Assembly: GCF_003667275.1 (NCBI RefSeq)
Contig: NZ_RCNV01000009.1
Coordinates: 1-64,000, forward strand
Origin: Mesonia aquimarina
GTDB taxonomy: Bacteria > Bacteroidota > Bacteroidia > Flavobacteriales > Flavobacteriaceae
Direction: 5' to 3'
DNA length: 64,000 nt
In this document: piece after piece, positions 1-64,000 of the stretch
Layout of the letters: each line of letters begins with the position of its first letter
Position numbering within the stretch: position 1 is the stretch's first letter
Translations under genes and position numbers: made by a program
The notes under the pieces: generated by a model
Told to the model about the DNA's origin: nothing
What the model saw: only the letters and a program-made list of their open reading frames with translations
Database searches by the model: none

Positions 1-2
1 CC

Positions 3-83
3 AGAAGAAGACATTCTTATTTAGGAAACAGAACCATTAAAGAATTTGAAATAGATATGTATAATCAAAAACTAGCAGCATAG
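3..83 (+). CDS. IS3-family transposase, C-terminal end only (runs off the window)
   Basis: An open frame enters from the left edge and stops with TAG at 81-83. It encodes a tail with RRRHSYLGN followed by KEFEID and YNQK, which is the usual end of the IS150/IS3 OrfB integrase-type transposase in flavobacteria. The element has inserted into, and truncated, the next cassette gene on the minus strand (88-204). Its right terminus is not clearly visible and should lie at about 84-110. The assignment rests on a short tail. Confidence 0.65.
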   Translation, partial: RRRHSYLGNRTIKEFEIDMYNQKLAA

Positions 84-87
84 TCAC

Positions 88-204
88 TCAACTTAAAGTC
101 CAGTTTTTTGTTGCAAGTCCATTCCACTCAATATCATTTTCAGTTAATTTAGTTTCAAAGCCTTCTTGATAAATTACATCATCTATTTTTTTTAAAATAT
201 CCAT
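88..204 (-). pseudogene. 5' remnant of a cassette gene, truncated by the IS3-type element
   Basis: The frame starts at ATG 202-204 (minus strand) and encodes 38 residues (begins MDILKKIDDVIY) before a stop at 88-90 that lies in or beside IS3 end sequence. Upstream of its start is the cassette-type core TACTGGCAAC followed by the recombination-site start AACGG. It is therefore the surviving start of one more array cassette. The product cannot be identified from what is left. The array probably continued further left before the insertion. Confidence 0.5.
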
Positions 205-227
205 TTTTTTCAAATTACTGGCAACGG

Positions 228-1887
228 CAGTCTGTCTCAAAACTACCTAATTTGTTTTTAAAAATAATTGAAATTAGGGGTAAAGCCAAAATTAGCATTA
301 ATTTTTGTTTGCTTTTGTATCAATGCCTTAAAAGTTCGTTTTAGTCTTATATGTGCTTTTATAAGCTTTCTGATGTTAAAAAAGAGGTTTAATAGCAGTT
401 GCATCAGCTCTATTTTACTATTGAACAATCTCCTTAAATTATAGGCTAGGGCAATAAGTCCAAAGTCGGCAGAAGCTGCTTTGATACCTTTTTTTGTTAT
501 GATATGATCAAATCCCCATTGGCGCTTGATGGTACCATAGGGATGCTCTACCAAGGCTTGCCTTTTTTTGTAAAGTTCCCCGCTTTGTGCAATCCGCTTA
601 GCATTCTGTTTAATATTTTGAGTGTATTGGCTACGCTGAATGACCTTTCCATTGATTTTTGAGGAGGTACAATTCTGGCGCACCGGGCATTGCTTGCAGG
701 CCTTGGTTTTGTATTGTTTGAAGGAATAGTTTCTGGCTCTGTACCAAGAGCCGTTGCTCGATAAGGTATTCCCCTGTGGGCAGTTATAAGTATCATCATC
801 AGTATTATAAACAAAATTTTCAGCATTGTATTTAGGATCTGGTGCCTGGCTTTTACGGCCAATTGCTGGGATGGCAACCAGGGTATTGATGTTTAGGCTA
901 TCTGCAATATAGAATTCGCTTCCGGTATGGTATCCTTTGTCATAAAGGGCAGTAAAGGTATTGTTTCTTAAAATAGTTTTTGCCCTTCTGAGCATTAGCC
1001 CCATTGCTTTTTTATCATTCTGATTAGTAATTTTGAAATCAATAAGGAATTTATTTTGTGCGTCTACCGTTGTCTGAGCTGTATAGCATACCTCGGTAAC
1101 GGTACCGCGTACAATTTGATGCCGGCAATCGGGATCTGAAGTCGATCGTTGTGGGTTTTCAGAAGAAGTATCTTCATCAAGTTGTTTTTGTATCGCCTTG
1201 TATTTGTTTTTTTGCTGTTTGCGTGCTTTTATTTGATCTTCAATTTCTTCAGTTTTTTTCTGATCTCCATCCGCTGTGGCCAGTTGTTGGTTATGCTCTT
1301 CGAGTTTTTTATCGATATACTCTAAGTGGCGCTTTATTTTCTTTTTATTATAGTTGTTTTTCTTACTGTTCTGCGCCCTTAGCTTTGTAGAATCCCCTGC
1401 AATGAGGTTTCCCCCGATCAGGTTGAAGTTACGAGCAATAGCCACACTTTGACGGAATACCTTACGGATTGCTTTGGGATTTTCTTTTCTAAACCGGGCA
1501 ATGGTATTATGGTCGGGTTTTAGGTTTTTGATCAGCCAGATCACTTCTATATTCCGGTGGCACTCTTTCTCCAGCCTTCGTGAAGAGCGCATACGGTTCA
1601 TATAACCATAGATAAAGAGCTTGAGCAGGTCTGCCGGGTGATAGGGCGGTCTTCCCTGAGTGGCTATGGTCTGAAAGCCCATTTTTGATAAATCGAGCAA
1701 GTTTACAAATTGATCGATGAGCCGTACGCTATTCTCCCCAGGGATCATATCATCCAAACAGGTTGCGTAAAGGCTGAGCTGTTCCCGGTCTTGTCCTTGT
1801 TGATATTCCATACCTTAAAGATAAACATACCAAAGATCATATCCTGAAAAATGATCGGTAAAGATGGCATGGTTTTGAGACAGTCTG
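228..1887 (-). mobile_element. IS1182-like insertion sequence (type A) inside a cassette recombination site
   Basis: The 1660 bp element is bounded by 16-bp perfect terminal inverted repeats, CAGTCTGTCTCAAAAC at 228-243 and its complement at 1872-1887. It is flanked by the 4-bp direct repeat ACGG (224-227 and 1888-1891). Removing the element and one ACGG restores GGCAACGGTCTTGTATA, the standard left end of the cassette recombination sites. It carries one transposase gene on the minus strand. Confidence 0.9.
258..1811 (-). CDS. IS1182-family transposase (type A)
   Basis: The 517-residue DDE transposase fills the element at 228-1887. The N-terminal part (about 15-125) matches the DUF772-type transposase domain, including a DHNTIARFR segment. 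Likely catalytic acids are Asp140 (IAGDST), an Asp in ALYDKGYHTG near residue 290, and a Glu in VEHPYGTIK near residue 425. A Cys cluster (CKQCPVRQNC) sits between the last two, as in the C-terminal DDE_Tnp_1_6 domain. The frame appears intact, so the element may still be active. It shares only family-level similarity with the two type-B copies in this window. Confidence 0.88.
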   Translation of the reverse strand: MEYQQGQDREQLSLYATCLDDMIPGENSVRLIDQFVNLLDLSKMGFQTIATQGRPPYHPADLLKLFIYGYMNRMRSSRRLEKECHRNIEVIWLIKNLKPDHNTIARFRKENPKAIRKVFRQSVAIARNFNLIGGNLIAGDSTKLRAQNSKKNNYNKKKIKRHLEYIDKKLEEHNQQLATADGDQKKTEEIEDQIKARKQQKNKYKAIQKQLDEDTSSENPQRSTSDPDCRHQIVRGTVTEVCYTAQTTVDAQNKFLIDFKITNQNDKKAMGLMLRRAKTILRNNTFTALYDKGYHTGSEFYIADSLNINTLVAIPAIGRKSQAPDPKYNAENFVYNTDDDTYNCPQGNTLSSNGSWYRARNYSFKQYKTKACKQCPVRQNCTSSKINGKVIQRSQYTQNIKQNAKRIAQSGELYKKRQALVEHPYGTIKRQWGFDHIITKKGIKAASADFGLIALAYNLRRLFNSKIELMQLLLNLFFNIRKLIKAHIRLKRTFKALIQKQTKINANFGFTPNFNYF

Positions 1888-2011
1888 ACGGTCTTGTATA
1901 TGGTTTGTTGCGTGTGTTTTACATGTAAGTTACTAAATAATTACCGAATAGAAAATACGAGAGTATTTTCGTAAGTAAACCAGAACAAAGCAATAAATTA
2001 TATACGGTGTT
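1888..2011 (-). repeat. attC-like cassette recombination site S0 (type-A IS inserted at its left end)
   Basis: This is the right part of a site whose left AAC lies at 223-225, before the IS. It runs from ACGGTCTTGTATATGG to TATACGGTGTT, with arms pairing around TATA and an internal GAAAATAC/GTATTTTC hairpin. It belongs to the same subtype as S1, S6 and S14, which share CCGAATAGAAAATC..GATTTTCGTAAG. The next cassette core, GTTGCCACCC, starts at 2009. Confidence 0.75.
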
Positions 2012-2040
2012 GCCACCCGTTTTTATTCAGATTATTAATT

Positions 2041-2535
2041 TTAAATATTTTCAATGATTTTATCAATCCATTTTTTTATCCTTTCGGCATTTAATAGTGC
2101 TGCTATTATTAGTAATGAAATTCCAACAACCCAAGGGTCTGAATATATTCTTTTAAACAGAGACTTCTTTTCGGGATTGTTATTAGGTGCTGGATTAGTT
2201 TTTTGTTTTATAGGACTTTTATCTAAAAAAGAATCTTGAATTAAAATACCGTTATTAGTTATACTTTTATTTCCGTTTTCAATTTTATTCAGATATTTCA
2301 TTCCGCTAAATTCAATTTTCGCAAGAGTGCATTCTCTTTTAAAATTGTCACCATCTCCAAAACGAATATCAGTTCCGCCGTCAAATGAGATATATTTTTC
2401 AGGTTTTTTCGATAATGAAGATAGTTTTATTCTTAATAATTTTAAGTCAGAAATGAATTCAGACATATCAATATATTCGCCATTATCATTATCTTTTAAA
2501 TGTTTAAGTATTTTATATTCTAAAGTATCTTCCAT
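2041..2535 (-). CDS. Cassette gene: hypothetical protein with C-terminal membrane segment
   Basis: The protein has 164 residues. The first 50 or so look like a small helical, winged-helix-like segment (begins MEDTLEYKILKHLKD). A polar linker rich in Asn and Lys follows, then one hydrophobic segment near residues 135-150. The cassette ends are GTTGCCACCC (2009-2018) and GGGTGGCAAC (2559-2568), which are perfect complements. Similar small proteins with a single C-terminal membrane helix are common orphan genes in Bacteroidota. No function can be assigned. Confidence 0.75.
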   Translation of the reverse strand: MEDTLEYKILKHLKDNDNGEYIDMSEFISDLKLLRIKLSSLSKKPEKYISFDGGTDIRFGDGDNFKRECTLAKIEFSGMKYLNKIENGNKSITNNGILIQDSFLDKSPIKQKTNPAPNNNPEKKSLFKRIYSDPWVVGISLLIIAALLNAERIKKWIDKIIENI

Positions 2536-2565
2536 TTTTCAGAGTGTGATTAGTAAATGGGTGGC

Positions 2566-2687
2566 AACGGTTTTGTGTATGATTAGTGGCGTGTTTAAGC
2601 ACCTAATTTAGTAAATAATTACCGAATAGAAAATCCGTGAGGATTTTCGTAAGTAGGCGAGAACTAGCCATTAATTATACACGTTGT
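2566..2687 (-). repeat. attC-like site S1, split from its core by a type-B IS
   Basis: The site runs from AACGGTTTTGTGTATGATTAG to TTAATTATACACGTTGT. The outer arms GTGTATGATTAGTGGC and GCCATTAATTATACAC pair, and an inner hairpin is formed by GAAAATCC and GGATTTTC. The type-B IS follows at 2688, so the site resumes with the duplicated CGTTGT and core GTTCTACGCA at 4379-4392. Confidence 0.8.
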
Positions 2688-4378
2688 GCTTGTTGCACAA
2701 TTTACTAAAAAAGATTAATTTCATGGTATGCAAGGAAAAAAAGTATATCAAGAGCAGTTATTCAACAGTTTTCAGTTGAGTGAACGGGTACCGGCCACTA
2801 ATTTCTACCGCCGATTGAAAGAAGCCTTAAACTTAGATTTTCTCTATGATCTTACTCGAGGTTTTTACGGCAGCAGCGGTCAAAAGAGTATAGATCCTGT
2901 AGTGTTCTTTAAACTCTGTCTGGTGGGCTATTTAGAGAATATCATCAGCGACCGCAAGCTTATCGAACATAGCAGTATGCGATTGGATATTCTCTATTTC
3001 ATTGGTTATGATATTGATGAGGAGCTACCTTGGCACTCCACTATCAGTCGAACACGACAATTATTTCCGGAAGATGTGTTTGAGTCTGTATTTACCAAAG
3101 TCTTCAGCCTTTGCGTAGAAGCCGGGATGGTGAGTGGCCACACTCAAGCTATTGATAGTGCCCCGGTAAAGGCCAACGCTTCGATGGACACTCTGGAACT
3201 AAAAGTACCTGAAGAGGAGTTAGAATCTCATTTGCACAGAGTTCGTCATATTAGTGCGATGGATAAAGATCAGCCATTTCGTAAGAGTAAGGGTGATAAA
3301 TCAGACAAAGGTCAACGCAGTATAACGGCTAATGAACAGGAACTCCAGGCGATCTCTAGTCGCAACAAGCGTTGGAGCAAAGATCAGGATCAGCGACCGG
3401 GGTCAGGAAATAAAGGCAGTAAGTATACCAGCAATAAAACGCATTACAGTCCTACCGATCCTGATGCCCGTATCAGTGTCAAGCCCGGCAAGGCCAGAAA
3501 GCTCAATTACCTGAGTCAGCTAAGTGTAGATACCGGTCATCACGTGATTACCGACATTAGGGCTTACCACGCTGATGGTAAAGACAATCAGCAATTGCCT
3601 GATATAGTTAAGCGCGTAAAGCGCCGCCTGTGGAAGCAGGGATTAGTTTGGGAGAATTGTGTAGCTGACACCGGATATAGCTCAGGAGAGAACTACGCAT
3701 TTTTAGAGGCACAGGGTCTTAAAAGTTTTATACCTGCTCACGGTACTTTTAAAGGCGGTCGTGGTGGATTTAGATATGTTGAAGACCAAGATCATTACCT
3801 GTGCCCACAAGGTAAGATCATCCCCTTTACCAAGGAGTTTAACGATTACAGAACCGGAACTCGAAAGAAAGAATACCGCTGTCGCAAGCACGTGTGTATC
3901 GATTGTCCTATACGCAGCAGCTGTCTAGGAAAAAGCGCACAGGAAAAGAAGTTCAGCGTTACCTATTACCGAGCAGAATATCAGCGCAACATCGCCCGGG
4001 TAGAAAGCCCACAGGGCAGATATATGAAAAGCAAACGGCAAAGCACCGTAGAACCTGTTTTTGGTACACTCACTCAATTTGTTGGTCTGCGTAAAGTAAA
4101 CACTATAGGCTTAAGACAAGCTAACAAGTGTATGCAGCTCTCAGCTATAGCCTACAACCTCAAAAAATACCTCAAGTTCACTCAAAACCGGGTGAAAAGT
4201 GGAGCAGGAATGTTCGCCTTGTTTTTTAAAGTTCACAATGACCTTAAATCGGGAGTATACGTCATTTTAAAAACACTTCATTCTTCTAATTTGCAAAGGA
4301 TATAAAAACAAAAAACCTCCTAAAAGCGGTTTAAATAAGTGAGATTTTCTAAGAATTAAAGGCTTGTGCAACGGTTAC
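2688..4378 (+). mobile_element. IS1182-like insertion sequence, type B copy 1
   Basis: The 1691 bp element is nearly identical to 8017-9707. Its ends carry short inverted GTTGCACAA/TTGTGCAAC repeats, with outer bases GCTT at the left and GGTTAC at the right. The flanking 6-bp direct repeat is CGTTGT (2682-2687 and 4379-4384). The flanks of the two copies differ at one base (CGTTGT here, CATTGT at copy 2), and that base matches on both sides of each copy. This supports a true target duplication. Excision rebuilds a normal recombination-site end. Confidence 0.9.
2728..4305 (+). CDS. IS1182-family transposase, type B copy 1
   Basis: The 525-residue DDE transposase has a DUF772-like N-terminal domain (about 22-112, FYRRLKEALN through WHSTISRTRQ) and a C-terminal DDE_Tnp_1_6-like region. 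Likely catalytic residues are Asp143 (AIDSAPV), Asp314 (ADTGYSS) and Glu442 (TVEPVFG). A Cys motif (CRKHVCIDCPIRSSC) lies at 385-399. It reads on the plus strand, against the cassette genes. It differs from copy 2 at residues 321 and 345-346 (Asn and Arg-Gly here, His and Pro-Ala there). Confidence 0.9.
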   Translation: MQGKKVYQEQLFNSFQLSERVPATNFYRRLKEALNLDFLYDLTRGFYGSSGQKSIDPVVFFKLCLVGYLENIISDRKLIEHSSMRLDILYFIGYDIDEELPWHSTISRTRQLFPEDVFESVFTKVFSLCVEAGMVSGHTQAIDSAPVKANASMDTLELKVPEEELESHLHRVRHISAMDKDQPFRKSKGDKSDKGQRSITANEQELQAISSRNKRWSKDQDQRPGSGNKGSKYTSNKTHYSPTDPDARISVKPGKARKLNYLSQLSVDTGHHVITDIRAYHADGKDNQQLPDIVKRVKRRLWKQGLVWENCVADTGYSSGENYAFLEAQGLKSFIPAHGTFKGGRGGFRYVEDQDHYLCPQGKIIPFTKEFNDYRTGTRKKEYRCRKHVCIDCPIRSSCLGKSAQEKKFSVTYYRAEYQRNIARVESPQGRYMKSKRQSTVEPVFGTLTQFVGLRKVNTIGLRQANKCMQLSAIAYNLKKYLKFTQNRVKSGAGMFALFFKVHNDLKSGVYVILKTLHSSNLQRI

Positions 4379-4385
4379 CGTTGTT

Positions 4386-5228
4386 CTACGCAGTTTTTAT
4401 TCGTTCGATTGCTTGTTTCAATTGCTCAATTTTCTTTGGTCCAAATCCGCTGATATTTTTCATTTCCTCAATGTCAATTTCCAAAACTTTTTTTGGTGTT
4501 GTGTAACCAAGTTCATAAACTTTGTCCACCATAGGAATTCCAAATTCCTGTAATTTTTCCTTAATCCATTCAATTCCGAGTTCATTTGGTTTAAGTCCGT
4601 GAAAAAATTCGTCAACAAATGGTTTATTCGATTTTCCAAACTCGTTTATCAACTCTATTTTTTCCTCGTATGTTTTTTCGTTGTCGTTTGTTATAATCTG
4701 AAACTTTGGCAAACTGTCAAAATACATTGGTTTTTTCTCAAATTCCTTTTCTATAAAGTCGTTCGCAGATATTTCAGTCCATTCGTATTCAGTTCCGCCA
4801 ATTTCATTTCGTACAGTTTCATATTCCGCAATTGAAATGATTTTATACGCATTTTCGATTTTGTCTTTTGACATATTCAAATCCAAATCAGGAACGAACT
4901 GTCGATAAAGAATTTTGTCACTCGCTTTCCAAAAAGCATCATCGTAAATTCTGTATTTTTTTTCAATTTGTGGATTGTCAGTTTGACTGTTTTCGTAACT
5001 TTTTTCCGCTCGATTGAAGGCAGTTCGTAATTTTTTAAAATCCTCTATTGTTTTTACTTCGTCAACTAATTGTTGAACAGTCGGTAAAGTTTTATTTGTT
5101 CGATTTTGAGGTTTTTTAGTCGATTTAGACTCTTTCAATTTTGGGTTATTCTTTTCTTGAATAGTTCCAATTACTCCGAAAATCACAAAAATTCCGACTA
5201 ATGCTAATATTATGTAAAAAATTGTCAA
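4386..5228 (-). CDS. Cassette gene: membrane-anchored protein with C-terminal helix-hairpin-helix
   Basis: The protein has 280 residues. An N-terminal hydrophobic helix (about 2-22) anchors it. A charged linker follows, then a mixed middle region, and the last 60 residues contain two HhH-like units (KVYELGYTTPKKVLEIDIEE and ISGFGPKKIEQLKQAI). HhH pairs of this kind usually bind DNA without sequence specificity, but here that is inference. The stop codon lies inside the cassette core (GTTCTACGCA, 4383-4392). The matching TGCGTAGAAC is at 5260-5269, just upstream of the start. Confidence 0.75.
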   Translation of the reverse strand: MTIFYIILALVGIFVIFGVIGTIQEKNNPKLKESKSTKKPQNRTNKTLPTVQQLVDEVKTIEDFKKLRTAFNRAEKSYENSQTDNPQIEKKYRIYDDAFWKASDKILYRQFVPDLDLNMSKDKIENAYKIISIAEYETVRNEIGGTEYEWTEISANDFIEKEFEKKPMYFDSLPKFQIITNDNEKTYEEKIELINEFGKSNKPFVDEFFHGLKPNELGIEWIKEKLQEFGIPMVDKVYELGYTTPKKVLEIDIEEMKNISGFGPKKIEQLKQAIERIKTA

Positions 5229-5266
5229 TTTATTCTCTGGGTTTAATGGTTAGTCAAATTGCGTAG

Positions 5267-5391
5267 AACGGTCTTGTATAATTACCCAGCTAAGGGAATT
5301 TGAGAACTAAAGATAGTAAAAAGAACTGACTTTGACGCGTGAGCGTCTGTGTCCGCAGGACACAAAGCCTTAGTTGGAATTATACGTTGTT
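5267..5391 (-). repeat. attC-like site S2
   Basis: The site lies between two cassette genes. AACGGTCTTGTATAATTACC at the left pairs with GGAATTATACGTTGTT at the right, and CTAAGG pairs with CCTTAG. An inner GTGTCCGCAGGACAC hairpin is shared with S8, and S4 has a close variant. The next core is GTTGGCAAC at 5389-5397. Confidence 0.8.
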
Positions 5392-5402
5392 GGCAACAGG
5401 TT

Positions 5403-5894
5403 TTATTCAAATATCATTTCACGAGTCGTCTCTTCAGTTTCCAAAATATTTTTTACATCATAATCCTTAATTTTCGGATTAGAATCGAATATTAGTTCCG
5501 AATCTTTAAAATAGAGTTTTCTTTCAAAAGATTCATTCCTATTTTTTCTCCGATAATATGTTACATTTAGATTTAGGTAAATCAACTTTCCATTAGAATA
5601 ATAAAACTCGTAGCTTTCATAAGTTTTTCTGAGTGCCAAATTATATCGAATTCTTAATGGAATAGAATCATTCTCTCGCAAATAATATGCTTCCCATCCA
5701 CCATTTTTCTTGAAAATACCACTATAAATAATGGGTCCTTCCATTATTCCTTTTGGATATTTTTTTTCAGTTCTATTGGTTAATTCAACGATTGAGTCAA
5801 TTTTATTCAGCTTGTTTTTTAATTCGGTTTTAAGGTTTTGTCCATAAGACAAAATTGGTAATAACAAAAGTCCAATTAAATATGTGATTTTCAT
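5403..5894 (-). CDS. Cassette gene: small secreted protein of unknown function
   Basis: The best start is the ATG at 5892-5894, giving 163 residues. The longer frame to 6026 reads through the recombination site and is rejected. Residues 1-18 form a signal peptide (MKITYLIGLLLLPILSYGQ). The rest resembles the short periplasmic beta-rich proteins with paired Tyr/Phe strands seen in flavobacteria (YYSNGKLIYLNLNVTYYRRK). The cassette ends GTTGGCAAC (5389-5397) and GTTGCCAAC (5906-5914) are complementary. Function unknown. Confidence 0.7.
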   Translation of the reverse strand: MKITYLIGLLLLPILSYGQNLKTELKNKLNKIDSIVELTNRTEKKYPKGIMEGPIIYSGIFKKNGGWEAYYLRENDSIPLRIRYNLALRKTYESYEFYYSNGKLIYLNLNVTYYRRKNRNESFERKLYFKDSELIFDSNPKIKDYDVKNILETEETTREMIFE

Positions 5895-5911
5895 TTTTTC
5901 AACTTGTTGCC

Positions 5912-6036
5912 AACGTTCCGCGGCTATGCGCCGGGCGGGGCTTTTACCCGGAATTGTTCTTTTGAAAACGAGCATTTCTCGCATCCGTAATCTGTCAACC
6001 GAAGACGGGTTTCCCGCCTGGCGCATAGCCGCTGTT
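5912..6036 (-). repeat. attC-like site S3, GC-rich variant
   Basis: The arms GCGGCTATGCGCC (left) and GGCGCATAGCCGC (right) are perfectly complementary over 13 bp. Only the terminal AAC and GTT and the overall layout match the other sites. The base composition is far more GC-rich than the neighbouring sites and genes, suggesting that this cassette came from a different donor. The next core is GTTGGGCG at 6034-6041. Confidence 0.75.
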
Positions 6037-6056
6037 GGGCGTTCGTATTTTTTATC

Positions 6057-7013
6057 CTACATTTTTTCATTTTTTACCCCTGTCTTGTCTAAGGCTTCTC
6101 TTAATCCTTTAGCCAATTTTTCTACGGGTCCAACACCCCAATAATGTAGAAAGAAAATTCTTGGGTTTTCGTGAACCATATGATTATGAAGAGCAACTAC
6201 TTCAATATCATTTTCAATCAAAGCCTTTATTACTGGGGCTACTTCATCAGCAAGCATCGTAAAATCCCCTGCTACCGCTGCCTTTTCATTTGTTCCTTGC
6301 CAACTTGCCCAAGTATTAAAACCTAAAAATGTACTAACTGGTGCACCGTGTTCTTTTAAATTCACATCTGGCCGACCGATAGTGATTTTATATACTCCTT
6401 TATTCATAGTTCCGCTATATCCCAAAATGCTATCAATCAACTTTGTGTCAAGAGTATTTTGCACTGTTGAAATAGTTGCACTTGATGGATTAGCACCTCT
6501 TATTTCAGTTACTTTATCAAAAACAGCTTTGACACTTTTAGCTAATTTTTTTTCATCGCCCATTCCCCCAATATGCATATACATCACATCAGGCTCATTT
6601 CGGACAAAGTGATTGTGAATTGCTGTTATTGTTAACCCTTGTTTTATTATTTCTTGCTGTACTGGTTTTAAGTCTTTTTCCGTAACAACAATATCTCCCA
6701 TAACCATAGGTTTTCCCGAAGTTGGGGCGAATGCAGCCCAGCTTCCTAATCCCATAGGAGGAATGATTTTGAAACCATCGACCATTACATTCAAGTCATT
6801 TTGAGGAACTGTAACTTTGAATTGTCCGTCTTTTTCTTTTCCTTCCATCCCAAACACCGATTTTAAAGATTCAATATCAAGCTCCTTTAATTCATCGTTA
6901 TTTTCCAAAAGCTTTCCAGTCGATTCTTTTGAATCGTTTTTCTTTGTAGATTGTTCGCAACCAAAAGCAATTAAAGAGGTTACTACTATTAAATAAATGC
7001 ATACTTTTTTCAT
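6057..7013 (-). CDS. Cassette gene: DUF1259 (LppY/LpqO-like) lipoprotein
   Basis: The 318-residue protein begins with a lipoprotein signal (MKKVCIYLIVVTSLIAFGC, Cys19). It contains two copies of the DUF1259 fold. Each has a TITAIHNHFV or EVVALHNHMV strand followed by a YMHIGGMG or FLHYWGVG segment; the first copy spans about residues 50-165 and the second about 195-310. LppY/LpqO proteins are exported and of unknown biochemical role. The paired HNH motifs could bind metal, which is inference. Cassette ends are GTTGGGCG (6034-6041) and CGCCCAAC (7056-7063). Confidence 0.85.
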   Translation of the reverse strand: MKKVCIYLIVVTSLIAFGCEQSTKKNDSKESTGKLLENNDELKELDIESLKSVFGMEGKEKDGQFKVTVPQNDLNVMVDGFKIIPPMGLGSWAAFAPTSGKPMVMGDIVVTEKDLKPVQQEIIKQGLTITAIHNHFVRNEPDVMYMHIGGMGDEKKLAKSVKAVFDKVTEIRGANPSSATISTVQNTLDTKLIDSILGYSGTMNKGVYKITIGRPDVNLKEHGAPVSTFLGFNTWASWQGTNEKAAVAGDFTMLADEVAPVIKALIENDIEVVALHNHMVHENPRIFFLHYWGVGPVEKLAKGLREALDKTGVKNEKM

Positions 7014-7060
7014 AATTCAGTTTTTTTGTTAAAATTTCAGTTCTTTTCAATATGACGCCC

Positions 7061-7184
7061 AACGGTCTTGTATAACAATCAGTTGCGGATTGTTTAAAAA
7101 CTAAGATAGCTAAAATCCCTGACTTTTATGCTTGCGCTGTTGTGTCCGCAGAATACAAAGCCGCAATTGTTGTTATACGTTGTT
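7061..7184 (-). repeat. attC-like site S4
   Basis: The outer arms TATAACAA and TTGTTATA and inner arms TTGCGG and CCGCAA pair. The site is nearly identical to S8 (12030-12153), so two unrelated cassettes carry the same site subtype. The 16 bases at 7170-7185 (TTGTTATACGTTGTTG) are also found at the start of CRISPR spacer 3. The next core is GTTGGCAAC at 7182-7190. Confidence 0.85.
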
Positions 7185-7195
7185 GGCAACTGGCT

Positions 7196-7513
7196 TTATT
7201 TTGTTTTTTTGATTTTTGTTGGGTTTTGTCGAGTATCGAAAACGTCAGCAATTTTTATAAATCCGTTTTGTTCATCAACCGAATATATCACTTTGTAGTT
7301 TTTGAAAACCAAATAACGATATTGAATTTCTCTATTTTTAAGTAATTCTTCTTCTTGTCCAATAAAGGACGCTTTGATTAGTTTTTCCGATTCTTTGATT
7401 ATTCCAGTAACAATTTTAGTAGCAACTTTTAAACTAGCTTTCTTTTCGTAATATTCATAAATTTCGTCAAGTTGAGTTTCCGAAAAGTCTGACCAAATAA
7501 TTTTAAAATTCAT
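7196..7513 (-). CDS. Cassette gene: RelE/ParE-family toxin
   Basis: The 105-residue protein has the ParE/RelE layout. It has an N-terminal strand (FKIIWSDFSETQLDEIYEYY), a basic helix, and C-terminal strands (YRYLVFKNYKVIYSVDEQN, IKIADVFDTRQNP). ParE proteins act on gyrase and RelE proteins on ribosome-bound mRNA, and the sequence alone does not decide between them. Its start overlaps the stop of the upstream antitoxin gene by one base, indicating translational coupling. Toxin-antitoxin cassettes are a known way of stabilising large integron arrays. Confidence 0.85.
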   Translation of the reverse strand: MNFKIIWSDFSETQLDEIYEYYEKKASLKVATKIVTGIIKESEKLIKASFIGQEEELLKNREIQYRYLVFKNYKVIYSVDEQNGFIKIADVFDTRQNPTKIKKTK

Positions 7514-7746
7514 TATTCGTATTTGGCTAAAAGTTCAGAACTTGTTTTAAATCGATTGTTTTTGAAATCAGATTCTGATTTGTCAATTCGTTTGTTTAAC
7601 TCATCAATGGTCATAGGCTTAAAAAGCCTTTCGTCAGAAGTATCTTTTTCCTTTTTCAATATTTTCTCAAGCTTGGAAATTGCTTCCTCGCTTTGAAGTT
7701 TTAGGAATTCTTGAATAAATTCTATTTTTCGAGCTTCTATATTCAT
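7513..7746 (-). CDS. Cassette gene: antitoxin partner of the ParE/RelE-type toxin
   Basis: The 77-residue, highly charged helical protein (LQSEEAISKLEKILKKEK, then PMTIDELNKRIDKSESDFKNN) has the shape of the short antitoxins paired with Bacteroidota ParE toxins. The C-terminal half would wrap the toxin. It is first in the pair and its stop overlaps the toxin start. The two genes share one cassette, with ends GTTGGCAAC (7182-7190) and GTTGCCAAC (7826-7834). No DNA-binding fold is obvious. Confidence 0.75.
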   Translation of the reverse strand: MNIEARKIEFIQEFLKLQSEEAISKLEKILKKEKDTSDERLFKPMTIDELNKRIDKSESDFKNNRFKTSSELLAKYE

Positions 7747-7831
7747 TTCGAGTTTCTTTTTATCAAAGATACTAAATTATCAAATTCAATCAATATCTTT
7801 CTTTGTTTAACAAATTTTTCAGCTTGTTGCC

Positions 7832-8016
7832 AACGGCTCGTATATGAAACGTAGCGTGTAAATAGACGCTAACTTTTCGGATTATACACAAGCCGAATTT
7901 TTATGTTTTGTTTTTATCTTTTCTATTTTAAAAGCCAAATTTAAAAATTTGGCGACTTTGCAAATACGCACAAACCTCTCGTAAAGCCTATATTAGCTAT
8001 GTTTTATATACATTGT
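7832..8016 (-). repeat. attC-like site S5 (long subtype), interrupted before its core by a type-B IS
   Basis: This site is about 185 bp, longer than most. It contains AACGGCTCGTATATGAAACG and an internal CCAAATTTAAAAATTTGG palindrome. It shares its middle (GTAGCGTGTAAAT, ACACAAGCCGAATTTTT, CCAAATT..AAATTTGGCG) with S11. The type-B IS is inserted at 8017, directly after CATTGT. The site end and core GTTATATGCC resume at 9708-9721. Confidence 0.78.
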
Positions 8017-9707
8017 GCTTGTTGCACAATTTACTAAAAAAGATTAATTTCATGGTATGCAAGGAAAAAAAGTATATCAAGAGCAGTTATTCAACAGTTT
8101 TCAGTTGAGTGAACGGGTACCGGCCACTAATTTCTACCGCCGATTGAAAGAAGCCTTAAACTTAGATTTTCTCTATGATCTTACTCGAGGTTTTTACGGC
8201 AGCAGCGGTCAAAAGAGTATAGATCCTGTAGTGTTCTTTAAACTCTGTCTGGTGGGCTATTTAGAGAATATCATCAGCGACCGCAAGCTTATCGAACATA
8301 GCAGTATGCGATTGGATATTCTCTATTTCATTGGTTATGATATTGATGAGGAGCTACCTTGGCACTCCACTATCAGTCGAACACGACAATTATTTCCGGA
8401 AGATGTGTTTGAGTCTGTATTTACCAAAGTCTTCAGCCTTTGCGTAGAAGCCGGGATGGTGAGTGGCCACACTCAAGCTATTGATAGTGCCCCGGTAAAG
8501 GCCAACGCTTCGATGGACACTCTGGAACTAAAAGTACCTGAAGAGGAGTTAGAATCTCATTTGCACAGAGTTCGTCATATTAGTGCGATGGATAAAGATC
8601 AGCCATTTCGTAAGAGTAAGGGTGATAAATCAGACAAAGGTCAACGCAGTATAACGGCTAATGAACAGGAACTCCAGGCGATCTCTAGTCGCAACAAGCG
8701 TTGGAGCAAAGATCAGGATCAGCGACCGGGGTCAGGAAATAAAGGCAGTAAGTATACCAGCAATAAAACGCATTACAGTCCTACCGATCCTGATGCCCGT
8801 ATCAGTGTCAAGCCCGGCAAGGCCAGAAAGCTCAATTACCTGAGTCAGCTAAGTGTAGATACCGGTCATCACGTGATTACCGACATTAGGGCTTACCACG
8901 CTGATGGTAAAGACAATCAGCAATTGCCTGATATAGTTAAGCGCGTAAAGCGCCGCCTGTGGAAGCAGGGATTAGTTTGGGAGAATTGTGTAGCTGACAC
9001 CGGATATAGCTCAGGAGAGCACTACGCATTTTTAGAGGCACAGGGTCTTAAAAGTTTTATACCTGCTCACGGTACTTTTAAAGGCGGTCCTGCTGGATTT
9101 AGATATGTTGAAGACCAAGATCATTACCTGTGCCCACAAGGTAAGATCATCCCCTTTACCAAGGAGTTTAACGATTACAGAACCGGAACTCGAAAGAAAG
9201 AATACCGCTGTCGCAAGCACGTGTGTATCGATTGTCCTATACGCAGCAGCTGTCTAGGAAAAAGCGCACAGGAAAAGAAGTTCAGCGTTACCTATTACCG
9301 AGCAGAATATCAGCGCAACATCGCCCGGGTAGAAAGCCCACAGGGCAGATATATGAAAAGCAAACGGCAAAGCACCGTAGAACCTGTTTTTGGTACACTC
9401 ACTCAATTTGTTGGTCTGCGTAAAGTAAACACTATAGGCTTAAGACAAGCTAACAAGTGTATGCAGCTCTCAGCTATAGCCTACAACCTCAAAAAATACC
9501 TCAAGTTCACTCAAAACCGGGTGAAAAGTGGAGCAGGAATGTTCGCCTTGTTTTTTAAAGTTCACAATGACCTTAAATCGGGAGTATACGTCATTTTAAA
9601 AACACTTCATTCTTCTAATTTGCAAAGGATATAAAAACAAAAAACCTCCTAAAAGCGGTTTAAATAAGTGAGATTTTCTAAGAATTAAAGGCTTGTGCAA
9701 CGGTTAC
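8017..9707 (+). mobile_element. IS1182-like insertion sequence, type B copy 2
   Basis: The 1691 bp element is the same length as copy 1, and I could find only three base differences, all within about 70 bp of the transposase gene. The target duplication is CATTGT (8011-8016 and 9708-9713). It sits at the same position in the recombination-site end as copy 1 but in a site of a different subtype, so the IS recognises the conserved end rather than the whole site. Confidence 0.9.
8057..9634 (+). CDS. IS1182-family transposase, type B copy 2
   Basis: The 525-residue DDE transposase has the domains described for copy 1. It differs by His321 and Pro345-Ala346. Asp143, Asp314 and Glu442 are conserved, so both copies look catalytically intact. 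The identity of the two copies means recent transposition, and recombination between them could delete or invert the 3.6 kb of cassettes in between. Confidence 0.9.
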   Translation: MQGKKVYQEQLFNSFQLSERVPATNFYRRLKEALNLDFLYDLTRGFYGSSGQKSIDPVVFFKLCLVGYLENIISDRKLIEHSSMRLDILYFIGYDIDEELPWHSTISRTRQLFPEDVFESVFTKVFSLCVEAGMVSGHTQAIDSAPVKANASMDTLELKVPEEELESHLHRVRHISAMDKDQPFRKSKGDKSDKGQRSITANEQELQAISSRNKRWSKDQDQRPGSGNKGSKYTSNKTHYSPTDPDARISVKPGKARKLNYLSQLSVDTGHHVITDIRAYHADGKDNQQLPDIVKRVKRRLWKQGLVWENCVADTGYSSGEHYAFLEAQGLKSFIPAHGTFKGGPAGFRYVEDQDHYLCPQGKIIPFTKEFNDYRTGTRKKEYRCRKHVCIDCPIRSSCLGKSAQEKKFSVTYYRAEYQRNIARVESPQGRYMKSKRQSTVEPVFGTLTQFVGLRKVNTIGLRQANKCMQLSAIAYNLKKYLKFTQNRVKSGAGMFALFFKVHNDLKSGVYVILKTLHSSNLQRI

Positions 9708-9712
9708 CATTG

Positions 9713-10621
9713 TTATATGCCGTTTTTTATCCGTTCTATAATTCGTTCGTAATATTGGATTCTATGATTTCCTTGTAACCTTTCTGATATTGTTTCTACT
9801 CCGTTGATATTAAACATCTCAAGTTTGTGTCTTGAATTCTGTTCATACTTTTTTGGATAGAAGTAATAAATTTTATTTGTTACTGGAAATCTGTTTTCAA
9901 CCATTACTCTTGCTCTATAAGTAATAAGCCACCATAAATGCATTTCGACAAAGTCTAGATTCAATCCGAAAATATATATGTCGTGCGTAAAAAATAAATC
10001 AATCCAGCTTTCATAGTTTACGTCACTATTTTTAATTCTTTTGGCAAGTGGCAGAAAGTCTTTCTTTTTATAATTTCCTTTTGTTCCAGTCGCTACATAA
10101 TTCCGCATTTGCTGTAAAAATCCGCTGTACTGTTCATATCCCAAAGTAATTGTTTTAGGTACAGTTTGACTTCCGTGGATATGCCAAATCTTATGGTTTT
10201 GAGTTTGATGAAATCGGAACATATTATATAAACTCTCTTTTATAAATCCTTTATTCCGACAATTTTTAGGTTCAAGTCCAGCAGTTTTTTCAAATGATAA
10301 ATCGTAATTAGTTGTAAGAATATTTTCGATACCTAAATCTAAAATGGATTTATGTAATTGGTTCGGATTCATTTTCCGTGTTTGTGAAGCGATATATTTT
10401 TTGAGTCGGCTTTCTGGTGTTTGATGAGCTCTTGCAGAATTCAAATAGATTTCTTCATAGAGCATTGGAAATGGTTTATTAACTTGATTTAATTTTCGGT
10501 CTATTTTTGCGTATTCAAGCAGTCCATTTATTAAGTCTAACCAAGAATAAGATTCGGTTGCATTATTTATATCATTCCCAATTAACAGGGCTTTTTCATT
10601 CATACTCGAGGTTTTTTTCAA
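9713..10621 (-). CDS. Cassette gene: SIR2-like domain protein, possible NADase-type defence protein
   Basis: The 302-residue protein has the SIR2-like (SIR2_2) pattern: a hydrophobic strand ending in GNDIN (14-18) in place of the usual Gly-Ala-Gly, ILTTNYDLSFEKT (101-113), IWHIHGS (145-151) with the likely catalytic His, and a C-terminal FGLNLDFVEMHLWWL. SIR2-like domains without sirtuin zinc modules occur in anti-phage proteins that consume NAD+. That role here is inference. No partner gene shares the cassette. The stop codon lies in the core GTTATATGCC (9712-9721) and the start is 2 bp from GGCATATAAC (10624-10633). An alternative start is Met7. Confidence 0.78.
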   Translation of the reverse strand: MKKTSSMNEKALLIGNDINNATESYSWLDLINGLLEYAKIDRKLNQVNKPFPMLYEEIYLNSARAHQTPESRLKKYIASQTRKMNPNQLHKSILDLGIENILTTNYDLSFEKTAGLEPKNCRNKGFIKESLYNMFRFHQTQNHKIWHIHGSQTVPKTITLGYEQYSGFLQQMRNYVATGTKGNYKKKDFLPLAKRIKNSDVNYESWIDLFFTHDIYIFGLNLDFVEMHLWWLITYRARVMVENRFPVTNKIYYFYPKKYEQNSRHKLEMFNINGVETISERLQGNHRIQYYERIIERIKNGI

Positions 10622-10630
10622 ATGGCATAT

Positions 10631-10752
10631 AACGGTTTTGTGTATGATTAGTGGCGTGTTTGAGCAACTAATTTAGGAAATAAAAACCGAATAGAAAATC
10701 TGTGAGGATTTTCGTAAGTAGCTTGAACCAGCCATTAATTATACACGGTGTT
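10631..10752 (-). repeat. attC-like site S6
   Basis: The site is almost the same as S1 (GTGTATGATTAGTGGC paired with GCCATTAATTATACAC, plus the GAAAATC/GATTTTC inner hairpin). It separates a SIR2-like cassette from an unrelated one. The next core is GTTCTACGCA at 10750-10759, the same core as the cassette at 4383-5269. Confidence 0.82.
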
Positions 10753-10767
10753 CTACGCAGTTTTTAT

Positions 10768-11298
10768 TCAGTATTTTATTTTTTCCAAGTTCATAATCTT
10801 GTCATATTCGTAAAGAATTCTGTCAGATTCAGAGAACGGAATTTGGTATAAATCACAAACGTTTCTCAATTCGGTTAAATAGTCCAAATATTGAATTATA
10901 TTATCGTTTAAGTTCGTTTTTAATTTCAGTTCGGCTCCGTAAATCATTCGATAAACTCTTTGGTCGATAATTTGATAAATTCTCGGATTCTTAAATCTCA
11001 AAATGGTCGAAGCCATTGGTAAGCGAATTCCTTTGGTTTCGAGCAAATGCATTAAGATTTCGCCAGTCAGAGCAGAATCGATAAATTCCGATTTTCGGTC
11101 AATTTTATTTATCAAATTCAGCGTTTCGTTATTCAATTCAGCGTAACGATTGGTTTTCCACAACACAATTTCGTTTATCAATTCCTGATTAAAGTCAGTT
11201 TTAACGTTATCTAACTTTTTGGTCAGTTCAGGTTGAAAGTTATATTCCAAATTCAGAAGTTCGTCAGTAGATGGATTATGTTCTTGTATTTTCTTCAT
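10768..11298 (-). CDS. Cassette gene: hypothetical protein with a HhH-GPD-like segment
   Basis: The protein has 176 residues. Residues about 85-120 read IRLPMASTILRF then RIYQIIDQRVYRMIYG. This pattern recurs in uncharacterised proteins related to the helix-hairpin-helix DNA glycosylase fold, where an Asp-Arg-like pair follows a helix. The rest is helical and charged, with no signal peptide. DNA-repair or nucleic-acid binding is only a guess. Cassette ends are GTTCTACGCA (10750-10759) and TGCGTAGAAC (11318-11327). Confidence 0.7.
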   Translation of the reverse strand: MKKIQEHNPSTDELLNLEYNFQPELTKKLDNVKTDFNQELINEIVLWKTNRYAELNNETLNLINKIDRKSEFIDSALTGEILMHLLETKGIRLPMASTILRFKNPRIYQIIDQRVYRMIYGAELKLKTNLNDNIIQYLDYLTELRNVCDLYQIPFSESDRILYEYDKIMNLEKIKY

Positions 11299-11324
11299 TT
11301 CGTTGGTTTGGTCAAATTGCGTAG

Positions 11325-11450
11325 AACGGTCCAGTATAACCGTCAGTTACGGGTTAAGTTAGCGATTATTTTCGGTTTGACACAGGCTTTAGCAATTCCG
11401 AGTGGATTCGGACGTAGTCGAATCCGCCGTAATTGCGGTTATACATTGTT
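11325..11450 (-). repeat. attC-like site S7
   Basis: The arms TATAACCG and CGGTTATA and then TTACGG and CCGTAA form a long stem. An inner GGATTCGGACGTAGTCGAATCC hairpin follows. The subtype is shared with S13 (23121-23245). The next core is GTTGCCTACA at 11448-11457. Confidence 0.85.
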
Positions 11451-11464
11451 GCCTACAGTTATTT

Positions 11465-12019
11465 TTATTCATTCTCGATTTTATTCAATTCCGCTATTCT
11501 GTTTTTATGCATTTCAAATATTATTTCAGGATTCCATTCGTCATCTTCTGTTTTTCCGTGTCCCAATGACATTAGTGAAACCAATTTTCCATTTTCTGCG
11601 TAAAATTGGCAAGTCCAAGGTTGCAGAGTGTAATGATTAATTGGCATATATTTTATTGATTCCTCTGCGTAAATAAGTTCTCCGTTTTGTTCGTAATAAA
11701 CTTCTTCGTAAAGAACTGTTTCTTTGTGCGAGTCAATTTGTATAATTCTTTTCCCATTATCAGTTTCGCAAATCCTCCAGAATTCCGTTTTTCCATTAAA
11801 GTCAGTTACGGCATTTACATTTTGGGAACATTTGGAAAGTTCAGCCAAATATTGGTCGTTAATTTCAGACCTTAATTTTTCTTCTTTCTCTAATTCAGTT
11901 TCTGAATCAGAGGCTATTGTTTCAGATTCCGCCACATTTTTTTCAGTTGAGTTGCTTTTTTTCGATTCGCAAGCAGTCAATGAAATCAAGATTATTAATG
12001 TCAGCAGGATTTTTTTCAT
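11465..12019 (-). CDS. Cassette gene: small lipoprotein of unknown function
   Basis: The protein has 184 residues from the ATG at 12017-12019. The longer reading would need TTG inside the cassette core. It has a lipoprotein signal (MKKILLTLIILISLTACES, Cys17), then a Ser/Glu-rich linker, then a globular region with repeated YYEQNGELIYAEE and FYAENGKLVSLMS hairpins typical of surface beta-sheet proteins. The start is 3 bp from the core TGTAGGCAAC (12023-12032), leaving no room for its own promoter. The other end is GTTGCCTACA (11448-11457). Confidence 0.75.
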   Translation of the reverse strand: MKKILLTLIILISLTACESKKSNSTEKNVAESETIASDSETELEKEEKLRSEINDQYLAELSKCSQNVNAVTDFNGKTEFWRICETDNGKRIIQIDSHKETVLYEEVYYEQNGELIYAEESIKYMPINHYTLQPWTCQFYAENGKLVSLMSLGHGKTEDDEWNPEIIFEMHKNRIAELNKIENE

Positions 12020-12029
12020 AATTGTAGGC

Positions 12030-12153
12030 AACGGTCTTGTATAACAATCAGTTGCGGATTGATTGGAAACTAAGATAGCTAAAATTACCGACTTTTATGC
12101 TTGCGCGGTTGTGTCCGCAGGACACAAAGCCGCAATTGTTGTTATACGGTGTT
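12030..12153 (-). repeat. attC-like site S8
   Basis: Near-identical to S4: TATAACAATCAGTTGCGG at the left and CCGCAATTGTTGTTATACGG at the right, with an inner GTGTCCGCAGGACAC hairpin. The next core is GTTATATGGC at 12151-12160. Confidence 0.85.
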
Positions 12154-12192
12154 ATATGGCGTTTTTTTCTTTTAATTAGCTTCGAATATTAT

Positions 12193-12783
12193 CTATTTGT
12201 TTTTACTTGTTTCAAGTATCCACCATATTAATCTGTCTTTTCCGTCATCAAGTTGTTCTTTAATGTTGGTATCGCCTAGTATTGGTTTATCTTTTTGACC
12301 GTAAAGAAAGTTACTGCCATCACGTTTAATTTCATTTCTAAATTTAAATAATGCAGTGATATATCGCTCTTTGTCGTCTGGAACATTTTTATCAAAAGCA
12401 TTATATTCATTCGTTGTATAAAGCTCTAAATCATTTTTATTTATAGTTCCATAGTTACTAATGACATTATATGTATTAACAATTTGTTTAATGGCTGTTT
12501 GCCTGCCTTGTTGTGGGTAAAAACGAACTGCAACTATTGTATTAATTACAAAAATTAAAATCCAACTAGCAATCTGTAATTTTAAATTCAATTTCTTAGT
12601 TAAGAATACTCCCAATATGATAATTACAGAACTGATCCCATATATAATTGGTAAAGCAACAATTGCCTTAAAACCTGGATAAGGGAATAGACTATCAAGT
12701 ATTTTCATTTCTATTAGCAACAAAGCGAACATCAAGATCGGAAATGCAATATTTTTTCTGCTATATTTTGAAGATTTATTCAT
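12193..12783 (-). CDS. Cassette gene: three-helix membrane protein of unknown function
   Basis: The protein has 196 residues. Hydrophobic segments at about 12-30, 38-60 and 70-88 are followed by a roughly 105-residue soluble tail (KQIVNTYNVISNYGTINKND to the end). No known family is recognised. Cassette ends are GTTATATGGC (12151-12160) and GCCATATAAC (12809-12818). Confidence 0.72.
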   Translation of the reverse strand: MNKSSKYSRKNIAFPILMFALLLIEMKILDSLFPYPGFKAIVALPIIYGISSVIIILGVFLTKKLNLKLQIASWILIFVINTIVAVRFYPQQGRQTAIKQIVNTYNVISNYGTINKNDLELYTTNEYNAFDKNVPDDKERYITALFKFRNEIKRDGSNFLYGQKDKPILGDTNIKEQLDDGKDRLIWWILETSKNK

Positions 12784-12815
12784 TCAATACCCGTCTCTTG
12801 TTTTTAATGCCATAT

Positions 12816-12939
12816 AACGTGTTTGTGTATGATTAGTTGCGGAAAAAGACGCGAGTCATTTTCCGCTTAGACCTAAATATAATTAATAAGATTGGATTTC
12901 CGATCGGAAATTCAGCCGCAATTAATTATACACGTTGTT
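12816..12939 (-). repeat. attC-like site S9
   Basis: The arms GTGTATGATTAGTTGCGG and CCGCAATTAATTATACAC pair over most of their length. The inner GGATTTCCGATCGGAAATTC segment forms a second hairpin. The next core is GTTGGCGGTA at 12937-12946. Confidence 0.8.
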
Positions 12940-12950
12940 GGCGGTAGTTT

Positions 12951-13877
12951 TTATTTTGATAGTTCCAATCCAATATTTAAATTTCTCGATATTTCTCTTC
13001 CATTTGGATTTCCTTTTTTAATTATTTCATTTATTGGTATTAACTGTGCATTATTTTGGAATACGAATCGTAAGTAAGAATTTGATTTAAAGTAATCATT
13101 TGTTTTAGAGGTTAATTGAGGTCTAATGACAGAATTCACGCTTTCTTGCTCCTTAGAATCTAAATAATAGCCAATTAATTCAAGACCTATAAAGATTCCA
13201 CTTTCTTTTAATAAAAGTACTTGTTCTGAAACGTCAAAAATAGCGATGTCTTTGCTGAATGAATTAACATCAATTGGTTCGCTACTGTATAACGGTTCCG
13301 ATAACTTATTTTTATCAGAGTCGTAAATATGAATTCTGACGTAGGCTTTAACATTAGTGTTTTTTAATTCTTTTTTTTCTATCACTTTTGAAAATCGGAT
13401 TGAAATTTTATTGATATAATAGTTTTTTGTTTTATCCAAAGGATAAACAGAAGTAATTATTTCGGATTTTGGTTGTAATGGCCAAGACCCAAAGGATTTT
13501 GCACCTTTCAATAATTTAATGCTTTTAGTTTCAGTCGGGTTTCCTGTTAATACAATTTCGTCGAGTTTATAGGACTGAGGTCGTAAAAATATTGTGTCTT
13601 GAATATTTGCGGTTATTATACTTTGGGTTTTATATCCTAATAGTTTAATTTTTATTGAATCAGACACTGCCGATTTCAAATCAAATTTACCATCAATTGA
13701 AGAATAGAATCCTGTATTATTAAATTCTACAGCAACAAACGACAAAGGTACTTTTGTAATGGAATCTACTACAATTACATTTTGAGATTCAGCTTTGTAT
13801 GAACAGAAAAGAAAAAAATAAATTAAAAGATGTTTAAATATTTTACTGAAAATCATTTCTGCTTTTGTGTTTTTCAA
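12951..13877 (-). CDS. Cassette gene: exported protein with carboxypeptidase-regulatory-like domain
   Basis: The protein has 308 residues with an N-terminal signal segment (about 13-32; Met8 is an alternative start). Residues 33-110 form a CarbopepD_reg_2-like beta-sandwich (VIVVDSITKVPLSFVAVEF, then YSSIDGKFDL, then IKIKLLGYKTQSI), ending in LDEIVLTG as in TonB-plug-linked proteins. The C-terminal 190 residues are a beta-rich domain without a TonB barrel. It probably sits in the cell envelope. Cassette ends are GTTGGCGGTA (12937-12946) and TACCGCCAAC (13880-13889). Confidence 0.78.
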   Translation of the reverse strand: MKNTKAEMIFSKIFKHLLIYFFLFCSYKAESQNVIVVDSITKVPLSFVAVEFNNTGFYSSIDGKFDLKSAVSDSIKIKLLGYKTQSIITANIQDTIFLRPQSYKLDEIVLTGNPTETKSIKLLKGAKSFGSWPLQPKSEIITSVYPLDKTKNYYINKISIRFSKVIEKKELKNTNVKAYVRIHIYDSDKNKLSEPLYSSEPIDVNSFSKDIAIFDVSEQVLLLKESGIFIGLELIGYYLDSKEQESVNSVIRPQLTSKTNDYFKSNSYLRFVFQNNAQLIPINEIIKKGNPNGREISRNLNIGLELSK

Positions 13878-13886
13878 ATTACCGCC

Positions 13887-14009
13887 AACGGTCTCGGCTA
13901 TGAGTAGTTGCGTGGGTTAGCACTTAACTTTGCAAGTACACACCAAGTTGGAAATTCCTCAGGAATTTCCAAAGTAGGCGAGAAAAAGCAATTACTTATA
14001 GCCATTGTT
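13887..14009 (-). repeat. attC-like site S10
   Basis: The outer arms GGCTATGAGTA and TACTTATAGCC pair. The inner GGAAATTCCTCAGGAATTTCC is a strong hairpin. The terminal AACGG and CATTGTT are conserved. The next core is GTTGTGCGT at 14007-14015. Confidence 0.8.
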
Positions 14010-14024
14010 GTGCGTTCGTTTTTT

Positions 14025-15314
14025 TTAGTGTCTGTTATCACAAAGTATTTGTATTTCTGGTTCTGTTTCCTCTAAAATTGTGATTGACGGACATCCAAAA
14101 CTATGACCTACAAATCCAAACACAACGCTAGCTTTGTTTTTTATTATTTCACCTGTCCATTGGGATTGCTGTATATCTTCTTCATTTTCACTTTCCGCAA
14201 TTTTTAGTCCTGTTAGGTATGTCGATTCCCCATCGTAATAGTTTGTATTTAATATTTCTGATTTTGAAATTTTATCTACTATTACTAAATGGTAACTGCT
14301 TATATTTTCTGTGGGTTTTTGTAAATAATAATCATATTTTTCTGTCGCAAAAAAATAGGTACTCAAGTCAATTTTGTTCTTTAAGTCTTTAGCGATTGGA
14401 AATTGATTATTTTCAATTGTTGTCCAAACAATCGGTTTTATTTTACCTGTTTGAAAAGGATTTTCTTTACCTACATATACTAAATTCTCATCCCGGTTAG
14501 AAATATTCTTACCTAGATCAAATCCGAACATATAATCAAATTCATCGTTTCTATAGTCGCTTGAAGGTCCATAAGGGTTCATACAAGCTATTACAGGCAA
14601 GTCATTGACATTGTAAGTTTGTATTTTATCGCTTGAGATTAAATAGACAAATACTTTATCTGATTCTGATATATTTGAATACTTAAGAAATTTCTTCCTT
14701 TGACTTTTATTAAGTTTTATTGTGTCTTTTTCTAAATCACTTTCGGTAAAAATCGAATTTCTATTTTTATTACCGATTTGGTTATAAGCATCTTCAAAAT
14801 AAGTTTCGGACAGGTTTAAAAACGCTGTTCTCGTTTTTCCGTCTTTTTCTTTATAGAAAGAAGAAGCGTAATATAATTTAATATCTGATTGAACAAAGGA
14901 ATTTGATAAAAACCCATTAAATACATATACTGTATCCTTTTCTTTGCTAGAAAGCATCTGGCTTTGAACTCCAACCCATTTTCCAACAATCAATTTACCA
15001 GCGTCATTAATTGTGTCGGTGATTTTTGTGTACTCTACTAATCTTAAAGATGTGTTTAATGGAAATTTACCCAAAACTTTTCCATCTGGGGAATCTCTAT
15101 AATTTAAACCTGACTTGGCAATCACGTATTTATGTTCATAATGTGTTGGTTGTACTTTCTCCTTTTTTTCTATGGAATCTTTTGGCTGTTCAAACGATTT
15201 TTTTTGTTCAACTTGTTCTTCAGTTCCTGTCGTTTGTTGGCCGCTTGTTTTTTCTTTACAACCAAAAGTCAAAAGTAGAATTGATAGAAAAATTAGTTGT
15301 AAATGAATTTTCAT
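14025..15314 (-). CDS. Cassette gene: lipoprotein with SH3-like domain
   Basis: The protein has 429 residues. It has a lipoprotein signal (MKIHLQLIFLSILLLTFGC, Cys19) and a Gln/Glu/Lys-rich linker to about residue 58. A bacterial SH3-like domain at about 62-125 (YVIAKSGLNYRDSPDGKVLG is its typical start) and a large C-terminal region of unknown fold follow. Related flavobacterial proteins are uncharacterised envelope lipoproteins. This is one of the longest single-gene cassettes. Its ends are GTTGTGCGT (14007-14015) and ACGCACAAC (15341-15349). Confidence 0.75.
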   Translation of the reverse strand: MKIHLQLIFLSILLLTFGCKEKTSGQQTTGTEEQVEQKKSFEQPKDSIEKKEKVQPTHYEHKYVIAKSGLNYRDSPDGKVLGKFPLNTSLRLVEYTKITDTINDAGKLIVGKWVGVQSQMLSSKEKDTVYVFNGFLSNSFVQSDIKLYYASSFYKEKDGKTRTAFLNLSETYFEDAYNQIGNKNRNSIFTESDLEKDTIKLNKSQRKKFLKYSNISESDKVFVYLISSDKIQTYNVNDLPVIACMNPYGPSSDYRNDEFDYMFGFDLGKNISNRDENLVYVGKENPFQTGKIKPIVWTTIENNQFPIAKDLKNKIDLSTYFFATEKYDYYLQKPTENISSYHLVIVDKISKSEILNTNYYDGESTYLTGLKIAESENEEDIQQSQWTGEIIKNKASVVFGFVGHSFGCPSITILEETEPEIQILCDNRH

Positions 15315-15346
15315 AATTGTTTCGTTCGGTTTTCAAAATGACGCAC

Positions 15347-15532
15347 AACGGTTTTGTATATGGATCGTAGCGTGTAAATTAGCGATTATTTTCGAATTAA
15401 ACACAAGCCGAATTTTTTAATTTTCTTATTATCTTTTTTTCTCAATAAGCCAAATTAAAAAATTTGGCGGACTTGCAAATATGCCTTAACTTTGATTAGG
15501 CAACTAATTAGCTATGAGCTATATACGTTGTT
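15347..15532 (-). repeat. attC-like site S11 (long subtype)
   Basis: The site is 186 bp. It shares TCGTAGCGTGTAAAT, ACACAAGCCGAATTTTT and an AAATTTGGCGGACTTGCAAAT segment with S5. The outer part pairs TATATGGATCGTAGC with the AGCTATGAGCTATATACG side. The next core is GTTGGCAGTT at 15530-15539. Confidence 0.78.
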
Positions 15533-15545
15533 GGCAGTTGTTTTT

Positions 15546-16748
15546 TTATAATTGGCTTAATTCTAATTCTTTAATTTCTTTAGTATTTTTATCCTGAAAA
15601 GTTAATTTAGCTTTGGATTTATTCACTTTTAAAGTTAGATTTAGAATTTCGCAGTAATCCATTTTTTCATAATTAATAGTATCAAATTTTAAAATTTTAT
15701 CTCCTAGGTTAATTTTACCTTTTAATGATTTATCCCATATTATACCAACTACAATTTCATTGTCATTATTTAGAACTGGTTCAATAGGCCACATTTTTTT
15801 AGATAATTCCATAGACTTTCCCTCATTAAAACTTTCTAACCAAAATCTTTTTTTTCTATAGTCTAAGGTAACTTTTCCATATTTCAATAACTCTGAGCCA
15901 ATTCGAGAAGTTTCTCCATAAGTAGTTTTAGTAATTACATTTTTAAAATCTATATCTCCTATTTTTAATTTAGGAATTTTCAAGGCTAAATGTTCCTTTT
16001 CATTTGCAGTACCGAATAATCCCATACTAAATGTACCAACATTTTTTGCGAGAGTTTCAAAAATATCTACTTGTGATTGAAGTTGATGATAAGCTGTATT
16101 AGAAACAACATAAAAGTCATTATCGCCACTATCAAATAATACATATCCATTTCCTTCGTGTTTTTCTTTTATCAGTTTTATTGGGATGAATGGACTACTT
16201 TGAATTTTGTTAACTTTCATCTCGATTGCATCTCGTTTTTTCAATCCCAAATTCTTACTATTATCTGTTAGAATAATTTCATTTTTTTGAGAGTCAAATT
16301 GAATTGTTGAATTTCTCAATAAATTACTACCAATAATACCGTCAATTTTGAAACACTCAAAAATAGGATTTAAGCCCTTTTTTGAGACAAATGCAGGAAT
16401 TTCTTTAAATTTTATTTCATTAATTATAATCTCTGGTATGGATACAACTTCTAAACTATCTGTGATACCAGACTGGTCTTTTATTTTTACACTTCCAAGT
16501 TTATTAGTTTTAATCAAATCGTATAAATTTTCTGATATTGCTGTTGTCGCACCAGTATCTAATAGAAAATCATATTCATTTTGGTTTATTAAAACTTTGA
16601 TTATTATTTTTCCGTTTTTATTTTCATATTTCATTTTACTGAAATATTCTTTATTTTCCACAAAACCTTGATTAGCATTAATTGTTTGTTGCGAATAAGT
16701 TTTGATAAAAATTAAAAGCGAAACTATTATTAATAATTTACTGTTCAT
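15546..16748 (-). CDS. Cassette gene: retropepsin-like aspartic protease with C-terminal PDZ-like domain
   Basis: The protein has 400 residues with a signal peptide (about 1-19). Residues 45-160 contain an aspartyl protease half with FLLDTGATTAISE (catalytic Asp near 63) and IDGIIGSNLLRNSTIQFD. A second related half follows with VLFDSGDNDFYVVSN and RIGSELLKYGKVTLDYRKKRFWL. The last 80 residues resemble a PDZ domain (GKINLGDKILKFDTINYE). The type is common in Bacteroidota as an exported protease of unknown substrate. Cassette ends are GTTGGCAGTT (15530-15539) and AACTGCCAAC (16767-16776). Confidence 0.85.
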   Translation of the reverse strand: MNSKLLIIVSLLIFIKTYSQQTINANQGFVENKEYFSKMKYENKNGKIIIKVLINQNEYDFLLDTGATTAISENLYDLIKTNKLGSVKIKDQSGITDSLEVVSIPEIIINEIKFKEIPAFVSKKGLNPIFECFKIDGIIGSNLLRNSTIQFDSQKNEIILTDNSKNLGLKKRDAIEMKVNKIQSSPFIPIKLIKEKHEGNGYVLFDSGDNDFYVVSNTAYHQLQSQVDIFETLAKNVGTFSMGLFGTANEKEHLALKIPKLKIGDIDFKNVITKTTYGETSRIGSELLKYGKVTLDYRKKRFWLESFNEGKSMELSKKMWPIEPVLNNDNEIVVGIIWDKSLKGKINLGDKILKFDTINYEKMDYCEILNLTLKVNKSKAKLTFQDKNTKEIKELELSQL

Positions 16749-16773
16749 ATTGTGTTCTTTTTAAATAACTGCC

Positions 16774-16895
16774 AACGGTCAAGTATAAGCGTAGTGCGGG
16801 AATTCGGAGCTATTCACTGTCCACCCGCCCAAAACTTTGATAAATCAAAATACTTTATTTGAGCCACTCAGACCGCATTACGCTTATACAATGTT
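16774..16895 (-). repeat. attC-like site S12
   Basis: The arms GTATAAGCGTAGTGCGG and CCGCATTACGCTTATAC pair almost completely. The inner AAACTTTGATAAATCAAAAT forms a weak hairpin. The next core is GTTGTAGGTA at 16893-16902, whose partner lies 6.2 kb away at 23114-23123. Confidence 0.85.
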
Positions 16896-16902
16896 GTAGG
16901 TA

Positions 16903-17203
16903 GTGCTTTCTTTTTCGTCCGTGTGTTGGGGCAGACACACTTATTGACAAGCTTGGTTTGTGCTGCTGGTGTTGAGCGGCTTGGTAATGTGTGTGGCTGT
17001 CAAGCGTTGACTTTTTTATTAATGTTAAAATAACCTGTCAATGTCCTGCCAATTACAATAAATACACTATCCGTTTTCTTAAAACCTAAAAATCCAAATC
17101 TCTTAAGATGTTTGATAAGAAGAATCCTGTCCATTAAAAAATTGTAACCGACAGAGTTTACAAGATGTAATAATTTTTAACCACATCTTGCTCATACTGC
17201 ATG
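16903..17203. other. Non-coding start of the oversized cassette
   Basis: No convincing gene is present. A CAGACACAC..GTGTGTGGCTGTC inverted pair spans about 16933-17000. The 11-bp sequence AGCGTTGACTT at 17003-17013 recurs at 23051-23061 in the same orientation near the other end of the cassette. The remainder to 17203 is AT-rich and shows nothing recognisable. Confidence 0.5.
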
Positions 17204-17506
17204 CTACTCTGTAGCTATAACCTTCCCTTGCTGGTCGAAGTAGATTTCGAGGTGTTTATCGTCAGGGCTTTCAACTTCCAGTTCATATAAAGTTCCCCTG
17301 TCGGTTTCAACTTTTTCTACTTCTTGTAATTCCCAGTCTTTGTATTCTGAACTCTGAAAGGAAGTCTGTACAGGCACTGGCAGATCACCATATTCAATTT
17401 CCTCTTCGCTGATCTCTTTAAAATTGTGGCTTTTGTTCTCGCAGCTTGATGTTATTGCCATGACCAACAAACAAGCTATTCCGAAACATACATTTCTAAG
17501 TCGCAT
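17204..17506 (-). CDS. PepSY-like (DUF2874-type) lipoprotein
   Basis: The protein has 100 residues from the ATG at 17504-17506, which gives a lipoprotein signal (MRLRNVCFGIACLLVMAITSSC). The longer reading to 17539 adds a poor extension. The mature part has the PepSY-like pattern: LPVPVQTSFQSSEYKDWELQ followed by VEKVETDRGTLYELEVES. It is paralogous to the gene at 20455-20799. The palindrome ATTCTGTAGAAAT lies about 51 bp upstream of the start, as in the paralogue, so the two are likely co-regulated by the neighbouring two-component system. Confidence 0.82.
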   Translation of the reverse strand: MRLRNVCFGIACLLVMAITSSCENKSHNFKEISEEEIEYGDLPVPVQTSFQSSEYKDWELQEVEKVETDRGTLYELEVESPDDKHLEIYFDQQGKVIATE

Positions 17507-17556
17507 AATATTCCTTTTTATTTTTTTACTAAAGCTCAATTCAATAATACGAGCTA

Positions 17557-17569
17557 ATTCTGTAGAAAT
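17557..17569. promoter_or_regulatory. Putative response-regulator operator, copy 1
   Basis: ATTCTGTAGAAAT has a TTCT-GT-AGAA dyad. It lies 51 bp upstream of the start of the PepSY-like gene ending at 17506. The same 13 bases occur at 20851-20863 and 22836-22848, all upstream of genes in this locus. Confidence 0.6.
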
Positions 17570-17593
17570 ATGGGATTCGAATTAACCTCTACA

Positions 17594-18961
17594 CTAAGAA
17601 AAAAAATAATAAAGGATACCGCATATCACACTGAAGAGTATGGTTTTTAGCATATCCCATTTGAGGATGAAGTAGGCAAAGGCAGCTATAAGTCCGATCA
17701 CCAATGAAGGGATGTTTATTGTTTCCCATTCAGGGATTAACCACCTTATGCCAAGTGAATGGCTTTCGTCCACTTTTCCAAAAAGTGTATGGATGGTAAA
17801 CCAAACACCAAGATTGAGTACTACACCTACAACCGCAGCGGTAATTCCTGACAAGGCAGTGGTCAGGTTTTTATTGCCTCTGAGGTATTCAATGTAGGGC
17901 GCCCCGGTAAATATGAACAAGAAGCAAGGAATAAAGGTAGTCCAGGTTACCAGTAAGGAAGCTAAGATTCCAGCCTGTAAAGGATCCATAGTGCCTGCAA
18001 AACGGTAAGCTCCCATAAATCCTACAAATTGTACAACCTGTATGAGTGGACCCGGTGTGGTTTCTGCCATGCCTAAACCATCCAGCATTTCTCCACTTTT
18101 CAGCCAGCCGTAATCTTCCACTGCTTTTTGAGCTATGTAGGCAAGAACTGAGTAGGCTCCTCCAAACGTAACCACTGCCGTTTTGCTAAAAAACACTCCT
18201 TCGCTAAAGAAGATGGAATCAACGCCAACCCATAATGCGATTAAAATTAACGGCAATGCCCACAAAGAGAGGTACAATAAAATCGTTTGGAGGGTCTTCT
18301 TGAATGAGGGTTTGACCTGCTGAATATGGCTGTCAATCAAGTAATCATTTTCCTGTTCTGCTTTATCATCATGGCCTTTAATGACATGAAATTTCTCCTC
18401 CCAAAATTTGCCTCCAAGAAAGCCTGTTATCCCTGCCGCTAGGACTATGTAAGGGAAGTCCACCTCAAAGAAGAAGATGGCAACAAATGCCAAGGCGGCC
18501 ATAGTTACCATTACTTCATTTTTGAGGGCTTTCTTACCGATTTTTATAACCGCCCCAATGACAATGGCCAGTACCGCTGGCTTGATACCGAAAAATATGG
18601 CGTCAACGATAGCTACATCTCGGTAAGCCGCATAAAGAATACTCAGCACCAGTATGCAAATAAACCCCGGTAGGATAAACAGTAGTCCGGCAACCAGCCC
18701 ACCCTTTGTTTTATGCAGTAGCCAGCCAATGTATGTGGCCAGTTGTTGTGCTTCAGGGCCTGGCAATAGCATGCAATAATTCAATGCATGCAAAAAACGG
18801 TTTTCACTGATCCATTTCTTTTCTTCCACCAGTATTTTGTGCATAACCGCAATTTGCCCTGCCGGACCGCCAAAACTATGGATGGCGACCTTTACCCAAA
18901 CCTTCAGTGCCTCACTGAAGGGTAACTCTCTATTTTTAGTTGGATTGGATACACTTGACAT
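17594..18961 (-). CDS. chrA: Chromate transporter, long two-domain form
   Basis: The 455-residue, inner-membrane protein of the CHR superfamily has two homologous halves. The N-terminal half has HSFGGPAGQIAVMHKILVEE and LLPGPEAQQLATYIGWL. The C-terminal half has FGGAYSVLAYIAQKAVEDYGWL and MAETTPGPLIQVVQFVGFMGAY. About ten or more hydrophobic segments are visible. Family members export chromate. The length is normal for the long form. It lies between a PepSY-like gene and a superoxide dismutase, which suits an oxidative or metal stress locus. Substrate is inferred from family. Confidence 0.92.
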   Translation of the reverse strand: MSSVSNPTKNRELPFSEALKVWVKVAIHSFGGPAGQIAVMHKILVEEKKWISENRFLHALNYCMLLPGPEAQQLATYIGWLLHKTKGGLVAGLLFILPGFICILVLSILYAAYRDVAIVDAIFFGIKPAVLAIVIGAVIKIGKKALKNEVMVTMAALAFVAIFFFEVDFPYIVLAAGITGFLGGKFWEEKFHVIKGHDDKAEQENDYLIDSHIQQVKPSFKKTLQTILLYLSLWALPLILIALWVGVDSIFFSEGVFFSKTAVVTFGGAYSVLAYIAQKAVEDYGWLKSGEMLDGLGMAETTPGPLIQVVQFVGFMGAYRFAGTMDPLQAGILASLLVTWTTFIPCFLFIFTGAPYIEYLRGNKNLTTALSGITAAVVGVVLNLGVWFTIHTLFGKVDESHSLGIRWLIPEWETINIPSLVIGLIAAFAYFILKWDMLKTILFSVICGILYYFFS

Positions 18962-18984
18962 TCCTTTGATGTGACGTTGCTTTG

Positions 18985-19707
18985 CTAGTTAATCTTTTTA
19001 GCATTTGCAAAACGCTCTGCTACATTATCCCAGTTGATGATTTCCAATATGGTGTCAACAAAATCACCTCTTTTGTTTTTATGCTTCAAATAATAAGCGT
19101 GTTCCCATACGTCTATTACCAAAATCGGGATTACGCCCCACTGGGTAAGCTTTTGATGATTTTCACACTGGAGAAGTGTGAGGGATTGTGAATAAGGTTG
19201 ATAGCCTAAAATTCCCCAACCACTGCCTTCAACACTTTTGGAAACTTTTGCGATATATGACTTGAGTTTATCAAATGAACCAAAGTCCTTTTCTATTTGC
19301 TTTAAAAGCTCTGCTTTAGGCTCAGTTTTCTTATTGACAAGGTTTGTCCAGAAAATAGAATGCAGGACATGGCTTGAAAAATGATAGGCCAGTTTTCGCG
19401 TCCATAGATCAACCATATCCATTTCACCAGTCTCAAGGTTTTTCTTGATGTTTTCCAAATCCTTATTAGCTCCATTGACCGCACCTCCGTGGTGAAATTC
19501 ATAATGCAGGTGCAGGGTTTCTTCGTCCATATGGGGTTCCAGAAACGTCTTGTTGTAGGGTAATGGTTTTTGAATGAAGTTACCATTACCATCTATCAAT
19601 TTGTCAATTCCTCCTTCATTCACACTTTGGGAGAACACACTGTTGATAGGCAGAATTGTTGCCCCTCCCAGTATTGCTGAATTTTTTAGAAAATCTTTTC
19701 TGTCCAT
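18985..19707 (-). CDS. Exported Fe/Mn superoxide dismutase
   Basis: The protein has 240 residues from the ATG at 19705-19707. The frame open to 19806 overlaps the upstream gene and is not needed. The start MDRKDFLKNSAILGGATILP looks like a Tat or Sec export signal, unusual for a mainly cytosolic family. Metal ligands are visible: His in LHLHYEFHHGGAVNGAN, His in LAYHFSSHVLHSIFW, and the Asp and His of VIDVWEHAYYLKHKN. It converts superoxide to peroxide. Whether Fe or Mn is bound cannot be told. Its place beside chrA fits chromate-generated oxidative stress. Confidence 0.88.
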   Translation of the reverse strand: MDRKDFLKNSAILGGATILPINSVFSQSVNEGGIDKLIDGNGNFIQKPLPYNKTFLEPHMDEETLHLHYEFHHGGAVNGANKDLENIKKNLETGEMDMVDLWTRKLAYHFSSHVLHSIFWTNLVNKKTEPKAELLKQIEKDFGSFDKLKSYIAKVSKSVEGSGWGILGYQPYSQSLTLLQCENHQKLTQWGVIPILVIDVWEHAYYLKHKNKRGDFVDTILEIINWDNVAERFANAKKIN

Positions 19708-19747
19708 TTTTCTATGTTTTAATTGGTTTGAAAAATTATGTTGCTCA

Positions 19748-20308
19748 TTAGAATAAAACGCCAAATTGAAATGCAAAGGTCGTTGAAGCCACATGGTCAT
19801 TTCCAAATCGAAAAAGCATGGGCATTGCCAGAAAATAGGTAACCTTTTCTTGTTTGATAATAGGCTTGTTTATAACAGCTGTGAAGCCGTACCTGCCATT
19901 GGTGTTGAATGCCAGACGTGTCAATAAATTAAAGCCTGCTATATTTCTGTAAATAACCCCAGGGTGAAATAATAAACCGCTTACTCTACTCGTACTATCG
20001 TTTACTACAATAGAGGGGACAAACTCGACACTAAATGCAATTTTTCGGCTTTGAATGAAATTGATCCCTACGGGAAAACCCACCGTGTAACTATCACGAA
20101 AATTAAATTTATGTTCGCCACCTGAGAAGGTGCTGATGGGGTGAACAACGCTGAAGTACATCTTAGTAATAGGAAAACTATTTTCTGATATGGTTTGTGG
20201 AGTTTTCGGGTTTTCTGTATCCAGTTTAGATTGTGCATTACAATCCACATTACAGTAGCATATCACTATAATGCCGAGTAGAAAGCTCCGTTTATAAATA
20301 TTCTTCAT
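19748..20308 (-). CDS. Predicted outer-membrane beta-barrel protein of unknown function
   Basis: The protein has 186 residues from Met at 20306-20308 (Met1 of the longer frame at 20323 is an alternative). It has a signal peptide to about residue 25 (LLGIIVICYCNVDCNAQ). The mature part alternates hydrophobic strands and ends in FAFQFGVLF, with the terminal Phe typical of BAM-inserted barrels. No family is recognised. It precedes the superoxide dismutase gene with a short gap, so the two may be co-transcribed. Confidence 0.68.
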   Translation of the reverse strand: MKNIYKRSFLLGIIVICYCNVDCNAQSKLDTENPKTPQTISENSFPITKMYFSVVHPISTFSGGEHKFNFRDSYTVGFPVGINFIQSRKIAFSVEFVPSIVVNDSTSRVSGLLFHPGVIYRNIAGFNLLTRLAFNTNGRYGFTAVINKPIIKQEKVTYFLAMPMLFRFGNDHVASTTFAFQFGVLF

Positions 20309-20454
20309 AATGTCTTTAATCATATTTTAGTAAGGCACATATTAAAGTACAGGATCATAAAAAGCTTTGAAATGTAAAAGCCATCAATCACTCTTTCCGG
20401 CATTTCCCAGCTCATATACCTGGTAAAAAATCAACTATACTCTTCATCGAAGTA

Positions 20455-20799
20455 TTATCGATGATCGTAATCACCGTCCGAGTGGCTTTCCTCTCTTTTG
20501 AGTACCAATTCTCCTTTTGGATTAAAATAGAGTTCAAAATAGGTCTCATCCTCATTCTCGACCTCAAGCTCATACATAGTACCCTTATTGGTCTCGACCT
20601 TTTCTACTTCCTCAATCTCCCATTTAGCGTATTGTGAATTCTTAAAGGCATCCTGTACGGCCTTAGGTAAATCAGAAAACTTAATGGTCTCCTCACTTAG
20701 CTCCTTGAAATCGGATTGGGCCATCGCTGTAAAGGTACCCCCACCAATAAACAGAAGGGAAAATAGAACAATACGAAGAAACTTCTTACTTGCGTTCAT
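20455..20799 (-). CDS. PepSY-like periplasmic protein
   Basis: The protein has 114 residues from the ATG at 20797-20799, followed by a signal peptide (FLRIVLFSLLFIGGGTFTAMA). The frame to 20820 is an alternative. The mature region has LPKAVQDAFKNSQYAKWEIE and VEKVETNKGTMYELEVEN, closely matching the protein at 17204-17506. It lies immediately downstream of the histidine kinase gene and has the operator-like motif 52 bp upstream of its start, so it probably has its own promoter. Confidence 0.82.
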   Translation of the reverse strand: MNASKKFLRIVLFSLLFIGGGTFTAMAQSDFKELSEETIKFSDLPKAVQDAFKNSQYAKWEIEEVEKVETNKGTMYELEVENEDETYFELYFNPKGELVLKREESHSDGDYDHR

Positions 20800-20850
20800 A
20801 ACATTAAAATTTAAGGTCAAACATTCAATTCACCTCAAATGTAGAGATCG

Positions 20851-20863
20851 ATTCTGTAGAAAT
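20851..20863. promoter_or_regulatory. Putative response-regulator operator, copy 2
   Basis: An exact ATTCTGTAGAAAT copy, 52 bp upstream of the PepSY-like start at 20799 and just before the kinase gene's end. Its spacing matches copy 1. Confidence 0.6.
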
Positions 20864-20872
20864 TTGGGCTAG

Positions 20873-22135
20873 TCAAAAATGAACGGTAAAAGTGTGAAGC
20901 GCATTTTTGTGACTGTAAGTTAGCTCCCAATTACTTACTTGTGATATTTTATAAGCGATAGCAAGCCCCAGCCCCCAAGATTCGGGATTATTGGAGGATT
21001 TGTAAAACCTCTGAAATAACTTTTCCTGATCTATTCGTTCATTGCTGGTGTTGGTAACAGTCAACCGTTGTTTGCTTGCTAAAACAGTGACCTGGCCATT
21101 TTTTAAATTATGCACAAAAGCATTTTTAAGCAGGTTTTGGATGAGTATTTCGGCTAAGGTATAATTACCCTGAATACTAGGATGATCCTCGATTTCTACC
21201 TCTACCTGAATGTTCAAAGCCTCCTTGTGTTCTTCAAAATATTCTAACGATCTGTGGATTATTTCTTCTACTCTGACCTCATCGGTCATCAAGAACTGCC
21301 GGTTTTCTATTTTGGAAAGGAGCAGGAGGGTTTTGTTGAGTTTTTTTATCCGTTGTGTGGACCCTATTATACTTTCTATGATGGTCGCTTGTTCTTCGGT
21401 AAGCTGAGTTTGACCAACCAGTGCCTCTAACTTCGATTGAATAATGGATAAAGGAGTCTGTAACTCATGGGAAGCATCTCCGATAAACTGCTTTTGGTTT
21501 TCAAAAACCTCCTTGTTTTTCCGAGTCAGTTCGGTCATCACATTATTTAATAGCTGAAATTCTTCAATTTTGGAATTTGGGAATACTGGTGTATTTGCAT
21601 TGACAAGATTATAATTTTTGAGCTTGTCAAGCATAGTATAAAAGGGCTGCCATATTCTTCGAGAAAGCATTCTGTTTGAGAGGTAAAAACAGAAAACAAG
21701 TCCAAAAAATAGCCCTCCTAGCGTAATAGCAATCGTACCAATGATTTCAGTTGCTTCCAGGTGAGGCTTCACAATTTCCAGTTTGTAATAGCTGTCGTTT
21801 AATTCCACAAATGTTATCAGCTTCCGGTACTCATCTAGTTCGGCATCTATCGGTTCATAGATCAACGTGTCGGCATAGCTTTCTTTTCCGTCTTGAAACG
21901 TATTTATATCAATAGGGTAAAATGTAAAATCGTCCAGAGGGTAATCCTTCGCTATGGATATTTCCGGGTGCTTTTCGAGATAGGCAAGCAAGTTCATCTT
22001 ACGGTTATTCAAAACCTCATCTACGTTTTGAAGTACATTCCAGCTTAGCACCAGATAAAACAAGGTCGAGAATATCCCAAACAGTAAAAGGAATGCGAAT
22101 AATTGGATACGGGTCGTATAAGAAAGCAGCTTCAT
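20873..22135 (-). CDS. Two-component sensor histidine kinase
   Basis: The 420-residue inner-membrane kinase has two hydrophobic segments (about 10-32 and 130-152) enclosing a sensor region of about 100 residues. The H-box is ASHELQTPLS (phospho-acceptor His223), the N-box is LIQNLLKNAFVHN, and the G-box is WGLGLAIAY. Its start overlaps the stop of the response-regulator gene by 4 bp, so the two are co-translated. The input signal is unknown; neighbours suggest metal or oxidative stress. Confidence 0.93.
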   Translation of the reverse strand: MKLLSYTTRIQLFAFLLLFGIFSTLFYLVLSWNVLQNVDEVLNNRKMNLLAYLEKHPEISIAKDYPLDDFTFYPIDINTFQDGKESYADTLIYEPIDAELDEYRKLITFVELNDSYYKLEIVKPHLEATEIIGTIAITLGGLFFGLVFCFYLSNRMLSRRIWQPFYTMLDKLKNYNLVNANTPVFPNSKIEEFQLLNNVMTELTRKNKEVFENQKQFIGDASHELQTPLSIIQSKLEALVGQTQLTEEQATIIESIIGSTQRIKKLNKTLLLLSKIENRQFLMTDEVRVEEIIHRSLEYFEEHKEALNIQVEVEIEDHPSIQGNYTLAEILIQNLLKNAFVHNLKNGQVTVLASKQRLTVTNTSNERIDQEKLFQRFYKSSNNPESWGLGLAIAYKISQVSNWELTYSHKNALHTFTVHF

Positions 22136-22815
22136 ATTGTTTTTATTTGGTATCCCACACCGTAAATATTGGTTATTTCCACGTTGGCACCTGCTTCCTT
22201 TAGCTTGCGTCTCAAATTTCTGATTTGTGAAAACAAAAAATCAAAACTCTGTACCTCATCTACGTAATCGCCCCAGATATATTCTGCCAAAGAAACCTTG
22301 GTGATCACCCGTTTGTGATTGCTGATCAAGTGGGTAAGGATAGCATATTCTTTCTTTGTTAGAGAAAGTGGGCTTTCGAGATTATCAATTCCAACTATGT
22401 ACTGATCTGGTTCTATTACCAGATTAGCATAGTGAACCAATCTATTTGTCTTGAATTGTTTTCTCCTTATAATTGCCTTTATACGGGCATTCAGCTCTGA
22501 AAAGTAAAATGGTTTAGTCAGGTAATCATCAGCTCCTAACCCCAAGCCTTTTAATTTATCGTCCAGGGAATTACGGGCAGAAAGGATGATTACCCCATCA
22601 GTTTTATCTTCCTTATGGAGAATTTCGAGCAGGTCAAAACCACTGCCATCCGGGAGGTTTATATCCAGAATGATACAGTCATAATCGTACAGATTAATGC
22701 GCTCTATACTTTCCCGAAAATTGCCAGCAGTATCACAGAAATAACCTTCATCCTTGGCAAAATCTTGTAGGCTTTTTAGCATTTCCGTTTCGTCTTCTAT
22801 GATGAGCAGTTTCAT
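22132..22815 (-). CDS. OmpR/PhoB-family response regulator
   Basis: The protein has 227 residues from the ATG at 22813-22815 (MKLLIIEDE). The frame to 22857 adds an unlikely leader. The receiver domain has acidic IIED, phospho-acceptor Asp51 (ILDINLPDGSGF) and Lys101 (LTKPF). The C-terminal winged helix has LTKKEYAILTHLISNHKRVI and FDFLFSQIRNLRRKL. It probably binds the TTCTgtAGAA dyads found before this gene and before both PepSY-like genes. That link is inferred from position. Confidence 0.93.
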   Translation of the reverse strand: MKLLIIEDETEMLKSLQDFAKDEGYFCDTAGNFRESIERINLYDYDCIILDINLPDGSGFDLLEILHKEDKTDGVIILSARNSLDDKLKGLGLGADDYLTKPFYFSELNARIKAIIRRKQFKTNRLVHYANLVIEPDQYIVGIDNLESPLSLTKKEYAILTHLISNHKRVITKVSLAEYIWGDYVDEVQSFDFLFSQIRNLRRKLKEAGANVEITNIYGVGYQIKTI

Positions 22816-22835
22816 GGATACAAAGTACAGAAATA

Positions 22836-22848
22836 ATTCTGTAGAAAT
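22836..22848. promoter_or_regulatory. Putative response-regulator operator, copy 3 (autoregulatory)
   Basis: An exact ATTCTGTAGAAAT copy begins 21 bp upstream of the response-regulator start. It is preceded by a partial AGAAAT repeat, so it may be a double site. Confidence 0.55.
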
Positions 22849-23120
22849 GTTGCACAATGGTTTATAGAAATCTTTGGTGTAACTGATACAATAAGTTTTT
22901 GAGAAAAGGATTTTTTGTAGTCCATCTATTATCTGTCAATTTGGGGTTTTGTTTTTGGGAGGAAACACGCTTGTCTTTTATCGAGTTTTACTTTCATTTA
23001 TTGTAATTTCCAGTCCAATCGGAGGCAAAATTAGGCTCTTTTGGTTTTTTAGCGTTGACTTCGTGTGTCGACAAAAAATCAAATGTGCCTAATGTGCGGT
23101 GGGTTTTTTGCATTACCTAC

Positions 23121-23245
23121 AACGGTCTCGTATAACCGTCAGTTACGGGATTAAAGTTAATAATTTTCGGTTAAGAACTGGCGTTAGCAATTCCGAGTGG
23201 ATTCGGACGTAGTCGAATCCGCCGTAATAGCGGTTATACATTGTT
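23121..23245 (-). repeat. attC-like site S13
   Basis: Same subtype as S7: TATAACCGTCAGTTACGG at the left, CCGTAATAGCGGTTATAC at the right, and an inner GGATTCGG..CGAATCC hairpin. It closes the oversized cassette, whose core complement TACCTACAAC is at 23114-23123. The next core is GTTGTGGTTA at 23243-23252. Confidence 0.85.
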
Positions 23246-23257
23246 GTGGTTAGTTTT

Positions 23258-23701
23258 TTATTCATTCAGTATTTCAGTCAGTTTTGGAAATTCCGATCCC
23301 ATTTTTTTATTGTCCATTTTTCCATCGTAATCATTGTCTCCGTATTCAAGTCCAACTGCTATTAGTCCCTCAAATTCATTTCGTTCCGATTTTGGTATTT
23401 CTCTCAAAATATTAGCGAAGTCTTTTTCACCAATTCGGTAAATTATTTGGGTCAAGACATATCCTAAATCATAACTACTTGCTGCTCCGCCATTCGGAAA
23501 GTTTTTAATTTCGATAATAGCGCTTTTTTCTTTTTTCAACGCTTGGTAAATAAGATTTTCCATTTTCCGATTTTCAGTCAAGGATTGATGAACAAACAAA
23601 GTATCTCCAATAATAATTCCGTCAACTTTTTCCTTTTTACAGCTGACTAAAAATATTGTTAGTAATAGTAGGGTTATTTTCCTCACAAAGTTTGTTTTCA
23701 A
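23258..23701 (-). CDS. Cassette gene: small lipoprotein of unknown function
   Basis: About 147 residues. No ATG is available. The frame can start at TTG (23699-23701, giving MKTNFVRKITLLLLTIFLVSC) or at GTG 23710 inside the cassette core. The lipobox is LVSCKK. The mature region includes a GLEYGDNDYDGKMDNKK segment rich in Asp and possibly calcium-binding, which is inference. Cassette ends are GTTGTGGTTA (23243-23252) and TAACCACAAC (23704-23713). Confidence 0.68.
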   Translation of the reverse strand: MKTNFVRKITLLLLTIFLVSCKKEKVDGIIIGDTLFVHQSLTENRKMENLIYQALKKEKSAIIEIKNFPNGGAASSYDLGYVLTQIIYRIGEKDFANILREIPKSERNEFEGLIAVGLEYGDNDYDGKMDNKKMGSEFPKLTEILNE

Positions 23702-23710
23702 ATTAACCAC

Positions 23711-23834
23711 AACGGTTTTGTATAAGATTAGTTGCGTGGGTTAAGCAACTAATTTAGCAAATACAAATCGAATAGAAAATCCGCGAGGATTTTCGTAAGC
23801 AGGCTTGCACTAGCAATTAATTTTATACGTTGTT
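23711..23834 (-). repeat. attC-like site S14
   Basis: Same subtype as S1 and S6, with AACGGTTTTGTATAAGATTAG at the left and TTAATTTTATACGTTGTT at the right, and the shared CGAATAGAAAATCC..GGATTTTCGTAAG hairpin. The next core is GTTGTAAAAC at 23832-23841. Confidence 0.82.
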
Positions 23835-23845
23835 GTAAAACGTTT

Positions 23846-24451
23846 TTATTCCACCATAATTGGTTTTGGCAATATTCCTCTATTCTCAAACATAAAGCCA
23901 AAATTAGGCTTATTTTCAATTCCATTTAATTCCTCAATTATATTCAAGAGTAGTTTTTCTGTTTCGTTTATATTTTTTGTGCTATCAACATTTATGCTAA
24001 TTAGTTTTTTCTCGTTTTTAAGAGAATAATTTCTATCATTATTTGGATTAAACAAATGATTTGTCAAAACTGATTTTAAACTATCTATTGGAAATTTCAG
24101 GTCGAAACTTACAGTAATGCTATCCGTATTTACATAAAGTATTTCCCTTAATTTGTAATCAAATATACTTTCGCAAATCTGTAATGGTTGGATTTTATAA
24201 ACTTTATCTTCAGTTTCCAATTTGAACATAGCATATTCATTTAAACAATCAGTCTCGTCCAAAATCTTTATTACTTCATTGAAATTTTTAAGTGTATCAA
24301 TATCGTACTCAACTAATTCGTTATCAACCAATCGAAAAGTCATAAAGCGTTGAATTGGTTTTTCAATCGCAGTATGTTTATTTTCGTTGTTATTCTGTCC
24401 GCAACTCAATAGCAGACAGCTTAAAATTAGTATGATGATTGTTTTTTTCAA
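23846..24451 (-). CDS. Cassette gene: lipoprotein of unknown function
   Basis: The protein has 201 residues. It has a lipoprotein signal (MKKTIIILILSCLLLSCGQ, Cys17) and then a mixed alpha/beta region with no recognised domain. Its start lies 2 bp from the core GTTTTACAAC (24454-24463), so neither a promoter nor a standard leader fits within the cassette. The other end is GTTGTAAAAC (23832-23841). Confidence 0.72.
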   Translation of the reverse strand: MKKTIIILILSCLLLSCGQNNNENKHTAIEKPIQRFMTFRLVDNELVEYDIDTLKNFNEVIKILDETDCLNEYAMFKLETEDKVYKIQPLQICESIFDYKLREILYVNTDSITVSFDLKFPIDSLKSVLTNHLFNPNNDRNYSLKNEKKLISINVDSTKNINETEKLLLNIIEELNGIENKPNFGFMFENRGILPKPIMVE

Positions 24452-24460
24452 ATGTTTTAC

Positions 24461-24583
24461 AACGGTTAGTATATGAAAAGTAGGCGTTTTTGAAGCTCGA
24501 ACCTTTCAGTTACGCACAAACTTTGATACGAGCCAAAGCCCTTGAGTTTATTACTATCTCGCCTATTTTTTATATACATTGTT
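24461..24583 (-). repeat. attC-like site S15
   Basis: The arms TATATGAAAAGTAGGCG and CGCCTATTTTTTATATAC pair. The inner part has ACTTTGATACGAGCCAAAG. This is the site nearest the recombinase gene. The next core is GTTAGCTGC at 24581-24589. Confidence 0.8.
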
Positions 24584-24597
24584 AGCTGCTGGCTTTT

Positions 24598-25164
24598 TTA
24601 TTCAATTTCAATATCTTTTGTTTCTTGGTCTAACTTTCCTTTAAAATTTGGAACTGGTCTCTCTTCTTTCTCTAACTCAGTTTCGACAATTCCGTTCTCT
24701 TTAATGTCTTTAATCAACCATTCCATTTCCATAATTTCTTTGCGTTGAGCTTTAATAATGTCGTCTGCAAGTTTTCGAACTCTAACGTCTTTTATTTTTG
24801 CTCTTTCGCTCGTCAATATCGCAATTGAATGATGTGGAATCATTCCTTCCATATAATCGGTATCAGTTACAGTTACCTGACTCCTTACCAACCAAATTGC
24901 TCCAATTATCATCAAAGCTCCCAATCCAAATATTGCAGTGTTAGCTTTTTTACTCTTATACATATTAAGCATATAGAGAAGCATAATGATTATCATTGAG
25001 CCACCCATAATAATGGTCATAAATAATCGAGTTTCACTAAACCAAAAGTGGTCGACTATTTGATAAGAATGAGTGTACATTAAAAAAAACATTGCAATCA
25101 TTGAAGTCGCAATCATTGCAAAAAATTTCCCGTATTTCTTTTTACTGTTATGTTCGTTTTCCAT
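24598..25164 (-). CDS. Cassette gene: DUF305-domain membrane protein
   Basis: The protein has 188 residues. Three hydrophobic segments (about 12-32, 45-66, 74-93) precede a C-terminal DUF305-like ferritin-fold segment with YMEGMIPHHSIAILTSERA and IIKAQRKEIMEMEWLI. DUF305 proteins often go with copper handling, and the HH and Met pattern could bind metal; this is inference. It is the cassette adjacent to the recombinase, so in an integron-like model it would be the latest acquisition. Cassette ends are GTTAGCTGC (24581-24589) and GCAGCTAAC (25200-25208). Confidence 0.82.
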   Translation of the reverse strand: MENEHNSKKKYGKFFAMIATSMIAMFFLMYTHSYQIVDHFWFSETRLFMTIIMGGSMIIIMLLYMLNMYKSKKANTAIFGLGALMIIGAIWLVRSQVTVTDTDYMEGMIPHHSIAILTSERAKIKDVRVRKLADDIIKAQRKEIMEMEWLIKDIKENGIVETELEKEERPVPNFKGKLDQETKDIEIE

Positions 25165-25199
25165 TTTGTTTAAGTTTTGAGTTATTTTTTATTCAGCTT

Positions 25200-25241
25200 G
25201 CAGCTAACATGTGCATAAACGCTATAGCGTTTATTTACAAT
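25200..25241. other. attI-like junction between recombinase gene and first cassette
   Basis: On the minus strand the recombinase stop is followed by 33 bp, then GTTAGCTGC, the first cassette core. The 33 bp contain the perfect 20-bp palindrome ATAAACGCTATAGCGTTTAT (25215-25234). No attC-type palindrome is present here, as expected for a primary insertion site. Alternatively the palindrome is only a recombinase-binding or terminator element. Confidence 0.55.
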
Positions 25242-26393
25242 TTATCGATTATCCAAATATAGTGAATCTAATGGATTTTTTATTTTTTTTAATTGATGAT
25301 TAGCGACGTGGGTATAAATTTCAGTTGTTTTTGTGGTCTTATGCCCTAAAAGTTGTTGAATATATCTTAAATCTACCCCATCTTCCAATAAATGTGTTGC
25401 AAAACTATGCCTTAGCATATGCGGGCTTACTTTTTGAGAAATTCCGGCACGTGATGCTGAACGTTTGACAATGGTAGCCACGCTTGTAGCACTATATTGA
25501 TTGCCTGGCTTACCTTCAAAAAGAAACTTTTTTGGTTTCCACTCGCGATAGTATAATCTTAGATTAATAAGCGTCTTTTCTGATAAAAGTGTGAATCTTT
25601 CAGTATTCCCCTTCGTATCTCTTATGTTAATTAAAAAGCGTTTACTTTGAATATCATTTAATTCAAGGTTTAAAAGCTCAGATCTCCTTAAGCCGGCGCT
25701 ATACAATAATTCAATTATACATAAGTGCTTAATATTATTGATTTGAGCAAGCATCAATTTTATATCGTTTTTACTAAGTACTTTAGGTAACTTTTTCTGT
25801 TTTCTAGGTCTTTCCAATTCATAAAATCGATGAGGCATGCCTAGTACAATTTCATAGTAAAATTTAATCGCATTGATATTCTGGTTAAGATAGGAAGATG
25901 ACTTTCCTTCTCGGATAAGTTTTTGTAGGTAACGTCTTATATCTTGTTCATCCAAATGATCTACGTTACTAGAGGAATAATAGGACATAAACTTTTCAAA
26001 ACAACTGATATAGGACTTGGCAGTATTAAGTGAATATCCTTTTAATTCAAGTTTGTGCAAAAATGAAGGCGGACATCGATACTTAGAGTTAGAGTCTGAA
26101 TCAAGGTAAGCCTGATAACTAAACTTTCGGGAGGAAGCAGAGATAGGGCTGCTCTTGAAAAACTTGGAAGTATCTATCCAGGCTTTACCTTTAAAAACTT
26201 TAAAAATTAGTTTTAAATTCTCTTTGGAATTGAAAACATATCCCATCCCAAATTCACTAGACCATTTATAAAATGGAATATTTCTGCATAATTTTTCAAT
26301 CCTTTTATCGTGTTGATGCCTTATCCCTATACAAGCTCGTCCTTCTATGAGAAGGTGAGAAATAATTATTACCTTTTTAGAATTCTTGATCAT
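25242..26393 (-). CDS. Tyrosine recombinase, candidate integrase of the cassette array
   Basis: The protein has 383 residues. Residues about 15-78 form an N-terminal module common in Bacteroidota integrases (IRHQHDKRIEKLCRNIPFYKW, then GKAWIDTSKF). A SAM-like core-binding domain follows (105-200). The catalytic set is complete: Arg236 (AGLRRSEL), Lys261, His325 and Arg328 (PHMLRHSF), His351 (LLGHKT), and Tyr360 (TEIYTHV). The tail KIKNPLDSL resembles the IntI C-terminus, but the IntI-specific insertion before the HxxR box is absent. It is read towards the cassettes. Its action on the array is inferred from position. Confidence 0.85.
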   Translation of the reverse strand: MIKNSKKVIIISHLLIEGRACIGIRHQHDKRIEKLCRNIPFYKWSSEFGMGYVFNSKENLKLIFKVFKGKAWIDTSKFFKSSPISASSRKFSYQAYLDSDSNSKYRCPPSFLHKLELKGYSLNTAKSYISCFEKFMSYYSSSNVDHLDEQDIRRYLQKLIREGKSSSYLNQNINAIKFYYEIVLGMPHRFYELERPRKQKKLPKVLSKNDIKLMLAQINNIKHLCIIELLYSAGLRRSELLNLELNDIQSKRFLINIRDTKGNTERFTLLSEKTLINLRLYYREWKPKKFLFEGKPGNQYSATSVATIVKRSASRAGISQKVSPHMLRHSFATHLLEDGVDLRYIQQLLGHKTTKTTEIYTHVANHQLKKIKNPLDSLYLDNR

Positions 26394-26470
26394 ATGGTAA
26401 AATTCGACATATAATACTATTTAGTAGTCTATCAAACGTTTATTATACGTATATTAAACACAAAATAAAT

Positions 26471-26848
26471 ATGATGATAAAGAATTGTCCTGTGTGTGGA
26501 GAGAGTATAAAAGGAAGATCAGATAAAAAATTTTGTAGTCCCACCTGTAAAAGTAGTTTCCATTACGACCAAAGATTGCAATCAGAAAAGTTTTATCACC
26601 AGATAGATCGCCAATTGAAACTTAACAGAAAAATTCTAAAATCGTTAAACCGTAAAGGCTATAGTACTATTAATAAAAAAGATCTAAAAGAAGAAGGTTT
26701 CAATCCCAACTTTTTCACTCATTATTGGAAAAACAAACAGGGTGATGTATATTTATTTGTATATGAATACGGTTTTTTAGATTTATCAAAAAAATCTAAA
26801 AAGGCCAAATACCTAATAGTCAAATGGCAGGAATATATGGATAAGTAA
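26471..26848 (+). CDS. Zinc-ribbon protein divergent from the recombinase
   Basis: The protein has 125 residues (Met2 is equally possible as start). The N-terminal zinc ribbon has NCPVCGESIKGRSDKKFCSPTC with four Cys. It is followed by a basic helical region and a C-terminal segment with a YLFVYEYGFLDL strand. This type is widespread in flavobacteria and uncharacterised. It shares a 77-bp divergent promoter region with the recombinase gene, which includes the palindrome TATACGTATA, so the two may be regulated together. Confidence 0.75.
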   Translation: MMIKNCPVCGESIKGRSDKKFCSPTCKSSFHYDQRLQSEKFYHQIDRQLKLNRKILKSLNRKGYSTINKKDLKEEGFNPNFFTHYWKNKQGDVYLFVYEYGFLDLSKKSKKAKYLIVKWQEYMDK

Positions 26849-26991
26849 AAAATCATTACCTTCCTTTTCATAAAATTTTCTGAGAAATTTCTCCGCTATA
26901 AAGTTGCATAACTTCTTATTTACAAAAAAATTAGTTTTGTTATGCTTTTCTGAAGGAGTCATTAGAAATTTTTTGATGTCGATCTTTTATA

Positions 26992-27165
26992 TTATAGAGC
27001 GCGATCTGGCATAAAATCTTTTGGAGAGCAGTCGAGTGCTTTTGCAATAAGGTTTAGATGTAAAATGTTATATTTTGCTTTTTTAGAAGGAGCTTCAATC
27101 TTAGATATAATTTTAATGTTCTTTTCAATTGAAAGAGATAACTCTTCGCATATTAATCTATGAGG
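26992..27165 (-). pseudogene. XRE-family regulator remnant
   Basis: A 57-codon open stretch ends with TAA at 26992-26994 and encodes RLICEELSLSIEKNIKIISK, then KYNILHLNLIAKALDCSPKDF. This is the second half of the XRE-type helix-turn-helix seen in many flavobacterial regulators. Upstream the frame is closed by stops at once, so the 5' part is lost or degraded. Confidence 0.6.
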
Positions 27166-27254
27166 TTATTCTAATTATCTCATTTGGAACTATATAAATT
27201 TAAATTTCTTCTAATAACGTTTCATAAATAAGATTAAGTAAATAATTGATTTTG

Positions 27255-27503
27255 CTATCTAAATAATTCATCATCAAAAAATTCTTTCAATGTTATTCCT
27301 AATGCATTACAAATTCTATTTAGAGAATAAATTGAAATCCCTCTATTAGACTTTAAGTTTTCCCAAGGTTGAAAATTTTGTCTGTCGATATCAATATTTT
27401 TTGATAAATCACTTTTGGAATCACCCAATTCATTCCTAAGCTTAGATAGACGCTCTTTAATCTTTGTTTTTAATATTTCATCCTCTTTTCTCAATTTAGC
27501 CAT
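27255..27503 (-). CDS. XRE-family helix-turn-helix protein
   Basis: The 82-residue protein is almost all HTH domain: IKERLSKLRNELGDSKSDLS, IDRQNFQPWENLKSN, ISIYSLNRICNALGITLKEF. The length is typical of single-domain Cro/C1-type regulators. No partner toxin is adjacent. It lies between the recombinase region and the SusCD operon and could be a leftover control gene of a mobile element. Confidence 0.82.
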   Translation of the reverse strand: MAKLRKEDEILKTKIKERLSKLRNELGDSKSDLSKNIDIDRQNFQPWENLKSNRGISIYSLNRICNALGITLKEFFDDELFR

Positions 27504-28210
27504 AAGGCAATTTCAATATAATTGAATTTTTTACAGTAATGCACTTGCATTACATTTTATATTTATTATATTTGATTAATAATAATATATTTGCGAAACT
27601 TCTTTAAGTAAAATATTAGAAGCATTCGCTTTGAATCTCGCATTGAAAACTGGTAATTTTTATACACACGAGAGGAAAAGCAAGGATGCTCACGACCCGG
27701 GCGTGGGCTGCTTGTTGTGTGTAAGGTATACCAGTGCCTCAATGCGATAAGCTGAGACCTGCGCCTTTTTCTTTTTTTAATAAGAACAGGCCAAAAGGCA
27801 GTTAATAAAGCTAAATAAGTTACTACTTAATGAGCTGAATTACAAGACCTGTGTTTATTGTTACAGTAATCATCTTTTAAAAACTATTTGTAAAACTTTG
27901 TTCGTAAGAGAAAGTCTGGGATACTTCCTAGATACTCCATAGATAAGCCCATGGAATGTGCACGCTGTTTTTTATGAAAAACCAATTAAAACACATTTAC
28001 ACAGCGGTTTCATTTCAATCAATCGCAGTAATAATTATAGGTATGCATAAGTGCAAGAAGAGTACCTACGCCCGGGTCGGGTAAACTGTTTAAAACAAAA
28101 GCTTATGAGGTAAAATTATATTCATAAAAAAGCCCTCTCTATACTTTGGCGAGACAGAGAAGGCGTGTATTAACTAAACTCAAATATTTAACTAATAACA
28201 TTTCAAAAAT
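27504..28210. other. 707-bp intergenic region with strong secondary structure
   Basis: No gene was found. It holds a 108-nt hairpin at 27639-27746 (listed separately) and a 12-bp inverted repeat, CGACCCGGGCGT at 27693-27704 and ACGCCCGGGTCG at 28068-28079. Another hairpin at about 28131-28165 (GCCCTCTCT and AGAGAAGGC) lies 45 bp before susC and could act as an attenuator. The promoter of the susC operon is expected here but was not pinned down. Confidence 0.6.
27639..27746. ncRNA. Long near-perfect hairpin of unknown type
   Basis: Nested complementary arms run CGCATTGA/TCAATGCG, ACTGGTA/TACCAGT, ACACAC/GTGTGT, AAGCA/TGCTT and CACG/CGTG around an ACCCGGG loop. Small bulges separate the arms. 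The element is more GC-rich than its surroundings. It could be a structured RNA, a regulatory leader, a small non-autonomous mobile element, or a folded recombination site; nothing decides among these. The strand is unknown. Confidence 0.5.
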
Positions 28211-31171
28211 ATGAAATTTTTATTCAGATCCTGCCTTAGGCTAAGTATTTTCTTAGTTCTGAGCAGCTGGGCTATTCCCTGCACGGGGCAACAGCAAATA
28301 TCGGGTACCGTAACCAATACCGATAAGATGCCCATCCCCGGGGTAAATATTACCTTTAAAAATAAACCTGGTGGTACAAGCACTAATTTTGATGGGCAAT
28401 ATGAGCTTAACGCACAAGCACAAGACAGCTTGGTATTCGCTTATCTAGGCTATCAAACGCAAACGATTGCGGTCGCCAATCAAACCCAGATCAATATTAC
28501 CTTACAAGAAGAAGAAAATTCTTTAGGCGATCTGGTGATCAATGCCGGATATTATACCACTACCGAGCGGGAACGCACGGGAAATATTGCTAAAGTTACC
28601 GCCGAAGAGATCGAGCTGCAACCTTTAGTTAGTCCGTTACAAGCTTTGCAAGGGCGAATGGCCGGGGTAGAAATCACTCCGGGTAATGATCTGCCGGGCT
28701 CCGCCCCTACTATTCGTATTCGCGGGCAAAACAGCTTACGAGCAGAAGGCAATTACCCCTTGTACATCATCGATGGGATGCCCATTAATTCTGCCCCGGT
28801 AGAGAGCAACAGTAATCTCAGCTTTACAGGTATAGACCCGTTAAGTACGCTTAACCTTTCCAACATAGAAAGTATTGAGGTACTAAAAGATGCCGATGCC
28901 ACGGCTATTTATGGTTCTCGAGGCGCCAATGGGGTCATCTTAATTACCACTAAAAAGGGAACCCCGGGAGAAACAACGGTACAGGCACGTATAAGCACCG
29001 GCTTTTCTGAAGTTCCTAACCAAATTGAACTGCTTAACACCAACGACTATTTAAAAGTACGCCAAAGGGCATTTGAAAATGACGGAATAGCACCTAATGA
29101 AAATAATGCCTATGATTTATTGGTATGGGATCAGGAGCGGGATACCGATTGGCAGGAAGAATTTTTTGGAGGGCAAGCTGAGTTTACCCAAGCCAATTTA
29201 TCTATTGCAGGAGGTAGCTCAACCACCCGTTATCGTATCAATGGCTCTTACTTAAATCAAGGTAGCGTATACCCCGGCGGGGCTAACTACCATAAAGCTA
29301 CAGGAAATGCACAACTGAACCATAAAGGTAAAAATGATAAATTTTCTTTGGATATGTCGCTTACCTATGGTACAGACCGTAACTATACTGTGGGCATAGG
29401 CGCTGTTATACCACAAGTGTTCAGTTTGGCTCCCAATGCCCCCCGTATTTTTAATGAGGACGGGAGCCTGCACTGGGAAGAATGGAGCCAAGTGGGAAGG
29501 GAAAACCCTTTTCAGGGGTACCCCAATACCAGTGAAGTTAAAACCCACAATATGGTTACTAACCTTAACCTATCTTATAGGTTATTTGAAAAATTAGAAC
29601 TTTCTACCAATTTTGGATATACCCATCTTAATAGTAACGAATTGACCAAACGACCCAAGGAGTCTTTTAATCCTGAGTATGCAGAGTTTATAGACCATGA
29701 ATCTGCTCATTTAGAAGGACAACGTGCTTCATGGATTATCGAACCTCAATTATCCTATCAAAAAAACATAGGGAAATTAGGAATTAAAGCTTTAGCAGGG
29801 ACAACCCTACAAGAGCAACTTAACCGCCAAACGGGAGTTACAGGTACGGGGTATGCTACCAGATCGATGATAGGGAATCTTGCAGCAGCCACTACCCTAT
29901 CTAGGGGTATAAACCAAGAGACGAAGTACCGTTATATGGCATTTTTTAGCAGACTGGGGATAGATTGGGACACAAAATACTTCATTAATCTTACCGGAAG
30001 AAGAGACGGTTCATCTCGTTTTGGGCCTCAAGAACGTTTTGCCAATTTTGGAGCTATTGGGGCAGCTTGGATTTTTACAGAAGAAACTTGGATGGCTAAG
30101 CAACTCCCATGGTTATCTTTTGGGAAATTACGGGGCAGTTATGGAAGCACCGGGAACGATCAAATTGGTGATTATGGATATTTAGATATCTATGAAGCCA
30201 CACAAGGCCCTGGAGGGCTTTACCCCACCCGTTTAGCCAATCCTTTCTACTCTTGGGAAATCAATAAAAAATTGGAAGCGGCAATTCAATTAGGTTTTTT
30301 AAAAGACCGCTTGCACCTTAATGTAAGTTATTACCAAAACCGTTCTTCTAACCAATTGGTAGGCTACAGTTTGCCAAGTATTACAGGTTTTTCTTCTGTA
30401 CAGGCCAATTTACCCGCTACGGTAGAAAACAGGGGTTGGGAAATAGAAGCCAATGCTAAGGTCTTAAATACCCGGCATTGGAAGTGGCAAAGCGCCTTAA
30501 ATTTAACGCTTCCTAAAAATGAATTGGTAAGTTACGCCAATTTAGAACAGTCTTCTTATGCCAACACCTATAGGGTTGGAGAACCTTTAAATATTGACTT
30601 GCTATATCAGTATGAAGGCATCGATCCAGAGACGGGCTATTACCAAATTGCTGATGTTAATGAAGATGGAAGGTTAGATTATGAAGACCGAGTGGTCGTT
30701 AAAGACCGAAACCCCGAGTTTTATGGAGGTTGGCAAAACACCCTACAATATAAAAATTTTAATCTTCAGTTTTTATTTCAGTTTGCCAAAAAAGAAGGGG
30801 AATTTGCACTATTTGATGCCGGAAGAATTGGTGCTCTGCGACAGGAAGACTATTTAGAGCTTGAAGGTAATGAATTTCAAGAAATTTCAACGCAGCTTAA
30901 TGCGATTAGAGGCTATAACAATGTAACACAAACCGCCCTACCCTATACCGATGCCTCTTATATTCGTCTTAAAACCTTGTCTTTAAGCTACTCCTTACCC
31001 GTTACTCCGCTACAAAAAATTGGTATTAAAAATTGTAGCGTATTTGTGCATGGGCAAAACTTATTTACCCTTACCAATTATCGTGGAATGGATCCCGAAA
31101 TGGCTCTTGGTCAAGGGACTGCATTTGGTGCTTTACGCACCTTTACCACCGGTATAGAAATTAACTTTTAA
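28211..31171 (+). CDS. SusC/RagA-family TonB-linked outer-membrane transporter
   Basis: The protein has 986 residues with a signal peptide (to about residue 27, AIPCTGQ). It has a carboxypeptidase-like N-terminal domain (ISGTVTNTDKMPIPGVNITF), a TonB plug (LQALQGRMAGVEITPGNDLP, then YPLYIIDGMPI and LKDADATAIYGSRGANGVIL) and a large barrel ending in FTTGIEINF. It is a little shorter than most carbohydrate SusC proteins. Its partners are a SusD-like lipoprotein and an M16 peptidase, with no glycosidase nearby, so a peptide-type substrate is more likely than a glycan. That is inference. Confidence 0.93.
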   Translation: MKFLFRSCLRLSIFLVLSSWAIPCTGQQQISGTVTNTDKMPIPGVNITFKNKPGGTSTNFDGQYELNAQAQDSLVFAYLGYQTQTIAVANQTQINITLQEEENSLGDLVINAGYYTTTERERTGNIAKVTAEEIELQPLVSPLQALQGRMAGVEITPGNDLPGSAPTIRIRGQNSLRAEGNYPLYIIDGMPINSAPVESNSNLSFTGIDPLSTLNLSNIESIEVLKDADATAIYGSRGANGVILITTKKGTPGETTVQARISTGFSEVPNQIELLNTNDYLKVRQRAFENDGIAPNENNAYDLLVWDQERDTDWQEEFFGGQAEFTQANLSIAGGSSTTRYRINGSYLNQGSVYPGGANYHKATGNAQLNHKGKNDKFSLDMSLTYGTDRNYTVGIGAVIPQVFSLAPNAPRIFNEDGSLHWEEWSQVGRENPFQGYPNTSEVKTHNMVTNLNLSYRLFEKLELSTNFGYTHLNSNELTKRPKESFNPEYAEFIDHESAHLEGQRASWIIEPQLSYQKNIGKLGIKALAGTTLQEQLNRQTGVTGTGYATRSMIGNLAAATTLSRGINQETKYRYMAFFSRLGIDWDTKYFINLTGRRDGSSRFGPQERFANFGAIGAAWIFTEETWMAKQLPWLSFGKLRGSYGSTGNDQIGDYGYLDIYEATQGPGGLYPTRLANPFYSWEINKKLEAAIQLGFLKDRLHLNVSYYQNRSSNQLVGYSLPSITGFSSVQANLPATVENRGWEIEANAKVLNTRHWKWQSALNLTLPKNELVSYANLEQSSYANTYRVGEPLNIDLLYQYEGIDPETGYYQIADVNEDGRLDYEDRVVVKDRNPEFYGGWQNTLQYKNFNLQFLFQFAKKEGEFALFDAGRIGALRQEDYLELEGNEFQEISTQLNAIRGYNNVTQTALPYTDASYIRLKTLSLSYSLPVTPLQKIGIKNCSVFVHGQNLFTLTNYRGMDPEMALGQGTAFGALRTFTTGIEINF

Positions 31172-31181
31172 ACTTTTACTG

Positions 31182-32564
31182 ATGAAACTATATAAAAAAA
31201 TAAGCCTTTTACTCTTCCTCTGTTTCTTGGGTTCTTCTTGTGAAGATTTTGTAGAAGTGGAGGCTCCGGACCATCAACTGCCTGTTGCTGTAGTATTCGA
31301 AAATGAAGAAACCGCACGCAGTGCCATGTTAGGTATCTATTATCAGCTTTTTAGAAGTGCAGCTTTCAGTAATGGCCATACGAGTAGTGTTACTGCCTTA
31401 GCGGGATTAAGTGCTGGCACTTTGACCCCTGTAGATGCTACGAACACGGTTTTTACAGAATTTTTACAGCATGAAGTACTTCCGCAAAATCCTAACAACT
31501 TCAACTTATGGTCAAGTGCCTATCAGACCGTATATATGGTCAATTCATTTTTGGAAGGGCTTGAGGCCTCAGACAGCATCCCCGAAGAATTAGCTAGCCA
31601 ATTACGGGGAGAAGCCTTGTTTATAAGAGGGTTTACCTATTTCTACTTAAAACAGCTTTATGGAAAAGTTCCCTTAATTTTAACAAGTGATTATCGTCAG
31701 AATGCCTCGGCCGCTTCTAATACACCAGAAGAAATACTCACTCAAATTCTAACCGATTTGCAAACTGCAGAAAGTCTTCTTTCTGAAGCTTACCCGCAAC
31801 AAGAACGTACAACTGTAAACCGCTACGCGGTAAAAGCCTTACTGGCTCGTATTGCTCTTTATAATGAAAATTGGGAAGCTGCTTTACAATACAGTAATGA
31901 GGTCATTGCACAAACTTCCCTTTATGGTCTAGAAGAAAATGTAAACGACGTGTTTCTGGCCAATAGCCAAGAGGCCATTTGGCAGATTTCACCACTAGGT
32001 GGAGGGAATATCACCACCAATACCCATGAGTGGACTATTTTCTCATCTGCTTTTCCACAATTACGGCTTACAGCTGGTTTTGAAACCAATTTTGAAACGG
32101 GAGATCTACGAAAGACCTACTGGCTAGAGCAACACCCAGAAAACAACACCTACCGCCCTTATAAATATAAAACAGGTAACACCAGTGATGTTATTACAGA
32201 ATACTCTATGGTGCTCCGTTTGGCAGAACAGTATTTTATACGAGCAGAGGCACAAGCAAAACTAGGCAATATGTCGGCTGCCATAGCCGATTTAGATGAT
32301 ATTAGAGAAAGAGCAGGCATCTCCCTAATTGCACAAACCCAGCCTAATGTAACAGTAGAAGATTTTTCAACCCTGCTTTTAGAAGAGCGCCAAAGAGAAC
32401 TCTTTGCCGAATGGGGGCACCGTTGGCTAGACCTGTGGCGTACCCAAAATGCAGCAATGGAATTTAGCGGAAGTGCTTTTTGGGAACCTACCGATGAACG
32501 CTATCCCATTCCAGAAGACGAACGCATAAAAAACCCCAACTTAACTCAGAACCCCGGATACTAA
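31182..32564 (+). CDS. SusD/RagB-family surface lipoprotein
   Basis: The protein has 460 residues with a lipoprotein signal (LLLFLCFLGSSCED, Cys20). RagB/SusD features include ETARSAMLGIYYQLFRS, an ALFIRGFTYFYLKQLYGKVPL helix, RYAVKALLARIALYNENWEA, and the C-terminal LLLEERQRELFAEWGHRWLDL with RYPIPEDE. It forms the lid of the SusC transporter on the cell surface. It starts 10 bp after susC, and its stop TAA (32562-32564) overlaps the next start, so all three genes form one operon. Confidence 0.93.
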   Translation: MKLYKKISLLLFLCFLGSSCEDFVEVEAPDHQLPVAVVFENEETARSAMLGIYYQLFRSAAFSNGHTSSVTALAGLSAGTLTPVDATNTVFTEFLQHEVLPQNPNNFNLWSSAYQTVYMVNSFLEGLEASDSIPEELASQLRGEALFIRGFTYFYLKQLYGKVPLILTSDYRQNASAASNTPEEILTQILTDLQTAESLLSEAYPQQERTTVNRYAVKALLARIALYNENWEAALQYSNEVIAQTSLYGLEENVNDVFLANSQEAIWQISPLGGGNITTNTHEWTIFSSAFPQLRLTAGFETNFETGDLRKTYWLEQHPENNTYRPYKYKTGNTSDVITEYSMVLRLAEQYFIRAEAQAKLGNMSAAIADLDDIRERAGISLIAQTQPNVTVEDFSTLLLEERQRELFAEWGHRWLDLWRTQNAAMEFSGSAFWEPTDERYPIPEDERIKNPNLTQNPGY

Positions 32565-35416
32565 TGAAAACAGATGATAATTTCCTCAAAAGCTTTTGCT
32601 TTATACTCCTAGTAGTTTTAAAGTTTGTCAGTTATGGTCAAGCACCAATGAAAGAAAAAGTGCTGCCTGTAGACCCAAGCATTCTACATGGGCAACTACC
32701 CAATGGATTAACCTATTATATTAAACCGCTAGATGAACCTACTTCTGATTTGGTGATGAATTTTTGGGTAAAAGCAGGAATAATGCAACAAGGAGTAAAC
32801 CAACCTGACCTCGCTCATTTTTTAGAACATATGGCATTTAAAGCCAGTACTCATTTTCCAAAAGGATTAAAAGCAGATAGTTTACATTTAGCCAAAGCAG
32901 GCATCCGTAATTTAAAAGATATTCATGCGTCCAGCGGGTATTACAATACTAATTATCACTTTGCTGCCACATCAGGTAATCCCGAGGCGGTGCACACGGC
33001 CTTGCTATGGTTTAAAGATATTGCCCATGGCTTAAAACTTACCGATGAAGATATTGATAATGAACGGGGCGTTTTGTTACAAGAGTTTAACACACGGGTG
33101 CAAAATTTGTCTGAGCATCGTGCTAAATCAAAGATGTTGCAACACATTAATCCCTGCTTTTCCTCTTCAGATAATTTCTTCGACTACAATGCTCATTTTC
33201 CCGCAACAGAATTACGGGAGTTTTATAACACTTGGTATCGTCCTGATTTGATGGCGATAGGTGTTGTCGGTAATATAGAGCATCCAGAACAGCTCAAAGC
33301 AAAAATAGAACACATGTTTGGAGGTATCCCGATGCCTAAAAAGCCAAAACCACTCCCTGCATGTGAGTTGACGGGGCAACCTCCCTCTTGGATTAACATC
33401 ACCCAAGGAGAAAAAAAGACTACACAAGTCAAAAACAACCGTAACCAATTTTATTTAGGCTTTAGAGATCCATCTACCCAAGAAAAAATACATCGTCTTG
33501 AAGGACTAAAACAACTTTTCCTTTGGCAATCCATGACACAACTTTTGCAAAACCGCTTGAATAAATTACAGCAGTCTTATGACATACATTTTAATTTTTT
33601 AAATAAGCATACCTACCGCTCACAAGTCGTTATGAGTTTTAAAGCACATAATGCCTTGATCGATTTCGAAGAGGGACACGGCGAAAAAGCTTTAGAGACC
33701 TTTATAAGTTACTTACACCAATTAAAAGAATTTGGAGTGCATCCTGAAGAATGGGAAGAGGTGGTAAAAAACCAACATCTTATTCTTGATTACCAAGACA
33801 CCACCAGTACGAAATATTGGTCCAAAGAAATTTACCGGCATTTTGTGGCAGGAGAAGCCTTACCTGCCCAGAAAAAAACTTTATTAAAACAATGGTGGAA
33901 CAAAATGAGTCTCACCCAATTCAATCAAGAACTCAAAAAATTAATCCAATTGGTACCAGAAGACATTGCCGTGATTGCCACAAAAGGAAGTGCAGCAGCC
34001 AATTATACGGAAGTGCAGGTAAGAAAGCTTATTCATAAAACGCTTCAAGAACCTGTCAAGCCTTACTTCCCTAAAACATGGGATGAGCCCTTGATAAGCA
34101 AAGAGATAAAAGCTTCTTTACTTCCTCAAAGAATTAAAGCAAAAGGAATAACCAAAAGCGGCGGGAAGCGATTTTCCTTCGAGAATGGCGCCCAATTGAT
34201 TTTCCATAAAGACACCACTGCCCGTTTTAAAGGTAAAATAGAAATCGAGGGGTTTAGTCCGTGGGGTAGCCATTGTTTTTCCTACCCCATAATCTATGCC
34301 GCACAAAATGCAGCAAATATTGTACATCAGTCGGGTATGAGCTCTTGGGATAAATTTGATCTAGATCGATTTATAGCAAATCAGCCACGCCCCTTTGCCA
34401 TTAAACCCTATATCGAAGCGAATGAATCGGGGATTCAAGGAAAGGCTTCGGCAGAAACTTTAGAGGAGTGGTTGCAAATGATGTACCTCTATATGACCCA
34501 TCCCCGCTATGATGCTAAAGCATTTGATTATTGGAAGCGGCAGAAAAAGATAGAGTATTTTAAATCCCCCTATGATGTCTCTTTTTTTAATTTTAAAAAT
34601 CGAGTTGATGAGTATATGGGTCGCAATAGCTATGAAAACGTAGGCGAAAAACTATGGACAGGAATTAAACAGACCAATTTAGATACAGCCTTCCAAAGCT
34701 ATCAACAACTTTTTGGGCAAACCCATGATTTTACTTTTGTGGTGAGGGGGAACATAGAAGAACCCCAACTTCTTTTACTAGCCCAAAAATATATAGGCAA
34801 CCTCCCTCAAAGCACCGCTAAATTTACCTGTAAACCTATTTCAAACAAAAAAAATAAAGCTCAAAAATACCCTATACTCAATAATATAGGGGATACGATA
34901 GAAAATTCAGAGAAAACTCAATATTTAATACGCTATGTACTGCCCGACATTCCACCGAATAGTCAAGAGTATTTAGGTTTACAGATGCTTAGTCGAATGC
35001 TAGGAGAACGTCTAATGGACTTGCGTTACCAAAAGAATTTTTCTATCTATGGGGTCAGCGCTCCTTTTAATGCCCTACCTCAATCTCAATCGTATGACTT
35101 TTCATTTTATATGGGCTGTAAGGCTAAAGAACTGTCATCGATACGCCAGGAAGCAAAAAATATAATAGAGGATATAAAACTGGGTAATATTGATAAAGAG
35201 GAGTTTAAAGCCGCCCAATCCTTTGTCATCCGCATGGCTTCAACAAACACCGCATACCAGAATCGACTTCTAAGTTATTACAAAGGAGAAAGGCCTTGGG
35301 TTAGCTTTGAAAGGATAGAAACAATGGTAAATACCATTACCCCAAAATTGCTTAAAAAAATAGCCAAACGCTATGTAAAAGAAAAATACTTGTATGAATT
35401 TGCTACTTATGAATAG
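32564..35416 (+). CDS. M16-family zinc peptidase (two-repeat, exported)
   Basis: The 950-residue protein has a signal segment (residues 10-25). The inverted zinc motif HxxEH is His85-Phe-Leu-Glu88-His89 (LAHFLEHMAFKAS), with the third ligand in NERGVLLQEF about 75 residues on. The second, inactive half spans roughly 500-950. Length fits PqqL-like or pitrilysin-type M16 enzymes, which cut peptides in a closed chamber. Translationally coupled to susD, it may process what the SusCD pair imports. Confidence 0.92.
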   Translation: MKTDDNFLKSFCFILLVVLKFVSYGQAPMKEKVLPVDPSILHGQLPNGLTYYIKPLDEPTSDLVMNFWVKAGIMQQGVNQPDLAHFLEHMAFKASTHFPKGLKADSLHLAKAGIRNLKDIHASSGYYNTNYHFAATSGNPEAVHTALLWFKDIAHGLKLTDEDIDNERGVLLQEFNTRVQNLSEHRAKSKMLQHINPCFSSSDNFFDYNAHFPATELREFYNTWYRPDLMAIGVVGNIEHPEQLKAKIEHMFGGIPMPKKPKPLPACELTGQPPSWINITQGEKKTTQVKNNRNQFYLGFRDPSTQEKIHRLEGLKQLFLWQSMTQLLQNRLNKLQQSYDIHFNFLNKHTYRSQVVMSFKAHNALIDFEEGHGEKALETFISYLHQLKEFGVHPEEWEEVVKNQHLILDYQDTTSTKYWSKEIYRHFVAGEALPAQKKTLLKQWWNKMSLTQFNQELKKLIQLVPEDIAVIATKGSAAANYTEVQVRKLIHKTLQEPVKPYFPKTWDEPLISKEIKASLLPQRIKAKGITKSGGKRFSFENGAQLIFHKDTTARFKGKIEIEGFSPWGSHCFSYPIIYAAQNAANIVHQSGMSSWDKFDLDRFIANQPRPFAIKPYIEANESGIQGKASAETLEEWLQMMYLYMTHPRYDAKAFDYWKRQKKIEYFKSPYDVSFFNFKNRVDEYMGRNSYENVGEKLWTGIKQTNLDTAFQSYQQLFGQTHDFTFVVRGNIEEPQLLLLAQKYIGNLPQSTAKFTCKPISNKKNKAQKYPILNNIGDTIENSEKTQYLIRYVLPDIPPNSQEYLGLQMLSRMLGERLMDLRYQKNFSIYGVSAPFNALPQSQSYDFSFYMGCKAKELSSIRQEAKNIIEDIKLGNIDKEEFKAAQSFVIRMASTNTAYQNRLLSYYKGERPWVSFERIETMVNTITPKLLKKIAKRYVKEKYLYEFATYE

Positions 35417-35464
35417 GTTTATAGCTTAAGTCCAGAAATACATACTTGCATATTTAAAAAAAGA

Positions 35465-35496
35465 AGAAACCGGACGTACACCCGGTTTCTATTTTT
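35465..35496 (+). terminator. Terminator after the SusCD-M16 operon
   Basis: AGAAACCGG and CCGGTTTCT form a 9-bp stem with an 8-base loop, followed by ATTTTT. It lies between convergent genes and probably serves both. Confidence 0.8.
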
Positions 35497-35501
35497 AAGG
35501 A

Positions 35502-35777
35502 TTAGTCTAAGGTTACCTCTCCTACCACATCCCCACTGCCGGGTTTGGGATCGGAGAAATTTTGTGAATCATAAATTGGGTAGTTCGTATTATCGGACAA
35601 TACCCGTACCAAGCAACTTTGGTTCTGATTATCACAGCTCATCTCTGGGATGGCATGCCAACTCCCACTTGTAAAGACAAAATCTTCTGTAGGATTGGCT
35701 GAGGTTCTTGCCGTGGTAAACGACATCGCGGTTGTAAAAATTACCGCTAACAACGGAATTAAAAATTTACTTTTCAT
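35502..35777 (-). CDS. DUF6520-type small exported protein
   Basis: The 91-residue protein has a signal peptide (FLIPLLAVIFTTAMSFTTA) and a short mature part with a Cys pair (MSCDNQNQSCLVRV) ending in GSGDVVGEVTLD. Proteins of this type are small, often multicopy, and sit next to MauE-like genes in flavobacteria. Function is unknown. It could be a secreted peptide substrate for the adjacent transporter and peptidase, which is speculation from context. The gene is downstream of the MauE-like gene in the same direction. Confidence 0.75.
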   Translation of the reverse strand: MKSKFLIPLLAVIFTTAMSFTTARTSANPTEDFVFTSGSWHAIPEMSCDNQNQSCLVRVLSDNTNYPIYDSQNFSDPKPGSGDVVGEVTLD

Positions 35778-35868
35778 AATATTGAATTTTTAAATGAATA
35801 ATATGCCTACTATTTTATACAGGTGTTCAGCTTCCTCCTGGTTTTGTCGCGCAACAAAACAGGTAATA

Positions 35869-36291
35869 TTATTTTATTTTTAAACCTCGTAACTGTAATA
35901 AACCTATTAGAAATAAAAATAAGCTTAGTGTAAAGTATAAGTGACCATACCAACCTAGTAGCGGTAGAATAGTCCTACAGGTACAGGGTATTTCTTCTTG
36001 GAAAAATAAAAGATTGATCAAATATCCGCTATAGAATATTAATACTATCAAACAGGTATACAGACCAATATTTTTCTTAGGATAAAACAAAAGAGTTAAA
36101 GAGGTGATTATTTCTACAATAGGAATCCCCAAACTTAATCCTTCAATAATAAGCTGGTTTTCGATATTGATTGAATTCAGTAAGGTATGGTAAAAAAGAT
36201 CTCCTTCCCATAATTTTCTTAAACCGGTATAGAGAAATAATATGCCTACTATAACCGGAGAAATTTTTAAGATGTACTTTTTGGTTTCCAT
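35869..36291 (-). CDS. MauE/DoxX-like redox-associated membrane protein
   Basis: The 140-residue protein has four hydrophobic segments (about 9-25, 50-68, 75-95, 112-132). It has the MauE-type start GILFLYTGLRKLWEGDLF and a Cys pair in EEIPCTCRTILP between helices 3 and 4. MauE-like proteins support disulfide formation in exported proteins. The Cys-containing DUF6520 protein encoded 91 bp downstream is a plausible client. It shares no sequence with the convergent SusCD operon. Confidence 0.8.
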   Translation of the reverse strand: METKKYILKISPVIVGILFLYTGLRKLWEGDLFYHTLLNSINIENQLIIEGLSLGIPIVEIITSLTLLFYPKKNIGLYTCLIVLIFYSGYLINLLFFQEEIPCTCRTILPLLGWYGHLYFTLSLFLFLIGLLQLRGLKIK

Positions 36292-36381
36292 AACCCTTTC
36301 TTTTAATGAGGTTAAAGTTAAGGAAGCAAAAATGTTCTTAAGGGATAAAAAACTGTCTATAAGGGATTTTTTCTTATTTAA

Positions 36382-37023
36382 CCCTATAAAACACTAAATT
36401 TAATTATTTCTATTTCTTCACCTATCACTAACGTAGAATGTAATTCTCCAGAAAATTCAACTTTAGCTTATAACACAAATACCGTTACTGGGATACCCGG
36501 TGTAAGCCCCGGATTTTATTTTTGGGATGCAGATAATTAGGTAGCTCTTACTTCTATAGAAACTCTACGAACCAATGTTTTAGTAAATAATAATAGTTCT
36601 TTTTTAAACACTTCTCAAGCTTTCAATGATAATAATTCAGACACCGGTTCTACAATGATTTTGCATACAGAATCTATAACTTTAATAGAAGTTGCATTGG
36701 CTTATATAAATTTTATAGTACGGACTAGTATTACCACAAATCAAGGAAACTTGATTACCGACGGAACTCCAAGAGTATATGGGGCTTATATTACGGTCAA
36801 TGAAAATAATTATGGAATTACATCTGGAGCTTACAGGAGAGATACATTTAATTCTACAGGAGTTACTAACCCTTTAATTTTAAATGGCTCTGGTTACATA
36901 CCTCTTTCCGCAGGTACACATGATATAGTTATTAGAGGTTATGCATTTGCAGGAACACTAAACATGCGGGCTACTTTTGGGAATAGTGCGGACGACAGAC
37001 TGCAAATTGTAGTGCAATATTAA
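36382..37023 (+). pseudogene. C-terminal remnant of a surface or phage-tail-like protein
   Basis: One frame is open from 36382 to the TAA at 37023 except for a TAG at 36538-36540. It reads NVECNSPENSTLAYNTNTVT and PGVSPGFYFWDADN before the stop, then VALTSIETLRTN and an adhesin-like beta domain ending in RLQIVVQY. No good start exists. The part after position 36655 could be read as a 122-residue gene, but the same-frame upstream similarity shows that it is a decayed, longer one. Confidence 0.6.
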
Positions 37024-37170
37024 ATAAAATACAGAAATAAAAAACCAATCTAAATTTAAAATGATTTTTTATGTGGTAGAGATTAATATTTAGACCCAAA
37101 GTTTGCATAAGCTGAAAGCTTCATATCATTAAATTGCTTGATAAACTAGCGGAATGTTTTAAATAGAATA

Positions 37171-37244
37171 AAAAAGTTATATGAGCGTTTGTTGGAAGCT
37201 GAAAAGAAAAGATTGCTTATTTAGAAAAATTATTGGATAAATAA
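37171..37244 (+). pseudogene. Short remnant of a regulator C-terminus
   Basis: KKLYERLLEAEKKR in one frame continues as AYLEKLLDK and a stop in another frame. Together they match the coiled tail of XRE-family regulators common near flavobacterial cas9. A single-base frameshift separates the parts. The upstream half of the gene is not recognisable. Confidence 0.45.
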
Positions 37245-37270
37245 TCAAACATCTTTTTAAACAGATAATA

Positions 37271-37302
37271 AAGCCATTAGCAGTAAAAAGTTAATGGCTT
37301 TT
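37271..37302. terminator. Hairpin terminator upstream of the tracrRNA region
   Basis: AAGCCATTA and TAATGGCTT (with flanking T residues) form a stem with a loop of about 12 bases. It would end transcription coming from the left. Confidence 0.6.
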
Positions 37303-37317
37303 ATAATTTCTAAAACT

Positions 37318-37410
37318 AAAAAAGGCGACAATAAAATTGCCGCCTTGAATGTTTTCACAACGGAATAATCCTTATTGTGAATTGCTTCAGAATTGTATAA
37401 CAAATATAGA
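37318..37410 (-). ncRNA. tracrRNA of the type II-C CRISPR system
   Basis: On the minus strand the anti-repeat ATACAATTCTGAAGCAATTC (from about 37399) is complementary to the 5' half of the CRISPR repeat with one base skipped. It is followed by the AAGGATTATTCC and GTTGTGAAAACATTC segments and ends in the hairpin GGCGGCAAT-TTT-ATTGTCGCC with TTTTTT. This order is the standard tracrRNA layout. It is divergent from cas9, about 100 bp upstream. The 5' end is approximate. Confidence 0.88.
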
Positions 37411-37429
37411 AAAACATTTTAAAAAAAAT

Positions 37430-37445
37430 TTACGGATAACCGTAA
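37430..37445. promoter_or_regulatory. Dyad in the tracrRNA-cas9 intergenic region
   Basis: TTACGG-ATAA-CCGTAA is a perfect 6-bp inverted repeat 54 bp before the cas9 start and about 20 bp upstream of the tracrRNA 5' end. It could be an operator for one or both; no regulator is identified. Confidence 0.4.
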
Positions 37446-37498
37446 TCTGTCTAAAATTTTTATCTCTATATTTAAAAATGTTAAAATTTTAAAAGCAT

Positions 37499-40400
37499 AT
37501 GAAACGTATTTTAGGATTAGACTTAGGAACAACGTCTATCGGGTGGGCTTTTGTGAATGAAGCTGAAAAAGACAATGAAGAATCTTCTATAATAAAGACT
37601 GGAGTTAGGGTTGTTCCCCTTTCAACAGATGAAGAGAATGACTTTAAAAAGGGAAACAGCATTACGATTAATGCTGATAGAACTCTAAAAAGAGGAGCGC
37701 GGAGAAACAAATTTCGATATCAACTCAGAAGAAAAGCACTTATTAATCAGTTAAAAAATATAGGTTTTATAGATAAAAACTCTAAGCTCACTGAAACCGG
37801 AAATAACTCTACACACGAACTATTAAGGTTAAGAAACCAAGCAGTAACCGAAAAAGTAGAAAAAGATGAGTTTGCACGTATTCTTCTATCTATAAATAAA
37901 AAACGTGGTTATAAAAGTAGCCGTAAAGCTAATAGTAGCGAAGAAGGTGAACTTATAGATGCTATGGGCATCACTAAAAAGCTCTACGAAAAAAATTTAA
38001 CGCCCGGAGAATTTTCATATCAGCTTTTAAAAAAAGGAAAAAAAGCCATACCCGATTATTACCGATCTGATTTAGAAAATGAGTTTGATAAAGTCTGGAA
38101 AAGGCAAAAAACATTTTACCCCGATATTTTAAATAAAATATTACGTAAAGAACTTGTTGGTAAAAATAAAAATCAAACTTGGAAAATATGCGAAAAACCT
38201 TTCGATATAGTAGGTATAAAGCTTGAAGGCAATAGAGATGAAAAAAAAATAGAAAAGTTTAGGCTTAGAAAAATAGCTCTAACTGAGCAAATTGACTTAG
38301 AACATTTAGCAATTGTACTCCAAGAAATTAATAATGAGATCAATAAATCGAGTGGTTATTTAAGCGAAATTAGTGACCGAAGCAAAGAGCTACATTTTAA
38401 TAATTTAACAGTAGGACAATACCTATACAATCAAATTGCACAAAATCCACATAAAAGTTTAAAAAACCAAGTTTTTTATCGTCAGGATTATTTAATTGAA
38501 TTTCAAAAAATTTGGGATAAACAGGCAGAGTTTTATCCTGCATTAACTGAAAAGTTGAAAGATAAAATTCAAAATGAAATTATTTTCTACCAACGAAGGT
38601 TGAAATCACAAAAAGGACTCATTAGTTATTGTGAATTCGAAAGTTGGGAGCAAAATGTCACTGTTGATGGTCAGGTAAAACATAAAACTGTAGGTCATCG
38701 TGTTATTCCAAAATCTTCTCCATTATTTCAGGAGTTTAAAGTTTGGCAAAATTTAAATTCTATCAGAATTATTCATATAAAAACCAATGAGGTTTTTCAT
38801 ATAGAAGAAGATTCGAATACTGAGTTATTTCAAAAACTAAACTGGACAGATAAATTAACGAATAAACAAGTTTTAAAAGAATTTAATTTAAAACCAGAGG
38901 ATTGGAAAATAAATTTTCAACAAATCGAAGGCAATAGAACGAACTACAATCTTCTTGCAGCTTATAAAGAAATATTAAAGATCGAAGGTTATGACAATAT
39001 CAACTTCTCCAATATTGAACCTGATGAACTGCAAGAAATCCTAGAGAAATGTTTTGGTGAAATTGGTATCGATAAGCAAATATTAGAATTTAATGCAACA
39101 TTAGATGGAAATGAATTTTCAAAACAAAAATCCTATGAATTATGGCATCTACTATATTCATATGAAGATGATTTTTCAAGAACAGGAACAGAAGCCTTAG
39201 AAAATAAACTCAAAAATAACTTTGGCTTTAAAGATGAGCATTTACCTTATTTAATAAATATTCGTTTTCAGGATGATTATGGCAATTTAAGTGCAAGAGC
39301 TATTCGTAAAATAATGCCGTACCTTCAAGACGGAAAAATCTATTCTGATGCTTGTGAATTGGCTGGTTACAATCATTCTAATTCCGTAACCAAAAAACAA
39401 AATGAAAGGCGAGTATTAAAACCAAAACTCGAAATACTTAAGAAAAATAGTTTACGAAATCCCGTTGTAGAAAAAATCTTAAATCAATGCATCAACGTGA
39501 TAAATACTATCATTGAAGATGAGAAAATGGGGCGTCCAGATGAAATAAGGATTGAGCTTGCTCGCGAACTCAAAAATACCAAAGAACAACGCGACCGGAT
39601 GACCAAAGCCATTGGCAGAGCTACACGAGAACACGAGAAATACCGTGAGGAAATAAAATCTAAATTTGGATTACCACACGTAAGCCGAAACGATTTAATT
39701 CGATATAAACTTTATAAAGAATTAGAATCTAATGGTTACAGAACGCTTTATACAGACGAGTACATCAAACCGGAAGATTTATTTTCCAAAAAATATGATA
39801 TTGAACACATTATCCCAAAATCCAGATTATTTGATGACTCTTTTTCAAATAAAACCTTAGAAACAAGAGAAAGTAATCTAGATAAAGGCGATGAAACGGC
39901 CTTAGATTTTGTTGAAAGAAAATTCGGTAAAGAAGGCTTAGACAACTATAGAAATCGAGTTGAAGAACTTTATAAAGCAGGAAAAATAAAAGGTTCAAAA
40001 CACCAAAAACTTTTAATGTCATTAAAAGATATTCCTGCAGACTTTTTAAATCGGGATTTAGGTAATTCAGCATATATTGCCAAAAAAGCAGCCGAAATCT
40101 TACTTGATGTAACTAAACGAGTTAGCTTAACTTCAGGGAAAATAACCAGTAAATTACGAGATGATTGGGGTTTAATTCAAATAATGCAAGAATTGAATTG
40201 GGATAAATATGATAAAGTGGGATTGACCTATTATAAAGAAAATAAAGAAGGAAAAAAGCTACCGAGAATTAAAGATTGGTCAAAAAGAAATGACCATAGA
40301 CACCACGCTATGGATGCTATTACAGTTGCATTTACTAAACCAGGAATGATTCAGTATTTAAACAATCTGAATGCGAAAACCAATAAGGAAATTTACAAAC

Positions 40401-41614
40401 TTGAAAATACTTATACCTATAAAGATGATAGAGGCAAACGTAAATTTAAAGCACCCTTTCCTAAAATCAGAAAAGCATCCAAAAAGCAATTATCGCAAAT
40501 TTTGATTTCGCATAAAGCCAAAAATAAGGTTACGACAAAAAATAAAAATAAGATTAATGTAAAAGGAAAAAATACGTTTGTTTATCAAACTGTTGAAACG
40601 CCACGTGGCCAACTCCACAAAGAAACCGTTTATGGTAAATCGAAATATTACGAAACCAAATTTGAAAAAGTCGGTGGAAAGTTTGACGAAGAACGCATTG
40701 AACTTGTCGCTAACCGAAGTCATAAAAATGCTCTGTTAAAACGATTGGAAGAATTCGAAAATAATCCTAAAAAAGCATTTACAGGCAAAAATTCACTAGC
40801 TAAAAATCCGGTTTATTTAAACGGCACTCAAGAAACCCTTCCGGAAAAAGTAAAGTTAGCTTGGTTAGAAGACCGATTTACCATTAGAAAAGAAATAACA
40901 CCTGACTTGAAAATAGATAAAATTTTAGATCAAGGTGTAAAAAAAATAATAGAAGAAAGACTAAAAGAATTTAACAACAAACCTAAAGAAGCCTTTGCAG
41001 ATTTAGATAAAAATCCCATTTGGTTAAATGAGGAAAAGGGCATAAAAATTAAACGCGTTAAAATTACAGGCGTTTCAAATGCCGAAGCCTTACATCATTC
41101 AAAAAATCATTTAGGTAAGCAGGTTTTAGATGATAAAAATAGTCCTATTCCAAATGATTATGTAAGTACAGGAAATAATCATCACGTCGCTATTTATGAA
41201 GACGAAAAAGGTAATCTACAAGAAGAAGTCGTTTCGTTTTATGAAGCAGTTGCAAGAAAAAAAGAAGGATTGCCCATCATTAATAAAAAACATGAAAAAG
41301 GCTGGATGTTTTTATTTACGATGAAACAAAATGAAATGTTTGTTTTTCCAAACGAAGAAAAAGGTTTTAATCCAAGCGAAATTGATTTATTAAATCCTAA
41401 TAATAAAGTTTTGATTAGTGAAAACTTGTTTCGCGTGCAAAAAATAGCTACTAAAAATTACTTTTTCAGGCACCATTTGGAGACTCAACTAATAGATCAT
41501 AAAAAAACAAGAACTATTACTTGGGAAAATATTAGAAGCTGTAATGGATTAAAAAATCTAGTAAAAATACGATTAAACCATCTGGGAGAAATAGTACAAG
41601 TCGGAGAATATTAA
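37499..41614 (+). CDS. cas9: CRISPR-associated endonuclease Cas9, type II-C
   Basis: The protein has 1371 residues. RuvC-I is ILGLDLGTTSIGWAF with Asp8, followed by an Arg-rich bridge helix (RTLKRGARRNKFRYQLRRK). RuvC-II is IRIELAREL near residue 685, HNH is DIEHIIPKSRLFDDSFSNKT with the catalytic His near 769, and RuvC-III is HHAMDAITVAF near 935. The C-terminal part holds the PAM-interacting region. With only cas1 and cas2 next to it, the locus is type II-C. The length matches other flavobacterial Cas9 proteins. All catalytic motifs look intact. Confidence 0.97.
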   Translation: MKRILGLDLGTTSIGWAFVNEAEKDNEESSIIKTGVRVVPLSTDEENDFKKGNSITINADRTLKRGARRNKFRYQLRRKALINQLKNIGFIDKNSKLTETGNNSTHELLRLRNQAVTEKVEKDEFARILLSINKKRGYKSSRKANSSEEGELIDAMGITKKLYEKNLTPGEFSYQLLKKGKKAIPDYYRSDLENEFDKVWKRQKTFYPDILNKILRKELVGKNKNQTWKICEKPFDIVGIKLEGNRDEKKIEKFRLRKIALTEQIDLEHLAIVLQEINNEINKSSGYLSEISDRSKELHFNNLTVGQYLYNQIAQNPHKSLKNQVFYRQDYLIEFQKIWDKQAEFYPALTEKLKDKIQNEIIFYQRRLKSQKGLISYCEFESWEQNVTVDGQVKHKTVGHRVIPKSSPLFQEFKVWQNLNSIRIIHIKTNEVFHIEEDSNTELFQKLNWTDKLTNKQVLKEFNLKPEDWKINFQQIEGNRTNYNLLAAYKEILKIEGYDNINFSNIEPDELQEILEKCFGEIGIDKQILEFNATLDGNEFSKQKSYELWHLLYSYEDDFSRTGTEALENKLKNNFGFKDEHLPYLINIRFQDDYGNLSARAIRKIMPYLQDGKIYSDACELAGYNHSNSVTKKQNERRVLKPKLEILKKNSLRNPVVEKILNQCINVINTIIEDEKMGRPDEIRIELARELKNTKEQRDRMTKAIGRATREHEKYREEIKSKFGLPHVSRNDLIRYKLYKELESNGYRTLYTDEYIKPEDLFSKKYDIEHIIPKSRLFDDSFSNKTLETRESNLDKGDETALDFVERKFGKEGLDNYRNRVEELYKAGKIKGSKHQKLLMSLKDIPADFLNRDLGNSAYIAKKAAEILLDVTKRVSLTSGKITSKLRDDWGLIQIMQELNWDKYDKVGLTYYKENKEGKKLPRIKDWSKRNDHRHHAMDAITVAFTKPGMIQYLNNLNAKTNKEIYKLENTYTYKDDRGKRKFKAPFPKIRKASKKQLSQILISHKAKNKVTTKNKNKINVKGKNTFVYQTVETPRGQLHKETVYGKSKYYETKFEKVGGKFDEERIELVANRSHKNALLKRLEEFENNPKKAFTGKNSLAKNPVYLNGTQETLPEKVKLAWLEDRFTIRKEITPDLKIDKILDQGVKKIIEERLKEFNNKPKEAFADLDKNPIWLNEEKGIKIKRVKITGVSNAEALHHSKNHLGKQVLDDKNSPIPNDYVSTGNNHHVAIYEDEKGNLQEEVVSFYEAVARKKEGLPIINKKHEKGWMFLFTMKQNEMFVFPNEEKGFNPSEIDLLNPNNKVLISENLFRVQKIATKNYFFRHHLETQLIDHKKTRTITWENIRSCNGLKNLVKIRLNHLGEIVQVGEY

Positions 41615-41624
41615 AATTTTTAAA

Positions 41625-42524
41625 ATGATTAAACGTACCTTATTTTTCGGCAATCCAGCTTATCTAAGTACCAAAAATGAACAATTGGTGGTAAATTTCC
41701 CCGAAGAAGAAGAAAAAGAAGATAAAACAATTCCTATAGAAGATTTAGGCTTTGTAGTATTAGAAAATCCGCAAATAACCCTCACCAATGGGTTACTTAT
41801 GAAACTAGTACAAAATAAAACTGCCGTTATTACTTGCGACAAGCAACACCTACCCTGCTCTTTTTTGCAGCCTTTGGTAGGTCATACAGAACAAACGGTA
41901 CGCTATCGACATCAATTAGATGCGAGTGTCCCACTTAAAAAACAGTTGTGGCAACAAACTGTTATGGCAAAAATAAATAATCAAGCGATGCATCTTAAAC
42001 GTTTAGGGAAATATAGCCTTAAACTAGAGCGGTGGGCAACAGAAGTTAAAAGTGGGGACACGCAAAATCATGAAGCCGTTGCTGCGGCTCATTACTTTCA
42101 AAATCTATTTGATTTAGAAGGATTCAGCAGAAATCAAAAGGGCGTGCCCCCCAACAATTTATTAAATTACGGTTATGCCATTTTACGAGCGATAACAGCC
42201 CGTGCCATTGTAAGTAGCGGGATGCTTCCTTCGGTAGGTATTTTTCATCACAATAAATACAATCCATTTTCTTTAGCCGATGACGTGATGGAACCTTACC
42301 GACCTTATGTAGATGCTTTAGTTAATGATCTGGTGCAAAGTGGTTGTAATCTAGAAGAATTAACAACGAAAATTAAAGGAGAACTTTTACAGATACCTGC
42401 TATGGATGTAGATATAGATGGTAAGAAAAGCCCGTTAATGAATGCCGTTAGCCGCACTACCAATAGTTTATATGAATGTTTTTATGGGAGTAGCCGAAAA
42501 ATATTATACCCGGATTTTCAATAA
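41625..42524 (+). CDS. cas1: Type II CRISPR-associated endonuclease Cas1
   Basis: The 299-residue spacer-integration enzyme starts 10 bp after cas9. It has the type II start MIKRTLFFGNPAYLSTKNEQ and IEDLGFVVLENPQ. It also has LLNYGYAILRAITARAIVSSG with the metal-binding region, and GIFHHNKYNPFSLADDVMEPYRP with the His and Asp ligands. It acts with Cas2 to insert new spacers. Confidence 0.96.
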   Translation: MIKRTLFFGNPAYLSTKNEQLVVNFPEEEEKEDKTIPIEDLGFVVLENPQITLTNGLLMKLVQNKTAVITCDKQHLPCSFLQPLVGHTEQTVRYRHQLDASVPLKKQLWQQTVMAKINNQAMHLKRLGKYSLKLERWATEVKSGDTQNHEAVAAAHYFQNLFDLEGFSRNQKGVPPNNLLNYGYAILRAITARAIVSSGMLPSVGIFHHNKYNPFSLADDVMEPYRPYVDALVNDLVQSGCNLEELTTKIKGELLQIPAMDVDIDGKKSPLMNAVSRTTNSLYECFYGSSRKILYPDFQ

Positions 42525-42570
42525 AGCTTTAAGAATATAAATACGTTAGTTATAAAAAGAATAGAGTTAA

Positions 42571-42957
<387 letters not shown>

Positions 42958-43077
42958 TTAAAAAAATAGCATTAAAAATAACTTATCAAGCAAAGCAAAA
43001 AGCTTATTAAAAAGCCTATTTTTTTATTTCTAATTATACATTTAAAATACAGCATACCAGCTTTTTATCACGGGTAT
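42958..43077. promoter_or_regulatory. Putative CRISPR leader between cas2 and the first repeat
   Basis: This is an AT-rich 120-bp stretch. An inverted repeat AGCATACC (43051-43058) and GGTATGCT (43073-43080) overlaps the first three bases of the first repeat. The opposite end of the array has degenerate repeats, so new spacers are probably added on this side. Confidence 0.55.
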
Positions 43078-46000
43078 GCTGTAAATCATGATTAAAAATA
43101 CAATTCTGAAAGCAATTCACAACCCTAGTGTAGCGATATGCTGACCCATTACAGCTGTAAATCATGATTAAAAATACAATTCTGAAAGCAATTCACAACC
43201 AAGAGATCACAAAACCCTGCAAAGTAACTGCTGTAAATCATGATTAAAAATACAATTCTGAAAGCAATTCACAACTTGTTATACGTTGTTGTGTGCCATT
43301 AGGGTGCTGTAAATCATGATTAAAAATACAATTCTGAAAGCAATTCACAACCTACCGTTTAATACTAATGATAACGAACCCGCTGTAAATCATGATTAAA
43401 AATACAATTCTGAAAGCAATTCACAACGCTCTAGCTTACTGACTTATTGCATTGATTGCTGTAAATCATGATTAAAAATACAATTCTGAAAGCAATTCAC
43501 AACTATAACCGTCTTGTAATGCTTCCCAGTTTTGCTGTAAATCATGATTAAAAATACAATTCTGAAAGCAATTCACAACGGGTTCAACCTTTGGTATTTT
43601 GTTTTGTTGCTGTAAATCATGATTAAAAATACAATTCTGAAAGCAATTCACAACTGTATAACAGTAATTTGGCTACGTGATTATGCTGTAAATCATGATT
43701 AAAAATACAATTCTGAAAGCAATTCACAACAAAAGCATTTTGATTACCACGACACCGAAAGCTGTAAATCATGATTAAAAATACAATTCTGAAAGCAATT
43801 CACAACAGCCGTCACGCCCTATTATTTATTACTTTTGCTGTAAATCATGATTAAAAATACAATTCTGAAAGCAATTCACAACAATGAAGGCGAAGTACTT
43901 GCGAAACTTCAGGCTGTAAATCATGATTAAAAATACAATTCTGAAAGCAATTCACAACCTCTGTAATAAGACATAGTTATATTTTTAAGCTGTAAATCAT
44001 GATTAAAAATACAATTCTGAAAGCAATTCACAACAGATAAAAAAATAAACTCATTAAAGCATAGCTGTAAATCATGATTAAAAATACAATTCTGAAAGCA
44101 ATTCACAACCTGTAAGCGTACAATTTTTAACAGGCGGTTGCTGTAAATCATGATTAAAAATACAATTCTGAAAGCAATTCACAACACGGAACAGGAAACA
44201 CCCAAGTGAATGAATGCTGTAAATCATGATTAAAAATACAATTCTGAAAGCAATTCACAACATTGCGTATGAGTGATAATTTTAAATTAACGCTGTAAAT
44301 CATGATTAAAAATACAATTCTGAAAGCAATTCACAACACTAATCACATTTCCACTCTTATTTACTAAGCTGTAAATCATGATTAAAAATACAATTCTGAA
44401 AGCAATTCACAACCACCGCAAACAAGCTATCTCAATCGAGCGGCTGTAAATCATGATTAAAAATACAATTCTGAAAGCAATTCACAACAAATATAACCGT
44501 ATCATCAAAAATTTTAAAGCTGTAAATCATGATTAAAAATACAATTCTGAAAGCAATTCACAACTGATTGATAACTATATTATATCGCATCCTAAGCTGT
44601 AAATCATGATTAAAAATACAATTCTGAAAGCAATTCACAACAGTCAGGGACACCGGAAACGACTCCCATAGGCTGTAAATCATGATTAAAAATACAATTC
44701 TGAAAGCAATTCACAACGTTTATTATTCAGGCGAAAAAGAATATAAGCTGTAAATCATGATTAAAAATACAATTCTGAAAGCAATTCACAACGCAGAATA
44801 ACGGAAACGCCAAAAAACTTCCGCTGTAAATCATGATTAAAAATACAATTCTGAAAGCAATTCACAACCGTGGCGATTTAATGATCTCTAAAATTTGAGC
44901 TATAAATCATGATTAAAAATACAATTCTGAAAGCAATTCACAACATTTAATGTCTTTCTTGAATTCTTCGATTAGCTGTAAATCATGATTAAAAATACAA
45001 TTCTGAAAGCAATTCACAACCTGCAGTAAGATCTTTAAATCTTGTTGCTTGCTGTAAATCATGATTAAAAATACAATTCTGAAAGCAATTCACAACTACA
45101 TACGTGCGATGTTTAGGCAATTGCTCGCTGTAAATCATGATTAAAAATACAATTCTGAAAGCAATTCACAACAACTCCGAGCTGTTTCATTTTTCCAGCT
45201 CTGCTGTAAATCATGATTAAAAATACAATTCTGAAAGCAATTCACAACAGGGTTACAGATTTTATAAATGGAAAAAAGCTGTAAATCATGATTAAAAATA
45301 CAATTCTGAAAGCAATTCACAACCGTATTAAGAATGTTATAATTTTCTTGAAGGCTGTAAATCATGATTAAAAATACAATTCTGAAAGCAATTCACAACA
45401 AATCTACCGGGAATGCGGTAGGCTTTACTGCTGTAAATCATGATTAAAAATACAATTCTGAAAGCAATTCACAACTTCAGGTTTAAAAACACCAATTGGA
45501 ATGGGGCTGTAAATCATGATTAAAAATACAATTCTGAAAGCAATTCACAACGGAGAAATGTATTTCGTTATACATGAAGACGCTGTAAATCATGATTAAA
45601 AATACAATTCTGAAAGCAATTCACAACAATACATTAATTCGCCATTGTTCTCCAGCAGCTGTAAATCATGATTAAAAATACAATTCTGAAAGCAATTCAC
45701 AACATATTGCTACCAATAAAAAAGAGCTTCAGAGCTGTAAATCATGATTAAAAATACAATTCTGAAAGCAATTCACAACTATTTAGTTTAGTTTGTGATA
45801 TTACTGCTAGCTGTAAATCATGATTAAAAATACAATTCTGAAAGCAATTCACAACAGCAGAAGAAAAAACTAGAGATCGGGATTGCTGTAAATCATGATT
45901 AAAAATACAATTCTGAAAGCAATTCACAACTATAATACTCATCGTTTATAGTACCCTCTAGCTGTAAATCATGATTAAAAATACAATTCTGAAAGCAATT

Positions 46001-47223
46001 CACAACTTGTTTATTGATATTAGAATTACTCATACTGCTGTAAATCATGATTAAAAATACAATTCTGAAAGCAATTCACAACGGGGCGTTTTAGTAGTAT
46101 TTCTATGATATGGCTGTAAATCATGATTAAAAATACAATTCTGAAAGCAATTCACAACTATAGATTTTCTTGTGGCGATTTCTTGATAGCTGTAAATCAT
46201 GATTAAAAATACAATTCTGAAAGCAATTCACAACGCGGAGCTTCAACTGTAATTTTAGAAGCCGGCTGTAAATCATGATTAAAAATACAATTCTGAAAGC
46301 AATTCACAACGCTTGCATCAAATCTTTCCAGGTAATTACCGCTGTAAATCATGATTAAAAATACAATTCTGAAAGCAATTCACAACTATGACAAATATAA
46401 AATCAGACCTCAAGACGCTGTAAATCATGATTAAAAATACAATTCTGAAAGCAATTCACAACTACTATTTGCATAACATTGGTAATATTATAGCTGTAAA
46501 TCATGATTAAAAATACAATTCTGAAAGCAATTCACAACCTCAACGATAAACTGAACAACCGCACTGGCGCTGTAAATCATGATTAAAAATACAATTCTGA
46601 AAGCAATTCACAACCAGCGCAAACACTACTAGCAGCGGAAAAGTCGCTGTAAATCATGATTAAAAATACAATTCTGAAAGCAATTCACAACCACAAATCA
46701 GATTATAAACAAATTGAAATGGCTGTAAATCATGATTAAAAATACAATTCTGAAAGCAATTCACAACAATGATGCTTTCGACCAAGGCCAAAGACGTGCT
46801 GTAAATCATGATTAAAAATACAATTCTGAAAGCAATTCACAACGCCAGCATTTCTCATTACGATCATACTTTGGCTGTAAATCATGATTAAAAATACAAT
46901 TCTGAAAGCAATTCACAACTTCTGGAGTTATTTCTAATTGAAATTGTTTGCTGTAAATCATGATTAAAAATACAATTCTGAAAGCAATTCACAACGACCA
47001 GAAAATAAGAGAGCAAAAAAAGTATGCTGTAAATCATGATTAAAAATACAATTCTGAAAGCAATTCACAACAAGATTTTAAACTGGCTTTCTTCAATAAC
47101 AGCTGTAAATCATGATTAAAAATACAATTCTGAAAGCAATTCACAACGCAAGTAGGGCAAAAAAAGCTTTGTATATCGCTGTAAATCATGATTAAGATTA
47201 CAATTCTGAAAGCAATTCACAAC
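43078..47223 (-). CRISPR. CRISPR array, 55 repeats and 54 spacers
   Basis: The repeat is 46 bp. On the crRNA strand (minus) it starts GTTGTGAATTGCTTTCAGAA and ends ATGATTTACAGC. Spacers are 29-31 bp, mostly 30. I counted 54 spacers between 55 repeats. All repeats match except one (GCTATAAATC variant at about 44899) and the last (AAGATT instead of AAAAAT near 47195). The tracrRNA anti-repeat shows that crRNAs read right to left, towards the cas genes. All spacers I compared differ from each other. Confidence 0.97.
43276..43305. other. CRISPR spacer 3, carrying the cassette-site end
   Basis: The first 16 bases (TTGTTATACGTTGTTG) equal 7170-7185, the right end of attC-like site S4. The next bases (TGTGCCATTAGGGT) would be the start of a cassette with core GTTGTGTGCC, not present in this window. 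Confidence 0.8.
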
Positions 47224-48031
47224 GGGTAACATTCGTAGGCAAGTACGATCGATACCGTAAATCATAATTATACATACAATGTTAATTAAAATTAATTATA
47301 AAGTAAATAAGAATTTGTAATTATTTCTTATCTTAGTATAAATTAAGTCAAATAAAATGTGACCTATTCGGTTACCTCTAATTTACGAATAGACTTAAAA
47401 TACTGAAATCACTAAGACTGCTGAAGTGTATTCTAGTTCTCTCATCCCGACTGAAACTATTACTATAAAATAGTTTTCAAAGACAATTAGTTGATTTTCA
47501 AATAATTGTCTTTTTTTATAAAGTATTAAGAAGTTTCTGAATAGGTCTAAAACGTGAGTAATTCGTGAGTTATACGTGAGTTCATTTTTAGTTTCTTATC
47601 TTCACATCACTTAAACAAAAGAGCATTTTGTGAATTTGCGGAATATAATAAGCAAGGTAATTCACCGTAGTGAATATAAATAAAAGACTGCAATCTAAAT
47701 ACTCAAAAATAGATCAATCTTAATTGGAGTTTGCGTAAAGATTAGGTTTGATTTTTTCCTTCCTTTAAACTGATCTCTAAACACGTTTATTAATTAAAGG
47801 GTTTTACTGAAGAATTTGTACTTCTATTGATAAAGTAATTCAGAATAGAAACGGAAAAAAGTTAAAGTAAATTTCTTGTCGCAATAAACGGAAGAAAAAT
47901 TGAAGTACGGATTTGCTTCAAAGATTTAAGTAGATTAGTAGAAATTAAAATCACTTCATATCAATAAAATATAAAAAGGCATATCGAAAAATCATTCCAT
48001 ATGCCTTTTCGTAAGAAATAAAACTTTACCC
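47224..48031. other. Array trailer and non-coding region with gene debris
   Basis: At 47255-47282 a half-decayed repeat copy (CCGTAAATCATAATTATACA) ends the array. A hairpin terminator follows at 47480-47517 (AAGACAATTA and TAATTGTCTT with T7). From 47866 to 47967 a short open stretch reads FLVAINGRKIEVRICFKDLS to a TAA without a start, possibly the tail of a lost gene. A GGCATAT/ATATGCC terminator hairpin lies at 47978-48008. No intact gene was seen. Confidence 0.55.
47480..47517 (+). terminator. Rho-independent terminator beyond the CRISPR array
   Basis: AAGACAATTA, a loop of about 12 bases, TAATTGTCTT and TTTTTT. It lies right of the array and is not attached to any intact gene. Confidence 0.65.
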
Positions 48032-48235
48032 CTACCTATTTAGAAAACTTTTAAAGCGCTCTGTTGTCAGTACCTTCCAAATTCCTAAAATCACAGCTAA
48101 AATTTTTACAGCAAATGCAATTGTAATAATTGTATTTCCGCCAGGCCAATGCATTATTTTAAAAAATGCTCCTGCAATTGTAAAAAGTACACCGATTAAA
48201 AAAATTGCAATAATATGCTTAACTTTTGTTTTCAT
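48032..48235 (-). CDS. Small membrane protein with GldL-like motif
   Basis: The 67-residue protein has two hydrophobic helices (about 7-25 and 36-56) with FFKIMHWPGGNTI between them. This MHWPG motif is the signature of the membrane part of GldL, the type IX secretion motor protein, and of small stand-alone relatives in flavobacteria. The cytoplasmic domain of GldL is absent, so it is not the motor gene itself. A terminator hairpin follows at 47978-48008. Confidence 0.72.
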   Translation of the reverse strand: MKTKVKHIIAIFLIGVLFTIAGAFFKIMHWPGGNTIITIAFAVKILAVILGIWKVLTTERFKSFLNR

Positions 48236-48380
48236 GATCGTTTTTTTGTTATAAAAGCAAGATAATCAACTTATAGAAATATCTTTATAAACTTTTCAGA
48301 AAAAAACAACAACAAAAACAACTAATTTTTATTGTTTAATCTTTTAACTAAATTTTTAAACAAAATAAGTTTTCATGGTT

Positions 48381-48388
48381 TAATTTTG
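48381..48388 (+). promoter_or_regulatory. Candidate Bacteroidota -7 box for the crt regulator
   Basis: TAATTTTG fits the TAnnTTTG -7 consensus of Bacteroidota sigma factor and lies 19 bp before the ATG of the MerR-type gene. The -33 element is not clear. Confidence 0.4.
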
Positions 48389-48406
48389 ATTTTATAATTT
48401 TAAGTC

Positions 48407-49300
48407 ATGTCTTATATCAAGCAACAATTTAATATAAAAGATTTAGAAACATTAAGCGGTATAAAAGCGCATACCATTAGAATTTGGGAGAAAAGATACA
48501 ATATTTTAGACCCCAAACGCACGGAAACAAATATTAGGTTTTACGATGTTAATGCACTACAACGCATGCTGAATGTTGCTTTTTTAAATGAAAATGGCTA
48601 TAAAATTTCAAGAATTTCTAAGCTTGATGAGAAAGAAATAAACGATTTAGTAAAAAGCATTTCTACAGTAAATAGTAACGAAAATAGAGCTATAAAAGCA
48701 CTAAAGGTTGCAATGATCAATTTTGACCAAAATTTATTCATCAATACCTTTAACAGCTTATTAGAAACCAAAAATTTTCGTGAAATTTTTCAAAAAGTAT
48801 TGAGTCCGCTTTTAGATGAAATCGGTTTATTATGGCAAACCGACACTATAAATCCCGCTCATGAACATTTTATTTCAAACCTAATTCGTCAAAAAATTTA
48901 CTTAAATATTGAACGCCTTCAAGCACAAGAAACCCAAAAAAAAGATAAAACTTTTGTGCTCTTTTTACCAGAAGACGAAATTCATGATCTTGGTTTGCTC
49001 TACACTACCTACGAAATTTTGAGCCACGGCTATAAAACTATTTACCTTGGGCATAGCTTACCTATAGAAAATTTGCAATATTTAGCAGAAAATTATAAAA
49101 ACATCTATTTTGTTAGTTATTTCACCATAAAACCAGATGATGTAGAAGATCATATTAAAACATTCGAAAAGGAAATATGTTTAAAATTAAACTCTCAATA
49201 TTGGATTTTAGGAAGAAAAGCAGCTGAGATGAAACAATTGAATTATTCCAAAAGCATACAGCAGTTTGACAATATAAATCAACTAATTTTAAAATTATAA
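48407..49300 (+). CDS. MerR-family regulator with B12-binding-like domain (CarH/LitR type)
   Basis: The 297-residue protein has an N-terminal MerR helix-turn-helix (FNIKDLETLSGIKAHTIRIW, KRTETNIRFYDV). A linker helical domain follows, then a C-terminal cobalamin-binding-like fold with EIHDLGLLYTTYEILSHGYK, the E/DxHxxG type motif, and TIYLGHSLPIENL. Related proteins repress carotenoid genes in the dark and release DNA upon light through adenosyl-B12. It is followed directly by crtI with a one-base overlap, so it is cotranscribed with the genes it may control. Confidence 0.87.
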   Translation: MSYIKQQFNIKDLETLSGIKAHTIRIWEKRYNILDPKRTETNIRFYDVNALQRMLNVAFLNENGYKISRISKLDEKEINDLVKSISTVNSNENRAIKALKVAMINFDQNLFINTFNSLLETKNFREIFQKVLSPLLDEIGLLWQTDTINPAHEHFISNLIRQKIYLNIERLQAQETQKKDKTFVLFLPEDEIHDLGLLYTTYEILSHGYKTIYLGHSLPIENLQYLAENYKNIYFVSYFTIKPDDVEDHIKTFEKEICLKLNSQYWILGRKAAEMKQLNYSKSIQQFDNINQLILKL

Positions 49301-50760
49301 TGAAGAAAAAAATTACAATTATTGGTTCCGGTTTTTCTTCATTGGCAGCCGCCTCTTATTTAGCTCAAAAAAAATATCAGGTCGAAATTTTTGAAAAAAA
49401 CAACGATGTTGGTGGAAGAGCACGCCAGTATAAAAATGAAGGTTTTACTTTTGATATCGGTCCAACGTGGTACTGGATGCCTGACGTTTTTGAACGTTTT
49501 TTTGCTGACTTTAATAAAAAACCAAGTGAATATTATGAGCTTATAAAATTGAATCCTGCTTATAAAGTTTTCTTCGAAAAAAAGGACAGCATTACTATTG
49601 GCGATACGCTAGAGAAAATTTGCCAAGCCTTTGAAGAAATTGAGCCCGGTAGTGCTAAAACACTCCAAAAATTTATAGATAAAGCGCAAAGTAATTACAA
49701 TATTGCTATTAAGGACCTAGTCTATAGACCCGGTGTCTCTCCGTTAGAATTAGTCACACCACAAACCGCAAAAAAAATCAATCAGTTTTTTAGCACCATT
49801 GCTAAAGACGTAAGAAAAGCCTTTAGCAATCCTAAATTAATTCAGGTATTAGAATTTCCGGTTTTATTTTTAGGCGCTAAACCCAGTGATACACCGGCAT
49901 TTTACAGTTTTATGAATTTTGCCGATTTCGGTTTGGGAACTTGGCATCCAAAAGGCGGAATGTATCAAGTTATTTTAGCCATGAAAAATTTAGCCGAATC
50001 ACTTGGCGTAAAAATTCATACTAATGCTCCGGTTGAAAAAATCCTAGTTCAACAAAATAAAGCCTGCGGAATAATTTCTAACGGTAAAGAATTCGAAACA
50101 GATATTGTGTTAAGTGGGGCTGATTATCATCATTCTGAAACTTTATTAGAAGAAAAATTCCGTCAATATTCTGAAAATTATTGGGAACGAAGAACCTTTG
50201 CTCCTTCCTGCCTATTATTTTATGTCGGTTTTGATAAAAAAATTCAAAACGTAAACCATCACACCTTATTTTTTGATGTCGATTTTGGCAAACACGCCAA
50301 CGCTATTTATGATAACCCAAAGTGGCCAGAAAAACCGCTTTTTTACGCAAGCTTCCCTTCAAAAACTGACGATGATATTGCTCCGGAAGGAAAAGAAGCC
50401 GGTATATTTTTAATTCCGCTAGCCCCCGGATTAAGCGATGAACAGTCGTTAAGAGAACGTTATTTTGATAAAATAATATCACGTTTTGAAGGAATAACCG
50501 AACAAAAAATTAGAAAAAACATTATATTTAAAAAGAGCTTTTGCGTTAATGATTTTGTAGAAGAATATAACTCCTATAAAGGCAACGCATACGGATTGGC
50601 AAATACCTTATTTCAAACAGCATTTTTACGTCCTAAATTAAAAAGTAAAAAAGTAAACAGCCTTTATTTTACCGGCCAATTAACCGTCCCAGGACCCGGT
50701 GTTCCGCCCTCATTAATTTCAGGGAAACTGGTTGCCGATCTTATTGAAAAACATAATTAA
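49300..50760 (+). CDS. crtI: Phytoene desaturase
   Basis: The 486-residue FAD enzyme carries phytoene through four desaturations to lycopene. The N-terminal dinucleotide motif is IIGSGFSSLAAASYLAQKKY with EIFEKNNDVGGRARQY, and the C-terminal FAD segment is LYFTGQLTVPGPGVPPSLIS, typical of bacterial CrtI. It is membrane associated. It is the second gene of the carotenoid operon and starts at the last base of the regulator gene. Confidence 0.95.
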   Translation: MKKKITIIGSGFSSLAAASYLAQKKYQVEIFEKNNDVGGRARQYKNEGFTFDIGPTWYWMPDVFERFFADFNKKPSEYYELIKLNPAYKVFFEKKDSITIGDTLEKICQAFEEIEPGSAKTLQKFIDKAQSNYNIAIKDLVYRPGVSPLELVTPQTAKKINQFFSTIAKDVRKAFSNPKLIQVLEFPVLFLGAKPSDTPAFYSFMNFADFGLGTWHPKGGMYQVILAMKNLAESLGVKIHTNAPVEKILVQQNKACGIISNGKEFETDIVLSGADYHHSETLLEEKFRQYSENYWERRTFAPSCLLFYVGFDKKIQNVNHHTLFFDVDFGKHANAIYDNPKWPEKPLFYASFPSKTDDDIAPEGKEAGIFLIPLAPGLSDEQSLRERYFDKIISRFEGITEQKIRKNIIFKKSFCVNDFVEEYNSYKGNAYGLANTLFQTAFLRPKLKSKKVNSLYFTGQLTVPGPGVPPSLISGKLVADLIEKHN

Positions 50761-50766
50761 GAAACT

Positions 50767-51606
50767 ATGAAATCACTTTTTGACAACGTATCAAGACAAT
50801 GCAGTAAGGCTGTAACCCAGTCTTACAGTACGTCTTTTTCTATTGCCACCAAGTTGCTTGCTCCTTCTATAAGGCAAGATATTTATAACATTTACGGTTT
50901 TGTTCGCTTTGTCGACGAAATTGTAGATACCTTTCACGATTACGATAAAGCTTATTTACTCGATAAATTTGAAGCAGATCTATATGAAGCTATCGATCAG
51001 AAAATTAGTTTAAATCCTATTTTAAACGCATTTCAAGAAACGGTTCATAAATACAATATTCAACCAGCATTATACAAAGCTTTTTTAAAAAGCATGCGTT
51101 TAGATTTACATAAATCGGTTTACCTTTCTGATGAGGAATACAAAGAGTATATATACGGTAGCGCCGATGTTGTGGGGTTAATGTGCTTAAAAGTCTTTGT
51201 AAAGGGCGATGAAAAAAAATATACCGATTTAAAGTATGACGCGATGAAATTGGGTTCTGCTTTTCAAAAGGTAAATTTCTTGCGAGATTTAAAAGCAGAT
51301 TACGAAGAATTGAGTCGATCCTACTTTCCAAATGCAAATATTGAGCAATTAGACGAAGAGACTAAACAACAAATTATAGATGAAATTGAAGCGGATTTTA
51401 AGCAAGCCTTACACGGAATTGCTAAACTTCCGGTAGAAGCAAAATTAGGGGTATACACCGCCTATATTTATTATTCTAAGCTATTGCATAAACTTAAAAA
51501 AACACCATCTTTAGAAATTAGAAAAAAAAGAATTCGAGTGCCAGATTATCAAAAGGCAGGATTATTGTGTCGCTCTTATATATCATATCGATTAAAATTA
51601 ATTTAA
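50767..51606 (+). CDS. crtB: Phytoene synthase
   Basis: The 279-residue enzyme joins two geranylgeranyl diphosphates into phytoene. The two Asp-rich motifs are visible: FVRFVDEIVDTFHDYD and QKVNFLRDLKADY, plus SRSYFPN after the second. It starts 6 bp after crtI. Length is normal for Bacteroidota CrtB. Confidence 0.95.
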   Translation: MKSLFDNVSRQCSKAVTQSYSTSFSIATKLLAPSIRQDIYNIYGFVRFVDEIVDTFHDYDKAYLLDKFEADLYEAIDQKISLNPILNAFQETVHKYNIQPALYKAFLKSMRLDLHKSVYLSDEEYKEYIYGSADVVGLMCLKVFVKGDEKKYTDLKYDAMKLGSAFQKVNFLRDLKADYEELSRSYFPNANIEQLDEETKQQIIDEIEADFKQALHGIAKLPVEAKLGVYTAYIYYSKLLHKLKKTPSLEIRKKRIRVPDYQKAGLLCRSYISYRLKLI

Positions 51607-51607
51607 T

Positions 51608-52060
51608 ATGCAAACGCTATACTGGATCCTCATATTTTTAGGAACTTTCTGCTTTATGGAGTTTATGGCGTGGTTTACCCATAAATACATTATGCACGGT
51701 CTTTTATGGTCACTCCATAAAGACCACCACCACAAAGATCACAGCAGCTGGTGGGAACGTAACGATCTATTTTTTGTGTTTTACGCACTGGTAAGCATAG
51801 GTTGTTTTTTATTGTGGAAATATGAAAATGTTTGGTTTACACTGCCCATTGGCTTAGGAATCTTAGCCTACGGAATTGCGTATTTTACCGTGCATGATAT
51901 TTTTATCCACCAACGTTTTAAACTTTTTAGAAACGCCAATAATTGGTATGCTAAAGGAATTAGACGAGCTCACAAAATTCATCATAAACATTTAGGAAAA
52001 GAAGATGGAGAAAACTTTGGGATGCTTTTTGTTCCGCTAAAATATTTCAAGAAAAAATAG
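51608..52060 (+). CDS. crtZ: Beta-carotene hydroxylase
   Basis: The 150-residue membrane di-iron hydroxylase adds 3-OH groups to beta-carotene to give zeaxanthin. His clusters are HKYIMHG, HKDHHHKDH, HDIFIHQRF and HKIHHKH, which match the fatty-acid-hydroxylase/CrtZ pattern. Three to four hydrophobic segments surround them. It starts 1 bp after the crtB stop. Confidence 0.94.
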   Translation: MQTLYWILIFLGTFCFMEFMAWFTHKYIMHGLLWSLHKDHHHKDHSSWWERNDLFFVFYALVSIGCFLLWKYENVWFTLPIGLGILAYGIAYFTVHDIFIHQRFKLFRNANNWYAKGIRRAHKIHHKHLGKEDGENFGMLFVPLKYFKKK

Positions 52061-52069
52061 TTTAATTTT

Positions 52070-53218
52070 TTGATGCAAAAAAATCATTTTGATTATATCA
52101 TCGCAGGCAATGGTCTTGCCGGTCTTCAACTTGCCCTAGCCTTTGCAGAAGATGATTTTTTTAAAGTAAAAAAAATTGCATTAATAGATAAATCTCCTAA
52201 AATAGAAAATGATAAAACCTGGTGTTTCTGGGAAAAAGGATCCAGTAAATGGGATAAACTTGTTTTTAAATCATGGAAAAAAGGCAAATTTATAAGTGGT
52301 AAAAAAAATATAGGTTTATCGCTTCCCCCCTATTCGTATAAAATGATTCGGTCTTTTGATTTTTATTCCTTTGCTAAACAAAAGATTAAGCAAAACTCAA
52401 ATTTCACTTTTATTTTAGACGAAATTGATAGCGTTGAGGAAGAGGAAAATATTAGTCTCCACGGAAAAGAAAACTCGTACAGTTGCAAACATTTATTTGA
52501 CAGTAGAATTCCGAAAGATTTTTTTAAACCGAATAATTCTATCAGCATTCAACAGCATTTTAAAGGTTGGATGATTGAAACTGAAAAGCCTTATTTTGAC
52601 GCTTCAGAATTCACCATGATGGATTATCGGTTACAATGGAAAGATTCTACTAGTTTTACCTATGTTTTACCAATTTCATCAACAAAAGCTTTTATAGAAT
52701 TTACTTTTTTTACGCCTTTTTTAGTTGAAGATGAGGTCTACCACATAATGCTGAAGAAGTATATTTCTGAGATTTTAAAAATTAAGAACTTTAGCATTAC
52801 CGAAACAGAAAAGGGAATTATCCCTATGACAACTTTTCCTTTTGAAAATTATAATACCAAAAAAATTACAAAAATTGGCACTGCCGGCGGTTGGGTAAAA
52901 GCGTCAACCGGTTATTCTTTTAAAGCTACCGAAAAAAAAGTGGGGCAGCTTATCGAAAACTTAAAAGAATTTAGAAGTCCGACGGAAAATTTATATGATA
53001 AAAAATTTCAGTATTACGATAAGATTTTCCTCAGTGTTTTAGCCCGCGAAAATCAAAAAGGAAAATGGATTTTTGAGCAATTTTACAGTAAAAACTCTCC
53101 GCAAGAAATATTCTTATATCTAGATGAAGAAACTGAAATTCCTCAAGATCTAAGAATTATGGGGTCATTATTTTCAATAGCATTTATAAAAGCATTTTTA
53201 AAAAATTTATTTAAATAA
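52070..53218 (+). CDS. crtY: Lycopene beta-cyclase
   Basis: The 382-residue flavin enzyme closes both rings of lycopene. The N-terminal motif is YIIAGNGLAGLQLALAF, followed by NDKTWCFWE, FDSRIPKD, MDYRLQW with FTYVLPISSTKAFIEFTFF, and GTAGGWVKASTGYSF near the C-terminus. It is the last gene of the operon, followed by a bidirectional terminator. The order crtI-crtB-crtZ-crtY predicts zeaxanthin as the end product; no ketolase gene is present. Confidence 0.93.
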   Translation: MMQKNHFDYIIAGNGLAGLQLALAFAEDDFFKVKKIALIDKSPKIENDKTWCFWEKGSSKWDKLVFKSWKKGKFISGKKNIGLSLPPYSYKMIRSFDFYSFAKQKIKQNSNFTFILDEIDSVEEEENISLHGKENSYSCKHLFDSRIPKDFFKPNNSISIQQHFKGWMIETEKPYFDASEFTMMDYRLQWKDSTSFTYVLPISSTKAFIEFTFFTPFLVEDEVYHIMLKKYISEILKIKNFSITETEKGIIPMTTFPFENYNTKKITKIGTAGGWVKASTGYSFKATEKKVGQLIENLKEFRSPTENLYDKKFQYYDKIFLSVLARENQKGKWIFEQFYSKNSPQEIFLYLDEETEIPQDLRIMGSLFSIAFIKAFLKNLFK

Positions 53219-53226
53219 CGTGCATA

Positions 53227-53256
53227 AAAAAACTCCTGTTGAAAAACAGGAGTTTT
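53227..53256. terminator. Bidirectional terminator between crtY and aconitase genes
   Basis: AAAACTCCTGTT-GAAA-AACAGGAGTTTT has a 12-bp perfect stem with A and T runs on both sides, serving both convergent genes. Confidence 0.9.
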
Positions 53257-53278
53257 ATATTTTCAAAAAGAATTAAAA

Positions 53279-55543
53279 TTAAGCGTTTAACTTTTTAATC
53301 AAGTTAAGTGCAGATCCTTCTTTATACCATTCTATTTGATTGGCATTATACGTATGGTTTGCTTTAATTACATCTTTTGTACCATCTGCGTGAACGATCT
53401 CAACCGTAAGTGGTTTTCCTTCAGCAAAATCTTCTAAATCAATAAAGTTGAAGGTATCGTCTTCTTGAATAAGACCATAATCATTTTCATTATCAAACGT
53501 AATTCCTAACATTCCTTGTTTTTTCAAGTTTGTTTCGTGAATACGTGCAAACGATTTTACCAATACAACTTTAACACCTAAATGTCTTGGCTCCATAGCT
53601 GCATGCTCTCTAGAAGAACCTTCACCATAGTTATGATCTCCAACTACAACAGTAGGGATTCCTTTTGCTTTATACTCACGCTGTGTATCAGGTACGCCTG
53701 CATACTCTCCGGTTAACTGACTCTTTACAAAGTTAGTTTTTTGGTTAAATTCATTTACAGCACCAATCAAGCAGTTGTTAGAAATGTTATCTAAATGTCC
53801 GCGGTAGCGTAACCATGGTCCGGCCATAGAAATATGATCTGTCGTACATTTTCCATCTGCCTTAATTAGCAATTTAGCTCCCATCAAGTTTTTGCCATCC
53901 CAAGGCTCAAAAGGAGTTAATAATTGTAAACGCTCGCTATCTTCAGCAACATCTATTGAGACACCTGTACCATCTTTAAGTGGCTCTACATAACCGTTTT
54001 CTTTTACTTCAAAACCTTGCGAAGGTAATTCTAAACCTTGTGGTTCTTCTAACATCACTTCTTCTCCGTCTTCATTGATTAATTTATCACGCGTGGGATC
54101 AAAATCTAATCGACCAGAAATTGCAATTGCCGCAATCATTTCTGGCGAACCTACAAAAGCGTGCGTATTTGGATTTCCATCAGCACGTTTAGAAAAGTTT
54201 CTGTTGAAAGAGTGAACAATCGTATTTTTCTCTTCACCTTTACGGTCACTTCTATCCCACTGACCGATACAAGGCCCACAAGCATTGGTGAAAATAGTGG
54301 CATCAAGATCTTCAAAAATCTGTAATAAACCATCACGCTCTGCAGTGTAGCGAATTTGCTCAGAACCCGGATTAATTCCGAAGTCAGATTTTGGTTTTAA
54401 TTTTTTATCTACGGCTTGTTTTGCGATTGAAGCTGCTCGTGTTAAATCTTCATAAGAAGAGTTTGTACAAGAACCGATTAATCCCCAATCTACATCAATT
54501 GGCCAGTCGTTTTCTTTTGCTTTTATACTCATTTCAGAAATAGGCGTTGCTAAATCTGGAGTAAACGGTCCGTTTAAATGTGGTCTTAATTCAGATAAAT
54601 CAATTTCGATTACTTCATCAAAATATTGCTCAGGATTTGCATAAACCTCATCATCTCCTGTTAAATGCTCACGAACTTCATTTGCAGCATCTGCAACATC
54701 ATTACGATCTGTTGCGCGTAAAAAACGCTCCATAGAATCATCATAACCAAAAGTAGAAGTAGTTGCCCCTACTTCTGCACCCATATTACAAATAGTTCCT
54801 TTTCCTGTACAAGAAAGGTTTTTAGCTCCCTCTCCAAAGTATTCTATAATTGCTCCGGTTCCTCCTTTTACAGTTAGAATTCCGGCTACTTTTAAAATAA
54901 CATCTTTAGAAGCAGTCCATCCGTTTAATTCTCCGGTTAATTTAACACCGATTAAACGAGGAAATTTAAGCTCCCAAGGCATACCTGCCATTACATCTAC
55001 AGCATCGGCACCTCCAACACCAACGGCTACCATTCCTAATCCACCTGCATTTACAGTATGCGAATCAGTACCAATCATCATTCCTCCAGGGAATGCATAA
55101 TTTTCTAATACAACTTGGTGAATAATTCCTGCTCCCGGTTTCCAAAAACCTATTCCGTATTTATTAGAAACTGAACCTAAGAAGTCAAAAACTTCATTAC
55201 TGGTCTCGTTTGCTCTTTTTAAATCTTGCGCCGCACCTTGTTTTGCTTGGATTAAGTGATCACAATGAACGGTTGTAGGAACTTCTACTTTCTTTTTTCC
55301 CGCTTGCATAAACTGCAATAATGCCATTTGCGCTGTTGCATCTTGACAAGCAATTCTGTCTGGAGAAAAGTTTACATAATCTTTACCTCGCTCATATTTT
55401 TGTTCTGCAGCTCCATCCCAAAGGTGAGAGTAAAGTATTTTTTCTGAAAGTGTAAGTGGTTTACCGACTAGCTCACGTGCTTTTTCTACACGCTCTGCCA
55501 TTTGTGCATAAACCTTTTTAATCATATCAATATCGTATGCCAT
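53279..55543 (-). CDS. acnA: Aconitate hydratase, mitochondrial-like type
   Basis: The 754-residue TCA-cycle enzyme interconverts citrate and isocitrate. The [4Fe-4S] ligands are Cys359 ([11 protein letters not shown]), Cys422 and Cys425 ([12 protein letters not shown]). Substrate-binding segments such as [21 protein letters not shown] and [14 protein letters not shown] are present. Length and sequence match the mitochondrial-type enzyme usual in Bacteroidota rather than AcnB. The gene stands alone. The symbol follows common annotation of this family. Confidence 0.95.
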
Positions 55544-55568
55544 AGGAATTATTTTTTTTGAACAAATG

Positions 55569-55576
55569 CAAAATTA
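55569..55576 (-). promoter_or_regulatory. Candidate -7 box of the aconitase gene
   Basis: On the minus strand TAATTTTG matches TAnnTTTG, 25 bp upstream of the ATG, consistent with a short leader. Confidence 0.45.
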
Positions 55577-55819
55577 CATAATTTTAATGAATTTTAAAAA
55601 TAAGCATTTATTTTGCTTAATCACCTAAAAAAAAGCAGTCAAACATCAAATTTCTTAATTATAATGAATCCAAATAAGCGTTTTACTGCTAATTTTTAAC
55701 GAATCAACAATTTTAAGTAACTCTACTAAGATTTTGATAAAAATTAAGTGAAATTTCTATTTTTTTAAAAGTGGAGGAGATGCTAGCTATTGAAACTAAT
55801 ACTTAAAAAATAAAGTAGA

Positions 55820-56398
55820 TTAATTAACAAACCTACTAATATATTTTTCTTTTTTATTGAAATAACTATTAATAAGAATACTTGTTCCGTGAAAGCCTAT
55901 TACTAAACCTATTGTACTCAACAAGCTAAAATTAACCCATTCTCCCAGTATTATTCCTGCAAAAAGCCCAGCAAAAGTCCCTATTAAATAGAAGAATATA
56001 ATCGGTATCATCTTTTTCTTAGCGGAAGAAATTGCTTGCTGATTTTCTTCTTTAAAATCTTTCTTCGTCGCTATATACCGCTTAAGATTAATCAAAAAGG
56101 TTTCAAATAAATCGGCATATGCTACTGGTGTTATTTGCCCGTTTCCTTCAACAACATATTCAACAATTATCTTTTTACCTTCAATTAATTTCACTTCAAT
56201 GTTTGCATTCCAGTTTAACGGATTAATTGTCCAAGCAGTTTTTAACAAAGATCTTTTTTTACTAAAATTAAATTCAGTTGAACTTTCTTGTGCTAACTGA
56301 AAATTGTAGGTGCTAAAATAATGCTGAAGCTTTTCTTTCAGGTTTTCATCATTGTTTGCATTAAACTCAATTGTTCTCGCAAAATCATCCAATTTCAT
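55820..56398 (-). CDS. Membrane protein of unknown function
   Basis: The 192-residue protein has an N-terminal soluble domain (1-120) and two C-terminal hydrophobic helices (about 128-150 and 155-178). The soluble part alternates strands (EFNFSKKRSLLKTAW, ANIEVKLIEGKKIIVEYVVE). No family is recognised. It lies 43 bp downstream of the MoxR gene in the same direction and may share its transcript. Confidence 0.7.
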   Translation of the reverse strand: MKLDDFARTIEFNANNDENLKEKLQHYFSTYNFQLAQESSTEFNFSKKRSLLKTAWTINPLNWNANIEVKLIEGKKIIVEYVVEGNGQITPVAYADLFETFLINLKRYIATKKDFKEENQQAISSAKKKMIPIIFFYLIGTFAGLFAGIILGEWVNFSLLSTIGLVIGFHGTSILINSYFNKKEKYISRFVN

Positions 56399-56441
56399 AA
56401 ATACTGTTGTGAAGTGATAAAATTTTCCGGAAACAATATTA

Positions 56442-57395
56442 TTATAAAAGTTCCTTTATGATTTGTTCTTCTGAATATCCTTCGGCTTCGGCTTTGTAGT
56501 TTTTAATAATTCTATGGCGTAAAATACCGTAGGCTACTGCTTGCACATCTTCGATATCTGGTGAAAATTTTCCGCGCGTTGCTGCATTAGCTTTGGCTGC
56601 TAAAATTAAATTTTGTGAGGCTCTTGGACCCGCTCCCCAATCTACATATTCTTTAATAATTTCTGGAGCGTGCTCTCCTTTAGGACGAGTTTTAGTAACC
56701 AGTTTTACCGCGTATTCTATTACATTATCAGACACGGGAATTTTTCTAATCAGTTGCTGATATTTAATAATCTCTTCAGCAGTAAATAATGCATTTACAT
56801 TAACCTGCTTGTCTGATGTTGTATTTTTCACCACATCAATTTCTTCTTGAAAACTCGGATATTGCAAAAATATAGAAAACATGAAGCGGTCTAATTGTGC
56901 TTCAGGTAAAGGATACGTCCCTTCTTGTTCTATCGGGTTTTGCGTAGCTAACACAAAATAAGGCTTAGAAAGTTGATAATTTTTCCCGGCTACCGTAACC
57001 GATTTTTCTTGCATGGCTTCTAGCAAAGCAGCCTGCGTTTTTGGTGGCGTTCGGTTAATTTCATCGGCAAGAATAATATTTGAAAAAATTGGTCCTTTTA
57101 AAAATTTAAAGGTTCTATTTTCATCTAAAATTTCTGAGCCCAAAATATCGCTCGGCATTAAGTCTGGTGTAAATTGAATTCGTTTAAAATCTAAACCTAA
57201 AGCTTGCGAAATAGTATTAACCATTAAGGTTTTTGCTAATCCAGGAACACCGATTAATAAGGCGTGCCCTCCAGAAAAAACCGATAATAAAATTTCATTA
57301 ACTACACGGTCTTGACCGACGATTACTTTTGCTATTTCGCGTTTTAAATCAGCATATTTTTCTACTAATTCTTCTACTGCTTTTACATCAGACAT
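56442..57395 (-). CDS. MoxR-family AAA+ ATPase
   Basis: The 317-residue protein has Walker A GVPGLAKT (about 45-52), Walker B IILADEINRTP, sensor 1 FVLATQNPIEQEGTYPLPEAQ and the helical lid. MoxR ATPases act as chaperones for maturation of protein complexes, often with von Willebrand factor A partners; none is seen nearby. It follows the peptidyl-prolyl isomerase operon with an 8-bp gap, which suggests joint expression and an envelope-related role. Confidence 0.93.
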   Translation of the reverse strand: MSDVKAVEELVEKYADLKREIAKVIVGQDRVVNEILLSVFSGGHALLIGVPGLAKTLMVNTISQALGLDFKRIQFTPDLMPSDILGSEILDENRTFKFLKGPIFSNIILADEINRTPPKTQAALLEAMQEKSVTVAGKNYQLSKPYFVLATQNPIEQEGTYPLPEAQLDRFMFSIFLQYPSFQEEIDVVKNTTSDKQVNVNALFTAEEIIKYQQLIRKIPVSDNVIEYAVKLVTKTRPKGEHAPEIIKEYVDWGAGPRASQNLILAAKANAATRGKFSPDIEDVQAVAYGILRHRIIKNYKAEAEGYSEEQIIKELL

Positions 57396-57402
57396 ATATG
57401 TT

Positions 57403-58863
57403 TTATTTTTTTTGCCAATTACTGTTAAACGTACATTCTTTGTAGTTTCCGTTAATTTTTATATAAGTTTCTGCAATGGTTTCACGTTGCCATTTTTCAA
57501 TTGCCTTATATTTTTTCTCCCGCAAAGCTAACTCTTTAATCTTAGAGTAATCTTTTGCATAGTCTGCAATATGCTCTGGATAACGATTGGTAACAGTAAT
57601 GATTTTAAAGAATTTTTTTCCTGTATTGGTTTGATCTGTTAAGGTTAAAGATACTTCATTTTCTTTTAGATTTACAACTTGATCATAAATGATCGGATCA
57701 ACCTTTGTCAACTCAAAACGGGTATCTCCTGTAGTTGGATTTATCAGTTTTCCTCCGTCACCACGGGTTTCCTCTTCATCAGAAAGTGTACGCGCAGCTT
57801 TATCAAAAGAAATATTTCCTTTTACAATTTCTGTACGAATACTATCAATTTTCTTCTGAGCATTTTTTACGGTTTCTTCAGTAACTTCCGGTGTTATTAT
57901 AATATGACGGATATCTAGTTTTTGCCCTCTAACTTTATCTACCGTTACAATATGATAACCAAATTCAGATTTAAAGGGTTTACTGATTTCTCCTTCGCGT
58001 AAACTGAATGCTATTTGTTTAAAATCTTTATCGAGTGGATCTTCGCGCGTAATTGTCAGTTTTCCTCCTTTAGAACTGGACCCGTCTTCTGAATATAATA
58101 CCGCTTTGGTAGCAAAGCTGGCACCGTTGTTTATAATATCGTTTCTGATATCATTTAACTGGTCGATTACTTTTTGTTTTTCTTCTTGTGGAATTTCAGG
58201 CTCAATTACAATTTGTGCAATCTCTACTTCGTCTCCAAATTTTGGTCGCTCGTCCTTAGGAATTTTATTAAAAAAAGAACGTACTTCTTCTGGGGTAACC
58301 TCAACCTCTGCCACAATACTTTCTTGCATTGCATTGGCTAATTCGCGCTCTTTGTTAATTTTCATCAATTCTTCGCGTAAGTCTGCAACGCTTTCTTTAC
58401 GGTAAAACTCCAAAAGTTTATCCATATTTCCGACTTGCTGCTCCATTCTGCTCAACTGCTGATCCGTCATTCCGCTAATTTGTGCATCAGAAACCATAAT
58501 CATAGTATCTTGTTGTGCTTTGTGAGCGTACAGTTTATTTTCCATTAAACGCCCGGCAAGTTGACAATCGGTAATTTCTTGAGAAGACAAGCCTTGGTTT
58601 TTCATATCTTCTCTCATTTTTGTAATATCGCTCTCTAAAATTAAGTAATCGCCTATAACTGCAGCTACGCCATCTGCTTTAAATTTTTTAAAGGCTTTTA
58701 CTGAATCTACTTTGGCAGTTTTTGCTAATTTTTCTTCTCCGGTAACTACTAGCGTACTATCTTTCAAATTGATTTGTGCATAGCTTTGTATACCTATAAA
58801 AAGGCTAAAGAAAAGTAGGCTGGTTTTAATTATAAATTTCAAATTTTTCGCTTTTAAGTGCAT
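57403..58863 (-). CDS. SurA-like periplasmic peptidyl-prolyl isomerase
   Basis: The 486-residue protein has a signal peptide (about 10-30), a SurA-type N-terminal chaperone region (AAVIGDYLILESDITKMRED) and two parvulin-type domains. The first is near residues 205-310 (EVEIAQIVIEPEIPQ, then LREGEISKPFKSEFGYHIVTV), the second near 315-420 (LDIRHIIITPEVTEE). It would help fold outer-membrane proteins. Its start overlaps the end of the upstream gene by 38 bp, in another frame. Confidence 0.9.
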   Translation of the reverse strand: MHLKAKNLKFIIKTSLLFFSLFIGIQSYAQINLKDSTLVVTGEEKLAKTAKVDSVKAFKKFKADGVAAVIGDYLILESDITKMREDMKNQGLSSQEITDCQLAGRLMENKLYAHKAQQDTMIMVSDAQISGMTDQQLSRMEQQVGNMDKLLEFYRKESVADLREELMKINKERELANAMQESIVAEVEVTPEEVRSFFNKIPKDERPKFGDEVEIAQIVIEPEIPQEEKQKVIDQLNDIRNDIINNGASFATKAVLYSEDGSSSKGGKLTITREDPLDKDFKQIAFSLREGEISKPFKSEFGYHIVTVDKVRGQKLDIRHIIITPEVTEETVKNAQKKIDSIRTEIVKGNISFDKAARTLSDEEETRGDGGKLINPTTGDTRFELTKVDPIIYDQVVNLKENEVSLTLTDQTNTGKKFFKIITVTNRYPEHIADYAKDYSKIKELALREKKYKAIEKWQRETIAETYIKINGNYKECTFNSNWQKK

Positions 58864-59677
58864 CTTTTGTTATTTCTTTTTCTATTTTTTTTGCTAATTC
58901 TAATTTTCTTCGATTAAGCAATATTTGTTTTATTGTTGGTTTTACATATTCCAACGGGGCTTTATCATTTCGCAAAAGTACGTCTTTAACTTTAACTAAA
59001 TATACTCCTGTAGAATCTTGAAGTTGCAAAAATTTATCTTTTTGTAAAAACTGTTGTTTATCTTCTATGTCTAGGGGTTTTACCTCTTCATAAATATTTC
59101 TGGCACTTACCCAAATACTGTCATTTAAAGAAATTGAATTAAATTTTAACGATTCATTTTCTAAAAACTCCCGATCTTTTTGATTGAATCGATTAAAACG
59201 CTCTTTTATTTTATCTTTTTCAGGAAAATTTTCGTTTAAATGAATATACCGCAACTTCACTAAATCTTGATTTAGTTTAAAATTATTACGGTTTGCTTCA
59301 AAATAACTTTCAATAGCGGCTTCTGTTAAATTGGTATCTAATTGCTTTGAGATTATAATATCCTTATACGCCTCTGTATACAACTCCTTTTTATAGTTTG
59401 CTATTAATTGCTCAAACTTCTGTTGCTGTTTTTCGGGTAAATTTATTTTAGCCTGATCCATTAATAATTGCTCTGTTGCCCAACGCGTTATTATATTATT
59501 TACCAATAACAAACTATCTTCTTTTGCGATGTTTTTAGGCAATTCTTTTTGAATATCACCTTCAAATAAATACGCATTGTTTACACGAGCAAGTGCATTT
59601 TGAGGATCTTCTTGCTCAAAATACTGACAGCCAGTTAATACGATTAACGTAACAAATATGTATAAATATTTACTCAA
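58826..59677 (-). CDS. Lipoprotein related to SurA-type folding factors
   Basis: The 283-residue protein has a lipoprotein signal (MSKYLYIFVTLIVLTGCQ, Cys17). The N-terminal segment ALARVNNAYLFEGDIQKELP resembles the chaperone region of SurA/PpiD proteins, but no complete parvulin domain is visible. It overlaps the genes on both sides, giving tight translational linkage. Likely an envelope chaperone partner of its two neighbours. Confidence 0.78.
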   Translation of the reverse strand: MSKYLYIFVTLIVLTGCQYFEQEDPQNALARVNNAYLFEGDIQKELPKNIAKEDSLLLVNNIITRWATEQLLMDQAKINLPEKQQQKFEQLIANYKKELYTEAYKDIIISKQLDTNLTEAAIESYFEANRNNFKLNQDLVKLRYIHLNENFPEKDKIKERFNRFNQKDREFLENESLKFNSISLNDSIWVSARNIYEEVKPLDIEDKQQFLQKDKFLQLQDSTGVYLVKVKDVLLRNDKAPLEYVKPTIKQILLNRRKLELAKKIEKEITKDALKSEKFEIYN

Positions 59678-61571
59678 ATTTCTTCTTTGATTTTTCTACA
59701 ACAACCTGATTTAACTCAATTTTATGCTGACTTCTTAATTTTGATAACCACTCTTTTTCTAATTTATTTTGATAATCTGTGATTACCGATCCCTTAGATT
59801 CTTTAAAACTCAATTGTCTTTCTTCATATTTTTCCTGAACGTCTACAACAAGAAATAAGCCATTGTTTTCATAAATTTTTGAAACACCTTTTTTCCCTTT
59901 AAAATCCTTTGGCAAGGCACTGGCAGAGTGTTTGTATTTACCTGAATTAATTAAAATATCTTCATTATTGTTTTTGATCGCTGATTGATCAACTCCTTTT
60001 TTGACTTGACGTCTAACGCTTTTAAGCACTTTTTTATCATCTCCAGAATATATAACCGCATCATAACTTTCTGGCGACTTATATTTTTCTTGATGCTTAT
60101 TGTAATAATTCTGTAAAGCTAAACTATCTTCTTTTGCAGGATTCCATATTTTTTTCTGCATTAAATCAAACAGTAAAAGTCCGTTTTTATATTCATCTAA
60201 CACCAATTTGTATTCTTGATTTACGGCTGCTAAATGTTTTTTATGATAATTTCTTAAAAATTCATTTCTAAATTCTGTGTATGCCTTACCTAATTGTAAA
60301 TCGCTTAATTTATTTTTATCAACTTTATACTTTTCAATTAAAAAATCGGCAAAATCTTGATAGCTTTTTGCTTCATTTTTTATGGAAATAATAGTTTTCT
60401 CAGGAATTTCTATAGCTCGTTTTTTTGCAAGATACTTTTCAAAAAAATCAATCGCTTTTTTATCTTCTTTTACCGAGTACATTTTTTCAATGTCCTTAAT
60501 TAAATTTTCATTGATGAGTTGAGAACGTTGATCTGACTTTATTTTACGTTGCAGCCTGTTTTTCTCATCTTCATAGGAGCTTATCGGATTTTTTTCTAAT
60601 AATTTTATAATATGAAAACCATATTTAGTTTCAATTGGCTGACTAATATCACCGGAATCTTGTAAGGAAAAAGCAGTTTCTTCAAAACCAGTTGAGCCTA
60701 AAGTTCCACGAGTAAACGCATTCATTTTCCCGCCATTTAAAGCAGTGTTTTGATCTTGACTATATTGTTTTGCTAGATCAGAAAATTTGGCTCCATTTTG
60801 CAGTTTTTTATAAATCTTATTAATTTGGGCTTTTACATCTTCTGCTTCTTTACCTTTTGTACTCAACATAATATGAGCCACTTTTACCTCTCCATCATTT
60901 TTGCGTCGCTCATTAACTTTTAAAATATGATACCCAAAGCGGGTTTTAAAAATCTCAGAAATTTCACCTTCTTTGGTTTTATAAGCAGCTTTTTCAAAAG
61001 GATAAACCATTTTAAAAACACTAAACCAACCAACATTTCCGTCATTTTTGCTAACAGAAGGATCTTCTGAATATGCTTTAGCAATTTTCACAAAATCTTC
61101 GCCATTAATTATTTTATTACGTGCTTCTTCAATTTTCTTATAAGCTTCTAAAGTATCTTTTGCACTGGCTCCTTTTTGAAGTAAAATCAAAATATGACTT
61201 GCATTTATTTCTTCCTGTAAATGCTGATACGCCTCCTTAGTCAGCTTTTCGGTAACTTCACTTTCCTTTAAATATTTTTCGGCTAATTTGTTCTTATAAA
61301 GCGCGTACTCATTTTTAAAAGTTTTTAAGGTATCTAAACCTAAATCGTGCGCTGCGATGAGTTTCAATTTATAATCTATAAAAAGATCTATATAATTCTC
61401 TACTTCTTGGGATGAAGTTTTTACAAGTTCCAAATTTTTAGAGAATACTTGTTCAAATTCACTTCTATAAATAGGTTGATTATCAATAGTTAAAATAACC
61501 TCATCGGTTTGTTGAGCCTTGGCATTAAAAGCCAGACTAACAAAAAGTAATAATAACAATATTTTTTTCAT
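59670..61571 (-). CDS. Periplasmic peptidyl-prolyl isomerase with two parvulin domains
   Basis: The protein has 633 residues from the ATG at 61569-61571, which begins a signal peptide (MKKILLLLLFVSLAFNAKA). The frame extends to 61613 but gives a poor leader. Parvulin domains lie at about 120-225 (NASHILILLQKGASAKD, FKTRFGYHILKV) and 228-330 (VKVAHIMLSTKGKEAED, IETKYGFHIIKLLEK). A long C-terminal half of charged helices follows. First gene of the isomerase/chaperone operon. Confidence 0.9.
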   Translation of the reverse strand: MKKILLLLLFVSLAFNAKAQQTDEVILTIDNQPIYRSEFEQVFSKNLELVKTSSQEVENYIDLFIDYKLKLIAAHDLGLDTLKTFKNEYALYKNKLAEKYLKESEVTEKLTKEAYQHLQEEINASHILILLQKGASAKDTLEAYKKIEEARNKIINGEDFVKIAKAYSEDPSVSKNDGNVGWFSVFKMVYPFEKAAYKTKEGEISEIFKTRFGYHILKVNERRKNDGEVKVAHIMLSTKGKEAEDVKAQINKIYKKLQNGAKFSDLAKQYSQDQNTALNGGKMNAFTRGTLGSTGFEETAFSLQDSGDISQPIETKYGFHIIKLLEKNPISSYEDEKNRLQRKIKSDQRSQLINENLIKDIEKMYSVKEDKKAIDFFEKYLAKKRAIEIPEKTIISIKNEAKSYQDFADFLIEKYKVDKNKLSDLQLGKAYTEFRNEFLRNYHKKHLAAVNQEYKLVLDEYKNGLLLFDLMQKKIWNPAKEDSLALQNYYNKHQEKYKSPESYDAVIYSGDDKKVLKSVRRQVKKGVDQSAIKNNNEDILINSGKYKHSASALPKDFKGKKGVSKIYENNGLFLVVDVQEKYEERQLSFKESKGSVITDYQNKLEKEWLSKLRSQHKIELNQVVVEKSKKKFE

Positions 61572-61758
61572 GAAATACATTTCCTTAGCATGCGCCCAAA
61601 AATAAGAAAACAATTACTTTTGGCAAGCTATAGCTTAACGCAGATTGAATATTTTAAGTATCTTAGTGCTATTGAAAATTTTAAGACTATAATTCTGGAA
61701 TAAAATTTAAGAGAATTTCAATTAAAAATAAAGCTTAAAAAGTAAATAATTTATTAGG

Positions 61759-62214
61759 ATGAAATATACAACCGAAGTTCTTATTGACGCTCCCAGAAAA
61801 GAGGTTATTGAAAAAATGGACAACCTAGACAACCTTAAACATTGGCAGCAAGGCTTGCAAGAAGCTACACCAATTTCTGGAAATCTTGGAGAAGAAGGAG
61901 CTAAAATGAAGCTAAAATACAAAATGGGAAAGCGTGGTATGGAAATGATTGAAACCATTCAAAAACGAAATTTACCCGAAGAGTTTCACGCTACTTACGA
62001 TACAAAAGGAGTCCATAATATTCAAGAGAATTTTTTTAAAGAAGAAGGGAGTAATCAAACGCGTTGGATTTCTCATAGTGAATTCCAATTTAGCAGTTTA
62101 GCTTTAAAAGTAATGGGGTTTTTAATGCCGGGCGCTTTTAAAAAACAGTCTTTAAAATATATGAATGATTTTAAGAATTTTGTAGAAAACGGCACTAGTG
62201 TAGCCGATAAATAA
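61759..62214 (+). CDS. SRPBCC-family protein
   Basis: The 151-residue protein with the START/polyketide cyclase-like fold starts KYTTEVLIDAPRKEVIEKMD and has a central KRNLPEEFHATYDTKGVHN and final FLMPGAFKKQSLKYMNDFKN helix. Such proteins bind hydrophobic ligands in a deep cavity; the ligand cannot be told. It stands alone, ending before a bidirectional terminator. Confidence 0.85.
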   Translation: MKYTTEVLIDAPRKEVIEKMDNLDNLKHWQQGLQEATPISGNLGEEGAKMKLKYKMGKRGMEMIETIQKRNLPEEFHATYDTKGVHNIQENFFKEEGSNQTRWISHSEFQFSSLALKVMGFLMPGAFKKQSLKYMNDFKNFVENGTSVADK

Positions 62215-62231
62215 TAAACTGATGATGAAAT

Positions 62232-62267
62232 AAAAAAGCCTGTCAAAAAAATTGACAGGCTTTTTTT
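62232..62267. terminator. Bidirectional terminator between convergent genes
   Basis: AAAAAAGCCTGTC and GACAGGCTTTTTTT form a long stem with a 9-base A/T loop; runs on both sides suit termination from either strand. Confidence 0.9.
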
Positions 62268-62286
62268 ATAGTTAAAATTCAATTAT

Positions 62287-63219
62287 CTAATTAACTGAAA
62301 CTAATTCTACATCAAAAATCAACGTGGCATTTGGCGGTATTACTCCACCGGCTCCACGTTCTCCATAAGCTAAATGAGAAGGCACTACAAATTTTGCTTT
62401 TTCTCCTTCAGCTAACAATAAAATTCCTTCATCCCATCCTGCAATAACATGACCAACACCAACAGGAAACTCAATAGGCTCATTTCTTTTAAAAGAAGAA
62501 TCAAAAACGGTTCCGTCTGCAAACATTCCACGGTAATGTACTTTTACCGTTTCGCCCTTATTCGGTTTTTTCCCGTCACTAGTATTAGTAATCTTATAAT
62601 GTAAACCGCTTTCTGTTTTATCAAATCCTTCGGTTAACTTATCAATAAGTTCTTCTTGCTTTTTCTTTTCTTCAGCTTCTCGTTTAGCTTTACTTTCATT
62701 GAATTCTGCAAAAGCTTTTGGCGCATCAAAATTTTCTGCCGCTGCTCCTACTCGTTCTATTTCTAAACTTTCAATTTTGTCGTTTTGTTCAATCGCATCA
62801 ACTACATCTTGCCCTTTTATCACTTCTCCAAAAACGGTATGTTTTCCGTCTAACCAAGGTGTTTCTACGTGAGTTATAAAAAACTGACTCCCATTTGTTC
62901 CCGGTCCGGCATTAGCCATTGAAAGAATTCCGGGTTTATGGTGTGTTAATTCCGGATGAATTTCATCATCAAATTGGTAACCAGGTCCACCGGTTCCTTT
63001 TCCTTGAGGATCGCCACCTTGAACCATAAATTCTGGAATTACCCGGTGAAAAATTATTCCGTCATAATAAGGTGCTCCGGCTGGTTTTGCTTCATTTTCT
63101 ATTTTTCCTTCTGCTAAACCTACAAAGTTCCCAACCGTACCTGGAGTTTTATCATAAGTTAATTGAACTAAAATTTCACCTTTTGTGGTGTTGAATTTTG
63201 CGTATAATCCGTTTTCCAT
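62287..63219 (-). CDS. Cyclophilin-FKBP fusion peptidyl-prolyl isomerase
   Basis: The 310-residue protein has no signal peptide. Residues 1-160 form a cyclophilin domain ([40 protein letters not shown]). A charged helical linker ([19 protein letters not shown]) follows, then an FKBP domain at 205-310 ([60 protein letters not shown]). Two isomerase families in one chain are known in flavobacteria and some protists. It would act on proline bonds in the cytosol. Confidence 0.94.
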
Positions 63220-63239
63220 GATCTTATTTTTTGAAGCTG

Positions 63240-63247
63240 CAAATATA
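63240..63247 (-). promoter_or_regulatory. Candidate -7 box for the fusion isomerase gene
   Basis: TATATTTG on the minus strand fits TAnnTTTG, 20 bp upstream of the ATG. Confidence 0.45.
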
Positions 63248-63335
63248 CAGGCTTCTGCTGCTTCTTCCTAATTTGGTTTAAAAGGATTTTTTATTCCGCG
63301 GGAAAGCTGAATAACTTAAAAAATGACTAGACTGG

Positions 63336-64000
63336 TTAGTTAGCAACCTCACTCATAAATTTAATTCGGTAAAGTCTAATTTCTTCATCTTCAAATTCAC
63401 CGTCAAATTCTTCCATAGCCTCATCAATACTATCATTTTCAGCTTCTAAAAAATATTCATGTAAATCTTCTTGCTGGTCTTCATCTAAAATATCGTCTAA
63501 CCAATAGTTGATATCAAGTTTTGTTCCGCTATAAACAATAGCTTCCATTTCTTTAATGAAATCTGTCATTTCCATCCCTTTAGCATTCGCAATATCGGTT
63601 AGCGGTAATTTTCTATCTACATTCTGTATAATATATAGTTTTAAAGCAGAATTTGCTCCGGTAGATTTCACTACTAAATCATCTGGGCGAGTAATATCAT
63701 TATCGGCAACGTAATTCTCTATTAGTTCCAAAAATTCTTTGCCGTATTTTTTAGCTTTTCCTTCGCCTACGCCATGAATATTGCTTAACTCATTACGGGT
63801 TATGGGATATTTTACCGCCATATCTTCGAGTGAAGGATCTTGAAAAACTACAAATGGTGGGACATCTTTTTTCTTGGCAACTTTTTTACGAAGATCTTTA
63901 AGCATTTTCATCAGCTTATCATCAGTAGAGTTACCACCACTTTTTCTAGGAACTACAATATTCTCGGCATCATCAGTTTGATAAACGTGATCTTCGGTCA
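63336..64000 (-). CDS. recQ: ATP-dependent DNA helicase RecQ, C-terminal part (continues beyond the window)
   Basis: The open frame extends past the right edge of the window; about 220 residues are visible. An HRDC domain lies near the start of the visible part (KMLKDLRKKVAKKKDVPPFV, then ITRNELSNIHGVGEGKAKKY). The RecQ C-terminal winged-helix-like extension follows, with an acidic tail (DEAMEEFDGEFEDEEIRLYR). The helicase motifs lie outside. RecQ unwinds branched DNA during repair. Start codon not in the window. Confidence 0.85.
   Translation of the reverse strand, partial: TEDHVYQTDDAENIVVPRKSGGNSTDDKLMKMLKDLRKKVAKKKDVPPFVVFQDPSLEDMAVKYPITRNELSNIHGVGEGKAKKYGKEFLELIENYVADNDITRPDDLVVKSTGANSALKLYIIQNVDRKLPLTDIANAKGMEMTDFIKEMEAIVYSGTKLDINYWLDDILDEDQQEDLHEYFLEAENDSIDEAMEEFDGEFEDEEIRLYRIKFMSEVAN

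Follow-up and report, generated by a model that had tools for sequence, protein, structure and literature searches.

The 64,000-nt stretch of DNA analysed here (the window) carries what is most probably a sedentary integron-type platform run by a tyrosine recombinase (TR) of the Xer/XerA branch and not by the integron integrase IntI; catalysis by the TR is inferred, in the absence of activity data. That integron-type cassette exchange takes place at this array is, judging from the sequence, also highly probable. What can be seen directly is that a GTT/AAC core bounds each unit and a cassette's own ends complement each other, that duplication, and replacement between congeners, occur at the GTT/AAC boundary, that a stem with strand-specific wobbles is conserved in the sites, and that an attI-like site follows the TR gene.

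In the window, 16 complete units lie between the attI-like site and 16 palindromic sites (S1-S16, spanning positions 1883 to 24587), all in one orientation, and a 17th unit is incomplete, the array being truncated by the contig start. The TR gene sits at one end of the array and, like all the cassette genes, is on the minus strand (Table 1). Site boundaries were set by hand, with the flanks of the insertions in S1, S2 and S6 joined; counting 4 nt outside each core, 14 of the 16 sites are 130-134 nt long and two are 194 nt long. A covariance model built from 12 of them (S1, S2, S6 and S12 were not included) recovered all 16, the recovery of its own 12 being by construction. In an Rfam search of the window the sites remained unmatched, CRISPR repeats being the only matches. 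An earlier note, prepared without database searches, had described at least 16 complete units with constant site orientation and a TR at one end, which held. Its statement that the units contain one or two genes failed for one unit (at about 16.9-23.1 kb), which has seven: response regulator, histidine kinase, PepSY-like, unknown, Fe/Mn superoxide dismutase, chromate transporter and a further PepSY-like gene. It also needs correction in that three of the genes encode transposases of IS1182-family elements that have inserted into the cores of sites, and in that the telling pairing joins the two ends of one cassette, and is not only that within each palindrome.

Table 1. Features of the cassette array, listed from the recombinase end (hand, hand definition; CM, covariance model).
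Feature	Position	Strand	Remark
Zinc-finger-like (treble-clef-like) protein, 125 aa	26471..26848	+	divergent from TR, recurrent TR neighbour
Tyrosine recombinase, 383 aa	25242..26393	-	presumed array integrase
TAnnTTTG promoter-like motif	25254..25261	-	reads into array, within last TR codons
attI-like insertion site	25206..25234	-	crossover GTT 25206-25208; 20-bp palindrome 25215-25234
First cassette gene, 188 aa	24598..25164	-	DUF305
Site S16 (attC-like)	24457..24587	-	hand + CM
Cassette gene, 201 aa	23846..24451	-	no Pfam match
Site S15	23707..23838	-	hand + CM
Cassette gene, 150 aa	23258..23710	-	no Pfam match
Site S14	23117..23249	-	hand + CM
Large seven-gene unit	16900..23116	-	between S14 and S13; own ends pair over 10 bp
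Site S13	16770..16899	-	hand + CM
Cassette gene	15546..16748	-	aspartyl-protease-like
Site S12, long form	15343..15536	-	hand + CM
Cassette gene, 429 aa	14025..15314	-	
Site S11	13883..14013	-	hand + CM
Cassette gene	12951..13877	-	CarboxypepD_reg-like (under cut-off)
Site S10	12812..12943	-	hand + CM
Cassette gene, 196 aa	12193..12783	-	
Site S9	12026..12157	-	hand + CM
Cassette gene, 188 aa	11465..12031	-	
Site S8	11321..11454	-	hand + CM
Cassette gene, 176 aa	10768..11298	-	
Site S7	10627..10756	-	hand + CM
Cassette gene	9713..10621	-	SIR2-like; PADLOC ThsA match 4e-10
IS1182-family element, IS-A copy 2	8026..9704	+	within S6 core; transposase 8057-9634
Site S6, long form	7828..8021	-	hand + CM; interrupted by IS-A
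Two-gene cassette	7196..7746	-	ParE toxin, 77-aa partner upstream
Site S5	7057..7188	-	hand + CM
Cassette gene	6057..7013	-	PF07485 (DUF1529/DUF1259)
Site S4	5908..6040	-	hand + CM
Cassette gene, up to 207 aa	5403..6026	-	mechanical ORF start inside S4
Site S3	5263..5395	-	hand + CM
Cassette gene	4386..5228	-	helix-hairpin-helix-like (under cut-off)
IS1182-family element, IS-A copy 1	2697..4375	+	within S2 core; transposase 2728-4305
Site S2	2562..2692	-	hand + CM; interrupted by IS-A
Cassette gene, 164 aa	2041..2535	-	
Site S1	1883..2015	-	hand + CM; interrupted by IS-B; remaining core at about 217-224
IS1182-family element, IS-B	225..1885	-	within AAC core of S1; transposase 258-1811

Pairing of a unit's two ends, the hallmark of circular cassettes, was found over 9-10 bp in all 16 window units. 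The mean was 9.75 bp for the ends of the same cassette against 3.9 within sites, and none of 100,000 shuffles reached as high. Outside this genome, 223 of 251 distinct cassettes (46 loci) pair over at least 5 nt beyond the core and 28 pair weakly (<5 nt); the shuffled control for the 251 gave a mean of 7.5 and a maximum of 15 over 1000 shuffles. Pairing of at least 5 nt joined the ends across the gene in 242/273 cassettes, against the two sides of the palindrome in only 13/361 sites. This set consists of the 361 of 385 sites that have both cores, and of cassettes restricted to 150-2500 nt; the 385 comprise 178 sites around TR loci, 137 of 153 further matches, 54 of another 67 and the 16 window sites. 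From the 153, two were dropped (L124 overlapping L071) and 14 left out: eight opposite-strand echoes, four partial or weak matches and two full-length ones that were missed (L118:1-131 and L124:19758-19912). From the 67, 10 echoes and three marginal matches in IntI loci were left out. Tandem cassettes each end in an attC-like site that is predicted to fold. The predicted fold is more stable on the strand opposite the genes (the bottom strand) in 14 of the 16 window sites and less stable in the other two. The bottom-strand alignment of the sites yields a consensus stem, the top-strand alignment none, and among 57 sites from outside the window two stem pairs are G-U in 54 and 47, respectively. 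The integron core consensus is RYYYAAC / GTTRRRY; of 261 cassette starts, only 15 conform to GTTRRRY, an argument that is soft because sites beside true IntI genes in the same phylum also deviate.

Cassette gain and loss, which the earlier note had proposed to look for between strains, was assessed between congeneric species, and turnover was seen. Alignment with three congeneric loci, two with a 96-97% identical TR and one with a broken TR (82-89%), ends directly after the attI GTT, and the cassette genes beyond it differ. Duplicated cassettes form 40 pairs of >97% identity (six cassette families in two genomes), 35 of which are accounted for by a single cassette. The identity within a pair includes the cassette's own 3' site and breaks off 0-4 nt from the AAC of that site in 39 of the 40 pairs; the opposite boundary lies 4-6 nt past the start of AAC in 27. 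Judged by sequence comparison, the cassette is the unit of exchange, with crossover in the GTT core. Among the 273 cassettes, only one (87% identity) is shared across genomes.

The sites are associated with the recombinase well beyond the window: 178 matches were found around 53 loci of TR relatives, against one around 20 control loci. The 53 loci are matches at about 1e-40 or better, with the partial matches G018, G043, G048 and G050:C18 excluded; 18 of the controls are centred on Xer-like paralogues, whose XerC/XerD naming is inferred from the tree, and two are arbitrary stretches (L127, L141). Downstream of the TR, 150 of 151 sites share one orientation; 356 of 358 sites are on the majority strand, a figure obtained after removing opposite-strand echoes and not used as evidence. 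No downstream site is present at 22 of the 53 TR loci: eight have upstream sites instead, eight break off no more than 310 nt past the TR, and at six with room downstream (L079, L082, L089, L095, L108, L114) none was found. Some site clusters sit away from any TR. Palindromes unlinked to the recombinase would have refuted the earlier note, and this outcome was not met; in the scan of Bacteroidota genomes with a new model that it had suggested, sites cluster beside TR relatives. Of 60 family genomes, 55 contain matches to the model from the window sites, and the five without sites are all small (1.5-2.6 Mb). When these genomes are divided by the presence of an array-type TR, taken as a best match under 1e-40, sites are present in 47/47 with it versus 8/13 without (Fisher p 2.4e-4); the test is only indicative, because the 1e-40 line was drawn after the table had been seen. 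In a sample of the phylum, at least 151 of 395 genomes carry sites. No site was found in 10 of at least 41 family genomes in this second sample, where few candidates were scored per genome; the ten belong to one genus.

The TR consists of an extra N-terminal domain (residues about 1-75) and a core-binding and catalytic part (110-371) with the catalytic residues R236, H325, R328 and Y360. It scores above the cut-off for NCBIfam XerA_Arch (234.8 bits, cut-off 220), below those for XerC and XerD, and below that for the integron integrase model TIGR02249 (192 bits in two pieces, cut-off 265). The IntI-specific domain is missing: 89 residues separate the two catalytic motifs (Arg-I to His-II), compared with 131 in IntI, and by this defining feature the TR is therefore not an IntI. 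The spacing is 89-90 in 33/33 class A array TRs and 84-93 in 10 class B ones, against 131 in 9/9 IntI and 93-104 in 20 Xer controls. By sequence and fold, the closest solved structures are Xer/XerA and IntI4, PDB 4a8e and 5hxy ranking among the best sequence matches. The N-terminal domain has a weak likeness to domains that bind DNA distortions. In fold comparison, XPB rows gave Z 6.0-6.7 and HARP 4.2, with unrelated initiation factors at 4.1-5.8; Foldseek hits had E 0.075 and worse, Pfam HARP matched one of eight N-termini (E 0.0014, 18.6 bits, below the cut-off of 25), and a profile of the domain found no convincing match among PDB sequences. Two of the 33 class A TRs and at least four of the 10 class B TRs are too short to accommodate the domain.

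Of 46 loci tested, 44 have an attI-like cassette start behind the TR (33 exact, seven with one mismatch, four with two); only loci with a usable downstream site entered the test, and the failing loci are L088 and L103. In the 44 attI regions the TAnnTTTG motif occurs 14 times in forward and twice in reverse orientation, with a shuffled mean of 1.5. Its role as a cassette promoter (Pc), inferred without transcription data, is merely suggestive and can be entertained as a possibility. The zinc-finger-like neighbour gave 31 tblastn matches in 114 loci, 29 of them divergent and within 300 nt of the TR start; the protein encoded in the window matches PF09889 at 5.2e-5 (23.6 bits), below the cut-off of 26.8.

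In the mechanism that we propose, a cassette would be a gene with its own 3' site, and the TR would excise and insert circular cassettes. The folded bottom strand of the sites would be cut within the GTT core and joined to attI, as IntI does with attC. It is tempting to speculate that the N-terminal domain of the TR substitutes for the missing IntI domain in recognising folded DNA, on the basis of its weak fold similarity to the N-terminal part of XPB and the HARP domain of SMARCAL1. Equally speculatively, the divergent zinc-finger-like protein may help or regulate the TR.

The rival explanation that survives best concerns origin and is compatible with this platform. The TR may be a divergent sister of IntI in one integron lineage, the IntI-specific domain having been gained on the IntI side or lost here; the chances for and against appear to us balanced. 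In its favour, a test of array TRs and IntI as one clade was not rejected (p-AU 0.66), the constrained tree being 12.5 log units better than a quick free tree, and cassette logic and the GTT crossover are common to both. Against it, the quick free tree separates IntI, which groups with archaeal and CPR XerA-like proteins (SH-aLRT 96 and 93), from the array TRs, which form their own group (SH-aLRT 91). Support is modest, and this tree omitted L018, L019, L223 and about every second class A row. In the first tree the TR L018, which is encoded in this genome and has only one weak site, located upstream, stood beside IntI on a long branch; the trees keep the array TRs separate from Xer-like paralogues of the same family. 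The clade test does not decide between a TR that is IntI's sister and one that arose separately. The earlier note's claim of a separate or strongly diverged capture system with its own recombinase is supported. If "separate" is taken to mean independently evolved, this has not been demonstrated, since one clade with IntI is not rejected. A bolder reading can be formulated, in which this is a second, independently evolved integron whose XerA-branch recombinase gained cassette capture alone, in which the HARP/XPB-like domain and the zinc-finger partner recognise folded single-stranded sites, replacing the IntI-specific domain, and in which Flavobacteriaceae and related Bacteroidota rely on the system as their main cassette platform. 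Taken jointly, these three parts are a real possibility, though less likely than not.

It is very hard to sustain that the array is an ordinary integron or CALIN, with attC sites made and moved by a lost or distant IntI and the TR as a bystander. True IntI is present in 105 of the 395 phylum genomes, and marginal model matches lie at three places beside IntI genes (L189, E 0.02 and 0.05; L191, 0.07). However, no IntI over the cut-off was found in this genome, and none of the 108 genomes with an IntI match is in its family (at least 41 family genomes sampled). Model R1 has matches next to the TR group, and nine IntI loci (13-20 kb) gave none at E <=0.01. Moreover, the attI-like site and the array start lie right behind the TR, where congener homology ends. 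We consider it similarly improbable that homologous recombination between sites, instead of site-specific recombination, shuffles the genes. The sites are in places similar enough for such exchange, and the stretch shared by some duplicate pairs includes up to 62 nt of the neighbouring site, but most boundaries fall at the 3-nt GTT/AAC core and are not spread through the 130-nt site, and complementary cassette ends are not predicted by this explanation. Dispersed palindromic repeats (MITE-like or terminator-like) merely lying between genes are practically ruled out: the sites are many and some lie far from any TR, but pairing joins the ends of one cassette across the gene and each duplicated unit has one whole site, and both static-repeat and terminator readings were rejected because cassette ends pair.

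The platform run by an Xer/XerA-branch TR, which we favour, was compared with class 1 and sedentary chromosomal integrons (IntI4 being PDB 2a3v), partly on features that are general knowledge. Shared with them are the one-orientation array, a 3' site per cassette, self-complementary ends, the GTT crossover, attI beside the integrase, the bottom-strand folding signature, and a cargo of small unknown genes and a toxin-antitoxin pair. A crude scan for canonical attC patterns at nine IntI genes gave one candidate per strand at one locus and was dropped as uninformative. Unlike in IntI integrons, the integrase lacks the IntI-specific domain, scores below the IntI cut-off and carries an extra N-terminal domain, a zinc-finger-like neighbour is present, and the TR is co-directional with the cassettes in most loci with sites. 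Cassette ends pair over 10 bp here, while IntI integrons are known for 7-bp box pairing. Integrons of the Treponema denticola type also have a reverse-oriented integrase co-directional with the cassettes; they encode IntI, unlike the array described here. With archaeal XerA and bacterial XerC-XerD the TR shares the catalytic core, and XerA_Arch is over its cut-off, but the array TRs are linked to cassette arrays. Published work has defined and selected integron integrases by way of IntI and its unique domain (PMC2426708, PMC9668308), and therefore a family-wide system working alike without the domain would tend to be missed. No description of the system was found in the open-access literature searched, which is weak evidence, since preprints and most subscription papers were outside its scope. 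The same arrangement is widespread in the phylum and may represent a large, little-noticed route of gene exchange. If our reading is correct, it would become testable which parts an integrase must have in order to recombine folded DNA, and there would be a way into a large reservoir of small genes that are unknown. Finally, IS1111-attC insertion sequences are known to specialise on cassette recombination sites; the elements found here likewise lie in cassette sites, but belong to the IS1182 family.

The draft genome of Mesonia aquimarina amounts to 3.28 Mb, and the window, which is the start of contig C25, holds an array of 16 complete units and a 17th truncated at the contig start. On the minus strand, the order is the gene for the tyrosine recombinase (TR), an attI-like site, and then cassettes parted by the attC-like sites S16 to S1. 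Many of the cassette genes lack a Pfam match; the identifiable cargo consists of a ParE toxin together with its partner gene, a SIR2-like protein, a PF07485 protein, a DUF305 protein and an aspartyl-protease-like protein. Judged from sequence alone, the array very likely works like an integron, and as a system it lies outside the family defined by the classical integrase, IntI. No description of it was found in the open literature that we searched (preprints not covered).

Positions of the array and neighbouring features in the window
Feature	Position (nt)	Strand	Remarks
Array of 16 complete units	~217-25,205		
TR gene	25242-26393	-	
IS1182-family elements	225-1885, 2697-4375, 8026-9704		all three within site cores
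Large unit	16900-23116		~6 kb; seven genes, including chromate transporter, superoxide dismutase, two PepSY-like proteins, two-component system
GTT ending the homology with congeners	25206-25208		
Flank shared with congener G461	27562-29169		82%; chromosomal
Inverted words	27690-28085		two, GC-rich, seen by eye only, around a non-coding stretch; upstream of a large outer-membrane-receptor-like gene
CRISPR array	43078-47147		53 repeat matches to RF01363; not part of the cassette array

Among the 16 window sites, 14 measure 130-134 nt and two 194 nt; on the gene strand they start with AACA and end with CGTT. Outside AAC/GTT, the arms within one site match little (mean run 3.9 nt, including the core). 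Pairing was found across the cassette, as would be predicted for a circular intermediate that closes at a single site: the cassette start is the reverse complement of its own end over 9-10 bp in 16/16 window units, and none of 100,000 shuffles was as good. Outside the genome of M. aquimarina, 223 of 251 distinct cassettes from 46 loci pair for at least 5 nt beyond the core (shuffled mean 7.5, maximum 15), and for all cassettes collected, 242/273 pair across the cassette versus 13/361 within sites. At the position 7 nt beyond GTT, where the run ends, A occupies the cassette start in 99% and C the cassette end in 83% of 262 cassettes; the pairing box therefore amounts to 10 bp. The pattern GTTRRRY is matched by 15/261 cassette starts. 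The large unit is flanked by two sites and its ends still pair; its size is unusual for a cassette.

Cassettes more than 97% identical occur at different places in 40 pairs (two genomes, 6 cassette families), 35 of which derive from ten copies of one cassette. The identity runs through the 3' site and ends at most 4 nt from its AAC in 39/40 pairs. At the 5' end it reaches 4-6 nt past the AAC start in 27 pairs and 11-62 nt past it in 13; in the latter, the longer identity could reflect neighbouring sites that resemble each other by chance. Genomes from two different taxonomic families share one cassette (87% identity over 92%), with flanks that do not match. Two congeners, G461 and G455, encode TRs 97% and 96% identical to that of the window, and in both the DNA homology takes in the TR together with the divergent gene beside it and stops at the GTT at 25206-25208. 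The BLAST end points are 25205 (G455), 25206 (a third, broken copy, 80% at the DNA level) and 25181 (G461), and despite the last of these the G461 alignment diverges only after GTTA. Beyond the GTT, the congener matches consist of sites, a piece of an insertion element and a single 712-nt stretch (74%). Two of the congener contigs retain only about 1.9 and 2.7 kb of array, and on the third about 12.7 kb were read. Since the chromosomal flank is likewise shared by G461, this is the same locus with different cassettes. The unit, its boundary, its orientation, its insertion point at attI and the turnover of cassettes are shown by sequence.

Behind the TR, the first cassette's complementary start is present in 44/46 of the loci tested (exact at 33, with one mismatch at 7 and with two at 4); at 39/44 it lies 26-152 nt from the TR stop. 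In the TR subgroup of the window, a palindrome immediately precedes the crossover; its centre is variable and its symmetry largely kept. We infer that attI would be the preferred place of insertion. At 14/44 loci the motif TAnnTTTG, which we take to be the Bacteroidetes -7 box, is directed into the array. A divergent zinc-finger-like protein before the TR gave 31 matches in 114 loci, 29 of them within 300 nt. The extra N-terminal domain of the TR (model mean pLDDT 87) has the archaeal XPB N-terminal part in all of its best seven structural rows (Z 6.0-6.7), followed by initiation factors of the eIF1 kind and the SMARCAL1 HARP domain (Z 4.2), every match being under the safe level. The XPB N-terminal part is a damage-recognition domain. 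Any role for this domain or for the zinc-finger-like protein can only be guessed at.

The bottom strand, opposite the cassette genes, is predicted to fold better in 14/16 window sites. RNAalifold gave 15 pairs on the bottom-strand alignment of these sites, 11 with two-sided pair-preserving changes, and no pairs on the top-strand alignment, which was built separately and is not identical. For 57 sites from outside the window (a single site per locus, some genomes supplying several loci), 11 pairs were obtained, 10 of them with such changes. Two of the pairs form G-U wobbles on the bottom strand in 54/57 and 47/57 of these sites, and thus correspond to A-C mismatches on the top strand. In attC, extrahelical bases mark the bottom strand; by analogy, the G-U wobbles may do so here by another device. 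That the folded bottom strand is the substrate of recombination is an inference.

A covariance model built from 12 window sites matches 55/60 Flavobacteriaceae genomes (from 59 genera) and at least 151/395 genomes phylum-wide. The phylum sample includes at least 41 Flavobacteriaceae genomes; at least 31 have a match, and 10, which all come from a single genus, have none. The model found 178 sites at 53 TR-relative loci versus 1 at 20 control loci. Downstream sites (class A) occur at 31/53 loci, 150/151 of them in the orientation that gives cassettes and TR the same reading direction; 8/53 have sites only upstream of a divergent TR (class B), which is the classical layout. Of the remaining 14 loci, 8 have a contig end within 310 nt behind the TR; the other 6/53 have room for sites, yet the model found none. 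An array-type TR is absent from all five site-less genomes (Fisher p 2.4e-4), although these genomes are also small and 8 genomes carry sites without such a TR. Among named relatives, mostly Bacteroidota, 20/46 loci have sites, including Winogradskyella ursingii, Seonamhaeicola aphaedonensis, Algibacter onchidii, Zunongwangia mangrovi, Flavobacterium aciduliphilum and Algoriphagus ornithinivorans; among more remote relatives, almost all of them from outside Bacteroidota, 1/34 loci has a match. M. aquimarina itself carries a second TR of another subgroup on contig C22 with two adjoining sites, as well as site clusters without a nearby TR, and in one genome (G014) four stretches totalling 80 kb contain at least 71 sites. 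That the TR itself performs cassette exchange is inferred. At a Rufibacter locus (L202, 11439-20011), the sites adjoining a TR of the same group are mostly far shorter, about 67 nt.

The TR has 383 residues, with R236, H325, R328 and Y360 in the catalytic positions. The distance from Arg-I to His-II is 89-90 residues in 33/33 class A relatives, 84-93 in 10 of class B and 93-104 in 20 Xer controls, versus 131 in 9/9 IntI of the same phylum; one paper describes the extra IntI domain as unique and as a requirement for integron recombination (PMC9668308). In NCBIfam, XerA_Arch passes its cut-off, and the integron integrase model stays below its own, the match being split into two pieces. Judged by the feature that defines IntI, the array TR is therefore not an IntI. 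A quick tree built from 105 proteins unites 43 array-linked TRs and one Spirochaetota relative in one group (SH-aLRT 91) and places IntI (SH-aLRT 100) beside archaeal and CPR XerA-like proteins. A clade holding IntI and the array TRs together was not rejected (p 0.66). The trees do not settle kinship to IntI, and a wholly separate origin remains conceivable. True IntI was found in 105/395 genomes of the phylum, and none of the 108 genomes with an IntI match is from Flavobacteriaceae. Relatives of 675-718 residues in Alkalitalea, Anaerophaga and a Bacteroidetes MAG (L221, L223, L224) have a long N-terminal part with traces of a second SAM-like domain.

The IS1182-family elements belong to two lineages, IS-A and IS-B, which with remnants have relatives on contigs C9, C18, C10, C22, C24, C11, C1 and C20 of the M. 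aquimarina genome. Both lineages appear to be specialised on cassette sites. All ends examined were placed in site-like cores: IS-A left ends come after TTG (4/5 places) or an AATG core, with TGTT or GTGTT following its right ends within about 10 nt, and all IS-B left ends read NNAA/CGG, the slash marking the junction.
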